The position numbers and the translations under genes are program-made. The notes under the pieces are model-generated. The model ran no database searches. It had not been told where the DNA came from and saw only the letters and a list, made by a program, of their open reading frames with translations. From contig VMSX01000010.1 in assembly GCA_013791905.1 (NCBI GenBank), positions 62,001 to 126,000 on the forward strand: a stretch of 64,000 bases of DNA, written 5' to 3'. Below, piece after piece: positions 1 to 64,000 of the stretch (positions are counted from its first letter, which is position 1; each line of letters starts with the position of its first letter). The stretch is from Rhodocyclaceae bacterium. Lineage in GTDB: Bacteria > Pseudomonadota > Gammaproteobacteria > Burkholderiales > Rhodocyclaceae.

Positions 1-3000
1 TCTTCCAGCGTACCAATCGCGGTAGCGAGGTCCGCCGACTGTTCGTCGAGGTAGCCCTTGCGCTCGCGGGAGCTGGCCAGCTCTTCGAGCGCCGCCAGGT
101 TCACCGGGCCCAGCACTTCGATCTCGGCGGCGATCCGTGCGATATCGCCCTGCAGGGCGCTGTCTCGCAGGCCCGGCGTCAGCTCGGCAGCCAGCGCGGC
201 CTCGTCCTCCGGGCTGACCACGTGCGCCTCGGCGAGGCGTTCCTGATATTGCTCGACGTTCAACTGCGCGGCCTGCTGCTTGAGCTTCAGTTCGTTGATC
301 TTGTCGCGCGCCGGCTGCAAGCCCTGTTCAAGTTTGAGCCGTTCCTCATCCACCATGCGCAACTGACTGGCAGCACCTTCCAGCGCATTGCGCCGTTCCG
401 CCAGCGCCGACTCTTGCACGCCGCGCTGTGCCAGTGCCGCCTGCAACTGCTCCTGGATCACCGCATCGCTGATGGCCGCCAGATCCTGTTGGGTGACGGC
501 GCGATCGCCAGCCGCCTGCTCCAGCTGTTTCTTGGCCGTTTCGGCAGCACGCGCATTGTCGGCCAGCTTGGAGTGACATTCCTTCTCGGAAAATCCAGCT
601 TCCTGCGCTTCGCGAGCCAGTTGATGTTCCAGCGCACGCACTTCGCGCATTGCGGTGTCGCGCTGGCGTTGCAGTTCCAGCGCTTCTTCCATGCGTGCAC
701 GGGCTGCAGCCAGCGCCTCACGACACTTGACCGCCTCGTCCTCGGCGCCAGCGAAAGCCGCTTTTTCCTCTGCCTCGACCCGCACGATCTCGGCAAGGTC
801 ACGGCCAAGCTGGCCGGCACGTTCGTCGTGGCGGGATTGGGCCTGCGTGAGCTTGAGCGCCTCGACCTGTGCCGCATGCAGACGCTGTTGCGCTTCCTGC
901 AGCACGCGCCGCGTCTCGGACAGGATTTGCTGACCGCTGGCAACCGATCGCTCGGCCTCCGTCTGCGTCTCGCGCGCCAGCATCTCGGCCTCTTCCAAGG
1001 CAGCGATCTGCCCGGCCAGCGCATCGATCTCGCGCTGGCGTTCAATCACGCCATGGGTGCGCACATCGGGTGAATAGAGCGTCAAACCGCAGGGTGTCGC
1101 CACATGGCCGGCGCGGCTCACGCGCCAGCCCTCATTGGCCAACATTCCCGCAGTCAACGCTGCATCGCTATCGACCACCCGCACATCGCCGAGCCATTCG
1201 TCGAGCACCACCACCCACTGCGAATTGAGACAGCGCACATGAGCGCGCAGGCTGTCGGCAGGAATGACGGCAGCAGCATCTTCGCGACACAGGGCCAGTG
1301 CCATGGTGGCGGGCGGCGGCGCGGCAAGCGCTCGCTGCAGAGTATCGGTATCGCCCGGCACGGCCATCAGTCGCTCGCGCAGTACGGCCTCGACCGCGGT
1401 TTCCCAGCCCGGATCGACCTGGATCGCGCGCCAGAGCGGCTGGGCATCGGCCAGCCCCATATCTTTCAACCAGCCGGACAGATCGCCGCCCTGCCCCACG
1501 CTCTGCTGCAACTGGGCGAGGGCATCGTGACGCGCGCGCGCTGTCGTGACATCGCGGTGCGCGGCCTGCATGGCCTCGCGGGCGCTGCGCAATGCAGCTT
1601 CCAGCGTCGGTTGCCTGAGTTGCAGGGCGGCAAGGCCTTCCTGCGCCATTTCAAGCGCAATTTCGGCCTGCGCTGCTCCCTCCTGCGCGGTCGCCAGCAG
1701 CACCGGATCGGGCGCAGCCAGACCGGCACTCTCGGCATCCAGTCGCTGACGACGCTGACCCAGATTGTCGAGCGCCCGCACGGCATGGCCGCGATCGGCT
1801 TCTGCCAGACGCAGGCCCTGTTCGGCGGCATTCAGAGCCTTGCGGCTTTCGGCAGCCTGGATTTCAGCTGCCTTGACGGCATCTTCAGCCTCGGGCAGAC
1901 GCTGGGCAGCTTCTTCATGGCGGGCCGCGGCCGTGGCGGCACGCTCGCGGGAATTTTCGAGCAGCGAGCGCCAGCGAAAATCTTCTTCTTCGACGCGCCG
2001 CATCTCGCCCGACCAGTGCTGCTCCTGCGCATCCAGTTGGGCCAGGCGAGTTTCCAGCCGCAAGCGTGCATCGCGCAGATGGGCAATCTCGGATTCCAGT
2101 CGCTTGACCTCGGCATTCGCCGAATACATCTCGGCCTGGGCGGCGTGCAGGGCGTCGGAGGTGGTGAAGTGCGCCTCGCGCGCCTGTTCGACGCGCGCCT
2201 CGGTGGCACGCAAGGCAGCGGTTTCGGCCTCGACGCGGTTGATCGCTTCGTCGACTAAACGCTCAAGCTTGAGCGTTTCGGCTTGCGCATCCTTGCGTTT
2301 CTTGAACCAGAGCAGGCTCTGGCGGCGGTTCAGCTGAAACTGCAGGTCGCGATATTGCTGCGCCACCGCGGCCTGACCTTCCAGCCGGGTAACCTGATTG
2401 CCGAGTTCGCCGCGAATGTCATCGACACGCGCCAGGTTCTCGCCGGCGTCTTCGAGGCGACCCTCGGTTTCCTTGCGCCGTTCCTTGTATTTGGTGACGC
2501 CGGCCGCCTCTTCGAGGAAAAAGCGCAGTTCGTCCGGCTTGGCCTCGACGATGCGTGAAATCATGCCCTGACCGATGATCGCGTAGGCACGCGGCCCCAA
2601 GCCGGTGCCCAGGAACAGGTCGATCACGTCGCGCCGGCGCACGTGCAGGTTGTTGATGTAGTAGCTGGAATTGCCCTCGCGGTCGAGGATGCGCTTGACC
2701 ACGATTTCCGCGTACTGGCTCCACTGGCCGGCGGCACGGCCCTGGGCGTTGTCGAAATGGAGCTCGACGCTGGCGCGTCCCACTTCCTTGCGGCCGCCCG
2801 AGCCCTTGAAGATCACATCCTGAATCGACTCGCCGCGCAGTTCGGAAGCCTTGGATTCGCCCAGCACCCAGCGTACGGCGTCGATGATGTTCGACTTGCC
2901 GCAACCATTGGGGCCGACCACGCCCGCGAGCTGGTCGGGAAATAAAACGACGGTCGGCTCGACAAAAGACTTGAAGCCGGCGACTTTGAGCTTGATCAGG

Positions 3001-3005
3001 CGCAC
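1..3005 (-). CDS. smc: Chromosome segregation ATPase Smc (C-terminal end beyond window)
   Basis: Structural maintenance of chromosomes ATPase that compacts and helps segregate the nucleoid with ScpA/ScpB. The reading frame is open from a GTG at 3005 to position 1, at least 1001 residues, and runs off the left edge, so the C-terminal ATPase half (signature and Walker B) is not seen. The N-terminus reads VRLIKLKVAGFKSF, then Walker A GPNGCGKSNIID at about residues 32-43. Long Ala/Glu/Gln/Arg-rich coiled coil follows, with a hinge-like globular stretch at about residues 510-650 and a second coiled coil after it. GTG is preferred because the family starts M-x-L-x-x-(I/L)-x-L-x-G-F-K-S-F and no upstream codon gives a better fit. 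The gene diverges from azlC across about 100 bp. Confidence 0.95.
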   Translation of the reverse strand, partial: MRLIKLKVAGFKSFVEPTVVLFPDQLAGVVGPNGCGKSNIIDAVRWVLGESKASELRGESIQDVIFKGSGGRKEVGRASVELHFDNAQGRAAGQWSQYAEIVVKRILDREGNSSYYINNLHVRRRDVIDLFLGTGLGPRAYAIIGQGMISRIVEAKPDELRFFLEEAAGVTKYKERRKETEGRLEDAGENLARVDDIRGELGNQVTRLEGQAAVAQQYRDLQFQLNRRQSLLWFKKRKDAQAETLKLERLVDEAINRVEAETAALRATEARVEQAREAHFTTSDALHAAQAEMYSANAEVKRLESEIAHLRDARLRLETRLAQLDAQEQHWSGEMRRVEEEDFRWRSLLENSRERAATAAARHEEAAQRLPEAEDAVKAAEIQAAESRKALNAAEQGLRLAEADRGHAVRALDNLGQRRQRLDAESAGLAAPDPVLLATAQEGAAQAEIALEMAQEGLAALQLRQPTLEAALRSAREAMQAAHRDVTTARARHDALAQLQQSVGQGGDLSGWLKDMGLADAQPLWRAIQVDPGWETAVEAVLRERLMAVPGDTDTLQRALAAPPPATMALALCREDAAAVIPADSLRAHVRCLNSQWVVVLDEWLGDVRVVDSDAALTAGMLANEGWRVSRAGHVATPCGLTLYSPDVRTHGVIERQREIDALAGQIAALEEAEMLARETQTEAERSVASGQQILSETRRVLQEAQQRLHAAQVEALKLTQAQSRHDERAGQLGRDLAEIVRVEAEEKAAFAGAEDEAVKCREALAAARARMEEALELQRQRDTAMREVRALEHQLAREAQEAGFSEKECHSKLADNARAAETAKKQLEQAAGDRAVTQQDLAAISDAVIQEQLQAALAQRGVQESALAERRNALEGAASQLRMVDEERLKLEQGLQPARDKINELKLKQQAAQLNVEQYQERLAEAHVVSPEDEAALAAELTPGLRDSALQGDIARIAAEIEVLGPVNLAALEELASSRERKGYLDEQSADLATAIGTLE

Positions 3006-3103
3006 TTGAGGGGGAAATTAGCGTCAAAAAGTTGACGTCCGATTATAAACGGTGCAGGCACGTAGAATCTGGCTGTCGCTGTGCAAAATTCCATGACGTC
3101 AAC
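3006..3103. promoter_or_regulatory. Divergent smc/azlC intergenic region
   Basis: This stretch of about 100 bp separates two divergent starts and must hold both promoters. It is AT-richer than its surroundings around 3015-3055. No convincing -35/-10 pair or operator could be assigned by eye. Confidence 0.35.
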
Positions 3104-3808
3104 ATGACCCCACCCCCTCCCCTGACCCCACTGCGCGCCTTCATGCTTGGCGTGCGCGCCCTGCTGCCCATGTTGCTGGGGGTGGTGCCGTTTGGCGTCA
3201 TCTATGGCGTGGTGGCGCTGCAAAGCGGCATTCCGCCGCTGGCGGCATTCCTGATGTCTTCGCTGGTGTTTGCCGGTTCCGCCCAATTCCTGCTGGCCCA
3301 GCTGGTCGGCGTTGGCGCGCCGGTCTTTCTCGCCGTCGGCGCGGTCGGGCTGATCAACCTGCGTCATGCGCTATACAGCGCCTCCGTCGCCCCCGTCTTG
3401 CATGCCCTGCCGCGCCGCTGGAAGCTGCTCCTGGCCTATCTGCTGACCGACGAAGCCTACGCAGCGGCGATTCCGCACCTGCTGCGCGAACCGCGTTCGC
3501 CGCTGGCCCACTGGATCCTCTTCGGCGCCGGCTTTGCCCTCTGGTTCGGCTGGCAGCTGTCGACACTGGCCGGCGTGCTGCTTGGCGCGCAACTGCCCGC
3601 CGACCTCGGTCTCGATTTCGCCCTGCCGCTCACCTTCATCGCCATCGTCGTGCCGCTGATCGACAGCCGTCCGCGCCTGATCGCCGCTTTGACGGCCGGT
3701 GCCGCAGCGGTGCTGCTCGTCGCCATGCCCTACAAGACCGGCCTGTTCGTCGCCGTGCTGGCCGGCCTCGTCGCCGGCGCATTCATGCAGGGGAGGAGCA
3801 AACAGTGA
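3104..3808 (+). CDS. azlC: AzlC family branched-chain amino-acid export subunit
   Basis: Large subunit of an AzlCD-type inner-membrane exporter for branched-chain amino acids. It has 234 residues from ATG 3104 and several hydrophobic helices. The N-terminal block FMLGVRALLPMLLGVVPFG and the SSLVFAGSAQFLLAQL segment are typical of AzlC. An in-frame ATG at 3032 would add 24 polar residues unlike the family, so 3104 is chosen. The last four bases overlap azlD (ATGA type), which indicates translational coupling. The substrate is inferred from the family; other AzlC proteins export other small amino acids. Confidence 0.88.
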   Translation: MTPPPPLTPLRAFMLGVRALLPMLLGVVPFGVIYGVVALQSGIPPLAAFLMSSLVFAGSAQFLLAQLVGVGAPVFLAVGAVGLINLRHALYSASVAPVLHALPRRWKLLLAYLLTDEAYAAAIPHLLREPRSPLAHWILFGAGFALWFGWQLSTLAGVLLGAQLPADLGLDFALPLTFIAIVVPLIDSRPRLIAALTAGAAAVLLVAMPYKTGLFVAVLAGLVAGAFMQGRSKQ

Positions 3809-4128
3809 GCCAGACCGCCCTGATTCTGTTGTGGATTGCCTGCGGACTGGTCACCTTCGCCATCCGCTACTCGTTCATCGCGCTGGAAGGTCACTACCAG
3901 CCACCGAGCTGGTTCATCCGCTGGCTGCCCTTCGTCCCCATCGCCGCCCTCACCGCGCTGACCATGCCCGAACTATTGCTGGTCGCCGGTCAGCTCGACC
4001 TCGGCACCGACAATTCCCGCCTCTGGGCCGGACTATTCGCCATCGCCGTCGCCGCCCGCTGGCGCAACACCCTGCTGACAATCGGCAGCGGTTTTGTTGC
4101 ATTCTGGCTGCTGCACCAACTTGGCTAA
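3805..4128 (+). CDS. azlD: AzlD family branched-chain amino-acid export subunit
   Basis: Small partner of AzlC, 107 residues with about four membrane helices. It begins MSQTALILLWIACGLVTFAIRY, typical of AzlD/DUF931 proteins, where the TFAIR(Y) motif is conserved. Its start overlaps the azlC stop. The stop is followed immediately by an R1 repeat (4128-4153), and the next gene is convergent. Confidence 0.88.
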   Translation: MSQTALILLWIACGLVTFAIRYSFIALEGHYQPPSWFIRWLPFVPIAALTALTMPELLLVAGQLDLGTDNSRLWAGLFAIAVAARWRNTLLTIGSGFVAFWLLHQLG

Positions 4129-4161
4129 AAGTCGGCGCTGGCGGGACGGCGTTAGCCGACT
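4128..4161. repeat. R1 dispersed repeat, short form, with hairpin
   Basis: The core GTCGGCGCTGGCGGGACGGC lies at 4131-4150, preceded by AAA and followed by GTT. It matches copies near 19340, 33063, 34226 and 43061. Here the flanks also form a 7-bp stem, AGTCGGC (4130-4136) with GCCGACT (4155-4161). It sits between two convergent genes (azlD and the acyl-CoA dehydrogenase) and could act as a weak terminator, although it has no T-tract. Confidence 0.7.
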
Positions 4162-4187
4162 CGCCGCGTAATGCGGGACGTGCTTCT

Positions 4188-5981
4188 CTAGAAAACCTCG
4201 TTACCCACACCGGCGAGGGCTGCATCACCCGCCTTGACACTCTCGGCATACGCAGTCGCCTGCGGTAGCACGTGGTCGGCATAAAAATAGGCTGTGGCGA
4301 TCTTGGCGCGGAAGAAGGCGAGGTCACCCTCTTCCTTGTCCAGATGCGCGGCGGCGGCCAATGCCGCGCGACCCATCTGCCAGCCGCCGCAGACGGTGAC
4401 CGCCAGGTGGAGGTAAGGCACGGCAGCCGCCAGCACGCCGGACAGACCGGTTTTGACATTGGCGGCCAGCCACTCCGAGGCATCGGTCCAGGCTTGCAGG
4501 GCGCCACCCAGCCGCTTGCCGATGGCTTGCAGTTCGGGCCGACTAGAAGCAGCCAATGCCTTGACCGTGGCATGCACTTCGCCAAACACCAGCTTGGCCG
4601 TGGCCCCCTGATCACGCATCAGTTTGCGGAACAGCAGGTCATTCGCCTGTATCCCCGTGGTGCCTTCGTAGATGGTGGTGATGCGCGCATCGCGCCAGTG
4701 CTGGGCTGCACCCGTCTCCTCGATATAACCCATGCCGCCATGGATCTGGATGCCGAGCGAGGTAACGTCGATGCTCATTTCGGTGCTGCCCCCTTTGACG
4801 ATGGGGATCATGAATTCGGCGAAATAAAGCTTGCGTTTCTGCTCTTCCGGATCGGTACTGGCGTGGGCAAGGTCGAGCAGGCCGGACGCCAAGTAGGCCA
4901 TGGCGCGGCAGGCCTCTACACGACACTTGATGGTCATCAGCATGCGGCGAATGTCCGGATGCCGGTCGAGGGTGACCAGTTTTTCGCCGGTCACGGCATC
5001 GCGGCCCTGCTTGCGGTCGCGCGCATAGGCAAGAGCTTGCTGGTAAGCGCGTTCACCAAGAGCCACACCCTGCAGGCCAACCCCCAGGCGAGCCTCGTTC
5101 ATCATGATGAACATGTATTCAAGCCCGAGGTTCGGCTTGCCGAGCAGGTAGCCGACCGCGCCGCCCTGGTCGCCATAAGCCATCACGCAGGTCGGGCTGG
5201 CGTGGATACCGAGCTTGTGTTCGAGGGATACGCAAACGGCGTCGTTGCGCGCACCCAGAGAACCGTCGGGATTCACGAGGAACTTCGGCACCAGGAACAT
5301 CGAAATGCCCTTGACGCCCGGCGGTGCATCCGGCAGGCGGGCCAGCACGAGATGCACGATGTTGTCGGTCATGTCGTGGTCGCCGTAGGTGATGAAGATC
5401 TTCTGGCCGAAGATGCGATAGCTGCCGTCGGCCTGCGGTTCCGCGCGGGAGCGGATTTGCGCGAGATCGGAACCCGCCTGCGGCTCGGTCAGATTCATCG
5501 TGCCGGTCCAGGCGCCGGTGACCATTTTTTCCAGATAGATGGCTTTCAGTTCGTCGCTAGCGCAGGTGAGCAGCGCCTCGACGGCCCCGGTCGTCAACAG
5601 CGGCCCCAGCGAAAACGACAGGTTGGCCGAACAGACCATTTCCTTGACGGCAACCGCCAGCACGTCAGGCAAGCCCTGGCCGCCGAATTCGGCTGGCGAA
5701 GCAATACCGTTCCAGCCCGCCTCGCAAAATGACTTGTAGGCCTCTTTCCAGCCGGTCGGTGTGGTGACACCCTGCGGGGTCATTTTGCAGCCTTCCTTGT
5801 CGCCGACCTGATTCAATGGCGCCAGCACTTCGCTGGTGAATTTGGCTGCTTCTTCGAGAATCGCATCGGCCATGTCTGGCGTCGCGTCCTCGTAACCGGG
5901 CAGTTGGCTGATTTCCGGCAAGCCGGCCAGTTCGTCCATGACGAAACGCATTTCCTTGAGTGGCGCGCGGTAGTCGCTCAT
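4188..5981 (-). CDS. Acyl-CoA dehydrogenase, DmdC-like long form
   Basis: FAD-dependent acyl-CoA dehydrogenase of about 600 residues (597), the class with an extra C-terminal domain that includes DmdC-type 3-methylmercaptopropionyl-CoA dehydrogenases. Visible landmarks are the N-terminal helical domain, the flavin-binding TGTMNLTEPQAGSDLAQI segment near residue 155, and the C-terminal IYEGTTGIQANDLLF block holding the probable catalytic Glu. It is the last gene of the minus-strand array fadB-fadA-DUF4442-fadD-acd. The start is supported by an AAAGGA ribosome site just upstream. The exact acyl substrate cannot be read from sequence, but the context says fatty acyl-CoA. Confidence 0.9.
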   Translation of the reverse strand: MSDYRAPLKEMRFVMDELAGLPEISQLPGYEDATPDMADAILEEAAKFTSEVLAPLNQVGDKEGCKMTPQGVTTPTGWKEAYKSFCEAGWNGIASPAEFGGQGLPDVLAVAVKEMVCSANLSFSLGPLLTTGAVEALLTCASDELKAIYLEKMVTGAWTGTMNLTEPQAGSDLAQIRSRAEPQADGSYRIFGQKIFITYGDHDMTDNIVHLVLARLPDAPPGVKGISMFLVPKFLVNPDGSLGARNDAVCVSLEHKLGIHASPTCVMAYGDQGGAVGYLLGKPNLGLEYMFIMMNEARLGVGLQGVALGERAYQQALAYARDRKQGRDAVTGEKLVTLDRHPDIRRMLMTIKCRVEACRAMAYLASGLLDLAHASTDPEEQKRKLYFAEFMIPIVKGGSTEMSIDVTSLGIQIHGGMGYIEETGAAQHWRDARITTIYEGTTGIQANDLLFRKLMRDQGATAKLVFGEVHATVKALAASSRPELQAIGKRLGGALQAWTDASEWLAANVKTGLSGVLAAAVPYLHLAVTVCGGWQMGRAALAAAAHLDKEEGDLAFFRAKIATAYFYADHVLPQATAYAESVKAGDAALAGVGNEVF

Positions 5982-6109
5982 TTCATGTTCCTTTATTTTT
6001 CAAAATTGATTGGCACATAGCGCTGCTTGTACGGCCTGATATTCCTGTTTCTTGCGGGCGATCACTGCACCAGCCGGCAGCGTGAGGTTTTTCTGCAGGG
6101 CAGCAGGAA

Positions 6110-7789
6110 TCAACATCCGGCGGTCGCTGGGGGTTCGTCCTTGAGTGCCCGGCGCAACACCTTGCCGACATTGGTATGTGGCAAGTCATCGCGGAATTCG
6201 ATATGTTTCGGGACCTTGTACCCGGTCAGCACGGTGCGGCAGTGCTGAATCAGCGCCGGCTCATTCAGCGCCGGATCCTTGCGCACGACAAAAATCTTCA
6301 CCGCCTCGCCGGAATGCTCGTCTGGTACGCCAATCGCCGCAACTTCAACCACACCCGGATGCATCGCCACCGCTTCCTCGACCTCGTTCGGATAGACGTT
6401 GAAGCCGGATACCAAAATCATGTCTTTCTTTCGATCAACCAGAAATACGAAACCGTTTTTATCCATGTATCCCATGTCGCCGGTGCACAGGAAGCGGCCC
6501 GGACCAAACACCCCGTCCGTTTCCTCCTGCCGCTGCCAGTAGCCTTTCATGACCTGCGGTCCGCGAATGCAGATTTCGCCGACTTGGTTAAGCTGCACTT
6601 CGTGACTGTTATCGTCGCGGATGACCACCTCGGTCGACGAGATCGGCAGACCGATCGAACCATTGAATTCGCGCAAATCGAGCGGATTGATGGTCGCGGC
6701 AGGCGAGGTTTCCGTCAGGCCATAGGCCTGGTGCAGAGGCACACCAGTGGCCTCCAGCCAGCGCTTGGCAACCGGCGCCTGGACCGCCATGCCACCGCCC
6801 AGCGTGACGCGGAAACTGGAAAAATCGAGCTTGGCGAATTCGGGATTATTCAGCAGTGCATTGAACAGGGTATTGACCCCCGTCATGATGCTGACCGGAT
6901 ACTTGCCCCATTCCTTGATGAAGTTCGGAATATCGCGCGGATTGGCAATCAGCAGGTTCCGCGCACCGACTGACATGAAGGTCAGGCAGTTCGCGGTCAG
7001 CGCAAAGATATGGTAGAGCGGCAGCGCGGTAATGATGAACTCTTTGCCGTCCTTGACCACTGGGCCGATCCAGGCCAGCGCCTGCGTCACGTTGGCGCAA
7101 ATGTTGCCGTGCGTCAGCATGGCGCCCTTGGAAATGCCTGTCGTGCCGCCGGTGTATTGCAGGAATGCCAGATCCTCATGGCCAAGCTGTACCGGCTGGA
7201 AACCATGCTGTCGGCCACTGGACAAAGCCCGGTTGAAACTAATTGCACCGGCAATGTGCCACGCCGGTACGAGCTTCTTGACGTGGCGCACGACGAAATT
7301 GACCAGCGCGCCCTTCAGCATGCCGAGCATTTCGCCCATCGGTGTCACGACCACATGCTTGATGGCGGTACGCGCGATAACCTGCTCCAGCACATGCGCA
7401 AAGTTTTCGACGATGACGATGGCGGTCGCGCCGGAATCCTTCAGCTGCTGTTCCAGTTCGCGCGGCGTGTAGAGCGGGTTGCAACTGACCACGACACAGC
7501 CCGCCCGCAACGTACCGAACAGCGCCACCGGGTATTGCAGCAGGTTGGGCATCATCAGTGCGACACGATCCCCCTTCACCAGACCCAAGGATTGCAGCCA
7601 GCCGGCAAAAGCCCGGCTTTCATCGTCAAGCTGGCGGTAAGTCATCTCGCGACCCATGCTGATGTAGGCCACCTGGCCGGCGTAGGTTGCGCAAGCCTTT
7701 TCGAACAAAGCGACCAGCGAGGGAATGTCTTCAATGCTGATTTCAGCCGGGATACCCTGCGGATAGCTCTTAAGCCAGACTTTCTCCAT
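6110..7789 (-). CDS. fadD: Long-chain fatty acid-CoA ligase
   Basis: AMP-forming acyl-CoA synthetase of 559 residues that activates fatty acids for beta-oxidation at the inner membrane. The N-terminus [17 protein letters not shown] is characteristic of FadD. The ATP-binding motif [16 protein letters not shown] lies around residues 213-228. The C-terminal lid has [11 protein letters not shown] and [20 protein letters not shown], and the late Lys is in [20 protein letters not shown] ribosome site precedes the ATG. It lies between the DUF4442 gene upstream and the acyl-CoA dehydrogenase downstream, in the same direction. Confidence 0.95.
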
Positions 7790-7841
7790 CAGGCCTCTCC
7801 TCTATTCTCGACCGACGAGCAGTCAACCGAATGTAATGCCA

Positions 7842-8354
7842 TCACCTGTCTCCTCCCGCATTTTTTTGCCGATAATAATTTTTTTCAGCGACATACACCG
7901 TCCGCTCGACCGCCGCATGGACTGCGCCGTGCTTGTCCTTCAATTCCACCTGAAAGGTCCAGTCCAGTTCGTGAGTATCGCGCAGCTTGGCGAGAATTTG
8001 CGCGATCTCGTCCGAGGACAACACAAAATCCGCATACAGCGTTGTCAACCCCGGTTTCCGATAGCGAATGCTGGCCGATTTATCCCAAACGATGTAGTCG
8101 TCGCCCAGCGCCGCCATCAGCATCATCGGATGCGCGCCGTCGGTGATGGCGAACAGCGATCCGCCATACAGCGAGCCGACAATGTTCCTGGTGCGCCAGG
8201 TCAGTGGCAGACGGATGCGCATGTGCTGCAGGTCGTGCGACACATGCTCGACCCGGCCGCCCGTGCCGCGAAAGGCGGGGTGAAAATTGAACCCCAGCCG
8301 CACCATGCGCGCCCGCCAGCCGGGTGACAGCTTGGCCAGCCAGGCGGGCTTCAT
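7842..8354 (-). CDS. DUF4442 hotdog-fold thioesterase-like protein
   Basis: Protein of 170 residues matching the DUF4442 family of single-domain hotdog proteins. The block VGSLYGGSLFAITDGAHPMML is the typical N-terminal hotdog helix region. Basic residues around RYRKPG and a C-terminal strand ending in VERTVYVAEKNYY fit the family. The function is unproven; acyl-CoA thioester hydrolysis or binding is inferred from the fold and from its place between fadA and fadD. The upstream gap to fadA is filled by repeats. Confidence 0.82.
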   Translation of the reverse strand: MKPAWLAKLSPGWRARMVRLGFNFHPAFRGTGGRVEHVSHDLQHMRIRLPLTWRTRNIVGSLYGGSLFAITDGAHPMMLMAALGDDYIVWDKSASIRYRKPGLTTLYADFVLSSDEIAQILAKLRDTHELDWTFQVELKDKHGAVHAAVERTVYVAEKNYYRQKNAGGDR

Positions 8355-8357
8355 CGT

Positions 8358-8556
8358 TTAACGTGAAAGATGCAGCGTTTGCGCCGGGCCGTCCCAAGCC
8401 AACGCGGCACGCGGCGCCAGCCGCAATCCGCGCCCACGCTGGAACGGAGCACCCCGTAACCAGCTAGCGCCAGCGAGCCGTTTGCCCCCCCCCGCGAGGG
8501 GGGCGAAGGGGGACGGGCATCTTTCATGAGCGGGGGCGTAGCCAACGCATCATGGA
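8358..8556. repeat. Composite repeat block (R3 plus R4 arms) between fadA and DUF4442 gene
   Basis: The whole 200-bp gap is repeat-derived. TTAACGTGAAAGA (8358-8370) recurs as its reverse complement near 43049-43062. The R3 module spans about 8380-8515, with GCCGGGCCG, ACGCGGCGCCAGCCGCAA, GGAGCACCCC and a C8/G6 hairpin, and aligns closely with 25688-25834. An R4 module (8523-8556, TTTCATGAG then GGGCGTAGCC and CATCATGGAAG) resembles 36784-36818. No gene was seen in it. Confidence 0.7.
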
Positions 8557-8558
8557 AG

Positions 8559-9755
8559 TTAGAGACGTTCAAAAATGCCGGCGGCTCCCATGCCGGTACC
8601 AATGCACATCGTCACCATGCCGTATTTGCCGCCGGTGCGCTGTAGCCCATGCACGACGGTCGCCGTGCGGATGGTGCCGGTGGCACCGAGCGGGTGGCCG
8701 AGCGCAATCGCGCCGCCCAACGGGTTGACCTTGTCCGGATTCAGGCCCAGTTCCTTGATGACGGCCAGGGACTGCGCGGCAAAGGCTTCATTGAGCTCGA
8801 TCCAGTCGAGATCGTCCTGTTTGATGCCGACCTGTTCCAGCACGCGGGGAATCGCCGCTACCGGGCCGATGCCCATGATTTCGGGCGCCACACCGCCAAC
8901 GGCGTAACCGGCAAAGCGCGCGAGCGGCGTCAGGTTGTATTCCTTCAGCGCCCTTTCCGAAACCAGCATGACCGCGCCGGCACCATCGGACATCTGCGAA
9001 GAGTTGCCGGCTGTCACCGAGCCGCGGGTATGGAATACCGGCCGCAACTTGGCGAGTTTTTCCAGGCTGGAATCGGGGCGCGGACCTTCGTCTGTCTCGG
9101 CAACCCGTGTGCTTACGCGGATCTCGCCGGTCAGCAAATCCGGCAGGTTTTCGTGGATCGGATATGGCGTCGTTTCGGCCTTGAAGTGGCCGGCAGCAAT
9201 CGCAGCGCAGGCCCGGCGATGCGACTCGACGGCGAAGGCATCCTGCGCTTCACGGCTGATCTGCCACTGGTTGGCCACCTTCTCTGCCGTCAGCCCCATG
9301 CCGTAGGCAATTGCGATGTTCTCCTCCTTGGCGAAGAAGGCCGGGTTCATCGCCATCTTGTTGCCCATCATCTGCGGCATCACGCTCATCGACTCGGTGC
9401 CGGCGGCGATCATCACATCGGCCAGGCCGAGGCGAATCTGATTGGCGGCATCGGCCACCGCCTGCACGCCCGAGGAACAGAAGCGATTGATGGTCATGCC
9501 CGGTACAGTGTTCGGCAGACCGGCCAGCAAGAGACCGATACGGGCAACGTTCATGCCCTGTTCGGCTTCCGGCATGGCGCAGCCGACGATCACGTCGCCA
9601 ATCCGCGCCGGATTGATCCCCGGCACCTGGACGAGCACAGACTTGATGGCATAGGCCAGCATGTCGTCCGGCCGCACATGCTTGAACATGCCGTTCTTCT
9701 TGGCCACCGGCAGGCGGGTGGCGGCCACGATGTAGGCTTCCTGAATTTGTCTCAT
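8559..9755 (-). CDS. fadA: Acetyl-CoA C-acyltransferase (thiolase)
   Basis: Thiolase of 398 residues that cleaves 3-ketoacyl-CoA to acetyl-CoA and a shortened acyl-CoA. The nucleophile Cys is in NRFCSSGVQAVADAA (about residue 91). The second active-site set is NEAFAAQSLAV, the histidine in GGAIALGHPLGATGT, and the Cys in MCIGTGMGAAGIFE near the end. It lies 81 bp downstream of fadB in the same direction and is likely its thiolase partner in a trifunctional-type complex. The start ATG at 9755 is preceded by a GGAGGC-like site. Confidence 0.95.
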   Translation of the reverse strand: MRQIQEAYIVAATRLPVAKKNGMFKHVRPDDMLAYAIKSVLVQVPGINPARIGDVIVGCAMPEAEQGMNVARIGLLLAGLPNTVPGMTINRFCSSGVQAVADAANQIRLGLADVMIAAGTESMSVMPQMMGNKMAMNPAFFAKEENIAIAYGMGLTAEKVANQWQISREAQDAFAVESHRRACAAIAAGHFKAETTPYPIHENLPDLLTGEIRVSTRVAETDEGPRPDSSLEKLAKLRPVFHTRGSVTAGNSSQMSDGAGAVMLVSERALKEYNLTPLARFAGYAVGGVAPEIMGIGPVAAIPRVLEQVGIKQDDLDWIELNEAFAAQSLAVIKELGLNPDKVNPLGGAIALGHPLGATGTIRTATVVHGLQRTGGKYGMVTMCIGTGMGAAGIFERL

Positions 9756-9769
9756 ATGATTGCCTCCTG

Positions 9770-9834
9770 ACGGGCCGCCCCGAAGGAGGCAGCGCCCCCT
9801 GTGGGGGCAGCGAATGAAGTGAGCGTGGGGGCCA
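9770..9834. repeat. Short R3-type repeat between fadB and fadA
   Basis: It begins GGGCCGCCCC-GAAG like the R3 family, then holds a GCCCCC-TGT-GGGGGC hairpin and ends AGCGAATGAAGTGAGCG. It looks like a deleted R3 element. It fills the fadB-fadA gap and may shape mRNA stability between the two cistrons. Confidence 0.5.
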
Positions 9835-9836
9835 TA

Positions 9837-12236
9837 TTAATTCCTCAAGGGCTTGCCGGTTTCAAGCATGTGCTTGATCCGGGCCTGAGTTTCCGGCGTC
9901 TTCAGCAACTCGACGAAGTAGCGGCGCTCGATGGTGATCAGCCATTCCTCATCGACCAGGCTGCCGGTTTCGACTTCGCCGCCACACAGGGCGATGGCAG
10001 CCGCCTTGGCAACCTTGTAGTCGTGCGCCGAGATCATGCCGCCCTCCTTCATATTGACCAGCATCATTTCGAAGGTCGCGATGCCCGTCCTGCCGGCAAC
10101 CGGAATGCCGCGTGCCATCAAGGGCGGCGCGTAGCCGGCATCTGCCAGCGCACGCGCTTCGCCGATCGCGACATGCAGCAGTTCGTGGACATTGAAAAGG
10201 ATGGTGTCGGTCGGCTTGGCGAAACCGTAGTCGATGGCCTCCAGCGCGCTCTTGGCGACCTTGGCCATCGCGATGGTCATGAATGCCGGCTGCAGGAAGT
10301 TGAACACCTCGCCGGGGGTGGCCGACTGGGAGGCCCACTCGGCGGCGCGCACGGCAAATTCCTTGCAGCCGCCGCCCGCCGGAATCAGGCCGACGCCGGC
10401 TTCGACGAGACCGATGTAGCTTTCCAGCGCCATCACCCGCTTGGCGGCATGCATGAGGAATTCGCAGCCGCCGCCCAGTGCCATGCCCTGCACGGCGGTT
10501 ACCACCGGAACCTGCGAATACTTGATGGTTTGTGAAGCGCGCTGGAATTTCTCGACGGTGTTTTCCAGCAGGTCGAACTGGCCAGCCACGCAGGCATCGG
10601 ACACCTGCTGCAGGTTGGCGCCGACGGCAAACGGCGCCTCGTGCCAGAGCACCACGCCGTCCAGGGTCGTTTCGGCCTGGCGCACGGCGGCGATCAGGCC
10701 ATCCAGCACCTCGTCGCCGATGGTATGCATCTTCGACTTGAAGGAGATGATGCCGATGCCGGCATCGAGCGCGGGCAGGCGCCACAGGCGTACGCCGTCG
10801 TTCTCGAACAGTGTTTCACCGGATTTTTCCGGCGCCATCCCGCCAGCGCCGACTATCGTTTCGGGGAACAACTGGCGCCGATAGACCGGCAGTGTCGAAC
10901 GGGACACATAGGTTTTCTTGCTGGCGGAATACGAGCCTTCCGGCGTATGCACACCCGTCCGGGCGGCCTCCAGCACCCATCCCGGCAGCGGCGTATCGCT
11001 CATCGCCTTGCCGGCTGCAATATCGGCCGCAATGGCCTGGGCGATATCGGCCCAGCCCGCCATCTGCCAGGTCTCGAACGGCCCCTGTGACCAACCGAAA
11101 CCCCAGCGCATCGCGAAATCGACATCGCGCGCATTGTCGGCAACATTTTCCAGTTGCACGGCACAGTAATGGAAGACATCGCGGAAGATGGCCCAGAGGA
11201 ACTGCGCCTGCGGGTCGGTAGAAGCACGCAGCGCCGCGAATTTCTCGGCGGGGTTTCTGATCTTGAGGATGGCACCCACTTCTTCGGTCACTGCGCCCGC
11301 CGAAGTACGGTAATTCTGCTGGGCCAGGTCAAGCACCTGGATTTCCTTGCCCTGCTTCCTGAAGATGCCGCACCGGGTCTTTTGCCCCAACGCGCCCTGG
11401 CCGATCAGCGCGGTCAGCCACGCCGGCGAGTTGAAATAACGGTGCCAGGGATCATCAGGCAAGGTGTCCTGCATGGTCTTGACGACGTGCGCCAGTGTAT
11501 CGAGGCCGACCACGTCGGCAGTGCGATAGGTCGCGCTCTTCGGCCGGCCGATGCGCGGACCGGTCAGCGCATCGACCGCGTCGAAACCGAGACCGAAAGC
11601 CTGAGTGTGGTGCATGACGGCGAGCATCGAAAACACGCCAATGCGGTTGGCCACGAAGTTCGGCGTATCCAGCGCGCGGATGACGCCCTTGCCCAGATGG
11701 GAGGTCAGCCAGGTTTCCAGCGCATCGAGCGTGTCGGGGGCCGTGCTCTTGGTCGCAATGATCTCGACCAGGTGCATGTAGCGCGGCGGATTGAAGAAGT
11801 GGATGCCGCAAAAGCGCGGGCGCACCTCAGCCGGCAGCCCCTCGGCCAGCATGTTGATCGACAGGCCCGAGGTGTTGGAAGCGATGATGGCGTTGGCGCC
11901 CAGATGCGGCGCGATCTTCGCGTAAAGATCGTTCTTCCAGTCGGTGCGTTCGGCGATCGCCTCGATCACCAGGTCGCATTCGGCCAGCAGCGGCAGATGA
12001 TCGTCGTAGTTGGCCGCGTCGATGAATTTCAGCCGGCTCTTGGTGCCCAGCGGCGCGGGCTCGAGCTTCTTCAGCCCGTCAATGGCTTTCAGGACAATGC
12101 CGTTCTTGTCGCCCTCCTTCGCCGGCAAGTCGAACAACACGACAGGGACATTGGCATTGACGAGATGCGCCGCAATCTGCGCCCCCATCACCCCGGCGCC
12201 GAGCACGGCGGCCTTCTTCACGATCAGTTTTTTCAA
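9837..12236 (-). CDS. fadB: 3-hydroxyacyl-CoA dehydrogenase/enoyl-CoA hydratase, HAD-first fusion
   Basis: Bifunctional beta-oxidation enzyme of 799 residues. The order is the reverse of E. coli FadB: an NAD-binding hydroxyacyl-CoA dehydrogenase comes first (VLGAGVMGAQIAAHL at about residues 10-24, SNTSGL and GIHFFNPP further on), and a crotonase hydratase is at the C-terminal end (AVQGMALGGGCEF, then VEAGVGLIPAGGG). The start is taken as TTG 12236 because AGGAGG lies 5 nt upstream and KKLIVKKAAVLGAGVMG is the usual N-terminus. An ATG at 12278 would add 14 atypical residues. An R1-like segment encodes VGAGGMAP between the two halves. It is first gene of the array running to 4188. Confidence 0.93.
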   Translation of the reverse strand: MKKLIVKKAAVLGAGVMGAQIAAHLVNANVPVVLFDLPAKEGDKNGIVLKAIDGLKKLEPAPLGTKSRLKFIDAANYDDHLPLLAECDLVIEAIAERTDWKNDLYAKIAPHLGANAIIASNTSGLSINMLAEGLPAEVRPRFCGIHFFNPPRYMHLVEIIATKSTAPDTLDALETWLTSHLGKGVIRALDTPNFVANRIGVFSMLAVMHHTQAFGLGFDAVDALTGPRIGRPKSATYRTADVVGLDTLAHVVKTMQDTLPDDPWHRYFNSPAWLTALIGQGALGQKTRCGIFRKQGKEIQVLDLAQQNYRTSAGAVTEEVGAILKIRNPAEKFAALRASTDPQAQFLWAIFRDVFHYCAVQLENVADNARDVDFAMRWGFGWSQGPFETWQMAGWADIAQAIAADIAAGKAMSDTPLPGWVLEAARTGVHTPEGSYSASKKTYVSRSTLPVYRRQLFPETIVGAGGMAPEKSGETLFENDGVRLWRLPALDAGIGIISFKSKMHTIGDEVLDGLIAAVRQAETTLDGVVLWHEAPFAVGANLQQVSDACVAGQFDLLENTVEKFQRASQTIKYSQVPVVTAVQGMALGGGCEFLMHAAKRVMALESYIGLVEAGVGLIPAGGGCKEFAVRAAEWASQSATPGEVFNFLQPAFMTIAMAKVAKSALEAIDYGFAKPTDTILFNVHELLHVAIGEARALADAGYAPPLMARGIPVAGRTGIATFEMMLVNMKEGGMISAHDYKVAKAAAIALCGGEVETGSLVDEEWLITIERRYFVELLKTPETQARIKHMLETGKPLRN

Positions 12237-12285
12237 ACGATCCTCCTTTCGCCACGGCGCATTACCGCAGCAAGGCATGTTAAAA

Positions 12286-12323
12286 CAAACGTTTGATTAT
12301 ATGAATAGCGATCCAGCTGTCAA
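12286..12323 (-). promoter_or_regulatory. Strong sigma70 promoter and palindromic operator of fadB
   Basis: Reading the minus strand, TTGACA (12323-12318) and TATAAT (12301-12296) are separated by 16 bp, a perfect consensus pair. The palindrome CAAACGTTTG (12295-12286) follows directly, covering the expected transcription start. The extended motif AAACAAACGTTTGATT (plus strand, 12284-12299) resembles PsrA/FadR-type TetR boxes (CAAAC..GTTTG). A near copy lies at the tetR promoter near 25465. Strong basal activity with repression by the window's TetR protein is inferred. Confidence 0.75.
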
Positions 12324-12452
12324 GCACAATATTTTCGGCCCATCTGCATAGTAATGACCGGCGACCCGCTGTATTATCAACGGCAAAAAACAGTAGTCGA
12401 TCACTAAAACCACGACCGGGTAAACCGGATGATCATTGAGGAGGAGTGTTGC

Positions 12453-14324
12453 ATGAGACAAGAGTCAGGGAGTTCGCTTGCCCCGCAGTTTCGCCACAGC
12501 AAGATCGGCACTGCGATTGCATTGGCGCTAATGGTCGGAGCACCTTCGGCCTTCGCCTTCGAGTTCAAGTCGGGCGAAGTGACCGGCAGTTTCGATACCA
12601 CGGTTTCGGCCGGCGCGCTCTGGCGGATGGACAAGCGCGACCCAACGCTCGTCAGCATCGCCAATGGCGGCAGTTCACGCGACCCGAACTCGGATGACGG
12701 CAACCTGAAATACGACCGCGGAGACCTCGTGTCGACACTGTTCAAGGCCACCCACGACCTCGAACTCAAGTACCGCAACTTCGGCGCCTTCGTGCGCGCC
12801 AGCTACTTCTACGACGCGACCATCAGCGACAAGGGCAACCTGAACTCCAAGGCCCGCGACGTCCTCGGCAACGATGCCGAGATTCTCGACGCCTACCTGC
12901 GCGGCAGCTTCGACATCGGCGGCCGCAACCTCAACCTGCGGCTCGGCAAGCAGGTGGTGAGCTGGGGCGAAAGCACCTTCATCCATAACGGCATCAATGT
13001 GCTCAACCCGGTCAACGTCAGCCGCCTGCGCGCCCCGGGCTCTGAACTGAAGGAAGGCTTCATCCCGACGATGATGGCCTACGCGTCTCAGGAAATCACC
13101 GACAACGTTTCGGTTGAAGTGGCGCTGCCCGCCGAGTGGAAGAAGACCAAAATCGACCCGGCAGGTTCCTTCTTCAGTACCAACGACTTTGTCGCCGAGG
13201 GGGGGAATATTGCCTATACGGGTTATGGGCGAAGGAATGACCTGAACGGAAGCTTGGGAATTTTTGGCGTGGATAGCACCGCAGCCTTATGGGCACCTCG
13301 CTCCGCAGACCGCGAGGCGAGTGATAGCGGCCAATACGGAGTGGCACTACGCTATTTCCTGCCTGAGTTCAACAATACCGAACTGGGTTTCTACCACGCC
13401 AACTATCATAGCCGGACTCCCTATGTGTCGGGTTACCGTGGTGGCATTACAGCTGCTGCTACACCAATACCAACCTGTACCGTTTTTGATGCGCCAACTG
13501 CTACAGTCGCTGGCCTTGCAGCTGGTTGTGCATTTGCCGCAGGAAGAGCCGGCACCTATTTCGTTGAGTATCCGGAGGACATAAAGCTCTTTGGTGTAAG
13601 TATTAATACTGCACTACCTGGTGGCGTTGCGCTGCAGGGGGAGTATTCCTATCGCAAGAACCAGCCCATGCAATTGCCGTCGGCAGAGCTGTTGAATGCA
13701 GCGCTGGGAGCCGCGAGCCAACTGACCACGACTGATCCGACTGCTGCGCGTCTCTACCATGCTTATGGTGCTGAGATCAGCGGTTATCGTCGGGTGAAAA
13801 TGCATCAGATCCAGTTCACCGGCACCAAGGCCTTCGGCCCGACCTTTGGTGCCGAGCAGTTGGTCACTGTCGGCGAAGTTGGCTACACCTATCTTGATCT
13901 ACCGTCCAATCTGAAATTTGCCGCGCCGGGCTGCCACCTACCCCAACCTGGCTCTAGTACTTCCGCATCATTTGGATCGACATCTACCGATTGCTTCGCA
14001 ACAAAGAACTCTTGGGGCTACCGTCTAGTTGGCCGACTGGACTACCCGAACGCACTGGGTGGCGCGACGGTCTCGCCGCGCATCGCCTTCTCGCATGACG
14101 TGGATGGTTCCGGCCCGACCTTCAACGAAGGCGCCAAGGCGATTACCCTCGGTGTCGGTTTTAACTACCGCCAGAACTGGCAGGCAGATATTGCCTACAC
14201 AGCATTCTTCGGCGGCAAGACTGAATCCGGAATTGATCCTGTAGGCGGCTTACCTTACGCCAGCAGCACCAACCCGATGAAGGATCGTGACTTCCTCGCC
14301 ATCAGCCTCAGCTATTCGTTCTGA
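12453..14324 (+). CDS. DUF1302 family outer-membrane protein
   Basis: Secreted protein of 623 residues in the DUF1302 family, predicted to be a beta-rich outer-membrane protein. The signal peptide has IGTAIALALMVGAPSAFAF with cleavage near residue 34. The mature part begins FEFKSGEVTGSFDTTVSAGALWR, and the NLRLGKQVVSWGEST block near residue 170 is a family hallmark. It ends with an aromatic residue (LSYSF), as outer-membrane barrels often do. Start ATG 12453 follows a GAGGAGGAG ribosome site; an ATG at 12429 lacks one. DUF1329 follows after 36 bp. Bases about 13195-13800 are AT-richer with rare codons, unlike the gene's ends. Function is unproven; a role in uptake or export of hydrophobic compounds is inferred. 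Confidence 0.88.
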   Translation: MRQESGSSLAPQFRHSKIGTAIALALMVGAPSAFAFEFKSGEVTGSFDTTVSAGALWRMDKRDPTLVSIANGGSSRDPNSDDGNLKYDRGDLVSTLFKATHDLELKYRNFGAFVRASYFYDATISDKGNLNSKARDVLGNDAEILDAYLRGSFDIGGRNLNLRLGKQVVSWGESTFIHNGINVLNPVNVSRLRAPGSELKEGFIPTMMAYASQEITDNVSVEVALPAEWKKTKIDPAGSFFSTNDFVAEGGNIAYTGYGRRNDLNGSLGIFGVDSTAALWAPRSADREASDSGQYGVALRYFLPEFNNTELGFYHANYHSRTPYVSGYRGGITAAATPIPTCTVFDAPTATVAGLAAGCAFAAGRAGTYFVEYPEDIKLFGVSINTALPGGVALQGEYSYRKNQPMQLPSAELLNAALGAASQLTTTDPTAARLYHAYGAEISGYRRVKMHQIQFTGTKAFGPTFGAEQLVTVGEVGYTYLDLPSNLKFAAPGCHLPQPGSSTSASFGSTSTDCFATKNSWGYRLVGRLDYPNALGGATVSPRIAFSHDVDGSGPTFNEGAKAITLGVGFNYRQNWQADIAYTAFFGGKTESGIDPVGGLPYASSTNPMKDRDFLAISLSYSF

Positions 14325-14360
14325 TCTGTTCACGCGACCAAGAACCAGGAGATTCTCAAG

Positions 14361-15713
14361 ATGAAAAAAACCATTTCCCTGCTGGGCGCCGCCTGTGTGC
14401 TGGCCTTCGCCGCCAGCCCGGCAGCGCTGGCCGCCGATCCCTCCGCCCTCGGCAAGACGCTGACCGCGATGGGGGCCGAAGTCGCCGCCAACGCGGCCGG
14501 CACCATTCCGGCGTTTACCGGCGGCCTGACCAAACCGGTGGCCGGCTATGTGGCCGGCGGCCACTATCCCGATCCCTATGCGACTGACAAGCCGCTGTTC
14601 ACGATCGACGCGAGCAATGCCGAGAAATACAAGGCGAGCCTGACGCCGGGCCAGATGGCGCTGCTCAAGAAATATCCGACGTGGAAGATGAACGTCTATC
14701 CGACCCAGCGCAGCGCCACCTTCCCGAAGGGCAATCTTGACGAGACGATCGCCAATGCCACGCGCGCCAAACTGACCGCCGGCGGCAACGGCGTCACCGG
14801 CACCACCGGCGGCGTGCCCTTCCCGATCCCGAAGGATGGCCTGGAGGCGATCTGGAACGCCACCCTGCGCTACCGGGGCGACACCTACGCGATGAACTGG
14901 AGCCAGGCGGCGGTGACCCGCGAGGGCGCCTACACGCCGGTGCGCTTCGAGTACGAGTATGACTTCGTGTATGGCAACCTCGAAAAGCCGGCGAAGGACC
15001 GCGAGCCGAACAAGCACGCCCACTTCCTGCAGACCGTGACGGCGCCGGCGCGGCTGGCCGGCCAGATCCTGCTGATTCACGAGACCGTCGACCAGGTCAA
15101 GGAGCCGCGCTCCGCCTGGACCTACAACCCCGGACAGCGGCGCGTGCGGCTGGCGCCGAACGTCGCCTATGACAACCCGGGCACCGCTGCCGACGGCCTG
15201 CGCACCAATGATGACTTCAACATGTTCAACGGGGCAACCGACCGCTACAATTGGAAACTGGTGGGCAAGCAGGAACTGTATGTGCCTTACAACTCCTACA
15301 AGATCTCCGGCAACCAGTTGAAGCTCGGTGACGTCCTCAAGCCGGGACACATCAATCCGGAACACGCGCGCTATGAACTGCACCGCGTCTGGGTGGTCGA
15401 GGCAACGCTGAAGGAAGGCACCAGCCACATCTACAAGAAGCGCGTCTTCTACATCGACGAGGATAGCTGGATGATCATGGTGGCCGACAAGTACGATGCC
15501 CGCAACGAACTGTGGCGCGTGTCGGAACAGCATTCGATCAACTTCTACGATGCCCCGATGCAATACGGCACGATCGAAGTCCACCACGACCTGCAATCCG
15601 GCCGCTATCTGGCCATGGGTCTTCGCAACGAAGAACCGAAGGTCTACGAGAAGATCAAACGCAGCGCGGCGGACTTCACGCCGGCCGGCCTGCGTGGCGC
15701 CGGCACGCGTTAA
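14361..15713 (+). CDS. DUF1329 family exported protein
   Basis: Periplasmic or envelope protein of 450 residues with a clear signal peptide (MKKTISLLGAACVLAFAAS, cleavage after PAALA, about residue 25). The DUF1329 body includes FPIPKDGLEAIWNATLRYRG, the YNPGQRRVRLAPNVAYD block and a LWRVSEQHSINFYDAP motif. DUF1329 proteins fold somewhat like lipoprotein carriers (LolA/LolB-like), from family knowledge. Together with DUF1302, Ycf48-like and MMPL genes it probably moves a lipid-like substrate across the periplasm. A CAGGAG site precedes the ATG, and a strong hairpin follows the stop. Confidence 0.9.
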   Translation: MKKTISLLGAACVLAFAASPAALAADPSALGKTLTAMGAEVAANAAGTIPAFTGGLTKPVAGYVAGGHYPDPYATDKPLFTIDASNAEKYKASLTPGQMALLKKYPTWKMNVYPTQRSATFPKGNLDETIANATRAKLTAGGNGVTGTTGGVPFPIPKDGLEAIWNATLRYRGDTYAMNWSQAAVTREGAYTPVRFEYEYDFVYGNLEKPAKDREPNKHAHFLQTVTAPARLAGQILLIHETVDQVKEPRSAWTYNPGQRRVRLAPNVAYDNPGTAADGLRTNDDFNMFNGATDRYNWKLVGKQELYVPYNSYKISGNQLKLGDVLKPGHINPEHARYELHRVWVVEATLKEGTSHIYKKRVFYIDEDSWMIMVADKYDARNELWRVSEQHSINFYDAPMQYGTIEVHHDLQSGRYLAMGLRNEEPKVYEKIKRSAADFTPAGLRGAGTR

Positions 15714-15732
15714 GCGCGTCATTCCGCCGAAT

Positions 15733-15776
15733 CCATTCGCGCAGGACATCTGTCCTGCGCGAATGGAATTTTTTCT
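15733..15776 (+). terminator. Rho-independent terminator after the DUF1329 gene
   Basis: A perfect 16-bp inverted repeat pairs CCATTCGCGCAGGACA (15733-15748) with TGTCCTGCGCGAATGG (15751-15766) around a tiny loop, followed by AATTTTTTCT. It lies between the second and third genes of the envelope cassette. It would therefore limit read-through from DUF1302/DUF1329 into the Ycf48-like and MMPL genes, setting a higher dose for the first two. Confidence 0.85.
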
Positions 15777-15787
15777 GGATTGAATGA

Positions 15788-16771
15788 ATGAACAGGGTTA
15801 TCGGACTGGGTTTCGCGATTTTTGTCGCGCTGGCGGCGAGCTTTGCCTTTTCCGCGCGCAAGCTCCCGCCGATGCCGCTGACGGAAACCCATATTGGCAA
15901 AGCCCTGCTGCTCGACACGCAACGCACCGGCCAGCGCCTCGTCACGGTTGGCGAGCACGGCTACATCTTCGTTTCCGACAATGAAGGCGATCTCTGGCGG
16001 CTGACTCCTACGGCCACGGATGCCACATTGACCAGTGTCGCCTTTGCCGATGTGCAGCTCGGCCTGGCGGTCGGCCATGACGCCACCATCCTGCGCAGCG
16101 TGGATGGCGGCAGTTCATGGCAGAAAGTGTTTAGTGACGTGGAGCAATTGCGGCCATTGCTCCGGGTCATGTTCATCGACAAGCAGCGGGCCATTGCGGT
16201 CGGCGCCTATGGGGCGTATTTCGAGAGCATGGATGGCGGCGCAACCTGGACCGAACGCAAGATCAGCGAAGAGGACCGGCATTTCAACGCGCTGACCCGC
16301 CTCACGGACGGCACGCTGCTGCTGGCCGGCGAAGCCGGCACGCTGCTGCGCTCCGGCGATGACGGCGCACAATGGGAAAAACTGGCATCGCCCTATACCG
16401 GTTCGTTTTTCGGACTGCTGCCGCTGGCGCAGGGGGGTGTCTTGGCCTTCGGCATGCGCGGCAACATCTTCCGCAGCGATGACCGCGGGGCTAGCTGGCA
16501 GGCGGCAACTGCGGACAGCGAAAACGCCTTGTTCGGTGGCCTGACGAACGATAGCGGCCTGGTCGTGCTGGTAGGCCAGAACGGGACAGTCCTGGTCAGC
16601 CGGGATGACGGCCGCACTTTCAAGCGCGTGGCAACACAGGCCAGCCGCGCCCTGAGTTCAGTGCAACGCCCCTTGCAGCAAGCGGTTGAAAAAAACGGCG
16701 GGGACACCATTCTGGTTTTCGGTGATGGTGGCCCGACCCGCATCGTGTTGCCGCCCGGGAGCCGGCCATGA
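15788..16771 (+). CDS. Ycf48-like beta-propeller protein
   Basis: Exported protein of 327 residues with an N-terminal signal anchor (GLGFAIFVALAASFAFSA). At least five BNR/Ycf48-type repeats of the S-x-D-G-G-x-x-W kind are visible: RSVDGGSSWQKV, ESMDGGATWTER, RSGDDGAQWEKL, RSDDRGASWQAA and VSRDDGRTFKRV. This family is named for a photosystem II assembly factor but is widespread in non-phototrophs beside MMPL transporters. A scaffolding or substrate-presenting role for the neighbouring transporter is inferred. It overlaps the next gene by four bases. Confidence 0.88.
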   Translation: MNRVIGLGFAIFVALAASFAFSARKLPPMPLTETHIGKALLLDTQRTGQRLVTVGEHGYIFVSDNEGDLWRLTPTATDATLTSVAFADVQLGLAVGHDATILRSVDGGSSWQKVFSDVEQLRPLLRVMFIDKQRAIAVGAYGAYFESMDGGATWTERKISEEDRHFNALTRLTDGTLLLAGEAGTLLRSGDDGAQWEKLASPYTGSFFGLLPLAQGGVLAFGMRGNIFRSDDRGASWQAATADSENALFGGLTNDSGLVVLVGQNGTVLVSRDDGRTFKRVATQASRALSSVQRPLQQAVEKNGGDTILVFGDGGPTRIVLPPGSRP

Positions 16772-19122
16772 AAGCCAACCCGGTTGTGCGCACCATCGGG
16801 AATGTGCTGTTTTCCTGGCGGCGCAGTTTCCTGGCCCTGTTTGTGCTGATTACCCTCGGGCTGATCTGGTCGGCGACGCATCTGCGGGTGGATGCGGGAT
16901 TCGAGAAAATGATCCCGCTCAAGCATGAGTACATGCAAACCTTCACTGCTTACCAGAAGACCTTCGGCGGGGCCAACCGCATTCTGGTCGCCCTGCGCCA
17001 GCAGGAAGGGGACATCTACAACCCCGAGTTTTTGCGCACGCTCAAGGCGGTGACCGACGCGGTGTTTTTCATCCCCGGGGTCGATCGCGCCACGGTGACC
17101 TCCTTGTTTACGCCGAATGCCCGCTTCATCGAGGTGGTCGAGGACGGCTTCGCCGGCGGCAACATCATTCCGGCCGATTTCAGCGGCAGCGCTGAAGACA
17201 TGGAGACCGTCCGCGTCAATGTGCTCAAGTCGGGGCGGGTCGGCCGTCTGGTGTCCAACGACTTCAAGGGGGCGCTGGTCAGCGCCGAACTGCTGGAGAT
17301 CGACCCGACCACCGGCGCCAAGCTGGACTATGTCGCGGTGGCGGAGCAATTGGAGAAAATCCGCGCCACCCATCAGAAGGAGGCCGGACTCAAGGTGCAC
17401 ATCATCGGCTTCGCCAAGGCGGTCGGCGACATTACCGAAGGCGCGCGCGAGGTACTGGAATTCTTCATCATCGCCTTCGCCATCACCGCGGCGCTGCTCT
17501 ACTGGTATTCCGGCTCGGCCAAGCTCTCCGCGGTTGCGCTGCTCTGCGCGATGATCCCGGTGATCTGGTTGCTCGGCTTGTTGCCGCTACTCGGCTTCGG
17601 CATCGATCCCTTGTCGATCCTGGTACCCTTCCTGATCTTCTCGATCGGCGTCAGTCATGCCGTTCAAATGACGAACGCATGGCAGATCGAAGTGCTGAAT
17701 GGCGTCGACGGACTGGCCGCCGCGCACAACTCGTTCCTCAAGCTGTTCATGCCGGGCGCGATGGCCCTGCTCGCCAACGCGCTCGGCTTCATCGTCATCC
17801 TCTACATCCAGATCGACATCGTGCGCGAACTGGCGATTACCGCCAGCCTTGGTGTGGCACTGATGATCGTCACCAACAAGATGCTGCTGACGATCCTGCT
17901 CTCGTGGATGAGTCTGACCCCGGCGGAAATCAAGCGCGCGGGTGGCAAGAAACGCGGGGGTGACCGCTTGTGGATGTCGCTCAAGGGCTTTGCCGAGCCG
18001 CGTCTGGCGGTACGGGTACTGCTACTGGCGGCGCTGCTACTGGCGGCGGCCACCTGGATGGCGCGCGACCTGCGCACCGGCGACCTTGGCAAGGGAATAC
18101 CGGAACTGCACGACGACTCCCGCTACAACCGCGATACCGCTGCGATTGTTGATTCGTTCTCGATTGGCGTCGATGTGCTGTCGGTCATCGCCCAGTCGCA
18201 CAACCTCGATGGCGCTTGCACGCATCACGAGGTCATGAGCCTGATCGACCGCTTCGAAACGACGATGAAGAATGTGCACGGGGTGCAGGGCGTGCTGTCG
18301 CTGCCTGGCGTGGCGAAGATCGTCAATGCCGGATGGAACGAAGGCAATCCGCGTTGGCGCGTCCTGTCGCGCGACCCATCGATCCTCGCCCAGTCGGTGA
18401 CGCCAATCGATACCAGCACCGGCCTGCTCAACACCGATTGCAATGCGATGCAGGTGATGATCTTCACCCACGACCATCAGGGCACGACGATCGCGCACAT
18501 CGTCAAGGAGATCAAGAAATTCATCGCGGCAAATCCCTCCGAAAACCTCGAACTCAAACTGGCGTCGGGCAACGTCGGGGTAATGGTGGCGACCAACGAA
18601 GCGGTCGATGCCGCCGAGGTCACCATGCTGTTGCTGCTATTCGGTTCGATCAGCCTGTTGTGCTTCCTCGAGTTCCGCTCCTGGCAAGCGACCCTCTGCA
18701 TCGTCCTGCCACTGACCATCGTCGCCGTACTCTGCAACGCACTGATGGCGCTGCTCGGCATTGGTCTCAAGGTATCGACGCTGCCGGTGATCGCCCTCGG
18801 TGTCGGCGTCGGCGTCGATTACGGCATCTATCTCTACGAGCGCATGGCCAACTCAATGGCGCGCGGCCGCAAATTGTCCACGGCCTTCTATCAGGCGCTC
18901 CGCCAACGCGGCACGGCAATCGCCTTCACCGCCGCAACGATGTCCATTGGCGTGGGCACCTGGGCCTTCTCGGCACTCAAATTCCAGGCCGACATGGGCA
19001 TCCTGCTGGCCTTCATGTTCCTCGTCAATATGCTGGGAGCGTTACTCCTGCTGCCGGCACTGGCCGCACTGCTGCTGTGGAAATCACCCCCAAAAGCAGC
19101 AGCCAATCCCGCGCAGGCCTGA
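16768..19122 (+). CDS. MMPL/RND family transporter
   Basis: Inner-membrane RND-superfamily protein of 784 residues with two repeats, each one helix, a large periplasmic loop and a bundle of about five helices. Helix 1 is near residue 20. The first bundle spans about residues 220-380 and the second about 620-775. The second half keeps the helix-4 aspartate in IALGVGVGVDYGIYLYERM, typical of proton-driven RND pumps; the first half has SIGVSHAVQM instead. It is coupled by ATGA overlap to the Ycf48-like gene. Substrate unknown; lipids or sterol-like compounds are inferred from DUF1302/DUF1329 neighbours and the flanking beta-oxidation genes. Confidence 0.9.
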   Translation: MKANPVVRTIGNVLFSWRRSFLALFVLITLGLIWSATHLRVDAGFEKMIPLKHEYMQTFTAYQKTFGGANRILVALRQQEGDIYNPEFLRTLKAVTDAVFFIPGVDRATVTSLFTPNARFIEVVEDGFAGGNIIPADFSGSAEDMETVRVNVLKSGRVGRLVSNDFKGALVSAELLEIDPTTGAKLDYVAVAEQLEKIRATHQKEAGLKVHIIGFAKAVGDITEGAREVLEFFIIAFAITAALLYWYSGSAKLSAVALLCAMIPVIWLLGLLPLLGFGIDPLSILVPFLIFSIGVSHAVQMTNAWQIEVLNGVDGLAAAHNSFLKLFMPGAMALLANALGFIVILYIQIDIVRELAITASLGVALMIVTNKMLLTILLSWMSLTPAEIKRAGGKKRGGDRLWMSLKGFAEPRLAVRVLLLAALLLAAATWMARDLRTGDLGKGIPELHDDSRYNRDTAAIVDSFSIGVDVLSVIAQSHNLDGACTHHEVMSLIDRFETTMKNVHGVQGVLSLPGVAKIVNAGWNEGNPRWRVLSRDPSILAQSVTPIDTSTGLLNTDCNAMQVMIFTHDHQGTTIAHIVKEIKKFIAANPSENLELKLASGNVGVMVATNEAVDAAEVTMLLLLFGSISLLCFLEFRSWQATLCIVLPLTIVAVLCNALMALLGIGLKVSTLPVIALGVGVGVDYGIYLYERMANSMARGRKLSTAFYQALRQRGTAIAFTAATMSIGVGTWAFSALKFQADMGILLAFMFLVNMLGALLLLPALAALLLWKSPPKAAANPAQA

Positions 19123-19141
19123 GCAACTGGGAACAACTGGC

Positions 19142-19162
19142 GATCAGGGATTTCACCTGATC
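19142..19162. terminator. Possible hairpin between convergent MMPL and fadJ genes
   Basis: GATCAGG (19142-19148) pairs with CCTGATC (19156-19162) across a 7-nt loop in the 43-bp convergent gap. There is no T-run on either side, so intrinsic termination would be weak. Confidence 0.3.
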
Positions 19163-19165
19163 ACC

Positions 19166-21073
19166 TTACTGCCCCGCCGTCTCACGATACTTCAGCGGCC
19201 CACCGGTGAATGGCGCGAAACCGGTGCCAAAGATCACGCCGGCGTCGGCCAGGTCGGCATCGGCAACGACACCATCGGCGACCAGTTTTTCGGTGCGGTC
19301 GATCAGCGGTTTCACCAGACTCGCTGCCAGGTCGGCCGGCGCCGTTCCGCCAGCGCCGACTTTCTTCGCCTTGCCGCTACTCCAGTCGTAAAAACCCTGG
19401 CCGGTTTTCTTGCCCAGTTGTTTTTTCTCGACCAAGGCCAGCAGGCATTTAGGCGGTTCGGCGCCATCGGCCAATTGCTTGCCGGCCGCCAGTGCGATGT
19501 CGAGGCCGACGGTGTCGGCCAGTTCGATCGGGCCCATCGGCATGCCGAAGGCGAGCATGGCTTCATCGACCGCTTCAGCTGAAACACCCGCATCGACAGC
19601 GCGCATCGCGGCCAACATGTAGGGGGCCAGCACGGCATTGACCAGAAAGCCCGGCATGCTCTTGACCGGCAGCGGCAACTTGTCAATTTGGCGCACAAAA
19701 GCACAGGCCGCCTGCACCATTGCCGGGTCGGCACCCTCCGCCGCGACCACCTCGACCAGGGGCATCATCGCCACCGGGTTGAAGAAGTGGATGCCGACCA
19801 ATCGTTCGGGTTGTTTCAGCACGCTGCGCAAGTCCTCCAGACGCAGGCTGGAGGTATTGGTGGCCAGCACTGCCCCCGGTTTCATCTGCGGTTCCAGCGC
19901 ACGGAACAGTGCGTGCTTGGCTTCGACATTCTCGAAAATCGCCTCGATGACGACATCGGCATGCGCCACGCCGGCACCACTCACGTCCGGGATCAGCCGG
20001 TCGAAGGCCTCACGCACCCGCAAGGGCTCGCGCAAGCGCCGGGTGAACAGCGTATGAGCGCGCTTCAAGGCAGGGGCGATGCGTTCCAGACCCTGATCCT
20101 GCAAGCTCACGGTCATGCCGCGCAGCACGCACCAGGCGGCGATATCGCCGCCCATCGTGCCGGCGCCGATCACATGCACGCGCTTTGCCTTGAATGCGGA
20201 CTCCTTGCCGAAACTCTTCAGACGCTCCTGCAGGAAGAAGACACGCACCAGGTTTTTTGCCGTCGGCGAACTAATGATGCGATCAAGATTTTCCGGTGCC
20301 GCCAGGGCATTGCCCTGATGCTTGGCCCACAGGTCGATGATCGCGTAGGGCGCCGGATAGTGTTCCGGCCGGGCCTTCTTCGCGACCTGCTTGCGCGCGC
20401 CGTTGGCGACGATGGATTTCAACGGGCCATTCAGCAATCGTTGCAACAGGGGCAACTTGCGCCGCGGCTGGCCAGACTGCACCAGCAGTCGGGCGGCCGC
20501 CATCATGACGCGCGGCGGCACCGCTTCGTCGGCGAGACCCATGCGTTTGGCACGCTTGGCATCCAGCGTCTTGCCGGTCAGCATCAGGTCCAGCGCGGCA
20601 GTCGGCCCGATACGCTGTGGCAGGCGCAACATGCCGCCCCAGCCGGGGAAAATGCCGAGCATGACCTCGGGCAAGCCGAATTTGGTACCCGGCTCGTCGA
20701 CCGCCAGCAGGTACCGGCAGGCCAGCGACAGTTCCAGCCCGCCGCCCAGACAGTGGCCACGCACCAGCGACAGCGTCGGATAAGGCACAGCCGCCAACCG
20801 GTTGAAAAGATCCCAACCGCGGGCGATCAGCACCCGCCCTTTTTCGGCGCTGTCCAGTTGGGTGAATTCCTGGATGTCGGCGCCGGCAATGAATCCTGCC
20901 GTCTTGCCCGAGCGAATGATCAAGCCCTTGGGCGGTGACCGATCCAGTTGGTCGAGAAGTTCCCTGAATTCGGCCAGCACCTCGGCCGACATGACATTGC
21001 TTGACTCTCCGGCCCTGTCGAGGGTTGCCCAGACCAGATCATTTTCGTCGCGTTCGATTTGCCAATGTTTCAT
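19166..21073 (-). CDS. fadJ: Enoyl-CoA hydratase/3-hydroxyacyl-CoA dehydrogenase, hydratase-first fusion
   Basis: Bifunctional beta-oxidation enzyme of 635 residues in the usual FadB/FadJ order. The crotonase comes first (GFIAGADIQEF near residue 62, GHCLGGGLELSLACRYLLA near 105). The NAD-binding hydroxyacyl-CoA dehydrogenase follows (VHVIGAGTMGGDIAAWC near 290, ATNTSSL and GIHFFNPV). Start ATG 21073 lies one base past the thiolase stop (TGA-G-ATG), so the two are coupled. An R1 repeat encodes [12 protein letters not shown] in the linker between the two HAD C-terminal subdomains. The symbol is by similarity; FadB is also possible. Confidence 0.9.
   Translation of the reverse strand: MKHWQIERDENDLVWATLDRAGESSNVMSAEVLAEFRELLDQLDRSPPKGLIIRSGKTAGFIAGADIQEFTQLDSAEKGRVLIARGWDLFNRLAAVPYPTLSLVRGHCLGGGLELSLACRYLLAVDEPGTKFGLPEVMLGIFPGWGGMLRLPQRIGPTAALDLMLTGKTLDAKRAKRMGLADEAVPPRVMMAAARLLVQSGQPRRKLPLLQRLLNGPLKSIVANGARKQVAKKARPEHYPAPYAIIDLWAKHQGNALAAPENLDRIISSPTAKNLVRVFFLQERLKSFGKESAFKAKRVHVIGAGTMGGDIAAWCVLRGMTVSLQDQGLERIAPALKRAHTLFTRRLREPLRVREAFDRLIPDVSGAGVAHADVVIEAIFENVEAKHALFRALEPQMKPGAVLATNTSSLRLEDLRSVLKQPERLVGIHFFNPVAMMPLVEVVAAEGADPAMVQAACAFVRQIDKLPLPVKSMPGFLVNAVLAPYMLAAMRAVDAGVSAEAVDEAMLAFGMPMGPIELADTVGLDIALAAGKQLADGAEPPKCLLALVEKKQLGKKTGQGFYDWSSGKAKKVGAGGTAPADLAASLVKPLIDRTEKLVADGVVADADLADAGVIFGTGFAPFTGGPLKYRETAGQ
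19339..19364. repeat. R1 repeat copy inside fadJ
   Basis: GCCGTTCCGCCAGCGCCGAC (19341-19360) matches the R1 core exactly and is read in fadJ as the peptide VGAGGTA. It sits at a surface-linker position after the DWSSGKAKK segment. Confidence 0.7.
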
Positions 21074-21074
21074 C

Positions 21075-22361
21075 TCAGCAAGCCTCCACCAGCATTGCCC
21101 CACCCAGACCGCCGCCGATACAAATGGTGGCGATGCCGCGCTTGGCTTTCTCACGCCGTAGCACATGCAGCAGATGCAGCACGATGCGCGTTCCCGAGGC
21201 GCCGACCGGATGGCCGATCGACACCGCGCCGCCATCGACATTCAGGCGGCTGTCAGCAAGCAGCCCCAGCGCCCCCGGCAAATCGAGTTGCTCGCGACAA
21301 TAGGCATCGTCCTGCCAGGCGGCCTGACAGGCCAGCACCTGCGCGGCAAAGGCTTCGTTCAGTTCCCAGTAGTCGATGTCGGCCAGAGTCAGCTTGTTGC
21401 GCTGCAGCAGCGGCGTCGACGCATGGACCGGGCCAAGACCCATCATGGCCGGGTCGAGTCCGGCCCACTGGCTGTCAACGATGCGGCCAAGCGGCTTGAG
21501 GTTCCAGCGCGCGACTGCCGCCTCGCTGGCGAGCACCACCCAGGCTGCGCCATCGGTAATCTGCGAGCTGTTGGCGGCGGTGATGTTGCCGTACTTTTTG
21601 TCGAAGAACGGCTTCGGCTTGGCCATGCCGGCCAGGCTGGCGTCGTCGCGCACGCCATCATCCACGGCATATACCGTGCCGTCGGCATCCACCACCGGCA
21701 CGACCTCATCAAAATGTCCGGCCGCCCGGCCGGAAAGCGCCCGCTGATGGCTGCGTACCGAAAATTCGTCCATCTGCTGCCGATTGATGCCGAAGCGCCA
21801 AGCCAGATTTTCTGCCGTCTGCCCCATCAACAGACCGACCATCGGGTCGGTCAGGCCCTTCATCAGACCGATCACCGGAGAGAACAGCGCAGCGGGCTTG
21901 AGTTTCAGGAAATGGCCGAGCTTTTGCCTCGCTGTGCGCATCTGCATCATGGCGGCGAACCAGCGCACCATGGCGTCGGAATACAACAGCGGCGCGCGCG
22001 ACAGCGCATCGACTCCACCCGCCAACACCAGTTCGGCGCGGCCCGACTGGATGTTGACCATGGCCGAATCTATGGCCTGCATGCCGGAAGCACAGTTGCG
22101 CATCACCGTCCAAGCCGGCACCTTATGACCACAGCCGAGGCGCAACGAAACCAGGCGACCGATGTTGGTTTCATCTGGTGACGGCGCGGCACAGCCGAGG
22201 ATGACCTCGTCGAGATCCTGCGGCGCAAAGGGCTGGCGCAGCAGCAGCGCACGCCCAGCTTGCGTCGCCAGATCGGAAGCGGCAAACGGGCCGGGGCCGG
22301 TCTTGGCCTTCAAAAACGGCGTGCGTGCGCCATCGACGACATAAATCGCTTTTCCGCTCAT
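21075..22361 (-). CDS. Acetyl-CoA C-acetyltransferase (thiolase, FadI-like)
   Basis: Thiolase of 428 residues completing the second beta-oxidation set. The nucleophile Cys is in MRNCASGMQAIDSAM (about residue 90). The other active-site blocks are NEAFAAQVLACQ, GGAVSIGHPVGASGT and the Cys in TICIGGGLGGAMLVE. The extra length relative to fadA (398) lies mainly in the central loop domain. It sits between fadE (2 bp upstream) and fadJ (1 bp downstream), all coupled. Confidence 0.92.
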   Translation of the reverse strand: MSGKAIYVVDGARTPFLKAKTGPGPFAASDLATQAGRALLLRQPFAPQDLDEVILGCAAPSPDETNIGRLVSLRLGCGHKVPAWTVMRNCASGMQAIDSAMVNIQSGRAELVLAGGVDALSRAPLLYSDAMVRWFAAMMQMRTARQKLGHFLKLKPAALFSPVIGLMKGLTDPMVGLLMGQTAENLAWRFGINRQQMDEFSVRSHQRALSGRAAGHFDEVVPVVDADGTVYAVDDGVRDDASLAGMAKPKPFFDKKYGNITAANSSQITDGAAWVVLASEAAVARWNLKPLGRIVDSQWAGLDPAMMGLGPVHASTPLLQRNKLTLADIDYWELNEAFAAQVLACQAAWQDDAYCREQLDLPGALGLLADSRLNVDGGAVSIGHPVGASGTRIVLHLLHVLRREKAKRGIATICIGGGLGGAMLVEAC

Positions 22362-22363
22362 GA

Positions 22364-24718
22364 TCAGGCCCCCATGCGCGATGCGGGGGGTTTGTTCGCC
22401 GTCGCCACGCCAAAATCGAACGGAAAATCATCGACGCGCACGACGATATCGCGCAGCGCATTGCGGCGTTTCATCACTTCATATTCCGTCGGCGAAATCA
22501 CGCCAATCTCGGCAGCCACCAACGCGATATCGCGCACGTTGGCGCGCGGGTCGCCCTCGAAACGGCCGGCCTTTTCAGCCGCGCGGATCTTCGCTTCAAT
22601 CGGCTCGGCCTCCAGCGTAGCCAGCAGCGCCAGTTCGATGGCACCAACCGGCTCGTTCTCAGTGGTCGGCAGATAGCATTCGGCCGTCAGGCGATCGCGC
22701 GTCGCGGACGGCCCGATCAGGGCCTTGGCGACCTCGTGGCCGAGATCGTCGGAGGGGAACACATAGGGATAGCCCCAGGGGAAAATACTGCGATGCAGGA
22801 TGGCGCCAACAAAGCGGATCGGGAAATTGGCGATCACGCCTTCGAAAGCCTGCTGCGCCTTGTACATCGAATCCCAGATCGCCCAATGGGCCAGCGGCGC
22901 ATCGGCCTGCTGGCGACCCTCGTCCTCATAACGCTTCAGCGTGCAGGACATCAGATACATCTGCGAAAGGATGTCGCCAAGCCGGCCGGAAATCTTCTCG
23001 CGACGCTTGGCACTGCCACCCAGCACCAGCAGCGAAATATCCGTGAGAAAGGCGAAAGCTGACGAGAAGCGGGTGAGTTGCTGGTAATAGCGGCGCATTT
23101 CTGGCGCCACGTTGGCACCAACCGGGACGAAGTGCGACCCGGTCATGCCTAGCCAAAGTGCATAAAAGCCGTTTCTGATGGTAAAGCCGATATGCGCCCA
23201 CAGCGCCTTGTCGAAATCGAAGAGGCCCTTGTTTTCATCAGGATTTTGCGCCGCCTGCATCTCGGGCAGGAGATAGGGGTGGCAGCGGATGGCCCCCTGT
23301 CCGAAAATGATCAGGGAGCGGGTCAGGATGTTGGCACCCTCGACAGTGATGCCAATTGGCGTCTGCTGGTAGGCGCGGCCGAGAAAATTGGATGGGCCGA
23401 GGCAGATGCCCTTGCCGCCGATAATATCCATGCCGTCATTGACCACCTGGCGGGCGCGCTCGGTGACGTGGTATTTGGCGATGGCGGAAACCACCGACGG
23501 CTTCTCGCCGAGATCGACGGCACCGGCCGTCATCTTGCGCGTGGCATCCATCAGGTAAGTGTAGGCACCCATACGCGTCAGCGCCTCCTCGACACCCTCG
23601 AAGCGGCCCACCGCCAACTTGAACTGGCTGCGCACACGGGCGTAGCCGCCGACGGCGCGCGCCGCCATCTGCACCATGCCGACATGGGACGCTGGCAAGG
23701 AAATCGAACGCCCCGCCGCCAGACATTCCATCAACATGCGCCAGCCCTGACCGGCATTCGCCGGCCCGCCGATGATGAAATCGAGCGGCATGAAGACATC
23801 GGTGCCGCGCGTCGGGCCGGTCGTGAACATCGCGTTCAGCGGGAAATGACGGCGCCCGGTGTCCACGCCGGGATGATCGTAAGGCACGATCGCGCAGGTG
23901 ATGCCGATGTCCTTATTGCTGCCCAGCAGTCCATCCGGGTCATACAGGCGAAAGGCCAGGCCAAGGAGGGTGCACAGCGGCGCCAGCGTGATATAGCGCT
24001 TGTCCCAGGTGACGCGCATGCCGAGCACTTCCTTGCCCTGCCACATGCCCTTGCAGACAATGCCGCTATCCGGGATCGACGCCGCATCGGAACCGGCCCA
24101 CGGACTGGTCAGCGCGAAAGCGGGCACTTCAATGCCCTTGGCCAGGCGCGGCAGATAGTGGTTTTTCTGTTCCTCGGTACCGTAGTGCAGCAGCAGTTCG
24201 GCCGGGCCGAGCGAATTCGGCACCATCACCGAGACGGCCATTGCCGACGAACGGGTAGAGAGCTTGGTGATCACCTGCGAATGCGCATAGGCGGAAAATT
24301 CCAGGCCGCCATAGCGCTTTGGAATGATCATGCCGAGGAAGCCCTTGTCCTTGAGGTAGCGCCAGGCTGCCTCGGGCATATCGTAAAGTTCGTGCGTCAC
24401 CTGCCAGTCATCGACAAGGCTGCAGGCGGTGGTCACCTCGTTGTCCATGAAGGACTGTTCGGCGGCAGTCAGTTTGGGTTGCGGGTAGGCATGCAGTTTC
24501 TGCCAGTTCGGTCGACCGCGAAACAGTTCGCCCTCCCACCAGACGGTGCCGGCCTCAAGTGCCTCTTTCTCGGTATCCGACATCTGCGGCAGCAGGCTGC
24601 GATATGTGGCAAATATTGGCCGGGTAATCAGCGTGCGGCGCAATGGCCGAACCAGAAACAGAGCCGCCACGATTGCCAGGACGGCAATACCCAGCAGCAG
24701 GGTGATGGAGGTGCTCAT
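22364..24718 (-). CDS. fadE: Membrane-associated acyl-CoA dehydrogenase
   Basis: Acyl-CoA dehydrogenase of 784 residues in the long FadE class (E. coli FadE is about 814). An N-terminal hydrophobic helix (ITLLLGIAVLAIVAALFLV) is followed by the basic PLRRTLITRP segment, suggesting inner-membrane attachment. The dehydrogenase core has FALTSPWAGSDAASIPDSG near residue 205 and GKGICLGPSNFLGRAYQ near 435, then a FadE-specific C-terminal region. It catalyses the first, FAD-linked oxidation of acyl-CoA; electrons would pass to ETF and the ETF-ubiquinone oxidoreductase encoded at 61376. It is the first catalytic gene after tetR. Confidence 0.93.
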   Translation of the reverse strand: MSTSITLLLGIAVLAIVAALFLVRPLRRTLITRPIFATYRSLLPQMSDTEKEALEAGTVWWEGELFRGRPNWQKLHAYPQPKLTAAEQSFMDNEVTTACSLVDDWQVTHELYDMPEAAWRYLKDKGFLGMIIPKRYGGLEFSAYAHSQVITKLSTRSSAMAVSVMVPNSLGPAELLLHYGTEEQKNHYLPRLAKGIEVPAFALTSPWAGSDAASIPDSGIVCKGMWQGKEVLGMRVTWDKRYITLAPLCTLLGLAFRLYDPDGLLGSNKDIGITCAIVPYDHPGVDTGRRHFPLNAMFTTGPTRGTDVFMPLDFIIGGPANAGQGWRMLMECLAAGRSISLPASHVGMVQMAARAVGGYARVRSQFKLAVGRFEGVEEALTRMGAYTYLMDATRKMTAGAVDLGEKPSVVSAIAKYHVTERARQVVNDGMDIIGGKGICLGPSNFLGRAYQQTPIGITVEGANILTRSLIIFGQGAIRCHPYLLPEMQAAQNPDENKGLFDFDKALWAHIGFTIRNGFYALWLGMTGSHFVPVGANVAPEMRRYYQQLTRFSSAFAFLTDISLLVLGGSAKRREKISGRLGDILSQMYLMSCTLKRYEDEGRQQADAPLAHWAIWDSMYKAQQAFEGVIANFPIRFVGAILHRSIFPWGYPYVFPSDDLGHEVAKALIGPSATRDRLTAECYLPTTENEPVGAIELALLATLEAEPIEAKIRAAEKAGRFEGDPRANVRDIALVAAEIGVISPTEYEVMKRRNALRDIVVRVDDFPFDFGVATANKPPASRMGA

Positions 24719-24786
24719 GCTTTGAATCTCCTGATTGAGCCGGCTTGATCGGATTGCTGTGTGCCGGCGATACTGAACGTGCGGAT

Positions 24787-25449
24787 TTAAAAATGTGGCA
24801 ATGGGGCGCGCAAGCCACCAAGCAAAAATGACATCAGGCGTTCCGGCAAGCGGTCGAGACGATCAATGGCATCCTCGTCAGCGACCTGCCAGTCGGTGAC
24901 CAGCCGCAAGGCATCCGTGCCGGCAATCGCGTAGGACGTCGCGCCCAGCATGAAATGAAAGCGCCACGCGATCTCGGCACGCGGCACATTCGGCAAGGCC
25001 TTGAACAACGCCGCCTTGTATCGCTCGACAACTTCCTGATATTCGTCGGCAAGAAAAGTGCGGATGAAGTCGGCCGGATCGGTCAGTGTGCGGCCAAGGA
25101 GGCGCAGAAAAGTGACCCCGCCGCGCGATTCATCCTGTGCCATGCTCAGCAACGTGCCGAAAAATCCCTCGACAATCTGCGACGGCTTCAGTGGCTTGTC
25201 CCCAGCTTTCTTTTCCATTTCATCCAGAACGCGGAGTCGCTCGGTATTCAGCCACGCCAGCCGACGCCGGAATACTTCCCGCATCAAGGCCTCCTTGGAG
25301 CCGAAGTGATAATTCACGGACGCCAGATTGACACCGGCCGCGCCGGTAATCTGGCGCATCGAGGTGCCATCAAAGCCATTTTCCGTAAACAATCGCTCCG
25401 CTGCATCAAGAATGCGTTCGCGTGTATCGACAGAACGCGCTTCAGCCAT
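24787..25449 (-). CDS. TetR/AcrR family regulator, PsrA-like
   Basis: Repressor of 220 residues. The N-terminal helix-turn-helix (RERILDAAERLFTENGFDG then TSMRQITGAAGVNLASVNYHF) closely resembles PsrA and other TetR-type fatty-acid regulators that release DNA on binding acyl-CoA or fatty acid. It has a C-terminal ligand domain and a strong AGGAGG ribosome site. It lies 68 bp upstream of fadE in the same direction, so it is probably cotranscribed with fadE, thiolase and fadJ. An operator-like motif in its own promoter matches that at fadB, suggesting autoregulation and control of both operons. Confidence 0.9.
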   Translation of the reverse strand: MAEARSVDTRERILDAAERLFTENGFDGTSMRQITGAAGVNLASVNYHFGSKEALMREVFRRRLAWLNTERLRVLDEMEKKAGDKPLKPSQIVEGFFGTLLSMAQDESRGGVTFLRLLGRTLTDPADFIRTFLADEYQEVVERYKAALFKALPNVPRAEIAWRFHFMLGATSYAIAGTDALRLVTDWQVADEDAIDRLDRLPERLMSFLLGGLRAPLPHF

Positions 25450-25464
25450 GAGTACCCTCCTGTT

Positions 25465-25512
25465 AATTCATACGTTCGTTTAAATGTTAGGGAAGATACC
25501 AATGCAAGGCAA
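25465..25512 (-). promoter_or_regulatory. tetR-fadE operon promoter and operator
   Basis: On the minus strand TTGCCT (25512-25507) and TAACAT (25489-25484) are 17 bp apart. The motif AAACGAACGTATGAATT (25481-25465) follows just downstream of the -10. It matches the fadB operator AAACAAACGTTTGATT as AAAC-R-AACGT-W-TGA. The layout, operator over the start site, is the same at both promoters. Confidence 0.6.
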
Positions 25513-25537
25513 GGGATTTTTTGCGCTCCTCCCGGAA

Positions 25538-25590
25538 AAAGTCGGCGTGACCGCAGGGAATCCCCTTTTCGGGACTGGCGGGACGGCGGT
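25538..25590. repeat. R1 repeat, long form
   Basis: GTCGGCG (25541-25547) is followed by about 27 bp (TGACCGCAGGGAATCCCC and onward) and then CTGGCGGGACGGCG (25575-25588). Similar long forms lie at 29112-29159 and, degraded, at 38408-38456. The short R1 copies lack the 27-bp middle. GACCG and CGGTC at its edges can pair. Confidence 0.6.
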
Positions 25591-25606
25591 CAAAGGCAGA
25601 GCCCTG

Positions 25607-25655
25607 CCAGAGCCCCTCTCCCCTGCCCTCTCCCGCAAGGGGAGAGGGAGAAAAC
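25607..25655. repeat. R2 CTCTCCC-type inverted repeat
   Basis: Paired CCCTCTCCC and GGGAGAGGG blocks form a hairpin (CCCTCTCCCGCAAGGGGAGAGGG-type arrangement at about 25627-25650). The same family appears inside the first hybrid kinase gene at 42938-43028. Confidence 0.55.
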
Positions 25656-25679
25656 CGGCACCACCGCAACCCACGCCCC

Positions 25680-25834
25680 AGTAGCCTTGCCGCCGGGCCG
25701 CCCCAAGGCAAGGCGACACGCGGCGCCAGCCGCAACCCGCTGCCAATCGTGAAGGGGAGCACCCCTAATAAAACGAGCGTAGCGAGCAACAGTCACCCCT
25801 CCCGCGCGGGAGGGGCTGGGGAGGGCGGGTCTCC
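25680..25834. repeat. R3 composite intergenic repeat
   Basis: It runs GCCGGGCCGCCCCAAGGCAA, ACACGCGGCGCCAGCCGCAA, GGGAGCACCCC, GAGCGTAGCGAG, AACAGTCACCCC and a CCCTCCCGCGCGGGAGGGG hairpin. It aligns along most of its length with 8380-8515 and with the reverse complements of 31697-31850 and 60789-60893. With 25538-25655 it fills the 386-bp gap between the chemoreceptor and tetR. No gene was seen in this gap. Confidence 0.7.
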
Positions 25835-25836
25835 TA

Positions 25837-27933
25837 TTAGCCTCGCTTGATCAATTCGAACTGCGCCACCACGTTGCGCAACTCGGCCGAGGTCGCGCTG
25901 AGCGCCTCGACGCATTGTTGGGCGTTGCGCGCCGACTGCGTGTTCTGCTCGATCAGGGACGACACTTGCTCCATATTCACTGCGACATCCTGGCTGGCGA
26001 CCGCCTGCTCCCGCGAGGCGGCGGCGATGGTGTCGGCCATGGTCGCCACTTCGTCGCTCGAAACGCGAATCTTGTCGAGGCCGGTCACACTGGCCTGCAT
26101 CAGGCCCATGCCAACCTCCACCTCGCTCACCGCCTGTTCCATCGACGCCACCGCCTGATGGGTCACCTTCCGGAATTCGCTGACCGTATTGTTGATGTCG
26201 GTGGTAGACAACGACGTCCGCTCAGCGAGTTTTCTCACCTCGTCAGCCACCACAGCGAAACCGCGGCCTTGATCGCCGGCGCGCGCCGCCTCGATGGCGG
26301 CATTCAGCGCCAGCAGATTGGTCTGATCGGCGATCTCGCGAATCGTCTTGGTGATGACGCCGATCTTTTCGATGGCCCGGTTCAGGTCGCCGATGTTTGC
26401 GTTCGAAGCCTGCACCGCCTCGACCACGCGCGTGGTCGCCGCCATGCTGCTGTCCATGCTGCGCGTGCTGTCCGCAACCAGCGCTTTGGACTGGCTGGCG
26501 GCTTGCGCGGTGTTATTGACACTTGACGCCACCTCGCCTACCGACACGGTGAGTTCCTCGGTCGCCGCCGCCGTACCCTGCACGCGATCATGCTGCTGCA
26601 CCGACTGAGCTACCACACGGTCCATTTCCGCCCCCAATTTCTTGCTCTCATCATCCAGGGCAATCGATACCAGACGCACTTCGTCGAGGACCACCTTCAG
26701 ATTCACCTGCATGGCCGCCAGGGTGCACAGCAATTGTCCGGCCTCGTCGCGACGGGAGATATCGATGTCATCGGTCAGCACGCCAGCAGCGATGCGTTCG
26801 AAGTGAGCGATGGCCTGGCGCATTGGCGTGACGATCGCCTTGACCAGAAGCCCCCCGACCACCACGACCAGGAAGATCGCCGCGAGCGTGCCGAAAATGG
26901 CCGCATTGCGCACCCACGCATACTTTTGCTCAGCCTTGCCATGGGTTTTGACGCCTTCATCAACAAGATAACGCTGCAAAGCTTCGCCCTGCTCCCGCAG
27001 CTTGCTGTACAGCGGGTTCACCTTGGTCAGCAGCAGCGCCTGGGCAGTATCGTAATCGCCAGCGGTCAGCGCATCCCGCGCGAGCCCCACACCTTCCTTC
27101 GAATAAGCGTCGCGTGCCGCGAAAAAGGCCTCGGCCAGCGCCTGCTCAGCGGCGCTTTTGGGTTTCTTTGCGTAAATCGCGCGCAAGTCTTCAATGGTCT
27201 TGCGGTTGGCCAGCGTCGCATCGAGGTGCAGCGTAACCGGATGGTTGTGCATCTTGCTGTACGGGTTGTCCGGGCTGTGCTGCAAGGCAAGCATGATCTG
27301 CGCACGGTTGTCGGCCAGTATTTCGGTCATCTTGGCAACGGACATCGCCGGCTCCATGTGCTCATCGTAGGCGGTGCGCAACGCTTCGTTGCTCTGGCTC
27401 AAGCCGACGACGCCAATGATGGAGCCAATCGCAATCATCACCGCCATCAGGGTCATGACGCCGATCAGGCGGGTACGAATCGACAAGCCCGCCAGAAAGC
27501 CGCCGGCTTTCGGCAGTTTGCCCTGGCCGGCATTGATCTGCTGGTAGAGCGCTTCGGCCGCGCGCACCTGTTCGCGGGCGGGTGCGGAACGCACGGACAG
27601 GTAACCTGTGGTTTCGCCGTTCTTGCGCAGCGGCACGGCAAAGGCGTCGACCCAGTAATGGTCGCCGTCCTTGCTACGATTCTTGACGATACCGCGCCAT
27701 GGCCGGCCCGCTTTCACCGTCTGCCACAGATCGGCAAAGGCCGCAGCCGGCATGTCCGGATGGCGCACGATATTGTGGCTCTTGCCGATCAATTCCTCTT
27801 TCGCAAATCCGGAAAGCTCGATGAATGCATCGTTGCAATAGGTGATGACGCCCTTCAGGTCGGTCTTGGAAACCAGATATTTCCCGGTGGGAAAAGGTTT
27901 TTCGTTTTGTGTGACAGGCCCGTTGTTTTTCAT
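25837..27933 (-). CDS. PAS-containing methyl-accepting chemotaxis protein (Aer-like)
   Basis: Chemoreceptor of 698 residues. The N-terminal PAS domain (about residues 10-120, [35 protein letters not shown]) is the cytoplasmic, Aer-type redox-sensing kind. Two helices (near residues 155-185 and 345-370) frame a periplasmic four-helix-like domain, followed by HAMP. The cytoplasmic signalling hairpin tip reads [41 protein letters not shown], the CheA/CheW contact site. ATG 27933 is chosen because [15 protein letters not shown] is the usual Aer-like start; an ATG at 28008 would add 25 residues. Aerotaxis or energy taxis is inferred. Confidence 0.9.
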
Positions 27934-28063
27934 CGTCTCGCTCTTTCTGGATAAATTGGAGTGATCGGTAATTTCTAATTCTTTAGCTAGCTGTGTGGTT
28001 TTATCCAAGCCTTTTAATATGCGCTTTTATCCTGCCTTGGTGCTAGTCGAGAAAGTGAGCTTC

Positions 28064-28519
28064 ATGCCCCTATTTCCTGCCTCACTCCTCCCTTTTGGCA
28101 GAAACCTCTGGCTGCCGGCAGCCATGCTCCTGGCACTCCTGCTTGCGTTGGGCTTTTACGTCCCCGCTACTGACTTCGCCCTGTTGTTGCTTGTCGCGAC
28201 CACCCTGGCGGCGATCTTCATGCTCTGGAACGCCTATGCGAACTTGCGCAGAACACTGGGAGGCTCCGCGGACGAAATTCACGCCCAGATGATCAGGATC
28301 ACCCGCGGTGATTTTTCCTCTGACATTACGGTGTCCTCCGGCATGGAAAACAGCATGCTCGCGGATCTGGGCAAAATGCAGAAAATACTGCATGCCCAAG
28401 CAATCGCACACAAACTGTCCGAGGATGCCATGCGCGCCAGCACTGAGCACCTTAACGAAGCGCAGCGCCACGCGCATCGCTCAGCAACTTCAGCGATGTC
28501 CGTGCTGCGGATCGGTTAA
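28064..28519 (+). CDS. Small two-helix membrane protein with HAMP-like segment, possible receptor remnant
   Basis: Product of 151 residues from ATG 28064; in-frame ATGs at 27995 and 28019 are possible. Two hydrophobic helices (LWLPAAMLLALLLALGFYV and FALLLLVATTLAAIFML) precede a segment (TLGGSADEIHAQMIRITRG) like the linker into HAMP in chemoreceptors. It then continues with a short helix ending HLNEAQRHAHRSATSAMSVLRIG. No signalling, kinase or cyclase domain follows. It may be the N-terminal stump of a receptor or sensor kinase, or a genuine small membrane protein. It diverges from the adjacent chemoreceptor. Confidence 0.55.
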   Translation: MPLFPASLLPFGRNLWLPAAMLLALLLALGFYVPATDFALLLLVATTLAAIFMLWNAYANLRRTLGGSADEIHAQMIRITRGDFSSDITVSSGMENSMLADLGKMQKILHAQAIAHKLSEDAMRASTEHLNEAQRHAHRSATSAMSVLRIG

Positions 28520-28542
28520 ACGTGACTTGTGACACAGTCAAA

Positions 28543-28950
28543 CTAAGTGGGCGGCAGCGCCTTCGGCACGGACGATTCGTCAGAATTCCCGGTCATGAGC
28601 TGTTTGAGCCCGACATAAGGCAGTGGTTCGCCTTCGGGAGCGGGTACGCTAGCGTCGGGTGCCGCACGCTCCATCATGACGATCTTTTCCTCAAGGCTGC
28701 GCTGCGTCTTTTCCAGTTCCTCAATGCGGCCCTGCTGGCGCATGATGGTCCATTGCCGACGGATCGTCGCCGGGGTCGAGACCAGCGAGGTAATCAAGCC
28801 GCCGAGCGCCAGGGAGAGCAACAGCACCATGGCCAGCGAACTGTCGAAAGTCCACACCAGAAAGTCGACGGTGACCGGCGCGGTGTTCTGCAAGGCGAAC
28901 ATGACTCCGACAACGGAAAACAGTATCGCGACGATGGTGAGCAATTGCAT
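28543..28950 (-). CDS. LapA (DUF1049) domain membrane protein
   Basis: Inner-membrane protein of 135 residues of the lipopolysaccharide assembly protein A domain family. Two helices (LLTIVAILFSVVGVMFALQ and LAMVLLLSLALGGLITSL) surround APVTVDFLVWTFDSS, the typical LapA hairpin. A coiled coil (RIEELEKTQRSLEEKIVMMER) follows. ATG 28950 is chosen over an ATG at 29064, which would add 38 residues with no family match. Function by analogy only. Confidence 0.8.
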   Translation of the reverse strand: MQLLTIVAILFSVVGVMFALQNTAPVTVDFLVWTFDSSLAMVLLLSLALGGLITSLVSTPATIRRQWTIMRQQGRIEELEKTQRSLEEKIVMMERAAPDASVPAPEGEPLPYVGLKQLMTGNSDESSVPKALPPT

Positions 28951-29111
28951 GGCGTTCCCTTTCCCGGGCTCAGGCTGAAACAGTGTTGTAGTGGGAGGAT
29001 AGCAAAGTGTGGAGCGCAAGAGGGGCACAATGGGCTGCAGGAAGCTTCCCGCTGTTGCGGTCATTCAACGTTTCCATGGTTGCAGTTTTCATTCCCTTGC
29101 CGTGGCCGCAG

Positions 29112-29159
29112 AAAGTCGGCGTGACCGAAGGAAATCCCCGTGGGACTGGCAGCACGGCG
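29112..29159. repeat. R1 repeat, long form, upstream of queF
   Basis: GTCGGCGTGACCGAAGGAAA (29115-29134) continues to TCCCC-GTGGGACTGGCAGCACGGCG. It aligns with 25541-25590. A TATAAT hexamer follows directly at 29163-29168 and may serve as the queF -10. Confidence 0.6.
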
Positions 29160-29199
29160 AACTATAATGTCATCCTTTTTTCGTCAGGCTCCGCAACCC

Positions 29200-29619
29200 A
29201 TGCCCAGCACGCCCGTCAAAACGCTCGACACCTTTGCCAACCCGGCTCCGCAACGGGATTACCAGATCCACATGGAAATCCCGGAATTCACCTGCCTGTG
29301 CCCGAAAACCGGCCAGCCGGATTTCGCGGTGCTGACACTCGACTATGTGCCGGACAAGCTTTGCGTCGAACTCAAGAGTTTGAAGCTCTACATCTGGAGC
29401 TTCCGCGACGAAGGGCATTTTCACGAGGACGTGACCAACCGCATTCTCGGCGATCTGGCTAAGACACTTAAACCCAGGTTCATGCGCCTGACCGCGCGTT
29501 TCTTCGTGCGCGGCGGCATTTTCACCAATGTCGTCGCCGAGCACCGCAAAAAGGGCTGGCAGCCCGCCGCGCCGGTCGAACTGGCGAGTTTCCCGTCACA
29601 ATCGAATACCCGCGGCTGA
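29200..29619 (+). CDS. queF: NADPH-dependent 7-cyano-7-deazaguanine reductase
   Basis: Converts preQ0 to preQ1 in queuosine biosynthesis. It has 139 residues, the short type I form. The catalytic Cys lies in [15 protein letters not shown] (about residue 34) with the nearby Asp, and the QueF motif [13 protein letters not shown] follows. ATG 29200 ([12 protein letters not shown]) gives the usual N-terminus. In-frame ATGs at 29140 and 29167 would add unlike sequence, and the 29167 one overlaps a TATAAT box. dapC follows 12 bp later. Confidence 0.92.
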
Positions 29620-29631
29620 TCTTTTCCTGCC

Positions 29632-30846
29632 ATGAACCCCAACCTCGACAAGCTGCATCCCTATCCCTTCGAGCGGCTGCGCGAACTGTTCGCCGACACA
29701 GGTAAGGGAAATGAGCCACCCGCCGGGTTGCAAGAAATCAAGCTGCATATCGGCGAGCCGCAGCATCCCACGCCGCAATTCATCAAGGATGCGCTCACGG
29801 CCAATTTCGGGGGGCTCGCCAACTACCCGACCACCAATGGCTCCGACGATCTGCGCCAGTCCATCGCCGACTGGATCGGTCGGCGCTATGGCATTCCCGC
29901 ACCGGACAGCGTGACGCAAGTCCTGCCGGTGACCGGCTCGCGCGAGGCGCTGTTTGCCATCGCCCAGGCGGTGATCGAAGCCAAACACACCAAGCCGGTC
30001 GTCATCTCGCCGAACCCCTTCTACCAGATCTACGAAGGCGCGGCGCTGCTGGCCGGCGCCCGGCCGTTTTTCATGAATACCACGCCGGAAAATGGTTTCC
30101 GCATGGACTGGGCGCGTGTGCCGGAAGAAATCTGGCAGGACTGCCAGCTGGTCTATGTCTGCTCGCCCGGCAACCCCACCGGCCGCGTGATGACGCTCGA
30201 CGAGTGGCAGACCCTGTTCGAGCTGGCCGATCACCACAACTTCGTCATCGCCGCCGACGAGTGTTATTCCGAGATTTATTTTGACGAGCAGAATCCGCCA
30301 CTGGGCGGCCTGCAGGCTGCCCACCGGCTGGGACGCACCGATTACCGCAACCTGCTGATGTTTTCCAGCCTGTCGAAGCGCTCGAACGTGCCGGGCATGC
30401 GCTCGGGCTTTGTCGCTGGCGATGCCGCCATCCTCAAGAAGTTCTGGCTCTATCGCACCTATCAGGGCTGCGCCATGAGCCCGCCGATCCAGGCGGCCAG
30501 CGCGGCGGCCTGGCGCGACGAAGCGCATGTGCGCGACAACCGCAGCCTGTATGTCGAGAAGTTCCGCCAGGTCACGCCGCTCATTGCGCAGCATCTTGCC
30601 ACCGAAAAACCCGACGCCGGTTTCTATCTGTGGGCCTCGGTCGCGGCGACCGGGCTATCCGACACCGAGTTCGCCCGCGAACTGCGCCGCCAATATAATG
30701 TGACCGTCCTGCCCGGCAGCTATCTGGCGCGCGATGCGGCAGGTGCGAATCCCGGCCGCGATTTCATCCGCATCGCGCTCGTCGCCGGCGTCGAAGAATG
30801 CCTTGCCGCAGCACGGCGCATTGATGCCTTCTGCCAGTCGCTTTAA
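29632..30846 (+). CDS. dapC: Succinyldiaminopimelate transaminase
   Basis: PLP-dependent class I/II aminotransferase of 404 residues in the succinylase branch of lysine and meso-diaminopimelate synthesis. It makes N-succinyl-LL-diaminopimelate from the 6-oxo precursor. Visible motifs are VCSPGNPTGRVM, AADECYSEIYFDE, and the PLP lysine in FSSLSKRSNVPGMRSGF (about residue 250). It is followed 31 bp later by dapD, which supplies its substrate. Confidence 0.93.
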   Translation: MNPNLDKLHPYPFERLRELFADTGKGNEPPAGLQEIKLHIGEPQHPTPQFIKDALTANFGGLANYPTTNGSDDLRQSIADWIGRRYGIPAPDSVTQVLPVTGSREALFAIAQAVIEAKHTKPVVISPNPFYQIYEGAALLAGARPFFMNTTPENGFRMDWARVPEEIWQDCQLVYVCSPGNPTGRVMTLDEWQTLFELADHHNFVIAADECYSEIYFDEQNPPLGGLQAAHRLGRTDYRNLLMFSSLSKRSNVPGMRSGFVAGDAAILKKFWLYRTYQGCAMSPPIQAASAAAWRDEAHVRDNRSLYVEKFRQVTPLIAQHLATEKPDAGFYLWASVAATGLSDTEFARELRRQYNVTVLPGSYLARDAAGANPGRDFIRIALVAGVEECLAAARRIDAFCQSL

Positions 30847-30877
30847 CCCAACTTAAAACAATCAAGAGGAAACCGTC

Positions 30878-31696
30878 ATGTCCGAAATGCAAACACTCAT
30901 CGAGCAGGCCTGGGAAGACCGCGCCAACCTGAAACCCGGCGCCGCACCCGCCCGCGTCGGCGAAGCGGTCGAGCACGTCCTTGCCGAACTCGACAAGGGC
31001 GCCCTGCGCGTTGCCGAGAAAATCGACGGCCAGTGGGTCACCCACCAGTGGATCAAGAAGGCGGTGCTGCTGTCCTTCCGGCTGGAAGACAACGTGATGA
31101 TGGATGGCGGCGCCATGCGCTATTTCGACAAGGTGCCGACCAAGTTCGCCAAATACGATACGCATGACTTCCAGAAGGGCGGCTTTCGCATCGTGCCGGG
31201 CGCCGTGGTGCGCCGCGGCTCCTTCATCGGCAACAACGCGGTGGTGCTGCCCAGTTTCATCAACATCGGCGCCTATGTCGGCGAAGGCACGATGGTCGAC
31301 ACCTGGGTCACCGTCGGCTCCTGCGCGCAGATCGGCAAGCACGTGCATCTCTCCGGCGGCGTCGGCATCGGTGGCGTGCTCGAACCGCTGCAGGCCAACC
31401 CGACCATCATCGGCGACAACTGCTTCATCGGTGCGCGTTCCGAGGTGGTCGAAGGCGTCATCGTCGAAGACAACTGCGTCATCTCGATGGGCGTGTTCAT
31501 CGGCCAGAGCACCAAGATCTACGACCGTGCCAGCGGCGAAGTGATTTATGGACGCGTCCCCGAAGGCTCAGTCGTCGTCAGCGGCAGCCTGCCATCGAAG
31601 GATGGCAAGTACAACCTCTACTGCGCGGTGATCGTCAAGAAGGTCGATGCCCAGACCCGCTCCAAGACCAGCATCAACGAACTGCTGCGCGACTGA
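30878..31696 (+). CDS. dapD: Tetrahydrodipicolinate N-succinyltransferase
   Basis: Trimeric acyltransferase of 272 residues that succinylates tetrahydrodipicolinate with succinyl-CoA. The C-terminal two-thirds are a left-handed beta helix with hexapeptide repeats (for example [22 protein letters not shown] and [20 protein letters not shown]). The [17 protein letters not shown] block is specific to DapD. An AGAGGAAA ribosome site precedes ATG 30878. Confidence 0.95.
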
Positions 31697-31850
31697 TGGC
31701 CCCCTTCCCCCCATCCCCCTTCCCGCGGAAGGGGGTGACTGTGGCTCGCTACGCTCGTCGGTTACGGGGTGCACTGGGCGAGCATACGCACGGGTTGCGC
31801 CTGCAGCGCGTGACGTCCCGGCTTGGGGCGGCCCGGCGCCGGGACTGCAT
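31697..31850. repeat. R3 composite repeat between dapD and pilU
   Basis: On the minus strand this copy reads CCGGGCCGCCCCAAG, CACGCGCTGCAGGCGCAACC, GTGCACCCCGTAACC, GAGCGTAGCGAG, CACAGTCACCCCC and a CTTCCGCGGGAAGG hairpin, matching 25680-25834 and 8380-8515. It fills most of the 187-bp gap between dapD and pilU. An open frame runs through it, but no protein similarity was seen there. Confidence 0.7.
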
Positions 31851-31883
31851 TGTGACTGTTGGCCGCCAGGAGACATAACGATC

Positions 31884-33053
31884 ATGGGTGCAATGCAAAG
31901 ACTCTTCCAGTTGATGGCCGACAAGAAGGCTTCGGACATCTTTGTTTCTGTAGACGCGCCCATCAACATCAAGATCAACGGTGTGGCCATGCCGGTCAAC
32001 CAGCAGATCATGGATGCGGCAACCATCATGGGGCTGCTGCAGGAAATTCTCAACGAGCACCAATTGCTCGAGTTCGAGGAAACGCTTGAGCTCAATACCG
32101 GTTTCGCGCTGGCCGGCGTCGGCAACTTCCGCATCTCGGTGATGCGCCAGAAAGGCACCCCGGCCTTCGTCGTGCGCTACATCCCGACGGAAATACCGCG
32201 GCTGTCGGCACTCAACATGCCGCCGGTGCTGGCCGACATCATCATGGAAAAGCGCGGCCTGGTGTTGATGGTTGGCGCCACGGGTTCGGGCAAGACGACC
32301 ACGCTCACCGCCATGCTGGATCATCGCAACGAACTCAACACCGGCCACATCCTGACACTCGAAGAGCCAATCGAATTCGTCTTCAAGAACAAGAAGTCCA
32401 TCGTCAACCAACGCGAAATCGGTGCGGATACGCGCGACTTCCAACTCGCCTTGAAAAATGCGATGCGGCAGGCCCCGGACTGCATCTTCATCGGTGAAAT
32501 CCGCGACAAGGAAACGATGACCCAGGCCATCGCCTACGCGCAAACCGGCCATCTCTGCCTCGCCACGCTGCACGCCAACAACAGCTATCACTCGATGAGT
32601 CGCATCATCAGTTTTTATCCGCTGGAAAACCGCCCCGCACTGCTGGCCGACTTGTCGGTGACGCTGAAGTGCATCATTTCCCAGCGCCTGGTGAAAAAAC
32701 CCGACGGCACCCGCACCCCCGCCGCCGAGGTGATGCTCAATTCGCGCTATGTGAGCGAACTGATCGAGAAAGGTGATCTCAGCGGCATCAAGGAAGCGAT
32801 GGAGCAAAGCCTCTCGCCCGGGGCGATCACCTTCGAGCAATCGCTGCATGCGCTCTTCAAGTCCGGCACCATCACGCTGGAAGAGGCGCTCGGCAACGCC
32901 GATTCGGCCAACAACCTGCACTGGCTGATCAACAACGCCATGGCCGACAGAAAACCGGGCGACCGGCCGTTCGAGACCGCACCCGCCAACGCCGAATCCA
33001 GCACCTCGGAAAGCGGCGCAAGCTTCTCCAAATTCACGATGAAAATGGAATAA
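31884..33053 (+). CDS. pilU: Type IV pilus retraction ATPase PilU-like
   Basis: Hexameric secretion-type ATPase of 389 residues that powers or assists pilus retraction. An N-terminal PAS-like domain (KKASDIFVSVDAPINIKING) precedes Walker A GATGSGKTTT (about residue 132), the Asp box, Walker B CIFIGEIRDKETM and the His box TLHANNSYHS. The length and C-terminal extension fit PilU rather than PilT (about 345). An upstream ATG at 31647 is rejected because it reads through a repeat and the dapD end. ATG 31884 has CAGGAGA 11 nt upstream. Its position inside the dap cluster is unusual. Confidence 0.88.
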   Translation: MGAMQRLFQLMADKKASDIFVSVDAPINIKINGVAMPVNQQIMDAATIMGLLQEILNEHQLLEFEETLELNTGFALAGVGNFRISVMRQKGTPAFVVRYIPTEIPRLSALNMPPVLADIIMEKRGLVLMVGATGSGKTTTLTAMLDHRNELNTGHILTLEEPIEFVFKNKKSIVNQREIGADTRDFQLALKNAMRQAPDCIFIGEIRDKETMTQAIAYAQTGHLCLATLHANNSYHSMSRIISFYPLENRPALLADLSVTLKCIISQRLVKKPDGTRTPAAEVMLNSRYVSELIEKGDLSGIKEAMEQSLSPGAITFEQSLHALFKSGTITLEEALGNADSANNLHWLINNAMADRKPGDRPFETAPANAESSTSESGASFSKFTMKME

Positions 33054-33056
33054 CAG

Positions 33057-34226
33057 ATGCGCAACGCCGTCCCACCAGCGCCGACTTTTACGGCCACCCT
33101 GGACTTAGCCAAAGCCCTCATCGAACGCCGCTCGATCACCACCGAGGATGCCGGCTGCCTCGACCTTATCGCCGCGCGCCTCGCGCCGCTCGGTTTCGTC
33201 TGCGAACGCATCGACAGCACCGGCCCAACCGGCCACGTCTGCAATCTGTGGGCGCGGCGCGGCACCACGCAACCACTGGTTGTCTTCGCCGGCCACATCG
33301 ATGTCGTGCCGCCGGGACCGGAAGACAAATGGCAGAGCGACCCCTTCGTGCCCACCGAACGCGACGGCATGCTCTATGGCCGGGGCGCGGCCGACATGAA
33401 AACCTCGGTAGCCGCTGCCGTGGTGGCTGCCGAACAGTTGCTCGCCAGCCTGCCCGAGCCCAATGGCTCGCTGGCCTTCCTGCTCACCTCGGACGAAGAA
33501 GGCGATGCCACCGACGGCACCGTCAAGGTGGTCGAGGCGCTCAAGGCGCGCGGCGTGACGCTTGACTGCTGCATCGTCGGCGAGCCCACCTCGGTCAATC
33601 GGCAGGGCGACATGATGAAGAACGGCCGGCGCGGTTCGCTGTCAGGCAAACTCATCGTCAAGGGGATTCAGGGCCACGTCGCCTATCCCGAGAAGGTGAA
33701 GAATCCCATCCACCTCGCCGCCCCCGCGCTGGCCGAAATTGCCGCCTCGCGCTGGGACGACGGCAACGAATTCTTTCCGCCCACCAGCTTCCAGATCTCG
33801 AACATCCACGCCGGCACTGGCGTCACCAACGTCGTACCGGGCACGCTCGAGGTGCTGTTCAACTTCCGTTTTTCCACCGCCAGTACGGCCGAGGGTCTGC
33901 AAAACCGCGTGCATGAGATTCTCGACCGGCATCAGCTCGAATACGACCTCGCCTGGCTGCTCGGTGGCCGTCCCTTCCTCACCACGCCCGGGCGCCTGGT
34001 CACGGCACTCACCGCCGCCATCCAGGCCGAAACCGGCATCACCCCCGAACTCTCGACCACCGGCGGCACCTCCGATGGCCGCTTCATCGCCGACATCTGC
34101 CCCGAAGTCGTCGAATTCGGTCCGGTCAATGCCACCATCCACAAGATCGACGAATGCGTCGCGCTCGCCGACATCGAGCCGCTGACGCGCATCTACGCCG
34201 CCACTTTCCGCAAACTACTGGGCTGA
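33057..34226 (+). CDS. dapE: Succinyl-diaminopimelate desuccinylase with repeat-derived N-terminus
   Basis: Zinc-dependent M20 hydrolase of 389 residues that removes succinate to give LL-diaminopimelate. Metal-site motifs are visible: [34 protein letters not shown], and the late NATIHKIDE. Its first residues, [11 protein letters not shown], are encoded by an R1 repeat at 33063-33088. The usual start ([11 protein letters not shown]) comes only after it, with no ATG, GTG or TTG between, so the extension is probably translated. The start is three bases past the pilU stop and has no clear ribosome site, suggesting coupling. Confidence 0.92.
33063..33088. repeat. R1 repeat forming the dapE N-terminus
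   Basis: AACGCCGTCCCACCAGCGCC (33063-33082) then GACTTTTA matches the R1 consensus with one change. Read in the dapE frame it gives NAVPPAPTF, the same peptide encoded by the copy in the first hybrid kinase (NAVSPAPTF). Confidence 0.75.
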
Positions 34227-34251
34227 ACGCCGTTCCGCCAGCGCCGACTTT
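34226..34251. repeat. R1 repeat between dapE and prmB
   Basis: AACGCCGTTCCGCCAGCGCC (34226-34245) then GACTTTTA overlaps the last base of dapE and ends four bases before prmB. It leaves no room for a normal Shine-Dalgarno site upstream of prmB. Confidence 0.75.
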
Positions 34252-34255
34252 TACC

Positions 34256-35149
34256 ATGACCGATTCCCTGCTCGACGACCTCATCACCGTGCGCGACTGG
34301 CTGCGCTGGGGCACCAGCCGCTTCCACGAAGCCAAGCTGTTTTTCGGCCACGGCTGCGACAACGCCCACGACGAGGCGGCTTGGCTGGTGCTCGCCGCCT
34401 TGCACCTGCCGCCCGACCACCTCGCTCCGTATCTGGACGCCCGCCTCGCGCGCCAGGAACGCCTCGCGGTGCTTGAACTGCTGCAGCAACGCATTGCCCG
34501 CCGCGTACCTGCCGCCTATCTCACGCACGAAGCCTGGCAGGCCGGCCTGCGCTTTTATGTCGATGAACGCGTACTGATCCCCCGCTCGTATTTCGCCGAC
34601 CTGCTGGTCGACGGCTTCGCGCCCTGGATCGATGACCCCGACGCGATTGGCAGCGCCCTGGATCTATGCACCGGCTCGGGCTGCCTCGCCATCCTGATGG
34701 CGCACGCATTCCCCAACGCGAAGATCGATGCGGCCGACATTTCAGATGCAGCGCTGGCGGTCGCCAAACGCAACGTCACCGATTACGGCCTGCAAAAACG
34801 CGTCAAGCTGGTACAGGGCGACCTGTTCGCCGGGCTCGGCAAACGCCGCTACAACTTCATCCTGAGCAACCCGCCCTACGTCACCGCGCAGGCCATGCGC
34901 GATCTGCCGCCAGAATATCGCCACGAACCGCAAAATGCGCTGGCTGCCGGCCACGACGGCCTCGACATCGTGCGGCGCATACTGGCCGATGCCGCAAAAC
35001 ACCTCAAGCCCAGCGGCATGTTAGCCGTGGAGGTCGGTCACAACAAGGAAATCGTCGAGGCCGCCTTCCCGGAACTTCCGCTCATCTGGCTCGACACCCC
35101 GAGCGGCGAAGGCAAGCTGTTCATGCTGCGCCGCGAAGATTTTGCCTGA
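34256..35149 (+). CDS. prmB: 50S ribosomal protein L3 N5-glutamine methyltransferase
   Basis: SAM-dependent methyltransferase of 297 residues that modifies a glutamine of ribosomal protein L3. The SAM-binding motif is ALDLCTGSGCLAI (about residue 138). The catalytic FILSNPPYVTAQAM motif is near 204, with NPPY typical of glutamine N-methyltransferases. The N-terminus DDLITVRDWLRWGTSRF distinguishes PrmB from PrmC. ATG 34256 is chosen; the frame extends upstream to 34154 inside dapE. An R1 repeat occupies the 5-prime leader. Confidence 0.9.
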   Translation: MTDSLLDDLITVRDWLRWGTSRFHEAKLFFGHGCDNAHDEAAWLVLAALHLPPDHLAPYLDARLARQERLAVLELLQQRIARRVPAAYLTHEAWQAGLRFYVDERVLIPRSYFADLLVDGFAPWIDDPDAIGSALDLCTGSGCLAILMAHAFPNAKIDAADISDAALAVAKRNVTDYGLQKRVKLVQGDLFAGLGKRRYNFILSNPPYVTAQAMRDLPPEYRHEPQNALAAGHDGLDIVRRILADAAKHLKPSGMLAVEVGHNKEIVEAAFPELPLIWLDTPSGEGKLFMLRREDFA

Positions 35150-35233
35150 GGCGTCGCCCACCCTGGCGGCACCCTGACCATCGTCGTACCCGCTGCAGAG
35201 CTCGCCATCCTGCCAGCGCCGACATTCAGATCA

Positions 35234-35545
35234 TCAATACTCGCCAATCACCTTATCGATGGCGGGCTTGATCTTTGCCCTGTCTGGCATGCTTAACATC
35301 CCCACCGGCTGTTTCAGCCGCGCAACGTCTATGGCAAATATCTCGTCGGCGGACAACACGAATGCCCCCATGCCGGGCACCTCGACCAGAGGCGCCATGA
35401 TCTCGACCGGTTGCGCATTCGCACGCAAAGGAATGACCACACAAGCGCCCGTCCGGCTGGTGATATGGTCATTCTGCACGGCAAGCAGAAACGGAATCGA
35501 CGCCTGCTTCACGCCCGGATTGGGGTAGATGTGATATTGAGACAA
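35234..35545 (-). CDS. ccdB: CcdB-like type II toxin
   Basis: Toxin of 103 residues of the CcdB family (gyrase poison in plasmid F). The fold-defining stretches are FLLAVQNDHITSRTGACVVIPL and MAPLVEVPGMGAFVLSADEIFAID. It lies 3 bp downstream of the antitoxin gene in the same direction. The C-terminus is KVIGEY and lacks the Trp-Gly-Ile tail that F-plasmid CcdB needs to poison GyrA. Activity or target may therefore differ, or it may be an attenuated chromosomal copy. Confidence 0.85.
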   Translation of the reverse strand: MSQYHIYPNPGVKQASIPFLLAVQNDHITSRTGACVVIPLRANAQPVEIMAPLVEVPGMGAFVLSADEIFAIDVARLKQPVGMLSMPDRAKIKPAIDKVIGEY

Positions 35546-35548
35546 GCG

Positions 35549-35800
35549 CTAAACTCGCTCGAACTCTTCGCCAGCAAGCCCGGTGGCAGCAATATCGCGT
35601 CCATGGGCAGACAATGCGGACGCGTTACGCTCCGCCCATGCGCGGCTCTCCAACTCTTCAAGCATGCGGGCAAAAAACTGCTCGGCTTGTGCTGATAAAT
35701 TGATGTTCTGCTTAAAGGGTTCAAGCCGATCAAGCAGACTCTGATTTATCGACAAGGACAGACGGCCCTTCTTGGCAGCGGAATCGACAGTATCCAACAT
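35549..35800 (-). CDS. ccdA: CcdA-like antitoxin
   Basis: Antitoxin of 83 residues: an N-terminal DNA-binding part (KKGRLSLSINQSLLDRLEPFK) and an acidic/amphipathic C-terminus (EELESRAWAERNASALS) that would bind the toxin. ATG 35800 follows an AGGAGAC ribosome site; an upstream ATG at 35848 is rejected. The gene is AT-richer than its neighbours, hinting at horizontal origin. Confidence 0.85.
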   Translation of the reverse strand: MLDTVDSAAKKGRLSLSINQSLLDRLEPFKQNINLSAQAEQFFARMLEELESRAWAERNASALSAHGRDIAATGLAGEEFERV

Positions 35801-35811
35801 GGCAGGTCTCC

Positions 35812-35831
35812 TGCGTATGTATATGCGTATG
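35812..35831. promoter_or_regulatory. Possible CcdAB operator
   Basis: Direct repeats TGCGTATG at 35812-35819 and 35824-35831 are spaced 12 bp start to start, just upstream of the ccdA ribosome site in an AT-rich stretch. This position and layout suit autoregulation by the toxin-antitoxin complex. Confidence 0.4.
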
Positions 35832-35863
35832 ATCGTACTCGCATGCACACCCTATGTCTATCG

Positions 35864-36676
35864 CTAAAACCCCTCGTCCGGCCGTAGAAAACGCCACTGC
35901 CCCAGCGGCAGGTCGCCCAGCATCACGCGGCCGATGCGTACCCGCTTCAAGCCCGTGACACGCAGGCCCACCAGTTCGCACATGCGGCGAATCTGGCGTT
36001 TCTTGCCCTCCTTCAGGATGAAGCGCAGCTGGTCTTCGTTCTGCCAGCTCACCTTGGCCGGGCGCAAGGGCTTGTCATCGAGCGACAGGCCATGATTCAA
36101 CAAGGCCAGCCCCTTATCATCGAGCCGACCCTCGACGCGCACCAGATATTCCTTCTCGATGTCGCTGTCGGCACCGATCAACTGGCGCGCGACGCGGCCA
36201 TCCTGCGTCAGCACCAGCAATCCCGTCGAATCGATGTCGAGCCGGCCGGCGGGCGCCAGGCCCTTCAGGCAGCCGGGGTGAAAGCGCTGCGGATCGCCGG
36301 CCATCTGGCCATCAGGGACGACCAATACGATGGCCGGCTGATGGCCATCTTCGGCCTGACCGGACACATAGCCGATCGGCTTGTGCACCAAAATCGTCGC
36401 CTGCCGCGCCTGTTCGGCGCGCGCCGCCGTCGCCAGGGTGATCTCGGCGTCCATGGCGGCGCGCGTGCCGAGTTGCGTCACCTGTTCGCCATTGACATAC
36501 ACCAGCCCGCGCTCAATGTAGGCATCGGCCTCGCGCCGAGAGCACAGGCCACGCTCGGCCATCAATTTCGAGATGCGCACGCCGCTCGGCGCTTCTGGTT
36601 TGACCGGTGCGGTATCAGCCGCGGCAACGCGCCGCACAACACGGATTTTCGCTCGGGGAGTTGGGCTATCGTTCAT
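35864..36676 (-). CDS. RsuA/RluB/RluF-family pseudouridine synthase
   Basis: rRNA (or tRNA) pseudouridine synthase of 270 residues. An N-terminal S4 RNA-binding domain ([30 protein letters not shown], about residues 32-62) is followed by the catalytic domain with the active-site Asp in [21 protein letters not shown] (about 148). The [25 protein letters not shown] block is typical. The RluF subgroup is likely, but the exact target base cannot be told. The first 30 residues are a basic low-complexity extension. Confidence 0.88.
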
Positions 36677-36699
36677 GGTCGCGCATTAAGGAAACAACC

Positions 36700-36772
36700 G
36701 CTGTAGGAGGCCCGCTGGCGGGCCAAACGATCCTTTGCGCCAATCGGCCTGCCAGCGGGCCTCCTAGCGTCG
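36700..36772. repeat. Inverted REP pair (BIME-like)
   Basis: CTGTAGGAGGCCCGCTGGCG (from 36702) forms a GGCCCGCTGGCGGGCC hairpin. An inverted partner, GGCCTGCCAGCGGGCCTCCTAG, lies at about 36746-36767. A GTAGGAG head and two opposed hairpins are the layout of REP/BIME elements seen in many proteobacteria. Confidence 0.75.
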
Positions 36773-36778
36773 GGGCAC

Positions 36779-36818
36779 AAAGTTTCATGATTCGTGGTGG
36801 CGTAGCGCCATGATCGAG
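36779..36818. repeat. R4 repeat
   Basis: AAAGTTTCATGATTCGTGGT then GGCGTAGCGCCATGATCGAG. The reverse complement matches 42889-42924 inside the first hybrid kinase gene (CATGG-GCT, CCACCACG, ATCATGAAA, TTT). A related copy is at 8523-8556. Confidence 0.55.
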
Positions 36819-36833
36819 ATGTGCGCATACTGC

Positions 36834-37115
36834 TCACCCAAAAAGCTCGCTGTGCGAGCCAAGACGAACCAAGGTCAGCTTGTCGTCTCCCTCTTTCCTG
36901 TAGATCAACAGCAGGTCAGGTTTGATATGGCATTCGCGGCAGTCTGCCCATTCGCCGGTCAGCCCGTGGTCGCGGCAACTGGCAGCCAACGGCCGATCGA
37001 GCACCAACATGTCAATAACCGGCCTCAAATCGGTGTCGAGCGTCGCTCTATGCCGCCCTTTGCTTTCGCGTTTGAAGTCGCGCTTGAATAAGCCAGGCGC
37101 ATCAATTGTCCGCAT
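36834..37115 (-). CDS. yafQ: YafQ-like mRNA-interferase toxin
   Basis: RelE-superfamily toxin of 93 residues, YafQ branch. The residues that matter in E. coli YafQ are in matching positions: His50 (RDHGLTG), His63 (ECHIKPD), Asp67, and the final His/Phe (GSHSELF, His88 and Phe92 here). It would cleave mRNA on the ribosome. It overlaps the antitoxin gene by 14 bases, so the two are coupled. The catalytic set appears intact. Confidence 0.9.
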   Translation of the reverse strand: MRTIDAPGLFKRDFKRESKGRHRATLDTDLRPVIDMLVLDRPLAASCRDHGLTGEWADCRECHIKPDLLLIYRKEGDDKLTLVRLGSHSELFG

Positions 37116-37368
37116 TCAAGTCCGCCATCAAGTCGTCGACGGTGGCAAAGGACTTTACTTTCCCAGCTGCAATTTCTGCCAGTGCCTTCCGACTACTCTT
37201 GCTAGGCGCCTTGACTTCGAAGGGCAAGCGTCGTTCATCGGCAATGCGCAACATCAACAGGCGAATGGCATCCGAGATGGACAGACCCATTGCCTCGAGT
37301 GCGTCGGCCGCGCGCTCCTTGGTGTCGTTGTCGATGCGAGCGCGGACGTAGGTATCGGCGGTGCTCAT
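37102..37368 (-). CDS. dinJ: DinJ/RelB-like antitoxin
   Basis: Antitoxin of 88 residues. The ribbon-helix-helix start TADTYVRARIDNDTKERAADALEAMGLSISDAIRLLMLRIA is typical of DinJ. An acidic C-terminus (SFATVDDLMADLNADN) would wrap the toxin. ATG 37368 has an AGGAG site; an upstream ATG at 37401 is rejected. It is cotranscribed with the YafQ-like toxin. Confidence 0.9.
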   Translation of the reverse strand: MSTADTYVRARIDNDTKERAADALEAMGLSISDAIRLLMLRIADERRLPFEVKAPSKSSRKALAEIAAGKVKSFATVDDLMADLNADN

Positions 37369-37514
37369 GGCGACTCTCCTTGAATCAATATCAAAGGACA
37401 CATCGTAGTCTCATTGAGACCACAACGCAACGCGCCCGACGACGCGATGTCGCGGAGTTTCGGGCGTGGTGAGGAGGTATCATTCATGCCGCGCATTCTA
37501 TCCCCCCGTCCGCC

Positions 37515-38372
37515 ATGCTCAGCTACCGCCACGTCTTCCACGCCGGCAACCACGCCGATGTCCTCAAGCACACCGTCTTGCTGGCGACACTGGACTATTT
37601 CAACCAGAAGGACAAGCCCTACTGGGTAATCGACACCCATGCCGGCGCCGGCGGCTATCGTTTTGATGCCGGCCGGGCGAAGTCCCATGCCGAATACGCC
37701 GACGGCATTGGCCGGCTGTGGGCGCGCGCCGACCTGCCGCCGCTGCTCGCCGCTTACGTCGCCGCCGTGCGCCACGACAACCCGGACGGTCAGTTGCGGC
37801 GCTACCCCGGTTCCCCCCTGCTCACGCTGCGCATGCTGCGTCCGCAGGATCATCTGCGTTTGTTTGAACTGCATCCCGCCGATGTGCGCCTGCTGGGCGA
37901 AGCCGTCGCTGCTATCGACCCGCACGCCAGCAAGCGCGTTGCCATCCGCCAGGAAGACGGCTTCACCGGCCTGCAAACCCTGCTGCCGCCACCGCCGCGC
38001 CGTGGCCTGATCGTCATCGACCCGGCCTATGAGGACAAGCGCGACTACGCCCGCGTGGTCACGGCATTGAAAGAAAGTCTGGCGCGTTTCGCCACCGGCA
38101 CTTACCTGATCTGGTATCCGCTCCTGCAGCGCAACGAAAGCATCCTGCTGGCCGGCCGGCTGAAGAAGCTCGCACCGGACTGGCTCAATGTCACGCTGAC
38201 TGTGCAGAAACCCGGCACCGAAGGCCTCGGCATGCACGGCAGCGGCGTGTTCATCGTCAATCCGCCGTGGACCCTCGCCAAGGACTTGCGTGAAACGCTG
38301 CCGTGGCTGGCCGACACGCTGGCCATCGAGAAAGTCGGCGTTGGCTGGACGGCGGAAAGCCCGGCGACGTAG
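37515..38372 (+). CDS. rlmJ: 23S rRNA (adenine2030-N6)-methyltransferase
   Basis: SAM-dependent methyltransferase of 285 residues. MLSYRHVFHAGNHADVLKH is the family's invariant N-terminus, with the first SAM motif in WVIDTHAGAGGYRFD. The catalytic motif here is VIDPAYEDKRDY (DPAY rather than the DPPY of E. coli RlmJ), near residue 164. The C-terminal KVGVGWTAESPAT resembles a degenerate R1-encoded peptide but may be chance. Confidence 0.93.
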   Translation: MLSYRHVFHAGNHADVLKHTVLLATLDYFNQKDKPYWVIDTHAGAGGYRFDAGRAKSHAEYADGIGRLWARADLPPLLAAYVAAVRHDNPDGQLRRYPGSPLLTLRMLRPQDHLRLFELHPADVRLLGEAVAAIDPHASKRVAIRQEDGFTGLQTLLPPPPRRGLIVIDPAYEDKRDYARVVTALKESLARFATGTYLIWYPLLQRNESILLAGRLKKLAPDWLNVTLTVQKPGTEGLGMHGSGVFIVNPPWTLAKDLRETLPWLADTLAIEKVGVGWTAESPAT

Positions 38373-38737
38373 GCACTTAGGCGGTCAAGCGCACCGCCGC
38401 AAGCAACCGCGGCGTGACCGCAGCGAATACCCTTTCCGGGCTGGCCGGACGGCGCTCCCGACATGGGCCACGGGCATGACATGCCGCGCATTGCGCACGG
38501 CTGACACTCATCTCCATATCAGTGCGGGAGACTGGATTGATCCAATTGGGAAAAATCCCGAAAAGATAATCACAAAATATATACGGATAATTGCGTATAT
38601 TTAACCATATAGTATTAAGATGACCTTATTAAATGACGGAGTACGCCAGTTGAACCGGTGATACGCCGCAGGAGGATCAGGCTATTTTTTTAACGCCTGG
38701 CAAGTAGAAACAACCCAACAAAGACAGGAATCTGCCG
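38373..38737 (+). promoter_or_regulatory. AT-rich leader and promoter region of the signalling operon
   Basis: This is a 365-bp gap. A degraded long R1 copy lies at 38408-38456. From about 38530 to 38640 the DNA is strikingly AT-rich for this genome. It holds a GGGAAAAATCCC hairpin near 38548, an inverted repeat ATATACG (38579-38585) / CGTATAT (38594-38600), and a TATAGTATTAAG-like -10 area near 38609. ATG 38738 has AGGA 8 nt upstream. The leader would be roughly 120 nt. No known riboswitch consensus could be matched. Confidence 0.5.
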
Positions 38738-41700
38738 ATGATTCTTCCTGCCAGTGCGCCCACCGGGGCGTTTGACCGGACAATCAGACCGAGCATAGAC
38801 TCAGCCTTTCTGGCACCGCGCGCGGCGGGCCTTGCATTCGCCTATTTTCTGCTGGTTCTGGCGGGTCAACTGCTGCTTATGCCGGGGCAACATGGCGGGC
38901 CGTTGTGGCCAGCGGCCGGCCTGGCGCTCGCCGCGCTGGCGGTCTGGGGCTGGCGCTACTGGCCGGCGCTCTGGCTGGGCGGCTTTGCCGCCATTTTGCT
39001 TTACCACACGGCACTCACCGGTGAGGCGGTAACGCTTGCGACGCTGCTGCTGGCGGCGCTGACCGCTACCGGTCTCGCCCTGCAGGCCGTGCTCGGCGCG
39101 CTGCTGACGCGTCGCTTCCTGCGATGTGCCGAGCCGCTGACGCGGGAACGCGATGCCTTGGCCTTTTTCGGACTCGGCGGGCCACTCGCCTGCCTTGTCG
39201 CGCCGACGGTCGGCATCGCCGCGCTGCATTTTTTGGCAGGACTCCCGGCATCAGCGCTCGTCGCCGCCTGGCTGACCTGGTGGGCCGGTGACGTCATCGG
39301 CGTGCTGCTGTTCGCGCCGCTTGTCTTTCTAATCTTGCCGGGCTCGCGCCATCACTGGCGCGACCGTGCCCTGCAGATCGCCGGCCCGCTTTTGCTGACC
39401 AGCACGCTGCTGGCTGGCGGCTACTACTGGGTGGTACAAACCGAGCAGGATGACCACCGTGAGCAGGTCATAAAAAAGGCCGCGGAATTGCGCGACCACC
39501 TGGAGGCCATACTCAACCAGCGCACGGAGCGCCTGCAAGCCATCGAGGGACTGTTCGAGGTCAGCGAAACCGTCACGCAGGAAAGGTTCGCTGCCTTCAA
39601 CCGACTGGCCGCGACGCACCGCGGCGTCCACCTCATCGAATGGGCACCGCGCGTCACGCATGCCGAGCGGACAGCGTTCGAAGCAAGCGCGCAGCGCGCG
39701 GGCCTGAGCGGCTATTCACTGGTCGAACTCGACGACAGCGGCGCCTTTATGCCGGCAGCCGAACGCGCCACTTATTTTCCGGTGCGCTTCGCCACGCGCA
39801 ATGACGCATCAGTACCGCTCGGTTTAAATCTCGCTGCCAACCCCGCCCAACGTGCCGCCATGAGGCTTTCTGCCGAGACCACGCGGCCGGCGCTGGTGGT
39901 GCGCGACGCCAGCTTCGACCGCGCTGCCAAGGCCGACAACTGGCGGATCTTTGCGCCCATCTACCGACCCCACTTCGACGCGGAGACCGCGGATGCCGCG
40001 GCGCGGTACACAGCCTTGCGCGGCTTTGCGGTAGCCATAGTCGACCCGGAAGATATGTGGGCGCAGCAGACCAAATACGCGATCGAGAAAAGACTCGCCT
40101 TCCGCATCACGGCCCTCGCCGACTGGAACGCCACCGTGCGCCCGTTGCTCGGCGGCACCTTACCGATTGGCCGCGAGACGAACCCGGACTGGCGCGGCCA
40201 AATTGGCGGTTTCGCTGGCCCCGGACTGAGCGTGGAGGTCTGGTCGCCCACCACCTGGCTGCCTGGGCAGTCAGCCAGCGTACTGCTCTATCTCGGCGGC
40301 AGCTTGCTGATCGCGCTGCTTACCAGCACCTTTGGCTTCGCCGTTGCCGGCCACAGCCGGCACATGGCGCGCGAAATCATCGAGCGCAAGCAAACCGAGT
40401 CGGCAGTCCGAAAACTGAACGCCGAACTGGGGGATCGCGTCGCCGAGCGCACCACCGAACTGACCCAGACCAACGAGCGGCTGCGCGAAACCAGCGCACG
40501 CGTGACGGCGATTCTCGACACCATGGCGGACGGCGTCATCACCATCGACGAGCGCGGCATCGTGCAGTCGATCAACCCCGCCGTTGAGCGCCTGTTCGAC
40601 TACAGCGCCGCCGAAATCGTCGGGCAGCACTTCAAGATGCTGATGCCAGAACCCTATCGCAGCGAACACGATGGCCACCTGGCACGCTACCTTGCCACCA
40701 GAAAGGCTAACGTCATGGGCAGCGACAGCGGCCGAGAATTCCTCGGCCAGCGCCGCGATGGCAGCATTTTCCCGCTCGAAATAACCCTGAGCGAACTGCA
40801 TCTTGAAGGCAAACTCAGCTTCACCGGTATCTTGCGCGACATCAGCGAACGCAAGGCCGGCGAACGCGCCGCGCGCCATCTGCACGATGCCGTGCAGGCC
40901 ATTCCCGACGGCTTCACCATTTACGACCCCGCTGACCGACTGGTGCTGTGCAACAGCAAGTATCGGGAAATTTATCGGCTGGAGGCCATCGACCACCTTG
41001 AGGGTCGCAGTTTCGAGGAAATCTTGCGCATCGGCCTGGCGCACGGCGACTATCCAGCGGCGCTGGGCCGCGAGGATGAGTGGCTGACCGAGCGGCTCTA
41101 CGCGCACCGCAACCCCGGCGCGCCGTTCGATCAACTGCTGCATGACGGGCGCTGGATACGCGTCACCGAGAGCCGGCTGTCCGATGGCTCGATCGCCGGC
41201 ATGCGCATGGACATCACCGAACTGAAACATGCCGAAGCGGCGAGCGAGGCAGCCCGCGCGGCGGCCGAGACGGCCAACCGTGCCAAGTCAGAATTCCTGG
41301 CGGCGATGAGTCACGAGATCCGCACGCCGATGAATGGAGTCGTCGGCATGATCGACGTACTGCAGCAGAGCAGTCTCCAGGGCAATCAGGTCGAGATGGT
41401 CAATACCATCCGCGAATCGGCATTTGCGCTGCTCGACATCATCGAGGACATTCTCGATTTCTCCAAGATCGAGGCCGGCAAGCTGGAGCTCGAACAGGTG
41501 CCGACAGCGATCGCCGCAGTGGTGGAAAAAGCCTGCGGCATGCTCGACAACCTGGCGCTCAAGAAAGATGTCGATCTGACACTGTTCACCGATCCGGCCA
41601 TTCCGCCACTGGTCATCGGCGATCCGCAGCGCCTGCGCCAGATCGTCATCAACCTGGCCAACAACGCCATCAAGTTTTCCAGCGGACTGGAGCGGCCGGG

Positions 41701-43459
41701 CCACGTAACGGTGCGCGCCGTGTTGGTCGCCCGCAATGCGGAGCGGGCCCTCGTCAACATCAACGTCACCGACAACGGCATCGGCATGGATACAGCCACC
41801 CAGGCGCGCCTGTTCTCCCCCTTCACCCAGGCCGATGCCTCGACCACCCGCCGCTTTGGCGGCACCGGGCTGGGACTCACCATTGCCCGCGACCTGGCCG
41901 AACTGATGGGCGGCGACATCTCCGTGCACAGCACACCGGGACAAGGCGCCACCTTTACCCTGCACCTGCCCTGCGTGCCCGTGGCGACAGAAGTCGCAGA
42001 AACCCCATCGCCGGCGCCACTGGACGGACTGCCCTGCCTGGCGGTGGGCGACGCCGGCGGCCTGGCCGACGACCTGGCGACCTATCTGGGCGCCGCGGGC
42101 GCCCGGGTCGAGCGGGCGGCAGACCTGGCAGCGGCGTGCGAGTGCGCCGGGCCGGACGCGCCCGGCCCGTGGATCTGGCTGGTCGACGCGGGCAACGCGC
42201 CGCCCGCGCCAGATGCCCTGTCCCGCATCATCGACAGCCGAACCGCGCAAAACCTGCGCTGCGTCATCGTCATGGGTCGCGGCAAGCGCCGCCTCTCGCG
42301 CCAGCAGTCTGCCGATGAAAGGGTATTCCAAATCGACGCCAATGCCCTGACGCGACTAAACGTCATCAACGCGGTAGCGATAGCTGCCGGACGCACGCCT
42401 AAGAAGCAGCAGCAAGCTGCACGCAAGAAGAGCACGGCGACGCTGATACAGCCGGCGCGCGCGGACGCACTGCGCCAGGGCCGGCTGATCCTGGTGGCGG
42501 AAGACAACGCCACCAACCAGAAGGTGATCCTGCAGCAACTCGCCCTGCTCGGCTTCGCCGCCGACGTCGCGGCTGACGGTCAGGCGGCGCTGCAACGCTG
42601 GCAGAGCGGCGACTATGCCCTGCTGCTCACCGACCTGCACATGCCGGAGATGGACGGTTACGAACTCGCCATGGCAATTCGCGAACATGAAGCCGGCCGG
42701 CGCCGCCGGCCGATCATCGCCCTCACCGCCAATGCACTCAAGGGCGAAGCGAAGCGCTGCCGCGCCGTCGGCATGGACGACTATCTGTCCAAGCCGACAC
42801 CACTCGCCGAACTCGGGGCGATGCTGGAAAAATGGCTACCCGTCACGGCAGCCGTCGTTGTCCCCGATTTACGTGGCGACCCGGCTGACGGTCATGGGGC
42901 TTGCACCACCACGGATCATGAAAGTTTCGCGCCATGCCCGCACCCTCTCCCCCAACCCCTCTCCCGCAAGCGGGAGAGGGGAGATGTTCTCCCTCTCCCC
43001 AGCGGGGAGAGGGTTGGGGAGAGGGGAGAACGGCGCGAGCCGCTCCGCGTCTTTCACGTTAACGCCGTCTCGCCAGCGCCGACTTTTAGTGCTGACGAGA
43101 CGCCCTCAACGTCGCCAGCGTCGTCTGCGGTCGCGGTGGACGTCAGCGTGCTCGCCGCCTTGGTTGGCGACGACCCGATGACGATCCGCGAGTTCCTGCT
43201 CGACTTCAGCGCCAGCGCCACCAAGATCGCGGCAGAACTTTCCGCCGCCAGTGCGGCCGGCGATGCGGCGCTGGTCGGCGCACTGGCGCACCAGTTGAAG
43301 TCTGCGGCGCGTTCGGTGGGTGCGCTGGCGCTGGGCGAACAGTGCGCCCAACTGGAGAAAGCCGGCAAGGCCGGCGACATTGAAACCGTGGCCGCACGCT
43401 TGCCCGGCTTCGCGCAGGAACTGGCCGCTGTGCAGGCGTCGCTGAATTCCCGCGTATAG
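38738..43459 (+). CDS. MASE1-CHASE-PAS-PAS hybrid histidine kinase with receivers and Hpt
   Basis: Inner-membrane hybrid kinase of 1573 residues. Domains in order: MASE1 helices (about 30-215), periplasmic CHASE (about 240-450), helix, coiled coil, FixL-like PAS (585-705, His644, Arg666), second PAS (710-830), HisKA with His859 (SHEIRTPMNG), HATPase (960-1085), a degenerate receiver (1090-1220), receiver with Asp1299 (LTDLHMPEMDG), and Hpt with His1518 (AHQLKSAARSVG). The REC-Hpt linker is swollen by about 70 residues encoded by dispersed repeats (42889-43086), rich in Pro/Arg. It is first gene of the ten-gene signalling operon; the next start is 7 bp away. Ligand unknown. Confidence 0.9.
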   Translation: MILPASAPTGAFDRTIRPSIDSAFLAPRAAGLAFAYFLLVLAGQLLLMPGQHGGPLWPAAGLALAALAVWGWRYWPALWLGGFAAILLYHTALTGEAVTLATLLLAALTATGLALQAVLGALLTRRFLRCAEPLTRERDALAFFGLGGPLACLVAPTVGIAALHFLAGLPASALVAAWLTWWAGDVIGVLLFAPLVFLILPGSRHHWRDRALQIAGPLLLTSTLLAGGYYWVVQTEQDDHREQVIKKAAELRDHLEAILNQRTERLQAIEGLFEVSETVTQERFAAFNRLAATHRGVHLIEWAPRVTHAERTAFEASAQRAGLSGYSLVELDDSGAFMPAAERATYFPVRFATRNDASVPLGLNLAANPAQRAAMRLSAETTRPALVVRDASFDRAAKADNWRIFAPIYRPHFDAETADAAARYTALRGFAVAIVDPEDMWAQQTKYAIEKRLAFRITALADWNATVRPLLGGTLPIGRETNPDWRGQIGGFAGPGLSVEVWSPTTWLPGQSASVLLYLGGSLLIALLTSTFGFAVAGHSRHMAREIIERKQTESAVRKLNAELGDRVAERTTELTQTNERLRETSARVTAILDTMADGVITIDERGIVQSINPAVERLFDYSAAEIVGQHFKMLMPEPYRSEHDGHLARYLATRKANVMGSDSGREFLGQRRDGSIFPLEITLSELHLEGKLSFTGILRDISERKAGERAARHLHDAVQAIPDGFTIYDPADRLVLCNSKYREIYRLEAIDHLEGRSFEEILRIGLAHGDYPAALGREDEWLTERLYAHRNPGAPFDQLLHDGRWIRVTESRLSDGSIAGMRMDITELKHAEAASEAARAAAETANRAKSEFLAAMSHEIRTPMNGVVGMIDVLQQSSLQGNQVEMVNTIRESAFALLDIIEDILDFSKIEAGKLELEQVPTAIAAVVEKACGMLDNLALKKDVDLTLFTDPAIPPLVIGDPQRLRQIVINLANNAIKFSSGLERPGHVTVRAVLVARNAERALVNINVTDNGIGMDTATQARLFSPFTQADASTTRRFGGTGLGLTIARDLAELMGGDISVHSTPGQGATFTLHLPCVPVATEVAETPSPAPLDGLPCLAVGDAGGLADDLATYLGAAGARVERAADLAAACECAGPDAPGPWIWLVDAGNAPPAPDALSRIIDSRTAQNLRCVIVMGRGKRRLSRQQSADERVFQIDANALTRLNVINAVAIAAGRTPKKQQQAARKKSTATLIQPARADALRQGRLILVAEDNATNQKVILQQLALLGFAADVAADGQAALQRWQSGDYALLLTDLHMPEMDGYELAMAIREHEAGRRRRPIIALTANALKGEAKRCRAVGMDDYLSKPTPLAELGAMLEKWLPVTAAVVVPDLRGDPADGHGACTTTDHESFAPCPHPLPQPLSRKRERGDVLPLPSGERVGERGERREPLRVFHVNAVSPAPTFSADETPSTSPASSAVAVDVSVLAALVGDDPMTIREFLLDFSASATKIAAELSAASAAGDAALVGALAHQLKSAARSVGALALGEQCAQLEKAGKAGDIETVAARLPGFAQELAAVQASLNSRV
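42889..43086. repeat. R4-R2-R1 repeat cluster inside the hybrid kinase gene
   Basis: Three elements lie in series. R4-like is at 42889-42924 (CACCACCACGGATCATGAAA). R2 is at 42938-43028, a large inverted repeat of CCCTCTCCC / GGGAGAGGG blocks whose outer arms CTCTCCCCCAACCCCTCTCC and GGAGAGGGTTGGGGAGAGGG pair. R1 is at 43061-43086. The segment TCTTTCACGTTAA (43050-43062) also recurs at 8358-8370. The frame is kept throughout, giving the peptide that ends NAVSPAPTF. Confidence 0.75.
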
Positions 43460-43466
43460 GAACGAC

Positions 43467-46154
43467 ATGCAAGCACAACAGAAAACAGGACAGTTCAGCT
43501 TGGAAGCGAAGGTGCGAGCCGCCTTCCTCGCCGCCGTCGTGATGGTTCTGGTTTCGGCCGTGACGATGTGGAAAGTGTCACAAGACGCGATGGAGGCAAC
43601 ACACTGGGTGGCCCACACGCATGAGATCCTCGAAAACCTGTCCAGCGTGAATAGCGACACACTGCGCATCGAGTTGGGCACGCAAAGCTTCCGTATTTCT
43701 GGCGACCCGGCGCATCTGGCGGAGCGCGACGCGGCGATCGCAGCGCGCGAAGTTGCACTGCTCAAGCTCAAGGATCTGGCGGCACACAGCCCCAGCATGT
43801 GGGCGCTCTGGGTGCAACTGCGCGCAACGGCGGATGAACGCCTGGCGATTGCCAAGCGATCATCATTTCTGCGTGAAACACAAGGCCTTGCAGCTGCCAG
43901 CGCCTATGTGGCCAGCGCCCCGCTGCATGAAACGCGTGAGCGGATGGCGCGTCTGTTGGCAGAGATGCAGCAGGAGGAGAGCCGGCTGCTGGCGGAGCGC
44001 ATCACAACCCAGACGCAGATGCGCGAACGCCTGGTGACCAACAGCATTTTTGTCGTACTCGCATTGCTGGTGTTGCTGGCAGCAACCTTCGTGCAGTTTC
44101 GCCAGCAGATCCGCACCACCGAGGCCAGCCGGCGCGATCTGGCAACCGCCAATGAACGGGTTCAGGCGATCCTCGACGCCGTCGGCGACGGCCTGCATGG
44201 CATTGACAGGGATGGCAACATTGTTTTCGCGAATCCCGTGGGCATCGCCATGCTCGGCTGGGATCCAGAAGAGCTGATCGGCCGGCACGCACACCCCCTG
44301 ATGCACCACACGCGGGCCGACGGCTCGCCCTACCCGGCTGCGGAATGCAATATCTACGCAACGATGCAGGATGGCGTTTCACGCCAGGTCGAGGATGAGG
44401 TGTTTTGGCGCAAGGATGGCAGCAGTTTTCCGGTCGCTTACACCAGCGTCGGCATGCGCAATGAGGCAGGCGAATCCACCGGTGTCCTGGTGTCGTTTCA
44501 CGACATCACCGCGCGCAAACAGGCTGAACAGTCGCTCATCGCCGCCAAGAACGCGGCGGAGCTGGCCAACCGCGCCAAGGATTCCTTTCTGGCCACCATG
44601 AGCCACGAAATTCGCACGCCGCTCGGCGGCTTGCTGGGCATGCTGGAACTGCTCGCCTTGTCCCCACTCAATCGCGAGCAAAACGAAACACTGCAAACAG
44701 CGCAGGATTCCGGGCACAGCCTGCTACGCATCCTGAACGATATCCTCGACTGGTCGAAGATCGAGGAAGGCAAGCTCGAACTGGCGCCGCAAGCCATCTC
44801 GCTGCGCCAGCTCGTGGCCGAAGTTGCCAACACCTATGCGCATGTCGCCAGCGCCAGCCACGTGAAACTGACACAGCAGGTCGATGCACACCTCGCTCCG
44901 GCGCACAGCGTCGATCCCTTGCGGCTCTCCCAGGTGCTCAACAACTTCGTCAGCAACGCCATCAAGTTCAGCCACGGTGGAAAGGTCGAACTGCGTGCCG
45001 CACTGCTCGAACGGGGCGACGGCACCGAGCAGCTGCGATTTTCCGTTAAGGATACCGGTATCGGCATCGAGCCGGCGGCCCAGCAACGTCTGTTCCAGTG
45101 CTATGGCCAGGCAAATGCCGACACGGCACGCATGTACGGCGGCACCGGACTCGGGCTGGCGATCTGCCGACGCCTGGCGGATTTGCTGGGCGGAAGGATC
45201 GAGCTGGAAAGCACACCCGGCCAAGGCTCCACCTTCAGCCTCACACTCACCCTGCCGATAGCGGAGGCTGTGCTCGCACAAGCTCCGGCAGAGCGAATCG
45301 CCGCCCAAAGCGTGCCGCTTGCTGTTCAGAGCGCCGCGACCGCCAACGCACCGCTGATCCTGGTGGTGGATGATCATCCGATCAATCGCAAACTGCTCGC
45401 TCGCCAGCTCGGACTACTCGGTTTGCGAGTCACGACCGCGGAAAACGGGGAAGCCGCCCTGGCACTGTGGCGCGCAGGTGATTACGCGCTGATCATCACC
45501 GACTGCCACATGCCGGTGCTGGATGGCTACGCGCTGACGCGCGCGATACGCGCCAGCGAAACGGCAAAGGCGCGGCCGCGCACGCCGATCTTCGCCTGGA
45601 CCGCCAATGCGCTGGCCGATGAAAGCGAGAAATGCCGCGTCGCCGGCATGGATGAATTGCTGGTAAAGCCCGCCGATCTGCCGCAATTGCAACAGATGCT
45701 GGCAAAGTGGCGGCTGATTGCCACGGAAGCGCCGTCTGACCTTGCACAGCCATCCGCGCCACCAGCCGCTGCAGCGCTAGCGGTCGATGTGAACGTACTT
45801 AAGGTGCAGATCGGCAACGACATGGCGATCGTCTGCGAATTTCTGCAGGACTTCCGCGCCAGCGCCACCATGATCGCGGCCGAACTGGCCGCCGCCAGCG
45901 CGGCCGGCGACGCAGCGCAGGTCGGCGCACAGGCACACAAACTGAAGTCCGCGGCGCGCGCGGTGGGCGCACAGGCGCTCGCCGAACTATGCACCGAGCT
46001 GGAAACGGCCGGCCGGGCCGGGCGGGGTCAGGAACTACCTGCCATCATGCTAAAGTTAGATAAAGAAATGGCGGCTGTCGATGCGGAGTTGGCCGACTTG
46101 ATGGCACGTCACGCCACGCCGCGGCAGAAAACAATTGGAGAGAAATTACTATGA
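43467..46154 (+). CDS. PAS hybrid histidine kinase with receiver and Hpt
   Basis: Membrane hybrid kinase of 895 residues. A first helix (about 12-30) and a second (about 190-212) frame a helical periplasmic sensor of the 4HB/CHASE3 type. A PAS domain follows (about 225-350), then HisKA with His380 (SHEIRTPLGG), HATPase (about 470-600), receiver with Asp679 (ITDCHMPVLDG) and Hpt with His824 (AHKLKSAARAVG). Its Hpt is very similar to that of the preceding kinase, so the two may feed a common receiver. Its last four bases overlap the REC-EAL gene. Confidence 0.92.
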   Translation: MQAQQKTGQFSLEAKVRAAFLAAVVMVLVSAVTMWKVSQDAMEATHWVAHTHEILENLSSVNSDTLRIELGTQSFRISGDPAHLAERDAAIAAREVALLKLKDLAAHSPSMWALWVQLRATADERLAIAKRSSFLRETQGLAAASAYVASAPLHETRERMARLLAEMQQEESRLLAERITTQTQMRERLVTNSIFVVLALLVLLAATFVQFRQQIRTTEASRRDLATANERVQAILDAVGDGLHGIDRDGNIVFANPVGIAMLGWDPEELIGRHAHPLMHHTRADGSPYPAAECNIYATMQDGVSRQVEDEVFWRKDGSSFPVAYTSVGMRNEAGESTGVLVSFHDITARKQAEQSLIAAKNAAELANRAKDSFLATMSHEIRTPLGGLLGMLELLALSPLNREQNETLQTAQDSGHSLLRILNDILDWSKIEEGKLELAPQAISLRQLVAEVANTYAHVASASHVKLTQQVDAHLAPAHSVDPLRLSQVLNNFVSNAIKFSHGGKVELRAALLERGDGTEQLRFSVKDTGIGIEPAAQQRLFQCYGQANADTARMYGGTGLGLAICRRLADLLGGRIELESTPGQGSTFSLTLTLPIAEAVLAQAPAERIAAQSVPLAVQSAATANAPLILVVDDHPINRKLLARQLGLLGLRVTTAENGEAALALWRAGDYALIITDCHMPVLDGYALTRAIRASETAKARPRTPIFAWTANALADESEKCRVAGMDELLVKPADLPQLQQMLAKWRLIATEAPSDLAQPSAPPAAAALAVDVNVLKVQIGNDMAIVCEFLQDFRASATMIAAELAAASAAGDAAQVGAQAHKLKSAARAVGAQALAELCTELETAGRAGRGQELPAIMLKLDKEMAAVDAELADLMARHATPRQKTIGEKLL

Positions 46155-47365
46155 CGGATAAATCAGCCGTCCGGATTACCTTGGTGGATGACGAGCCCTT
46201 CATGCTCAAGCTGCTGGGCCGGATTCTGGAAAACCTCGGCTTCACCGCGCTGACCAGTCACACCAGCGGGCGCGCGGCGCTGGATGCGTGCACCGCCGCC
46301 GGCCCGCCGGACGTGATCCTGCTCGATCTGAACATGCCGGAGATGGACGGCATCGAGTTCGTCCGCCACCTGGTCGACCGGCGCTATGCCGGCAGCCTGA
46401 TCCTGGTCAGCGGCGAGGACGAACGCATGCTGCAGGCGGCCAGCAAGCTGGTGGAGGCGCACCAGATCCGCGTGCTCGGCCACCTGCACAAACCCGTGCA
46501 GCCCGCCGCGCTGGCGAGAATACTGGCTAAATGGTCGCCGCCCGTGACTGGCCGACAGCGGGCAACGCAAACGGCTTACAGCGCGGATGCGGTGCAGGCC
46601 GCCATCGCCAACGGCGAACTGGTCAATTATTACCAGCCCAAGGTCGCGGTCGACAGCGGCGCGGTGGTGGGGGTGGAAACCCTGGTGCGCTGGCAGCATC
46701 CGTTTGCTGGCCTGATCTTTCCAGACGAGTTCATCGGCGTCGCCGAGGCACACGGCCTGATCGACGACCTCACCCACGCCGTGCTCGCCGCCGCGATGGC
46801 CCAGGCCAGTGCCTGGCAGAAGGCCGGACTCGCCCTGCGGGTGGCCGTCAACCTGTCGATGGACAACCTGCTGAAGCTGGGCTTCGCCGATAGTGTCGCG
46901 GGACTGGCTGCCCGCGCCGGCGTGGCGCCGGCCGAGATCGTGCTGGAGATAACGGAAAGCCGGTTGATGGCCGACCTGCGCGCACCGCTGGACATTCTGA
47001 CGCGGCTGCGCCTGAAGCGTTTCCGGCTGTCGATCGACGATTTCGGCACCGGCCACTCCTCGCTCACCCAGTTGCGCGACCTGCCCTTCGACGAGTTGAA
47101 AATCGACCGTAGCTTCGTGCACCGCGCCGGGGCCAACGCGACCCTGCGCGCGATCTTCGAGGCCAGCCTCGGTCTGGCCCGGCAACTGGGCATGGAAGTC
47201 GTCGCCGAGGGCGTTGAAGACCAGGAAGACTGGGATTATCTGCGCCAGACGGGCTGCGATCTGGCACAGGGTTATTTCATCGGCCGGCCGATGCCGGCAG
47301 CCGACCTGCCGGGCTGGATCGAAACATGGAACACCCGTTATCGCAAGCAGTATCCCGACGCGTAA
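46151..47365 (+). CDS. Response regulator with EAL c-di-GMP phosphodiesterase domain
   Basis: Protein of 404 residues: receiver (about 1-130, phospho-acceptor Asp59 in LLDLNMPEMDG) and EAL domain (about 145-400). Catalytic residues look intact: the signature is ETL (GVETLVRWQHP), with NLSMDNL, EITESRL, the metal pair in IDDFGTGHSSL, Lys in LKIDRSFV and Glu in VAEGVEDQED. It should hydrolyse c-di-GMP to pGpG when phosphorylated. It is the only recognisable output enzyme in the operon and is translationally coupled to the kinase before it. Confidence 0.92.
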   Translation: MTDKSAVRITLVDDEPFMLKLLGRILENLGFTALTSHTSGRAALDACTAAGPPDVILLDLNMPEMDGIEFVRHLVDRRYAGSLILVSGEDERMLQAASKLVEAHQIRVLGHLHKPVQPAALARILAKWSPPVTGRQRATQTAYSADAVQAAIANGELVNYYQPKVAVDSGAVVGVETLVRWQHPFAGLIFPDEFIGVAEAHGLIDDLTHAVLAAAMAQASAWQKAGLALRVAVNLSMDNLLKLGFADSVAGLAARAGVAPAEIVLEITESRLMADLRAPLDILTRLRLKRFRLSIDDFGTGHSSLTQLRDLPFDELKIDRSFVHRAGANATLRAIFEASLGLARQLGMEVVAEGVEDQEDWDYLRQTGCDLAQGYFIGRPMPAADLPGWIETWNTRYRKQYPDA

Positions 47366-47380
47366 TCAGGAAACCACACC

Positions 47381-48559
47381 ATGCCCACCGCCGACACCAA
47401 TCCTGCCGCAATCCTGGTCGCCACCGACAACGTCACCGACGCGGCGCTGATCAAGAGACAGCTGGAAGAGGAATTCACCAAGGTCGTCTTGTCGACCGAT
47501 GCCGATGCGGCGGCAAAGGACTTCGAACGCTACCGTCCCGACGTGCTGGTGCTGGCCTTCGACAATCTGGAGAAGGCCGAACGCTATTACCTCGGGCTGT
47601 ATCGGCTGTGTCCGACCGTGCAGCAGCACATCCACCGCACCGTGATCCTGTGCAACAAGGAGGAGGTGAAGCGGGTATACGAACTGTGCAAGAAAAACTA
47701 TTTCGACGACTATGTGCTGTTCTGGCCAATGACCTACGACATGTCACGGCTGGCCATGGCGATCCACCACGCGCTGCGCGAGTTGGCGACCCTCAAGGAC
47801 GACGGGCCGTCGGTGGCGGAATTCGCCGCACAGGCACGCCGCTTGGTGGAACTGGAAGGCCTGCTCGAACAAAGGCTGGCGGAGGGCAGCCAGCATCTCG
47901 CGGGCGCCGGCCGGGCGATGGCACAAGCCGAGCAGGACATCGGTGCCGCCCTCGACGGGTTCTCGCGGCGCCTGATCGACGGCGCCCTGCCCAACGCAGT
48001 GACGGTCAACGATGCCGACGCACTGCAACAGGAAATCGGCCGACTCAAGCGTGAGGAAGTCGCCAATCTCTTCAGTACCGCCGCCGCGGCAGCGCTACCC
48101 GCCAAAAACTGGGCAGACGGTCTAGACGCGGCTTACGCGCCGCAGCGGGAATCGACCCGCGCACTGGCGGCAATGGCCGAGCGTGTCAAGCCGACCGTGC
48201 TGGTGGCCGACGACGACGAATTCCAGCGCAAGATCGTCGCCCGCATCCTGGCGGCGGCTAACTATCATGTACTCCTAGCCGCCAGTGGCTTCGAAACCCT
48301 GAGTCTGCTGCGCAAGACGCGACCCGATCTGATCCTGATGGACGTCATGATGCCCGATCTGAATGGCATCGAAACCACGCGCCGCCTGAAAGCCGTGCCG
48401 CAATTCGTCGGCATCCCGGTGATCATGATCACCGGCAACAGCGAGAAAAGCGTCGTCGCCGGATGTCTGAAGGCCGGCGCAGTCGGATTTCTGGTCAAGC
48501 CGGTCGAGCGCGACACCCTGCTCGCCAAAGTAGCCCAGGCACTGCGCGGCGCCCATTGA
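47381..48559 (+). CDS. Pseudo-receiver / helical / receiver protein
   Basis: Protein of 392 residues. The N-terminal domain (about 8-130) has a receiver-like pattern, but the expected phospho-Asp position is Ala (RPDVLVLAFDN). The middle (about 140-265) is a long helical region with no family I recognise (VAEFAAQARRLVELEGLLEQ and onward). The C-terminal receiver (about 270-390) is normal, with DDD at the start and Asp321 (LILMDVMMPDLNG). No DNA-binding or enzymatic output is present. It may act as an adaptor or phosphate sink in the relay. Confidence 0.85.
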   Translation: MPTADTNPAAILVATDNVTDAALIKRQLEEEFTKVVLSTDADAAAKDFERYRPDVLVLAFDNLEKAERYYLGLYRLCPTVQQHIHRTVILCNKEEVKRVYELCKKNYFDDYVLFWPMTYDMSRLAMAIHHALRELATLKDDGPSVAEFAAQARRLVELEGLLEQRLAEGSQHLAGAGRAMAQAEQDIGAALDGFSRRLIDGALPNAVTVNDADALQQEIGRLKREEVANLFSTAAAAALPAKNWADGLDAAYAPQRESTRALAAMAERVKPTVLVADDDEFQRKIVARILAAANYHVLLAASGFETLSLLRKTRPDLILMDVMMPDLNGIETTRRLKAVPQFVGIPVIMITGNSEKSVVAGCLKAGAVGFLVKPVERDTLLAKVAQALRGAH

Positions 48560-48608
48560 ACATCACCTGCATTCTCACCTTGCATGAGAAAGTGACGGCA
48601 TTTTCGCT

Positions 48609-51600
48609 ATGGAATCACCCGACAATATTCACGCTTTAGAGACTGCACAACCTCGTTCCAGGAAAAACGCCGAACGGGCGCAGCTCGATGCGGCCGCCGA
48701 CCTGGACGCCACCTTGCGGGCCATCCCCGATCTGCTCTTCGAACTGGACGACAAGGGGCGCTACCTGCAGGTCTGGACAAACCAGCCCGAACTGCTGGCC
48801 GCGCAACGGGAGCTGCTGCTGGGACACACCGTGGCCGAGATGCTGCCTGCGCCAGCGGCGGCGACAGTGCTGGCGGCGCTGCAGGAAGCCGCCAGCACCG
48901 GCCATTCCCAGGGCCAGCAGATCAGCCTGCCGCTGCCCCAGGGGGAATGCTGGTTCGAGCTATCGACGTCCCGCAAAATCAACCCCACCGATGGCCAGTT
49001 GCGCTTCATCATGCTGTCGCGGGACATTTCCGCACGCAAGCGGATGGAGCAGATTCTGCAAGCCCTCGGCACCGCACCGACCGGTCAGGAATTTTTCAAT
49101 TTCCTGACCGGCCAGTTGGCCAAACTGCTGGAGGTCGAGGTGGCGTTCATCGGCGAGCTCCTGCCCAACGGTCGAGCCCGCACCCGCGCCATGATCATCG
49201 ACGGTCAGGCGGTGCCGTCACTGGAATACGATCTGACCGGCACACCCTGCGAGAGCGTGATGGGGAAAACGCTGTGCGTTTATCCGGATACCGTGCAGCA
49301 ACGCTTTCCTCATGACACGATGCTCGCCGATCTGGGCGTGGTGGCCTATGCTGCCGCCCCCTTGTGGAACAGCCAGCAGCGCCCCCTGGGCCTGATCGGC
49401 ATCATGGGCCGCCGGCGCATCGAGCAGCCCGCAGCGCTGGAAAACATCTTGCGGCTCGTCGCCCTGCGGGCCGGCGCCGAGTTGGAGCAGGAACATCAGC
49501 AGCGCGCCATGCGCGAAAACGAAGAAAAATACCAGCGCCTGGTGGAAAGCCTCGGGCATGAATATCTCTTCTACCGTCACGATGCCGCGGGCGTCTTTAC
49601 CTATCTGAGCCCCTCCATCGAGACCATATTGGGATATACGCCCGCGGCTTTCAAAACCCATTACCGCCAGTTCTTGACCGACGATCCAGGCAATGCGCTA
49701 GCGATCAGGTATTCCGAGGAGAGTCTGCGCGGCAAGCCCCCGCCCCCCTATGAAGTGGAAGTACGGCGCAAGGACGGCAGACCCTGCACCCTGGCAGTGA
49801 GCGAAATACCGGTTTTCGACCCGACTGGCCAGGTGGTGGGCGGCGAAGGCATTGCGCATGACATCACTGCACACAAGGCGGCGGAGCGCAGGCTGCGCAG
49901 CATGGCTTCTGAACTGGAACAGCGGGTCGAGGAACGTACTCTGGCCCTGGCAAACAAGGAAGAGGAAACCCGCTCTCTGGTAGACAACTTATTGGATTGC
50001 GTCATCAACATCGACGGCCAGGGCATCGTACGCTCGGCCAACCCCGCCGTCGAACGCATCCTGGGCTGGCGCCCGGATGAGCTGATCGGCCAGAACGTCA
50101 GCGTGCTGACCCCCGAACCGCATCGCAGCGCCCACGATGGCTATCTGGAGCGTTACCAGCGTACCAATCAGGCGCACATCATCGGCAGCGGCCGCGAAGT
50201 GGAAGGCCTGCACAAGAATGGACAACTGATCCCCATGGAATTGGCGGTGAGCGAATACTGGGTGCAGGGAAAACGCTTCTTCACCGGCACCCTGCGCGAT
50301 ATCACCGAACGCAAGGCGGTCGAGGCAGCACTGCAAGCAGCAAAAGAAGAGGCGGAAGCCGCCAACCGCGCCAAGTCGCTCTTTCTTGCCGCCATGAGCC
50401 ACGAAATCCGCACGCCGATGAACGGAGTGATCGGCATGGTGGAATTGCTGGCGCAAGGCCGGCTGGATGAACACCAGCAGGAAATGGTCGAAACGGTACG
50501 CGAGTCGTCCTTTTCCCTGCTGCGGGTCATCGATGACATCCTCGATTTTTCCAAGCTGGGGGCGGGAAAACTGACTATGGATGAGGAACCACTGTCTCTG
50601 GAGCGCCTGCTGGAAGGGGTGTGCGACGGCCTCGAAGCGGTGGCACGCAACAAACGCGTGGATCTGTATCCATTCATCGACCCGGCCCTGCCGCAACAGG
50701 TAGTGGGCGACGAGGGACGCTTGCGCCAGATTCTCAACAACCTGGTCGGCAATGCCATCAAATTTTCCGCAGCCAGCGCTGGGCGCGGCCGGGTCGCCGT
50801 GCGTGCCACATCACTCGGCAGCAGCGACGGACGGGTGGCGTTGTGCCTGAGTGTTGCCGACAACGGCATCGGCTTGTCAGTCGAGGAGCAGGCCAGCCTG
50901 TTCAAACCTTTTATACAGGCGGATGCCTCAACCACCCGGCGCTTTGGCGGCACCGGACTGGGGCTTTCCATCGTGAAACATATCGTCGATCTGCTGCATG
51001 GCGACATCCAGATCAGCAGCGCCTCGGGTGCGGGTGCGACATTTACCGTCAACCTGAACCTGCCCATCGCGCCGGGTGCCGCCACGGCACCCGCTGCACC
51101 GGCTTTGAATGACCTGGAATGCCTGTTGGTGACAGAGGACGCAGAGCGTGCCCACGACCTGGGCGTCTATCTGACCGACGCCGGCGCGCAGGTACGCCGC
51201 GCCGCCACGCTCGACGCCGCCCTACTCCAATTGAAGACGCTGCCGGCCCAAGGGTCATGGGTGGTGATTCACGACACCGGCCTGGAGCAGCCACAACAGG
51301 AAGCATTGATCGCCCTGCGGGAGGCGGTGTTGGAACCCCATTTCCTGCTGCTGCTCAACCATGGCTTGCGTCATCGGCCCCGTTTGGAAGCGCCGGGCAT
51401 CGTCAGCCTCGACATCGAGCTTTTGCATCGCCGCACCTTGCTGGAGGCGGTGGCCATCGCGGCAGGGGGGGCATCGGCCCAAGCACTGGCTTCCCGGCCA
51501 GAGCCTGCTCCGGCGCCGGCACCAACCACAATCGCAGCATGGCACCTCCCCATCCTGGTGGCCGAAGACAACCCAATCAACCAGAAAGTCATCGTCCGCC

Positions 51601-52301
51601 AGCTGCAACTGCTCGGTTACCGCGCCGAAGTCGCCGGTGACGGTGAGGAAGCGCTGGAGATCTGGCGTCAGGGCAAGTTCAGCCTGATCCTGTCCGACCT
51701 GCACATGCCGAAGCTGGATGGCTGCGCCCTGGCTGCAGCCATCCGCCAAGAGGAGCCAGCGGGTCAGCGCATCCCCATCCTCGCCGCCACTGCCAACATC
51801 CTGAAAGAGGACCGGGAGCGCTGTCTGAAACTCGGCATGGACGACGTATTGATCAAGCCGGTGCAGCTACCCGTCCTCAAAGCGGCCCTGGAAAAGTGGC
51901 TGGCGGGAACGCTGGCAAACCGGGCCGGCAAGGACAGCACTGCCGCGCCACCTCCCCCATCTCCCGGCTTGGCGGTGCTGGATACTGCAGTGCTTGAAAA
52001 ACTGCTCGGCGACAACGCCCCGACGCTCATCACCGAGTTTCTGGACGACTTCCAGACCTCGGCCCGGCAAACCGCCGCGGAGTTGCATGCTGCCTGGGAC
52101 AAGGGCGATCTGGCCGCTGTGGGCAGTGCGGCCCACAAGCTGAAATCGTCATCCCGCGCCGTGGGCGCCCTCGCCCTGGGTGAGTTGTGTGCCGCACTGG
52201 AAAAGTCCGGCACTGCCGGAGATCGCGTAGCGCTTAGCGCATTGATGCCGGAGTTCGAGGCCGGGATGGTGGCTGTCGAAAGGGAAATTGATGCGCGTTA
52301 G
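48609..52301 (+). CDS. PAS-GAF-PAS-PAS hybrid histidine kinase with receivers and Hpt
   Basis: Hybrid kinase of 1230 residues with no obvious membrane helix, so probably cytoplasmic. Order: PAS (about 30-145), GAF (150-300), PAS (305-425), coiled coil, FixL-like PAS (455-575; His509, His523, Arg529), HisKA with His598 (SHEIRTPMNG), HATPase (700-825), a degenerate receiver (835-960), receiver with Asp1030 (LSDLHMPKLDG), and Hpt with His1176 (AHKLKSSSRAVG). The C-terminal half mirrors the first kinase of the operon, including the degenerate receiver, so they are paralogues. It starts 49 bp after the preceding gene. Confidence 0.92.
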   Translation: MESPDNIHALETAQPRSRKNAERAQLDAAADLDATLRAIPDLLFELDDKGRYLQVWTNQPELLAAQRELLLGHTVAEMLPAPAAATVLAALQEAASTGHSQGQQISLPLPQGECWFELSTSRKINPTDGQLRFIMLSRDISARKRMEQILQALGTAPTGQEFFNFLTGQLAKLLEVEVAFIGELLPNGRARTRAMIIDGQAVPSLEYDLTGTPCESVMGKTLCVYPDTVQQRFPHDTMLADLGVVAYAAAPLWNSQQRPLGLIGIMGRRRIEQPAALENILRLVALRAGAELEQEHQQRAMRENEEKYQRLVESLGHEYLFYRHDAAGVFTYLSPSIETILGYTPAAFKTHYRQFLTDDPGNALAIRYSEESLRGKPPPPYEVEVRRKDGRPCTLAVSEIPVFDPTGQVVGGEGIAHDITAHKAAERRLRSMASELEQRVEERTLALANKEEETRSLVDNLLDCVINIDGQGIVRSANPAVERILGWRPDELIGQNVSVLTPEPHRSAHDGYLERYQRTNQAHIIGSGREVEGLHKNGQLIPMELAVSEYWVQGKRFFTGTLRDITERKAVEAALQAAKEEAEAANRAKSLFLAAMSHEIRTPMNGVIGMVELLAQGRLDEHQQEMVETVRESSFSLLRVIDDILDFSKLGAGKLTMDEEPLSLERLLEGVCDGLEAVARNKRVDLYPFIDPALPQQVVGDEGRLRQILNNLVGNAIKFSAASAGRGRVAVRATSLGSSDGRVALCLSVADNGIGLSVEEQASLFKPFIQADASTTRRFGGTGLGLSIVKHIVDLLHGDIQISSASGAGATFTVNLNLPIAPGAATAPAAPALNDLECLLVTEDAERAHDLGVYLTDAGAQVRRAATLDAALLQLKTLPAQGSWVVIHDTGLEQPQQEALIALREAVLEPHFLLLLNHGLRHRPRLEAPGIVSLDIELLHRRTLLEAVAIAAGGASAQALASRPEPAPAPAPTTIAAWHLPILVAEDNPINQKVIVRQLQLLGYRAEVAGDGEEALEIWRQGKFSLILSDLHMPKLDGCALAAAIRQEEPAGQRIPILAATANILKEDRERCLKLGMDDVLIKPVQLPVLKAALEKWLAGTLANRAGKDSTAAPPPPSPGLAVLDTAVLEKLLGDNAPTLITEFLDDFQTSARQTAAELHAAWDKGDLAAVGSAAHKLKSSSRAVGALALGELCAALEKSGTAGDRVALSALMPEFEAGMVAVEREIDAR

Positions 52302-52331
52302 CGATCATCTTCCCATCAGACCGGGGCGCGC

Positions 52332-53438
52332 ATGAAAGCTTGGCAGGATCATCCCGTTATCCTGCGGCGCCAGCGCTCGAAACCCAGGCAAGAAGACCTC
52401 GCGCTGCGCCAGAGCGAAGCCAGGCTGCGCGAGGCGCAGCGCGTGGCGCAAATCGGCAGCTGGGAACTCGATCTGCTGGAAAATCGCCTCTGGTGGTCCG
52501 ACGAGATCTACCGCATCTTCGAAATCGACCCGGCGCACTTCGACGCCACGTTTGAATCATTCATCGCCGCCATCCATCCCGCGGACCGGGACAGCGTCAG
52601 CCATGCCTACGAAAACTCCCTGCAGACCCGCAGCCCTTACGCAATCGAACACCGCCTGCTGTTTCCCGGTGACCGGATCAAATGGGTCCGTGAGCGTTGC
52701 GAAACGCACTATGACCCCGCCGGAATGGCGCTGCGCTCCATCGGCACAGTGCAGGACATCACCGCACGCAAACTCGACGAACTGGCCTTGCAGCGCAACT
52801 TGCAGGAAAAAGAGGAGCTGCTGCGTGAATTGCACCACCGGGTCAAGAACAACATGCAGGTGGTCACCAGCCTGCTGAACATCCAGGCGCGTCACCTGAA
52901 CGCCGACAACGCGTTGAAAATCTTCAACGATAGCCGCGAGCGCATCCGCGCCATGGCGATGATCCATGACCGGCTTTACAGCTTCCCGGACCTGGCCCAT
53001 ATCGACATGATTCCCTACCTGAGCTATCTGGCGGCGCACCTGCCGCGCATCTATCATCACTGTCCTGCCGATGCCCGCATCAAGGTCGTCGGTGTCAGCC
53101 CCCCACTGACGATCAAACAGGCCCTGCCTTGTGCGCTGATTGCCCACGAGTTGATGTTGAATGCCCTGCGCCATGGCGGCGGCGACGGCCCGACCGAGAT
53201 CGAAGTCAGCCTGGCGGCCGAACCGCTCGGCGAATGCCGACTGGTGGTGCGCGACCATGGACCCGGCCTGCCCGAGTGGCGGCAGGGGGCAGCGCCTGGC
53301 CTGCCCGGCGTGGGCACGACCCTGGTGCGGGAACTGGTGCGCCAGTTGCATGGCCGGGTGGACTTCTCTCCGGCCATGCCCGGCGCACGCGCGACACTGA
53401 GCTTTCCGCTTGCATTGACCGAAAAATCGAGACCATGA
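52332..53438 (+). CDS. PAS sensor kinase of the HisKA_2 type
   Basis: Soluble kinase of 368 residues. The PAS domain (about 30-150; VAQIGSWELDLLENRLWWSDE) is followed by a HisKA_2 dimerisation domain with the phospho-His in LLRELHHRVKNNMQVV (His168 or His169). The HATPase has ALIAHELMLNALRHGG (N box) and VVRDHGPGLPEW (G1 box). This class typically pairs with receivers like the one that starts the next gene, whose ATG overlaps its stop. Confidence 0.9.
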   Translation: MKAWQDHPVILRRQRSKPRQEDLALRQSEARLREAQRVAQIGSWELDLLENRLWWSDEIYRIFEIDPAHFDATFESFIAAIHPADRDSVSHAYENSLQTRSPYAIEHRLLFPGDRIKWVRERCETHYDPAGMALRSIGTVQDITARKLDELALQRNLQEKEELLRELHHRVKNNMQVVTSLLNIQARHLNADNALKIFNDSRERIRAMAMIHDRLYSFPDLAHIDMIPYLSYLAAHLPRIYHHCPADARIKVVGVSPPLTIKQALPCALIAHELMLNALRHGGGDGPTEIEVSLAAEPLGECRLVVRDHGPGLPEWRQGAAPGLPGVGTTLVRELVRQLHGRVDFSPAMPGARATLSFPLALTEKSRP

Positions 53439-54541
53439 GCACCCCCAGTATTCTGATTGTCGAAGACGAAGCCCTCACCGCCGAGGACATCCGCGCCCAT
53501 GTGGAAGAGGCCGGCTATGAAGTCAGCGCCATTGCCGCCTCGGCCACCGAAGCACTCGACCTGCTGGCCGGCAGCCGCCCGGACGCGGTGCTGATGGACA
53601 TCGTCCTCGAAGGCGAAATGGACGGCATCGCTGCCGCCGAGCAGATCCGCAAGCTGTATCAGATCCCCGTCGTCTTCCTGAGTGCCTACAGCGAACGGGA
53701 ACTGGTCGAGCGGGCGCAGGCCACGCAGCCCTACGGCTATCTGCTCAAACCTTTCGACCAGCGCGAACTGCGCACCACCCTGGCGCTGGCCCTGCATAAC
53801 GCGGCCAGGGACAAGGAGATGCGCGACCAGCAGCGCTGGTTGCAGGCGGTGCTCGCTTCTCTGCATGAAGGGGTGATCATGGCCGACCGGCAAGGCCGGA
53901 TCATGGCCCTCAACCGGGCCGCCGAAGTTCTGCTCGACCGGCAGACAGATCAGGTGGCTGGCGCCCCGCTGACTACAGTGCTAAACCTCGCCAGCCCGGC
54001 CCAGACGGTGCAACTGACGGAAGCCATGACCCGGGCGACCCATCTGGGCGAAGCCATGCCCGCGCCCGTGGAGGTTGATCTGCTCGGCCCCGGGGGCATG
54101 CCGCAGCCCACCGCGCTGGCCGTATCCCCCGTCACCCGGGACGATGGCACCCTGGACGGGCTGGTGCTCAGCCTGGTCGACGTCAGCCGGCAACGCGAGG
54201 CCCGGCAGCGACTGAAAAACCTCAATGCCGAGCTGGAGCAGCGCGTCACCGAGCGTACCGGAGCGCTACAACAGGCCACCTTGCGAGCAGAAGCGGCCAG
54301 TGCCGCGAAGAGTAACTTTCTGGCCCGCATGAGCCACGAATTGCGCACACCACTCAACCCCATCGTTGCCTATGCGGAAATGATGACGGTAGACCGCAGC
54401 CTGCCGGAAGATACCCGCGCCATGGCCGAAGACATGCTCGCCGCCGGGCAGCATCTGCTGGACCTGATCGGCCAGTTGCTGGCCGCCAGCGAGCAGGACG
54501 GCCTGCCCACAGAAAACAACCATGGAGACGCCGATGCTTGA
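53435..54541 (+). CDS. REC-PAS-DHp protein lacking an ATPase domain
   Basis: Protein of 368 residues. The receiver (1-125) has Asp55 (LMDIVLEGEMDG), followed by PAS (about 135-255), a coiled coil and a HisKA-type DHp segment with His301 (SHELRTPLNP). It stops about 65 residues after that His, before any HATPase domain. ATG 53435 overlaps the previous stop; the longer frame from 53129 lies inside the upstream gene. It cannot phosphorylate itself in cis, so a neighbour must act on it, or it is a relay protein. The next gene overlaps its end. Confidence 0.85.
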   Translation: MSTPSILIVEDEALTAEDIRAHVEEAGYEVSAIAASATEALDLLAGSRPDAVLMDIVLEGEMDGIAAAEQIRKLYQIPVVFLSAYSERELVERAQATQPYGYLLKPFDQRELRTTLALALHNAARDKEMRDQQRWLQAVLASLHEGVIMADRQGRIMALNRAAEVLLDRQTDQVAGAPLTTVLNLASPAQTVQLTEAMTRATHLGEAMPAPVEVDLLGPGGMPQPTALAVSPVTRDDGTLDGLVLSLVDVSRQREARQRLKNLNAELEQRVTERTGALQQATLRAEAASAAKSNFLARMSHELRTPLNPIVAYAEMMTVDRSLPEDTRAMAEDMLAAGQHLLDLIGQLLAASEQDGLPTENNHGDADA

Positions 54542-57233
54542 ACCTCCCATCCCCGCCGACGAAGCGGCACGGCTGCAGGCCCTGCACGCCCTGAACATCC
54601 TTGACACCCCCGCCGAGGAGCGTTTCGACCGTTATACCCGCCTCGCCCAGCACATCCTGCAGACCCCCATCGTGCTGATCAGCCTGATCGATGGCGAGCG
54701 CCAGTGGTTCAAGTCGCGCCAGGGGCTGGACGCGACGGAAACGCCGCGCGACATCTCCTTCTGCGGCCACGCCATCCTCGGCAACGAACTGTTCTGCATC
54801 CCGGATGCCGCCGCCGACCCGCGCTTTGCCGACAACCCCCTGGTCACCGGGGCACCGGACATCCGCTTCTACGCCGGTGAACCACTGACACTGGCCGGTG
54901 GCGAGCACGTCGGCACCCTGTGCGCCATCGACCGCGTGCCGCGCACCCTCAGCGATGCACAGCGCGCGGCCCTGCACGACTTGGCGCAGTGCGTGGCCGA
55001 CGAACTCCAGGTCGAGACGACGCAGACCGCTTTGCAGGACAAGGAGCGGCTGTTGCAGCAATCGTCCGAGAGGGTGCGCAGCATCATCGACACCGTGGTG
55101 GATGGCATCATCACCATCGATGCAGGGGGCTTGATCCAGACGGTCAACCCGGCCACCGAACGCCTGTTCGGCTACGCGGCGGCGGCAATGATCGGGCAAA
55201 ACGTCAAGCTGTTGATGCCCGAGCCCTTCCACAGCGCCCATGACGGCTATCTGCATAATTACACCTCCACCGGCGTAAAAAAGATCATCGGCATCGGCCG
55301 CGAGGTGGTCGGCCGGCGCCAGGACGGCACCACCTTTCCCATGGATCTGGCAGTGGGCGAAATGACGGTCAATGGCGCACGGATGTTCACCGGCATCGTG
55401 CGCGATATCACCGAACGCAAGGCAGCCCAGCACGAGCTGGACCAGTTCAAGAGCACGCTGGACCAGGCGATGGACTGCGTGTTCATGTTCCGGCCGGGTA
55501 CGCTGAAATTCTTCTACGCCAACCGCGGGGCGATCGAGCAGGCGGGCTACAGCATCGATGAGTTACGGCAGATGACGCCCCTCGACCTCAAGCCGCACTT
55601 CGACGAGAACAAGTTCCGCGCAAAGTTGGCGCCGCTGCTCGCGGGAGAAAAGGCCTTGGTGACATTCGAAACCGAGCACCGGCACAAGGACGGCCACCTG
55701 ATTCCCGTGGAAGTCTCTCTCCAATACGTAGCCCCGGCCAATGAACCGCCGCGCTTCGTCAACTTCGTGCGCGACATTTCCGAGCGCAAGAAGATGGAGC
55801 GCATGAAGAGCGAGTTCGTCTCCACCGTCAGCCACGAACTGCGTACCCCGCTCACCTCGATTCGCGGCGCCCTCGGCCTGGTGCTGGGCAAGTTCGGCGC
55901 CGGCATGGCGGACAAGGCCCGGCAATTGCTGGAAACCGCCAACCGCAACAGCGAGCGGCTCACCCTGTTGATCAACGACATCCTGGACCTGGAGAAAATC
56001 GAATCGGGCCGCCTCGACTTCGAGTTCAAGTCATCCGACCTGGTGGCCATTGCGCGCCAGGCCATCAGCGCCAACGAGGGCTACGGCCACCAACACGGTG
56101 TGCGGCTGCGTCTGGTGGCGGCGCCCGAGCAGGCCCGGCTGTGGGCCGACGAGCACCGCCTGCTGCAGGTGTTCGCCAACCTCATTTCCAATGCAGTCAA
56201 ATATTCGCCCCGGGACGGCGAGGTGGAGGTCGGCATCCACGCGACCGACGGGCACTGGCGTGTCAGTGTGCGCGATCATGGCCGGGGCATTCCCGCTGAG
56301 TTTCGCTCGCGCATGTTCCAGCGCTTCGCCCAAGCAGACAGCTCGGACACGCGCGAGAAGGGCGGCACCGGGCTGGGGCTTTCCATCACCAAGGCCATCG
56401 TCGAACGGCATAGCGGCAGCATCGATTACACGACGACGGAAGGCCAGGGCACGGAATTCTTCTTCATCCTGCCGCAGTGGCAGGCAACGCCCGAACCGGC
56501 CGCCGCGACGGATACGCGCCCCTGCATGCTCATCTGCGAGGATAACGCCGATGTGGCCATGGTACTGGGCGAACTGCTGAACCAGGAGGGGATCGCCAGC
56601 GATGTCGCCACGACCGGCGCGGCGGCCAAGGCAATGCTGGGGCGCAAACCTTACCGCGGTCTGCTGCTGGACCTCGGCCTGCCCGACATGGATGGTCTGG
56701 TCCTGCTCCGCGAACTGCGCGCCGACGCAGCGACCCGCGAGCTGCCGGTGGTGGTGGTGTCGGGTCGCACCGCTCCAGGCAACCAGTGGGCCGGGGAGTC
56801 GCTGGCGGTGATCGACTGGCTGCAGAAGCCGGTGGATCGGGAGCGTTTGAGCAGTGTGCTGTCCCATGTGCTGAGCCATGGCCAGCCCCCCCGCATCCTG
56901 CATGTCGAAGATGATCCGGACATCATCCAGGTGACCCAGACACTGATCGAGGAATTGGCCGAATACCATTACGCCACTTCCCTCGCCGCAGCCCGCGCCA
57001 AGCTGCGGGACGCTCATTTCGACCTGCTCCTGCTCGACCTCACTCTGCCCGACGGCTCCGGTACCGAACTGCTGGAGGACCTGCCGTCCGACACTCGAGT
57101 GGTGATATTTTCCGGCCTCGAAACGGGACAGGCATTCAACGAGCAGGTGGTCGCCGCCCTGACCAAGGGCAAGACCTCCAACGAAAAACTGGTGGCCACC
57201 CTGCGCCAGATCATCAATCAGAAACGGGACTGA
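54534..57233 (+). CDS. GAF-PAS-PAS histidine kinase with two C-terminal receivers
   Basis: Cytoplasmic hybrid kinase of 899 residues from ATG 54534, which has GGAG 6 nt upstream; ATG 54522 is the alternative. Domains: GAF (about 20-165; FCGHAILGNELFCIPDAAAD), FixL-like PAS (175-300; His236, Arg256), PAS (305-420), HisKA with His434 (SHELRTPLTS), HATPase (540-660; GGTGLGLSITKAIVERH), first receiver with Asp713 (LLDLGLPDMDG) and second with Asp835 (LLDLTLPDGSG). It has no Hpt, unlike the other hybrid kinases here. The start overlaps the previous gene by 8 bases. Confidence 0.92.
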   Translation: MLEPPIPADEAARLQALHALNILDTPAEERFDRYTRLAQHILQTPIVLISLIDGERQWFKSRQGLDATETPRDISFCGHAILGNELFCIPDAAADPRFADNPLVTGAPDIRFYAGEPLTLAGGEHVGTLCAIDRVPRTLSDAQRAALHDLAQCVADELQVETTQTALQDKERLLQQSSERVRSIIDTVVDGIITIDAGGLIQTVNPATERLFGYAAAAMIGQNVKLLMPEPFHSAHDGYLHNYTSTGVKKIIGIGREVVGRRQDGTTFPMDLAVGEMTVNGARMFTGIVRDITERKAAQHELDQFKSTLDQAMDCVFMFRPGTLKFFYANRGAIEQAGYSIDELRQMTPLDLKPHFDENKFRAKLAPLLAGEKALVTFETEHRHKDGHLIPVEVSLQYVAPANEPPRFVNFVRDISERKKMERMKSEFVSTVSHELRTPLTSIRGALGLVLGKFGAGMADKARQLLETANRNSERLTLLINDILDLEKIESGRLDFEFKSSDLVAIARQAISANEGYGHQHGVRLRLVAAPEQARLWADEHRLLQVFANLISNAVKYSPRDGEVEVGIHATDGHWRVSVRDHGRGIPAEFRSRMFQRFAQADSSDTREKGGTGLGLSITKAIVERHSGSIDYTTTEGQGTEFFFILPQWQATPEPAAATDTRPCMLICEDNADVAMVLGELLNQEGIASDVATTGAAAKAMLGRKPYRGLLLDLGLPDMDGLVLLRELRADAATRELPVVVVSGRTAPGNQWAGESLAVIDWLQKPVDRERLSSVLSHVLSHGQPPRILHVEDDPDIIQVTQTLIEELAEYHYATSLAAARAKLRDAHFDLLLLDLTLPDGSGTELLEDLPSDTRVVIFSGLETGQAFNEQVVAALTKGKTSNEKLVATLRQIINQKRD

Positions 57234-57236
57234 ACC

Positions 57237-57626
57237 ATGACCGACACCCTCAAGATATTGTATGTGGACGATGAACCCGACATCCGCACGATTGTCCAGT
57301 TTGCCCTCGAAGACGAAGTGGGCCTGGAATTGAAGTTGTGCGCGTCGGGCCAAGAGGCGCTGGATCTGCTCGCCCACTACCGGCCGGACCTGATATTGCT
57401 CGATGTGATGATGCCCGGCCTGGATGGCCCATCCACGCTGCAACACCTGCGTGCGCTGCCCGGACTGGCCCATGTGCCGGTGGCCTTTGTCACCGCCAAG
57501 GTGCAAGCCCAGGAAGTCGCGGGGCTCAAGGCCCTGGGGGCCACCGCGGTGATCGCCAAGCCCTTTGATCCCATGTCCCTGCCCGACCAGGTGCGGACGC
57601 TCTGGCAGGCCAGCGTCCATGGCTAG
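57237..57626 (+). CDS. Single-domain response regulator
   Basis: Lone receiver of 129 residues. The acidic pair is in LYVDDEPDI, phospho-Asp56 in LLDVMMPGLDG, Thr in FVTAKV and Lys in AKPFDP. No output domain, so it is probably a phosphate shuttle or acts by protein contact. It lies 3 bp after the two-receiver kinase and overlaps the Hpt-REC-REC gene by 8 bases. Confidence 0.92.
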   Translation: MTDTLKILYVDDEPDIRTIVQFALEDEVGLELKLCASGQEALDLLAHYRPDLILLDVMMPGLDGPSTLQHLRALPGLAHVPVAFVTAKVQAQEVAGLKALGATAVIAKPFDPMSLPDQVRTLWQASVHG

Positions 57627-58814
57627 CCCGCTCGCCGACAAGCAGGCCAAGCTGCTGGCCTTGCGCCAGCGCTGGGCGCTGGAATTGCCCGAGCGGCTGG
57701 CAGCCATGTCCACGAACTGGCGTGAAGCACGCGCCTGCCCGGCGTGGGGCGAAGCCCACACTGCGCTGCTGCGCCAGGCCCACAGTCTGGCGGGTGCGGC
57801 CGGCACCTTCGATTTTCCGCGTCTGGGGCAGGTAGCCAAGCGTCTGGAAGACATTCTCAGCCTGTTGTCGCGGATCACCACGACCCTGTCTCCGCTCCAG
57901 GCCGGCCAGATCGAACGGCTGCTGGAAGAGTTGTCCGCAGTGGCCGCCGCCGGTCCGGAAACCCCTGCCGCCCCCGCGCAGCCGGAGCATGCGGCGAACG
58001 AAGCTACCGCAAGCGCCGCAGTGAACCAACGCATTCTGATCGCCAGCGCTGACGCCACCCTCGCCGAGCAAATTGCCGCCCGACTGGGCGCCCTGGCATG
58101 GGAGAGCCGCATTTGCCACGACGCGACGGCGGCTCTGGCCGCAATGGCAGAAATGGCCGCAGTCCCGCCAGCCGCCGTGCTCGTCGATGTCGTGCTGCCG
58201 GAAGGCAATCCTGCCGGCAGCGGGTTGCTTGGCCAGTTGGCGGCAGCAGACTATCCGCACGGCCCGCTGATCGCCCTCAGCAGCCGCTGGGATTGGCCAG
58301 CCCGCCTGGCTATCGCCCGGTCCGGTGCCGCTGCCTGTTTGCGCAAACCCATCGACGCCGACGCCTTGGCGGACACCCTCGAACGGCTGGTGCGAGGCCG
58401 CAGCAGCGACCCCTATCGCATCGTGGTGGTGGAAGACAGCACGCTGCTGGCCAGACACTATGCCCAGGTACTGTCCGGTGCCGGCATGGTGACCCAGGCC
58501 GTCACGGACCCGGCTATCCTCCTCGACGTCCTTGCTGAACAGCGTCCTGAACTGCTATTGATGGACCTCTACATGCCCGGCTGCACCGGCATCGAGGCGG
58601 CACGTGTGATTCGCCAGGATTCCCAATATGTCAGCCTGCCCATTGTGTTTCTATCTACAGAATCTGGCCTGGCCCAGCAGCAGGAGGCCATGCAAACAGG
58701 AGCCGATGATTTTCTGCACAAGCCGATCTCCGACACCAATCTGATTCAGGCGGTGACTGCCCGGGTCGAGCGTTTTCGCGCACTGGCACGTCAAACTCGC
58801 CGGGGTACGCCAGG

Positions 58815-58818
<4 letters not shown>
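57619..58818 (+). CDS. Hpt-REC-REC protein without output domain
   Basis: Protein of 399 residues. The N-terminal Hpt has His55 ([13 protein letters not shown]). The first receiver (about 130-250) has Asp190 ([11 protein letters not shown]); the second (about 260-385) has Asp316 ([12 protein letters not shown]). Its C-terminal helix ([18 protein letters not shown]) resembles the linker that normally leads into GGDEF in Hpt-REC-REC-GGDEF proteins, but the gene ends there. Start ATG 57619 overlaps the previous stop; the frame from 57565 is rejected. It ends the operon and overlaps the convergent acs-type gene at CTAG. Confidence 0.88.
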
Positions 58819-60782
<1,964 letters not shown>

Positions 60783-60788
60783 CTGATC

Positions 60789-60893
60789 GGTCCCGCCCCT
60801 CCCATCCTCCCCTCGCGGGGAGGTGACTGGGGTTTGCCGCTGACGCGGCTCCGGGTTGGTGGCTGTCGCCGCCTTGGGGCGGCCCTGCTGCGG
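60789..60893. repeat. R3 repeat between acetoacetyl-CoA synthetase and thioesterase genes
   Basis: On the minus strand it reads GGGCCGCCCCAAGGCGGCGA, CAACCCG, CCCCAGTCACC and a CTCCCCGCGAGGGGAG hairpin, matching the other R3 copies. It is open in the synthetase frame, so it could be translated if ATG 60902 is used. Confidence 0.6.
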
Positions 60894-60894
60894 C

Positions 60895-61320
60895 TCAGTC
60901 ATGCGGGTAGATCTCGCGAATGTAGTCGGGCAGCGGCAGCGACTTGCCGGTACCAGGGTTCCACCAGACGATCTTGGCGGCGCCCTCGGCATATAGCGTG
61001 TCGTCGCCGACGCAGCGGATCTCGTAATAGGTCGGCAGACTGCTGCGGCCCGGCTTGCCGATCAGGGTTCGCACTTCGACAGTGGCCGGATAAGTGATGG
61101 GCTTGAAGAAGGTGCAGCTGGCATTGATGATCACCGGCCCTTCATCGACGCCGACCAGCACAGCGAAACCTAGCGATTCCAGCCAGTCGATGCGTGCCTG
61201 CTCGGTGTAGCGGAAATAGACGGTGTTATTGACATGACCCAGCGCATCCATGTCGCCCCAGCGCACAGGAATCCGGAGGGTGTGAACAAAGTGAGTGGGA
61301 TGTTCCATCGTCGAATCCAC
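60895..61320 (-). CDS. 4HBT-family acyl-CoA thioesterase (YbgC/FadM-like)
   Basis: Hotdog thioesterase of 141 residues. The active-site block [31 protein letters not shown] has the catalytic Asp (about residue 18). The family hydrolyses short or medium acyl-CoAs. A second ATG (61308, MEHPTH) is possible. It lies upstream of the acetoacetyl-CoA synthetase and diverges from the ETF-ubiquinone oxidoreductase. Confidence 0.88.
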
Positions 61321-61341
61321 GAGAAATTGGGTCGATCAAAT

Positions 61342-61375
61342 TATAATCGCGCCTCATCACCGCCTTGGGAGAAAC
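61342..61375 (+). promoter_or_regulatory. Leader of the ETF-ubiquinone oxidoreductase gene
   Basis: TATAAT at 61342-61347 is a consensus -10. A GGGAGA ribosome site (about 61367-61372) lies just before ATG 61376. No good -35 is visible at the right distance. Confidence 0.45.
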
Positions 61376-63022
61376 ATGATGGAGCCAATCGTACGCGAAG
61401 CGATGGAATTCGATGTGGTGGTGGTGGGCGGTGGACCGGCAGGACTGGCTGCTGCCATCCGTCTCAAGCAACTGGATAGCAATCTCAGCGTCTGTCTCAT
61501 CGAAAAGAGCGCCGAGATCGGCGCCCACATCCTTTCCGGCGCAGTGATGGATCCGCGCGCGCTGACCGAATTGTTTCCCGACTGGCAGGAACGCAACGCG
61601 CCACTCGACACGCTCGTCAGTGAAGACCGTTTTCTCCTGCTCACTGCCAGCGGCAGCCGCCAACTGCCGAATGCCCTGCTGCCGGCCTGCTTCCATAACG
61701 ACGGCAATTATGTCATCAGCCTGGGCGAGGTTTGCCGCTGGCTGGGGGAACAGGCCGAGGCGCTGGGCGTCGAGATTTATCCGGGCTTTGCCGCGGCCGA
61801 GTTCATCGAGGAAGACAATCGCATCGTCGGTGTCGTTACCGGCGACATGGGGCTTGCCAAGGATGGCCAGCCTGGCCCGGGCTTTCAACCGGGCATGGAA
61901 CTGCGCGGCAAATACACCCTGTTCGCCGAAGGCTGCCGCGGCCATCTCGGCAAGCGGCTGGAACAGCGCTTCAACCTGCGCGCCGGTGCGGCACCGCAGG
62001 TGTATGGCCTTGGCATCAAGGAACTCTGGGAAGTGCCGGCCGCACAGCATGTGAACGGGCTGGTGATGCACACCGCCGGCTGGCCACTCAGCGCCGATAC
62101 CTACGGCGGCGGCTTCTGCTACCACTACACCAACGCCACGCAACCCAACCTGGTCGCCATCGGCCTGGTCGTCGGCCTCGGCTACAGCAATCCTTATCTG
62201 GCGCCCTTCGAGGAAATGCAGCGGCTCAAGACCCACCCCGCCATCCGCCCGATGCTGGCCGAGGGCACGCGCCTCGCCTATGGTGCGCGGGCGATGACCT
62301 CCGGCGGCTTGCAGGCCCTGCCGAAGCTGATTTTTCCCGGCGGCGCACTGATCGGCGACGATGCCGGCTTTCTTGTCGCCTCGCGCATCAAGGGTTCGCA
62401 CGCCGCCATCAAGTCGGGCATGCTGGCGGCGGAAGCCGCCGCCGCGGCGCTGGCTGAAGGCCGTGGCGGCGACGAACTCATCGCCTATCCGAAAAAGTTT
62501 CGCCAGTCCTGGCTGTTCGACGAACTGCACCAGGCACGCAACTTCAAGCCATTGATGAGCAAGGGCTTGTGGCTCGGCTCACTGCTGTTCGGCATCGATC
62601 AGCAGGTTTTTCGCGGCAAGGCGCCGTGGACACTGGGACTGACCGCCGATCACACCAAACTGAAACTCGCCACGCAGTGCGCGCCGATCGACTATCCCAA
62701 GCCGGACGGCACCCTCACCTTCGACCGGCTGTCCTCGGTCTTTCTCTCCAACACCAATCATGAGGAAGACCAACCCTGCCACCTGCGGCTGAAAGATCCC
62801 GCACTGGCGATCAGCCACAACCTGGCACTGTATGACGCACCCGAGCAGCGCTACTGCCCCGCCGGGGTGTATGAAATCGTCACTGAGAACGACGTCCCGC
62901 GCCTGCAGATCAATGCGCAGAACTGCGTGCACTGCAAAACCTGCGACATCAAGGACCCCGGCCAGAACATCGACTGGGTCACGCCGCAGGGCGGCGAGGG
63001 GCCGATTTATCAGGGGATGTAG
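61376..63022 (+). CDS. Electron transfer flavoprotein-ubiquinone oxidoreductase
   Basis: Membrane-bound enzyme of 548 residues that takes electrons from reduced ETF (fed by acyl-CoA dehydrogenases) to ubiquinone. The FAD-binding motif is FDVVVVGGGPAGLAAAIRL (about residues 12-30), with a second FAD block LIGDDAGFLVASRIKGSHAA. The C-terminal ferredoxin-like domain holds NCVHCKTCDIKDP plus a Cys in RYCPAGVYE, giving the four [4Fe-4S] ligands. ATG 61376 follows a GGGAGA site. It supports the FadE and acyl-CoA dehydrogenase encoded in the same window. Confidence 0.95.
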   Translation: MMEPIVREAMEFDVVVVGGGPAGLAAAIRLKQLDSNLSVCLIEKSAEIGAHILSGAVMDPRALTELFPDWQERNAPLDTLVSEDRFLLLTASGSRQLPNALLPACFHNDGNYVISLGEVCRWLGEQAEALGVEIYPGFAAAEFIEEDNRIVGVVTGDMGLAKDGQPGPGFQPGMELRGKYTLFAEGCRGHLGKRLEQRFNLRAGAAPQVYGLGIKELWEVPAAQHVNGLVMHTAGWPLSADTYGGGFCYHYTNATQPNLVAIGLVVGLGYSNPYLAPFEEMQRLKTHPAIRPMLAEGTRLAYGARAMTSGGLQALPKLIFPGGALIGDDAGFLVASRIKGSHAAIKSGMLAAEAAAAALAEGRGGDELIAYPKKFRQSWLFDELHQARNFKPLMSKGLWLGSLLFGIDQQVFRGKAPWTLGLTADHTKLKLATQCAPIDYPKPDGTLTFDRLSSVFLSNTNHEEDQPCHLRLKDPALAISHNLALYDAPEQRYCPAGVYEIVTENDVPRLQINAQNCVHCKTCDIKDPGQNIDWVTPQGGEGPIYQGM

Positions 63023-63038
63023 TCGGGGGCGGCGCGGC

Positions 63039-64000
63039 TCAACTGTTCCAGCCGGGCACCGGTTCGGCGTTGATGCGTGCAGCGACCTGGGCAAATTCCT
63101 CGGCCTTCACCGGCCGGGAGAACAGGTATCCCTGACCATAAGCGCAACCCATCCGCCGCAGAATATCGAGTTGCGCCTGGGTTTCAATGCCTTCCGCAAT
63201 GACATGCAGGCCGAGGCTGCCGGCCATCGTGACGATGGCATTGACGAGCGCGCGGTCGCTGTTGTCCGCGCTCATGTCGCGGATGAATGACTTGTCGATC
63301 TTCACCGTATCGAGCGAGAAGCGCTTGAGATAAGACAGCGAGGAATAACCGGTACCGAAATCGTCGAGATAGATATGCACGCCGTCGGCACGCAGGCTGT
63401 CGATCCAGGTTTGGGCGATGCCGACGTTGTGCATCAGCACGCCCTCGGTGATTTCGATGGCGATGGCGCCGGCCGGCAGACCGTGCTGCTTGAGCAGCTC
63501 GGCTATCGCCGCAGGCGGCAGGGCGTCCGGAATCTGTCGCACCGAGACATTGACCGAGACATACAGATCGAGGCCGCTGCCGCGCCACGCAGCCGCCTGC
63601 CGGCAGGCCTCGCCCAGCACCATCAGGCCAATCTCGCCAATCAGGCCGATGTCCTCGGCGACCGGGATGAATACGTCCGGCGGCACCATGCCGCGCACCG
63701 GATGCGACCAGCGCAGCAGCGCCTCGGCGCCTACCATCCGGCCAGTGGCGAGCTCGACGACCGGTTGAAATACCAGATACAGTTCCCCGCTATCCACCGC
63801 ATGCCGCAGGTCATCCTCGATCCGGCGACGATGCTCGACGGCAGCCTGCTGGGCAGGATCGAAGTAGCACAAATTGCGACCGCCGGCAGCCTGTGCATTA
63901 TTGAGGGCCAACTCGCTGCTGCGTAACAGCCCCTGCAGATCGGCACCATCGGCGGGAAAGAACGCAATCCCGGCACTCGCGGAAATATCGATATGCTCCT
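63039..64000 (-). CDS. GGDEF-EAL protein, C-terminal part (continues beyond window)
   Basis: The frame is open to the right edge. The first visible part, DISASAGIAFFPADGADLQG, is the end of a GGDEF domain, so the true start is outside the window. The EAL domain (about 63060-63800) appears active: GAEALLRWSHP, VNVSVRQI, IEITEGV, YLDDFGTGYSSL, VKIDKSFI, AEGIETQAQL and QGYLFSRPV. It would degrade c-di-GMP; whether the GGDEF half is active cannot be judged. It is convergent with the ETF-ubiquinone oxidoreductase gene, 16 bp apart. Confidence 0.93.
   Translation of the reverse strand, partial: EHIDISASAGIAFFPADGADLQGLLRSSELALNNAQAAGGRNLCYFDPAQQAAVEHRRRIEDDLRHAVDSGELYLVFQPVVELATGRMVGAEALLRWSHPVRGMVPPDVFIPVAEDIGLIGEIGLMVLGEACRQAAAWRGSGLDLYVSVNVSVRQIPDALPPAAIAELLKQHGLPAGAIAIEITEGVLMHNVGIAQTWIDSLRADGVHIYLDDFGTGYSSLSYLKRFSLDTVKIDKSFIRDMSADNSDRALVNAIVTMAGSLGLHVIAEGIETQAQLDILRRMGCAYGQGYLFSRPVKAEEFAQVAARINAEPVPGWNS

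Follow-up and report, generated by a model that had tools for sequence, protein, structure and literature searches.

Between positions 38738 and 58818 of the window, i.e., the whole 64,000-nucleotide stretch of Rhodocyclaceae DNA that was analysed, ten signalling genes (g1–g10) follow one another on the forward strand with all frames open, and the question raised by this locus is whether they form one phosphorelay network or an assembly of separable parts. An earlier note on this DNA had read them as a many-input, shared-Hpt network with c-di-GMP hydrolysis as its only visible output. The genome assembly totals 3.64 Mb over 30 contigs, one of which, 272 kb long, contains the window. The ten genes, their flanks, and the block discussed below are as follows, "core" denoting g1–g4 and "module B" g8–g10.

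rlmJ, 37515..38372, forward strand: left flank of the insertion hotspot (Pfam RsmJ/RlmJ).
g1, 38738..43459, forward strand: MASE1-CHASE-PAS-PAS-HisKA-HATPase-(degenerate receiver)-REC-Hpt hybrid kinase, 1573 aa; core (Pfam, Hpt type).
g2, 43467..46154, forward strand: CHASE3-PAS-HisKA-HATPase-REC-Hpt hybrid kinase, 895 aa; core (Pfam; orthologue in G009, L149).
g3, 46151..47365, forward strand: RocR/PvrR-type REC-EAL protein, probably a c-di-GMP phosphodiesterase, 404 aa; core (Pfam, NCBIfam, alignment with RocR 3sy8, orthologues).
g4, 47381..48559, forward strand: pseudo-receiver, helical linker, and receiver, 392 aa; core (alignment, conservation, model).
g5, 48609..52301, forward strand: PAS-GAF-PAS-PAS-HisKA-HATPase-(degenerate receiver)-REC-Hpt, 1230 aa, with a core-type Hpt (Pfam, Hpt comparison).
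g6, 52332..53438, forward strand: PAS-HisKA_2-HATPase kinase, 368 aa (Pfam).
g7, 53435..54541, forward strand: REC-PAS-DHp (HisKA) without HATPase, 368 aa (Pfam).
g8, 54522..57233, forward strand: GAF-PAS-PAS-HisKA-HATPase-REC-REC kinase, 903 aa; module B (Pfam, gene order).
g9, 57237..57626, forward strand: lone REC, 129 aa; module B (Pfam).
g10, 57619..58818, forward strand: Hpt-REC-REC, 399 aa, without the GGDEF of its relatives; module B (Pfam, homologue comparison).
Add-on block, 48549..58812, no strand assigned: 10.26 kb; the corresponding interval of the closest relative is 1.13 kb of toxin-antitoxin DNA (blastn breakpoints, Pfam).
AMP-binding ligase gene, 58815..60992, reverse strand: right flank of the hotspot (Pfam); presumably acetoacetyl-CoA synthetase-like.

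The coordinates bear out that ten same-strand genes are separated by gaps of 3–49 bp or overlap (successively +7, −4, +15, +49, +30, −4, −20, +3, and −8 bp from g1 to g10), and Pfam searches on all ten genes agree with the domain architectures given earlier. A single receiver is recognised by Pfam in g4 (residues 273–384), the GAF domain of g5 scores slightly below the Pfam cut-off, and g1 and g5 each have an extra stretch of approximately 120 residues between HATPase and REC, which has no Pfam match and was judged by eye to be a degenerate receiver. The starts of g7 and g10 are most likely the ATG codons at 53435 and 57619, respectively. One promoter-like site, on the minus strand, was found between 44000 and 60000 vs 2.4 expected from shuffles, and one between 38000 and 44100, at 38772 within g1, vs 0.7 expected. 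Terminator-like sites exceed expectation in both intervals (19 vs 11.7 and 10 vs 5.0, respectively), and every such site on the plus strand of the cluster is intragenic. The ten genes may be co-transcribed; a 365-bp AT-richer gap upstream of g1 (GC 0.515) is compatible with a single leading promoter, though no proof of one. In GC content and codon usage, the ten genes are similar to the flanks, with only the short g9 deviating, so that composition does not support recent transfer; a foreign base composition of the cluster was considered and rejected, as none is seen against the flanks. Within g1, between REC and Hpt (42935–43045), lies an in-frame palindromic element with a predicted fold of −74.5 kcal/mol, a 40-base copy of which (85%) is found at 25613–25652; in addition, the REP-like motif CCAGCGCCGACT occurs repeatedly, near 43073, 33075, 34238, and 401.

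The tight spacing throughout favours the reading that all ten genes constitute one operon, in which every Hpt, including that of g10, shares receivers and all jointly tune c-di-GMP via g3. Its bearing was examined by searching g3, g4, and g10 in 150 genomes including that of the window, with the best 12 candidates per genome scored, and by comparing g1, g2, g5, g6, g8, and g9 within the retrieved relative loci only; several relative genomes are fragmented assemblies with contamination of up to 6%. The conserved synteny that had been proposed as a check is found for the core g1–g4, which recurs, but not for the ten-gene set at the loci examined, and a single conserved ten-gene operon was rejected since no examined relative locus has all ten genes in order. 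Among the matches listed, g3 orthologues of 52–86% identity occupy at least 15 loci in at least 14 of the 149 other genomes, and the next g3 matches listed have 44% identity or less. A protein with a g1-like Hpt (BLAST E below 1e-5; judged by eye in G018) is adjacent or fused to the g3 orthologue at 14 of the 15 loci, the exception being G105. In G009, G072, and G018, g3 is missing from the gene calls and adjacency was taken from sequence searches; in G018 and G027, the contig holds only the REC-Hpt end of the kinase. Two of these loci have fused frames: a 2573-aa open frame in G065, where kinase-REC-Hpt runs into REC-EAL without a stop, and a 1044-aa open frame in G041, where kinase-REC runs into REC-EAL. 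These fusions are the best indirect support that such kinases may serve this REC-EAL protein. Furthermore, three Hpt proteins accompany the REC-EAL gene in the window genome and at Sideroxydans locus L073, and two in G041; G024, G065, and L071 have two each if partial or lone Hpt genes are counted.

Structural comparison places g3 near known phosphodiesterases: residues 8–384 align to residues 5–383 of RocR (3sy8), the best solved relative, with E 3.9e-60, and the best NCBIfam model is PvrR (NF052596), at 290.9 bits vs a curated cut-off of 580. Read against RocR, the motifs ETLVR, NLS, EITE, DDFG (loop-6), KID, EGVE, and QGY are present. The assignment of such motifs to EAL catalysis is largely background knowledge of the family, and since those regarded as needed are present, g3 is probably an active c-di-GMP phosphodiesterase. 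The claim that c-di-GMP hydrolysis is the only visible output holds for the ten genes themselves, but 23 EAL and 43 GGDEF matches are found in the genome as a whole.

Which kinases may address g3 was approached by comparing the 18 Hpt domains found in the window genome by pairwise scores. The Hpts of g1, g2, and g5 share 51–60% identity (scores 208–247); the next closest to them is the Hpt of contig C26 (37–43%, scores 147–160), which lies beside a g4 paralogue, and the remaining 14 score 100 or less. The g10 Hpt is among these (scores 32–39), and its closest relative is the Hpt of the g10 homologue in G008. From the similarity of their Hpts, the REC-EAL protein is probably a common target of g1, g2, and g5, and the Hpt of g10 would be part of another relay. 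Against a shared target, duplicated Hpts can diverge in partner, and the C26 Hpt of related type has no REC-EAL gene among its listed neighbours. The many-input, shared-Hpt network therefore survives in part: many inputs onto one REC-EAL protein are supported by the likeness of the three Hpts, the recurring multi-Hpt loci, and the fusions, but inclusion of all ten genes is not supported, as the g10 Hpt is of another type and g8-g9-g10 form a separate module that ends in a diguanylate cyclase domain in relatives. The same observations divide over the one-operon reading, which gains from three Hpts of one type and from loci where more than one Hpt protein accompanies a REC-EAL, and loses by the different type of the g10 Hpt. 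As a separate observation, G005 has at its rlmJ site a lone 1539-aa dCache-HAMP-PAS-kinase-REC-REC-Hpt gene (L252, 1471–6090); it was considered as a core kinase and rejected, as its Hpt scores 62–68 vs g1/g2/g5 and 134 vs another Hpt of the window genome.

In the stretches examined, the fourth core gene, g4, accompanies g3 at only 7 of these loci (G009, G008, G072, G011, G057, G018, and one of the two in G065) out of 15, and is thus not obligatory. Apart from the contig of G009, the g4 scan led to g3 at Gallionella loci L071 and L072, Sideroxydans L073, and Duganella L076, each with a core-like kinase nearby (4/4; one receiver gene lies between at L071); these four were found via g4 and are therefore uninformative regarding its frequency. 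A kinase and g4 occur in G050 with no REC-EAL orthologue in the stretch examined, and L070 has g4 without g3. The window genome itself holds on contig C26 (L174, G000:C26, 11271–16076) an Hpt-bearing hybrid kinase paired with a g4 paralogue of 31% identity, and the listed neighbours include no REC-EAL; this pair suggests that g4-type proteins may have other partners. Among 14 homologues, conservation is 54.5% in the N-domain, 50.2% in the receiver, and 33.0% in the linker. The phospho-Asp position of the N-domain is occupied by Ala in 13 of the 14 and by Val in the other, and an FWP motif lies about at the expected lysine position in 13. The AlphaFold model (mean pLDDT 82.6, pTM 0.53) comprises a (beta-alpha)5 domain that is followed by an extended helical region and then a second receiver; its top Foldseek matches are receivers of approximately 120 residues, and alignment over the length with two-receiver proteins, PleD among them, is reached only at rmsd 24–28. 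A search for g4 among 72,556 plasmid records (E 1e-40) gave no match, and no study of a g4-type pseudo-receiver protein was among the open-licence PMC papers listed by literature searches.

The part of the cluster beyond g4 has a different distribution. The closest relative, G009, matches the window at 80–82% DNA identity over 43498–48548 and then jumps to 58813, so that it has g2–g4 without g5–g10; its 1.13-kb insert encodes a pair resembling YefM/YoeB as well as an HTH protein (Pfam). Remnants of g5–g10 were sought in this 1.1 kb, and none was convincing. The right junction of the add-on block coincides with the end of g10. Near-full-length matches to g7 reach 33% identity at best among those listed (60 other genomes; 61 including that of the window). 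At its far end, g8-g9-g10 have the module order kinase, lone REC, Hpt-REC-REC, and the same domains and order are found at six loci (G008, G112, G117, G104, G084, and G088). The stretches examined contain 18 full-length Hpt-REC-REC proteins, counting g10: according to BLAST, GGDEF follows in 15 (confirmed by Pfam for the G008 homologue) and a kinase in two, whereas g10 alone has no further domain. Ten of the 15 GGDEF-bearing homologues have a g9-like receiver fused to them or no more than 4 kb away. This count leaves out G062, a partial match, several further near-full-length matches, e.g., in G136, G134, G074, G070, G048, and G083, whose frames of 538–1470 aa are longer than that of g10, and a partial match in G015:C231 (query 46–343, frame 346 aa), which may be either a relative of shorter length or cut off by the end of its contig. 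Pfam finds no C-terminal GGDEF in g10. A GGDEF remnant downstream of it was also sought and rejected: tblastn of a GGDEF domain over the whole window gave a best E of 0.74, elsewhere, and none was seen by eye in six frames of 58751–59400. Since g10 ends at the right junction of the block and its relatives carry GGDEF, the hydrolysis-only output probably reflects a lost cyclase rather than one never present, as far as homologues of 30–48% identity allow. A second module in the same genome (L206, G000:C10, 12759–19145) consists of Hpt-REC-REC-kinase, a REC protein, a g9-like receiver, and Hpt-REC-REC-GGDEF with the GGDEF intact. In the examined stretches of other genomes, homologues of g8-g9-g10 occur without g3; together with the gene content of G009 and the different type of the g10 Hpt, this makes the one-operon reading quite unlikely.

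The surroundings indicate how such parts may have come together. rlmJ and the ligase gene were matched on one contig in 15 of 19 genus genomes, including that of the window. Four were left out: rlmJ has no match in G009, the ligase gene none in G010, both are without a match in G012, and in G014 the two matches lie on different contigs. Among the 14 congeners, the distance between matched ends is 3–88 bp in nine, 0.7–1.1 kb in three (G001, G006, and G007), 4.2 kb in G011, and 5.2 kb in G005, vs 20.4 kb in the window. The cargo includes a HigB-like toxin gene and an HTH gene in G007, and DUF480, glucose dehydrogenase-like, and peptidase genes in G011; the reading frames of G001 and G006 have no telling Pfam match. 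No mobility gene was seen. In G008, the rlmJ site is empty and both modules lie elsewhere, separated by approximately 12 kb that include a chemosensory set; this mostly same-strand signalling region of approximately 32 kb (G008:C144; L150, L151) holds both modules rearranged together with CheA, CheB, and CheR-like genes, and with PAS-GGDEF and REC-HD proteins. The contig of G009 begins inside g2, so that its assignment to the same site is made from the right flank alone. The simplest reading of these comparisons is that the core was inserted at the rlmJ site before the lineages of G009 and the window split, and that g5–g10 were either gained at this site or replaced in G009. The mixed cargo of the congeners (toxin-antitoxin pairs, a lone hybrid kinase, and metabolic genes) would also suit a hotspot that merely gathered unrelated signalling genes, the core and the add-on being functionally unlinked and g6–g10 largely decaying, as the missing output of g10 and the missing ATPase domain of g7 might indicate; nevertheless, ten open frames on one strand with tight spacing, the core-type Hpt of g5, and the joint, rearranged occurrence of both modules in the G008 region render such mere neighbourhood unlikely. 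We consider it probable, with some reserve, that the locus is a composite island between rlmJ and the AMP-ligase gene, in which a Roc/Vie-like core relay is joined by a second relay without output.

In such a composite island, the kinases g1 and g2, joined by g5 on account of its Hpt, would sense different cues and relay phosphate His-Asp-His internally, and their shared-type Hpts would hand it to the receiver of g3, thereby either raising or lowering c-di-GMP hydrolysis. The receiver of g4 would take phosphate from the same Hpts, and its non-phosphorylatable pseudo-receiver may bind a kinase or g3 and damp or gate the relay like VieB; the role of g4 as a relay governor is suggested by this analogy. 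Module B would be a second relay of its own type, with a GGDEF diguanylate cyclase end in relatives, and with this end gone, we propose that g10 acts as a phosphate shuttle or sink without output. A bolder reading, that loss of GGDEF rewired the cyclase relay into a regulator of the neighbouring phosphodiesterase relay, with g10 exchanging phosphate with the core, and that g4 represents a recurring class of pseudo-receiver relay governors in Betaproteobacteria, appears to us a long shot. The cluster would show the assembly of a large phosphorelay from modules at a chromosomal hotspot. Relatives provide natural pairs with and without g5–g10 and with and without GGDEF, by which the question of many kinases to one c-di-GMP enzyme becomes testable, and the conserved pseudo-receiver protein g4 is a clear target for study.

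In the open-licence PMC literature, no paper on this ten-gene architecture was found by title or abstract start. The statement that no described system has this composition was nonetheless too strong, since RocSR, PvrSR/RcsCB, ArrSR, and VieSAB have the same core logic. The sets of HK-REC-REC, REC, and Hpt-REC-REC-GGDEF in relatives have the same domains and order as g8-g9-g10, except that g10 lacks GGDEF. VieA of Vibrio cholerae carries an EAL part. The VieSAB system is described, in the available part of its account, as a kinase-REC-Hpt, a response regulator, and, as the third component, a protein that carries a receiver and inhibits the kinase (PMC4352251), and the cluster likewise has kinase-REC-Hpt, an EAL regulator, and a receiver-bearing auxiliary, g4 being likened to VieB by position only. 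By contrast, VieA also has a C-terminal HTH, whereas g3 has only REC and EAL by Pfam; the C-terminal half of VieB is, in the same part of the account, without known homology (PMC4352251). In Pseudomonas aeruginosa RocS/RocR and PvrSR/RcsCB, a REC-EAL protein is networked with kinases ending in REC-Hpt, several sensors being involved and one relaying for another, as far as the available parts of the reports state (PMC3842833, PMC12051241); according to the former, PvrR interaction was not seen by two-hybrid (PMC3842833). The core too has REC-EAL and several kinases ending in REC-Hpt, but the Roc/Pvr systems have the DNA-binding regulators RocA and RcsB and cup fimbriae as targets, and Pfam finds no DNA-binding domain, and hence no such partner regulator, in the ten genes. 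In Aeromonas veronii, ArrS/ArrR comprise a co-transcribed kinase-REC-Hpt and REC-EAL; phosphorylation is reported to lower phosphodiesterase activity in vitro, although deletion of arrS raised c-di-GMP in vivo, as given in the available part of the report (PMC11841396). That part describes one kinase with periplasmic-binding-like sensor domains and mentions no g4-like protein (PMC11841396), in which the system differs from the cluster; the likeness lies in a kinase-REC-Hpt joined to a REC-EAL protein without a transcription-factor partner (PMC11841396), as in the core.
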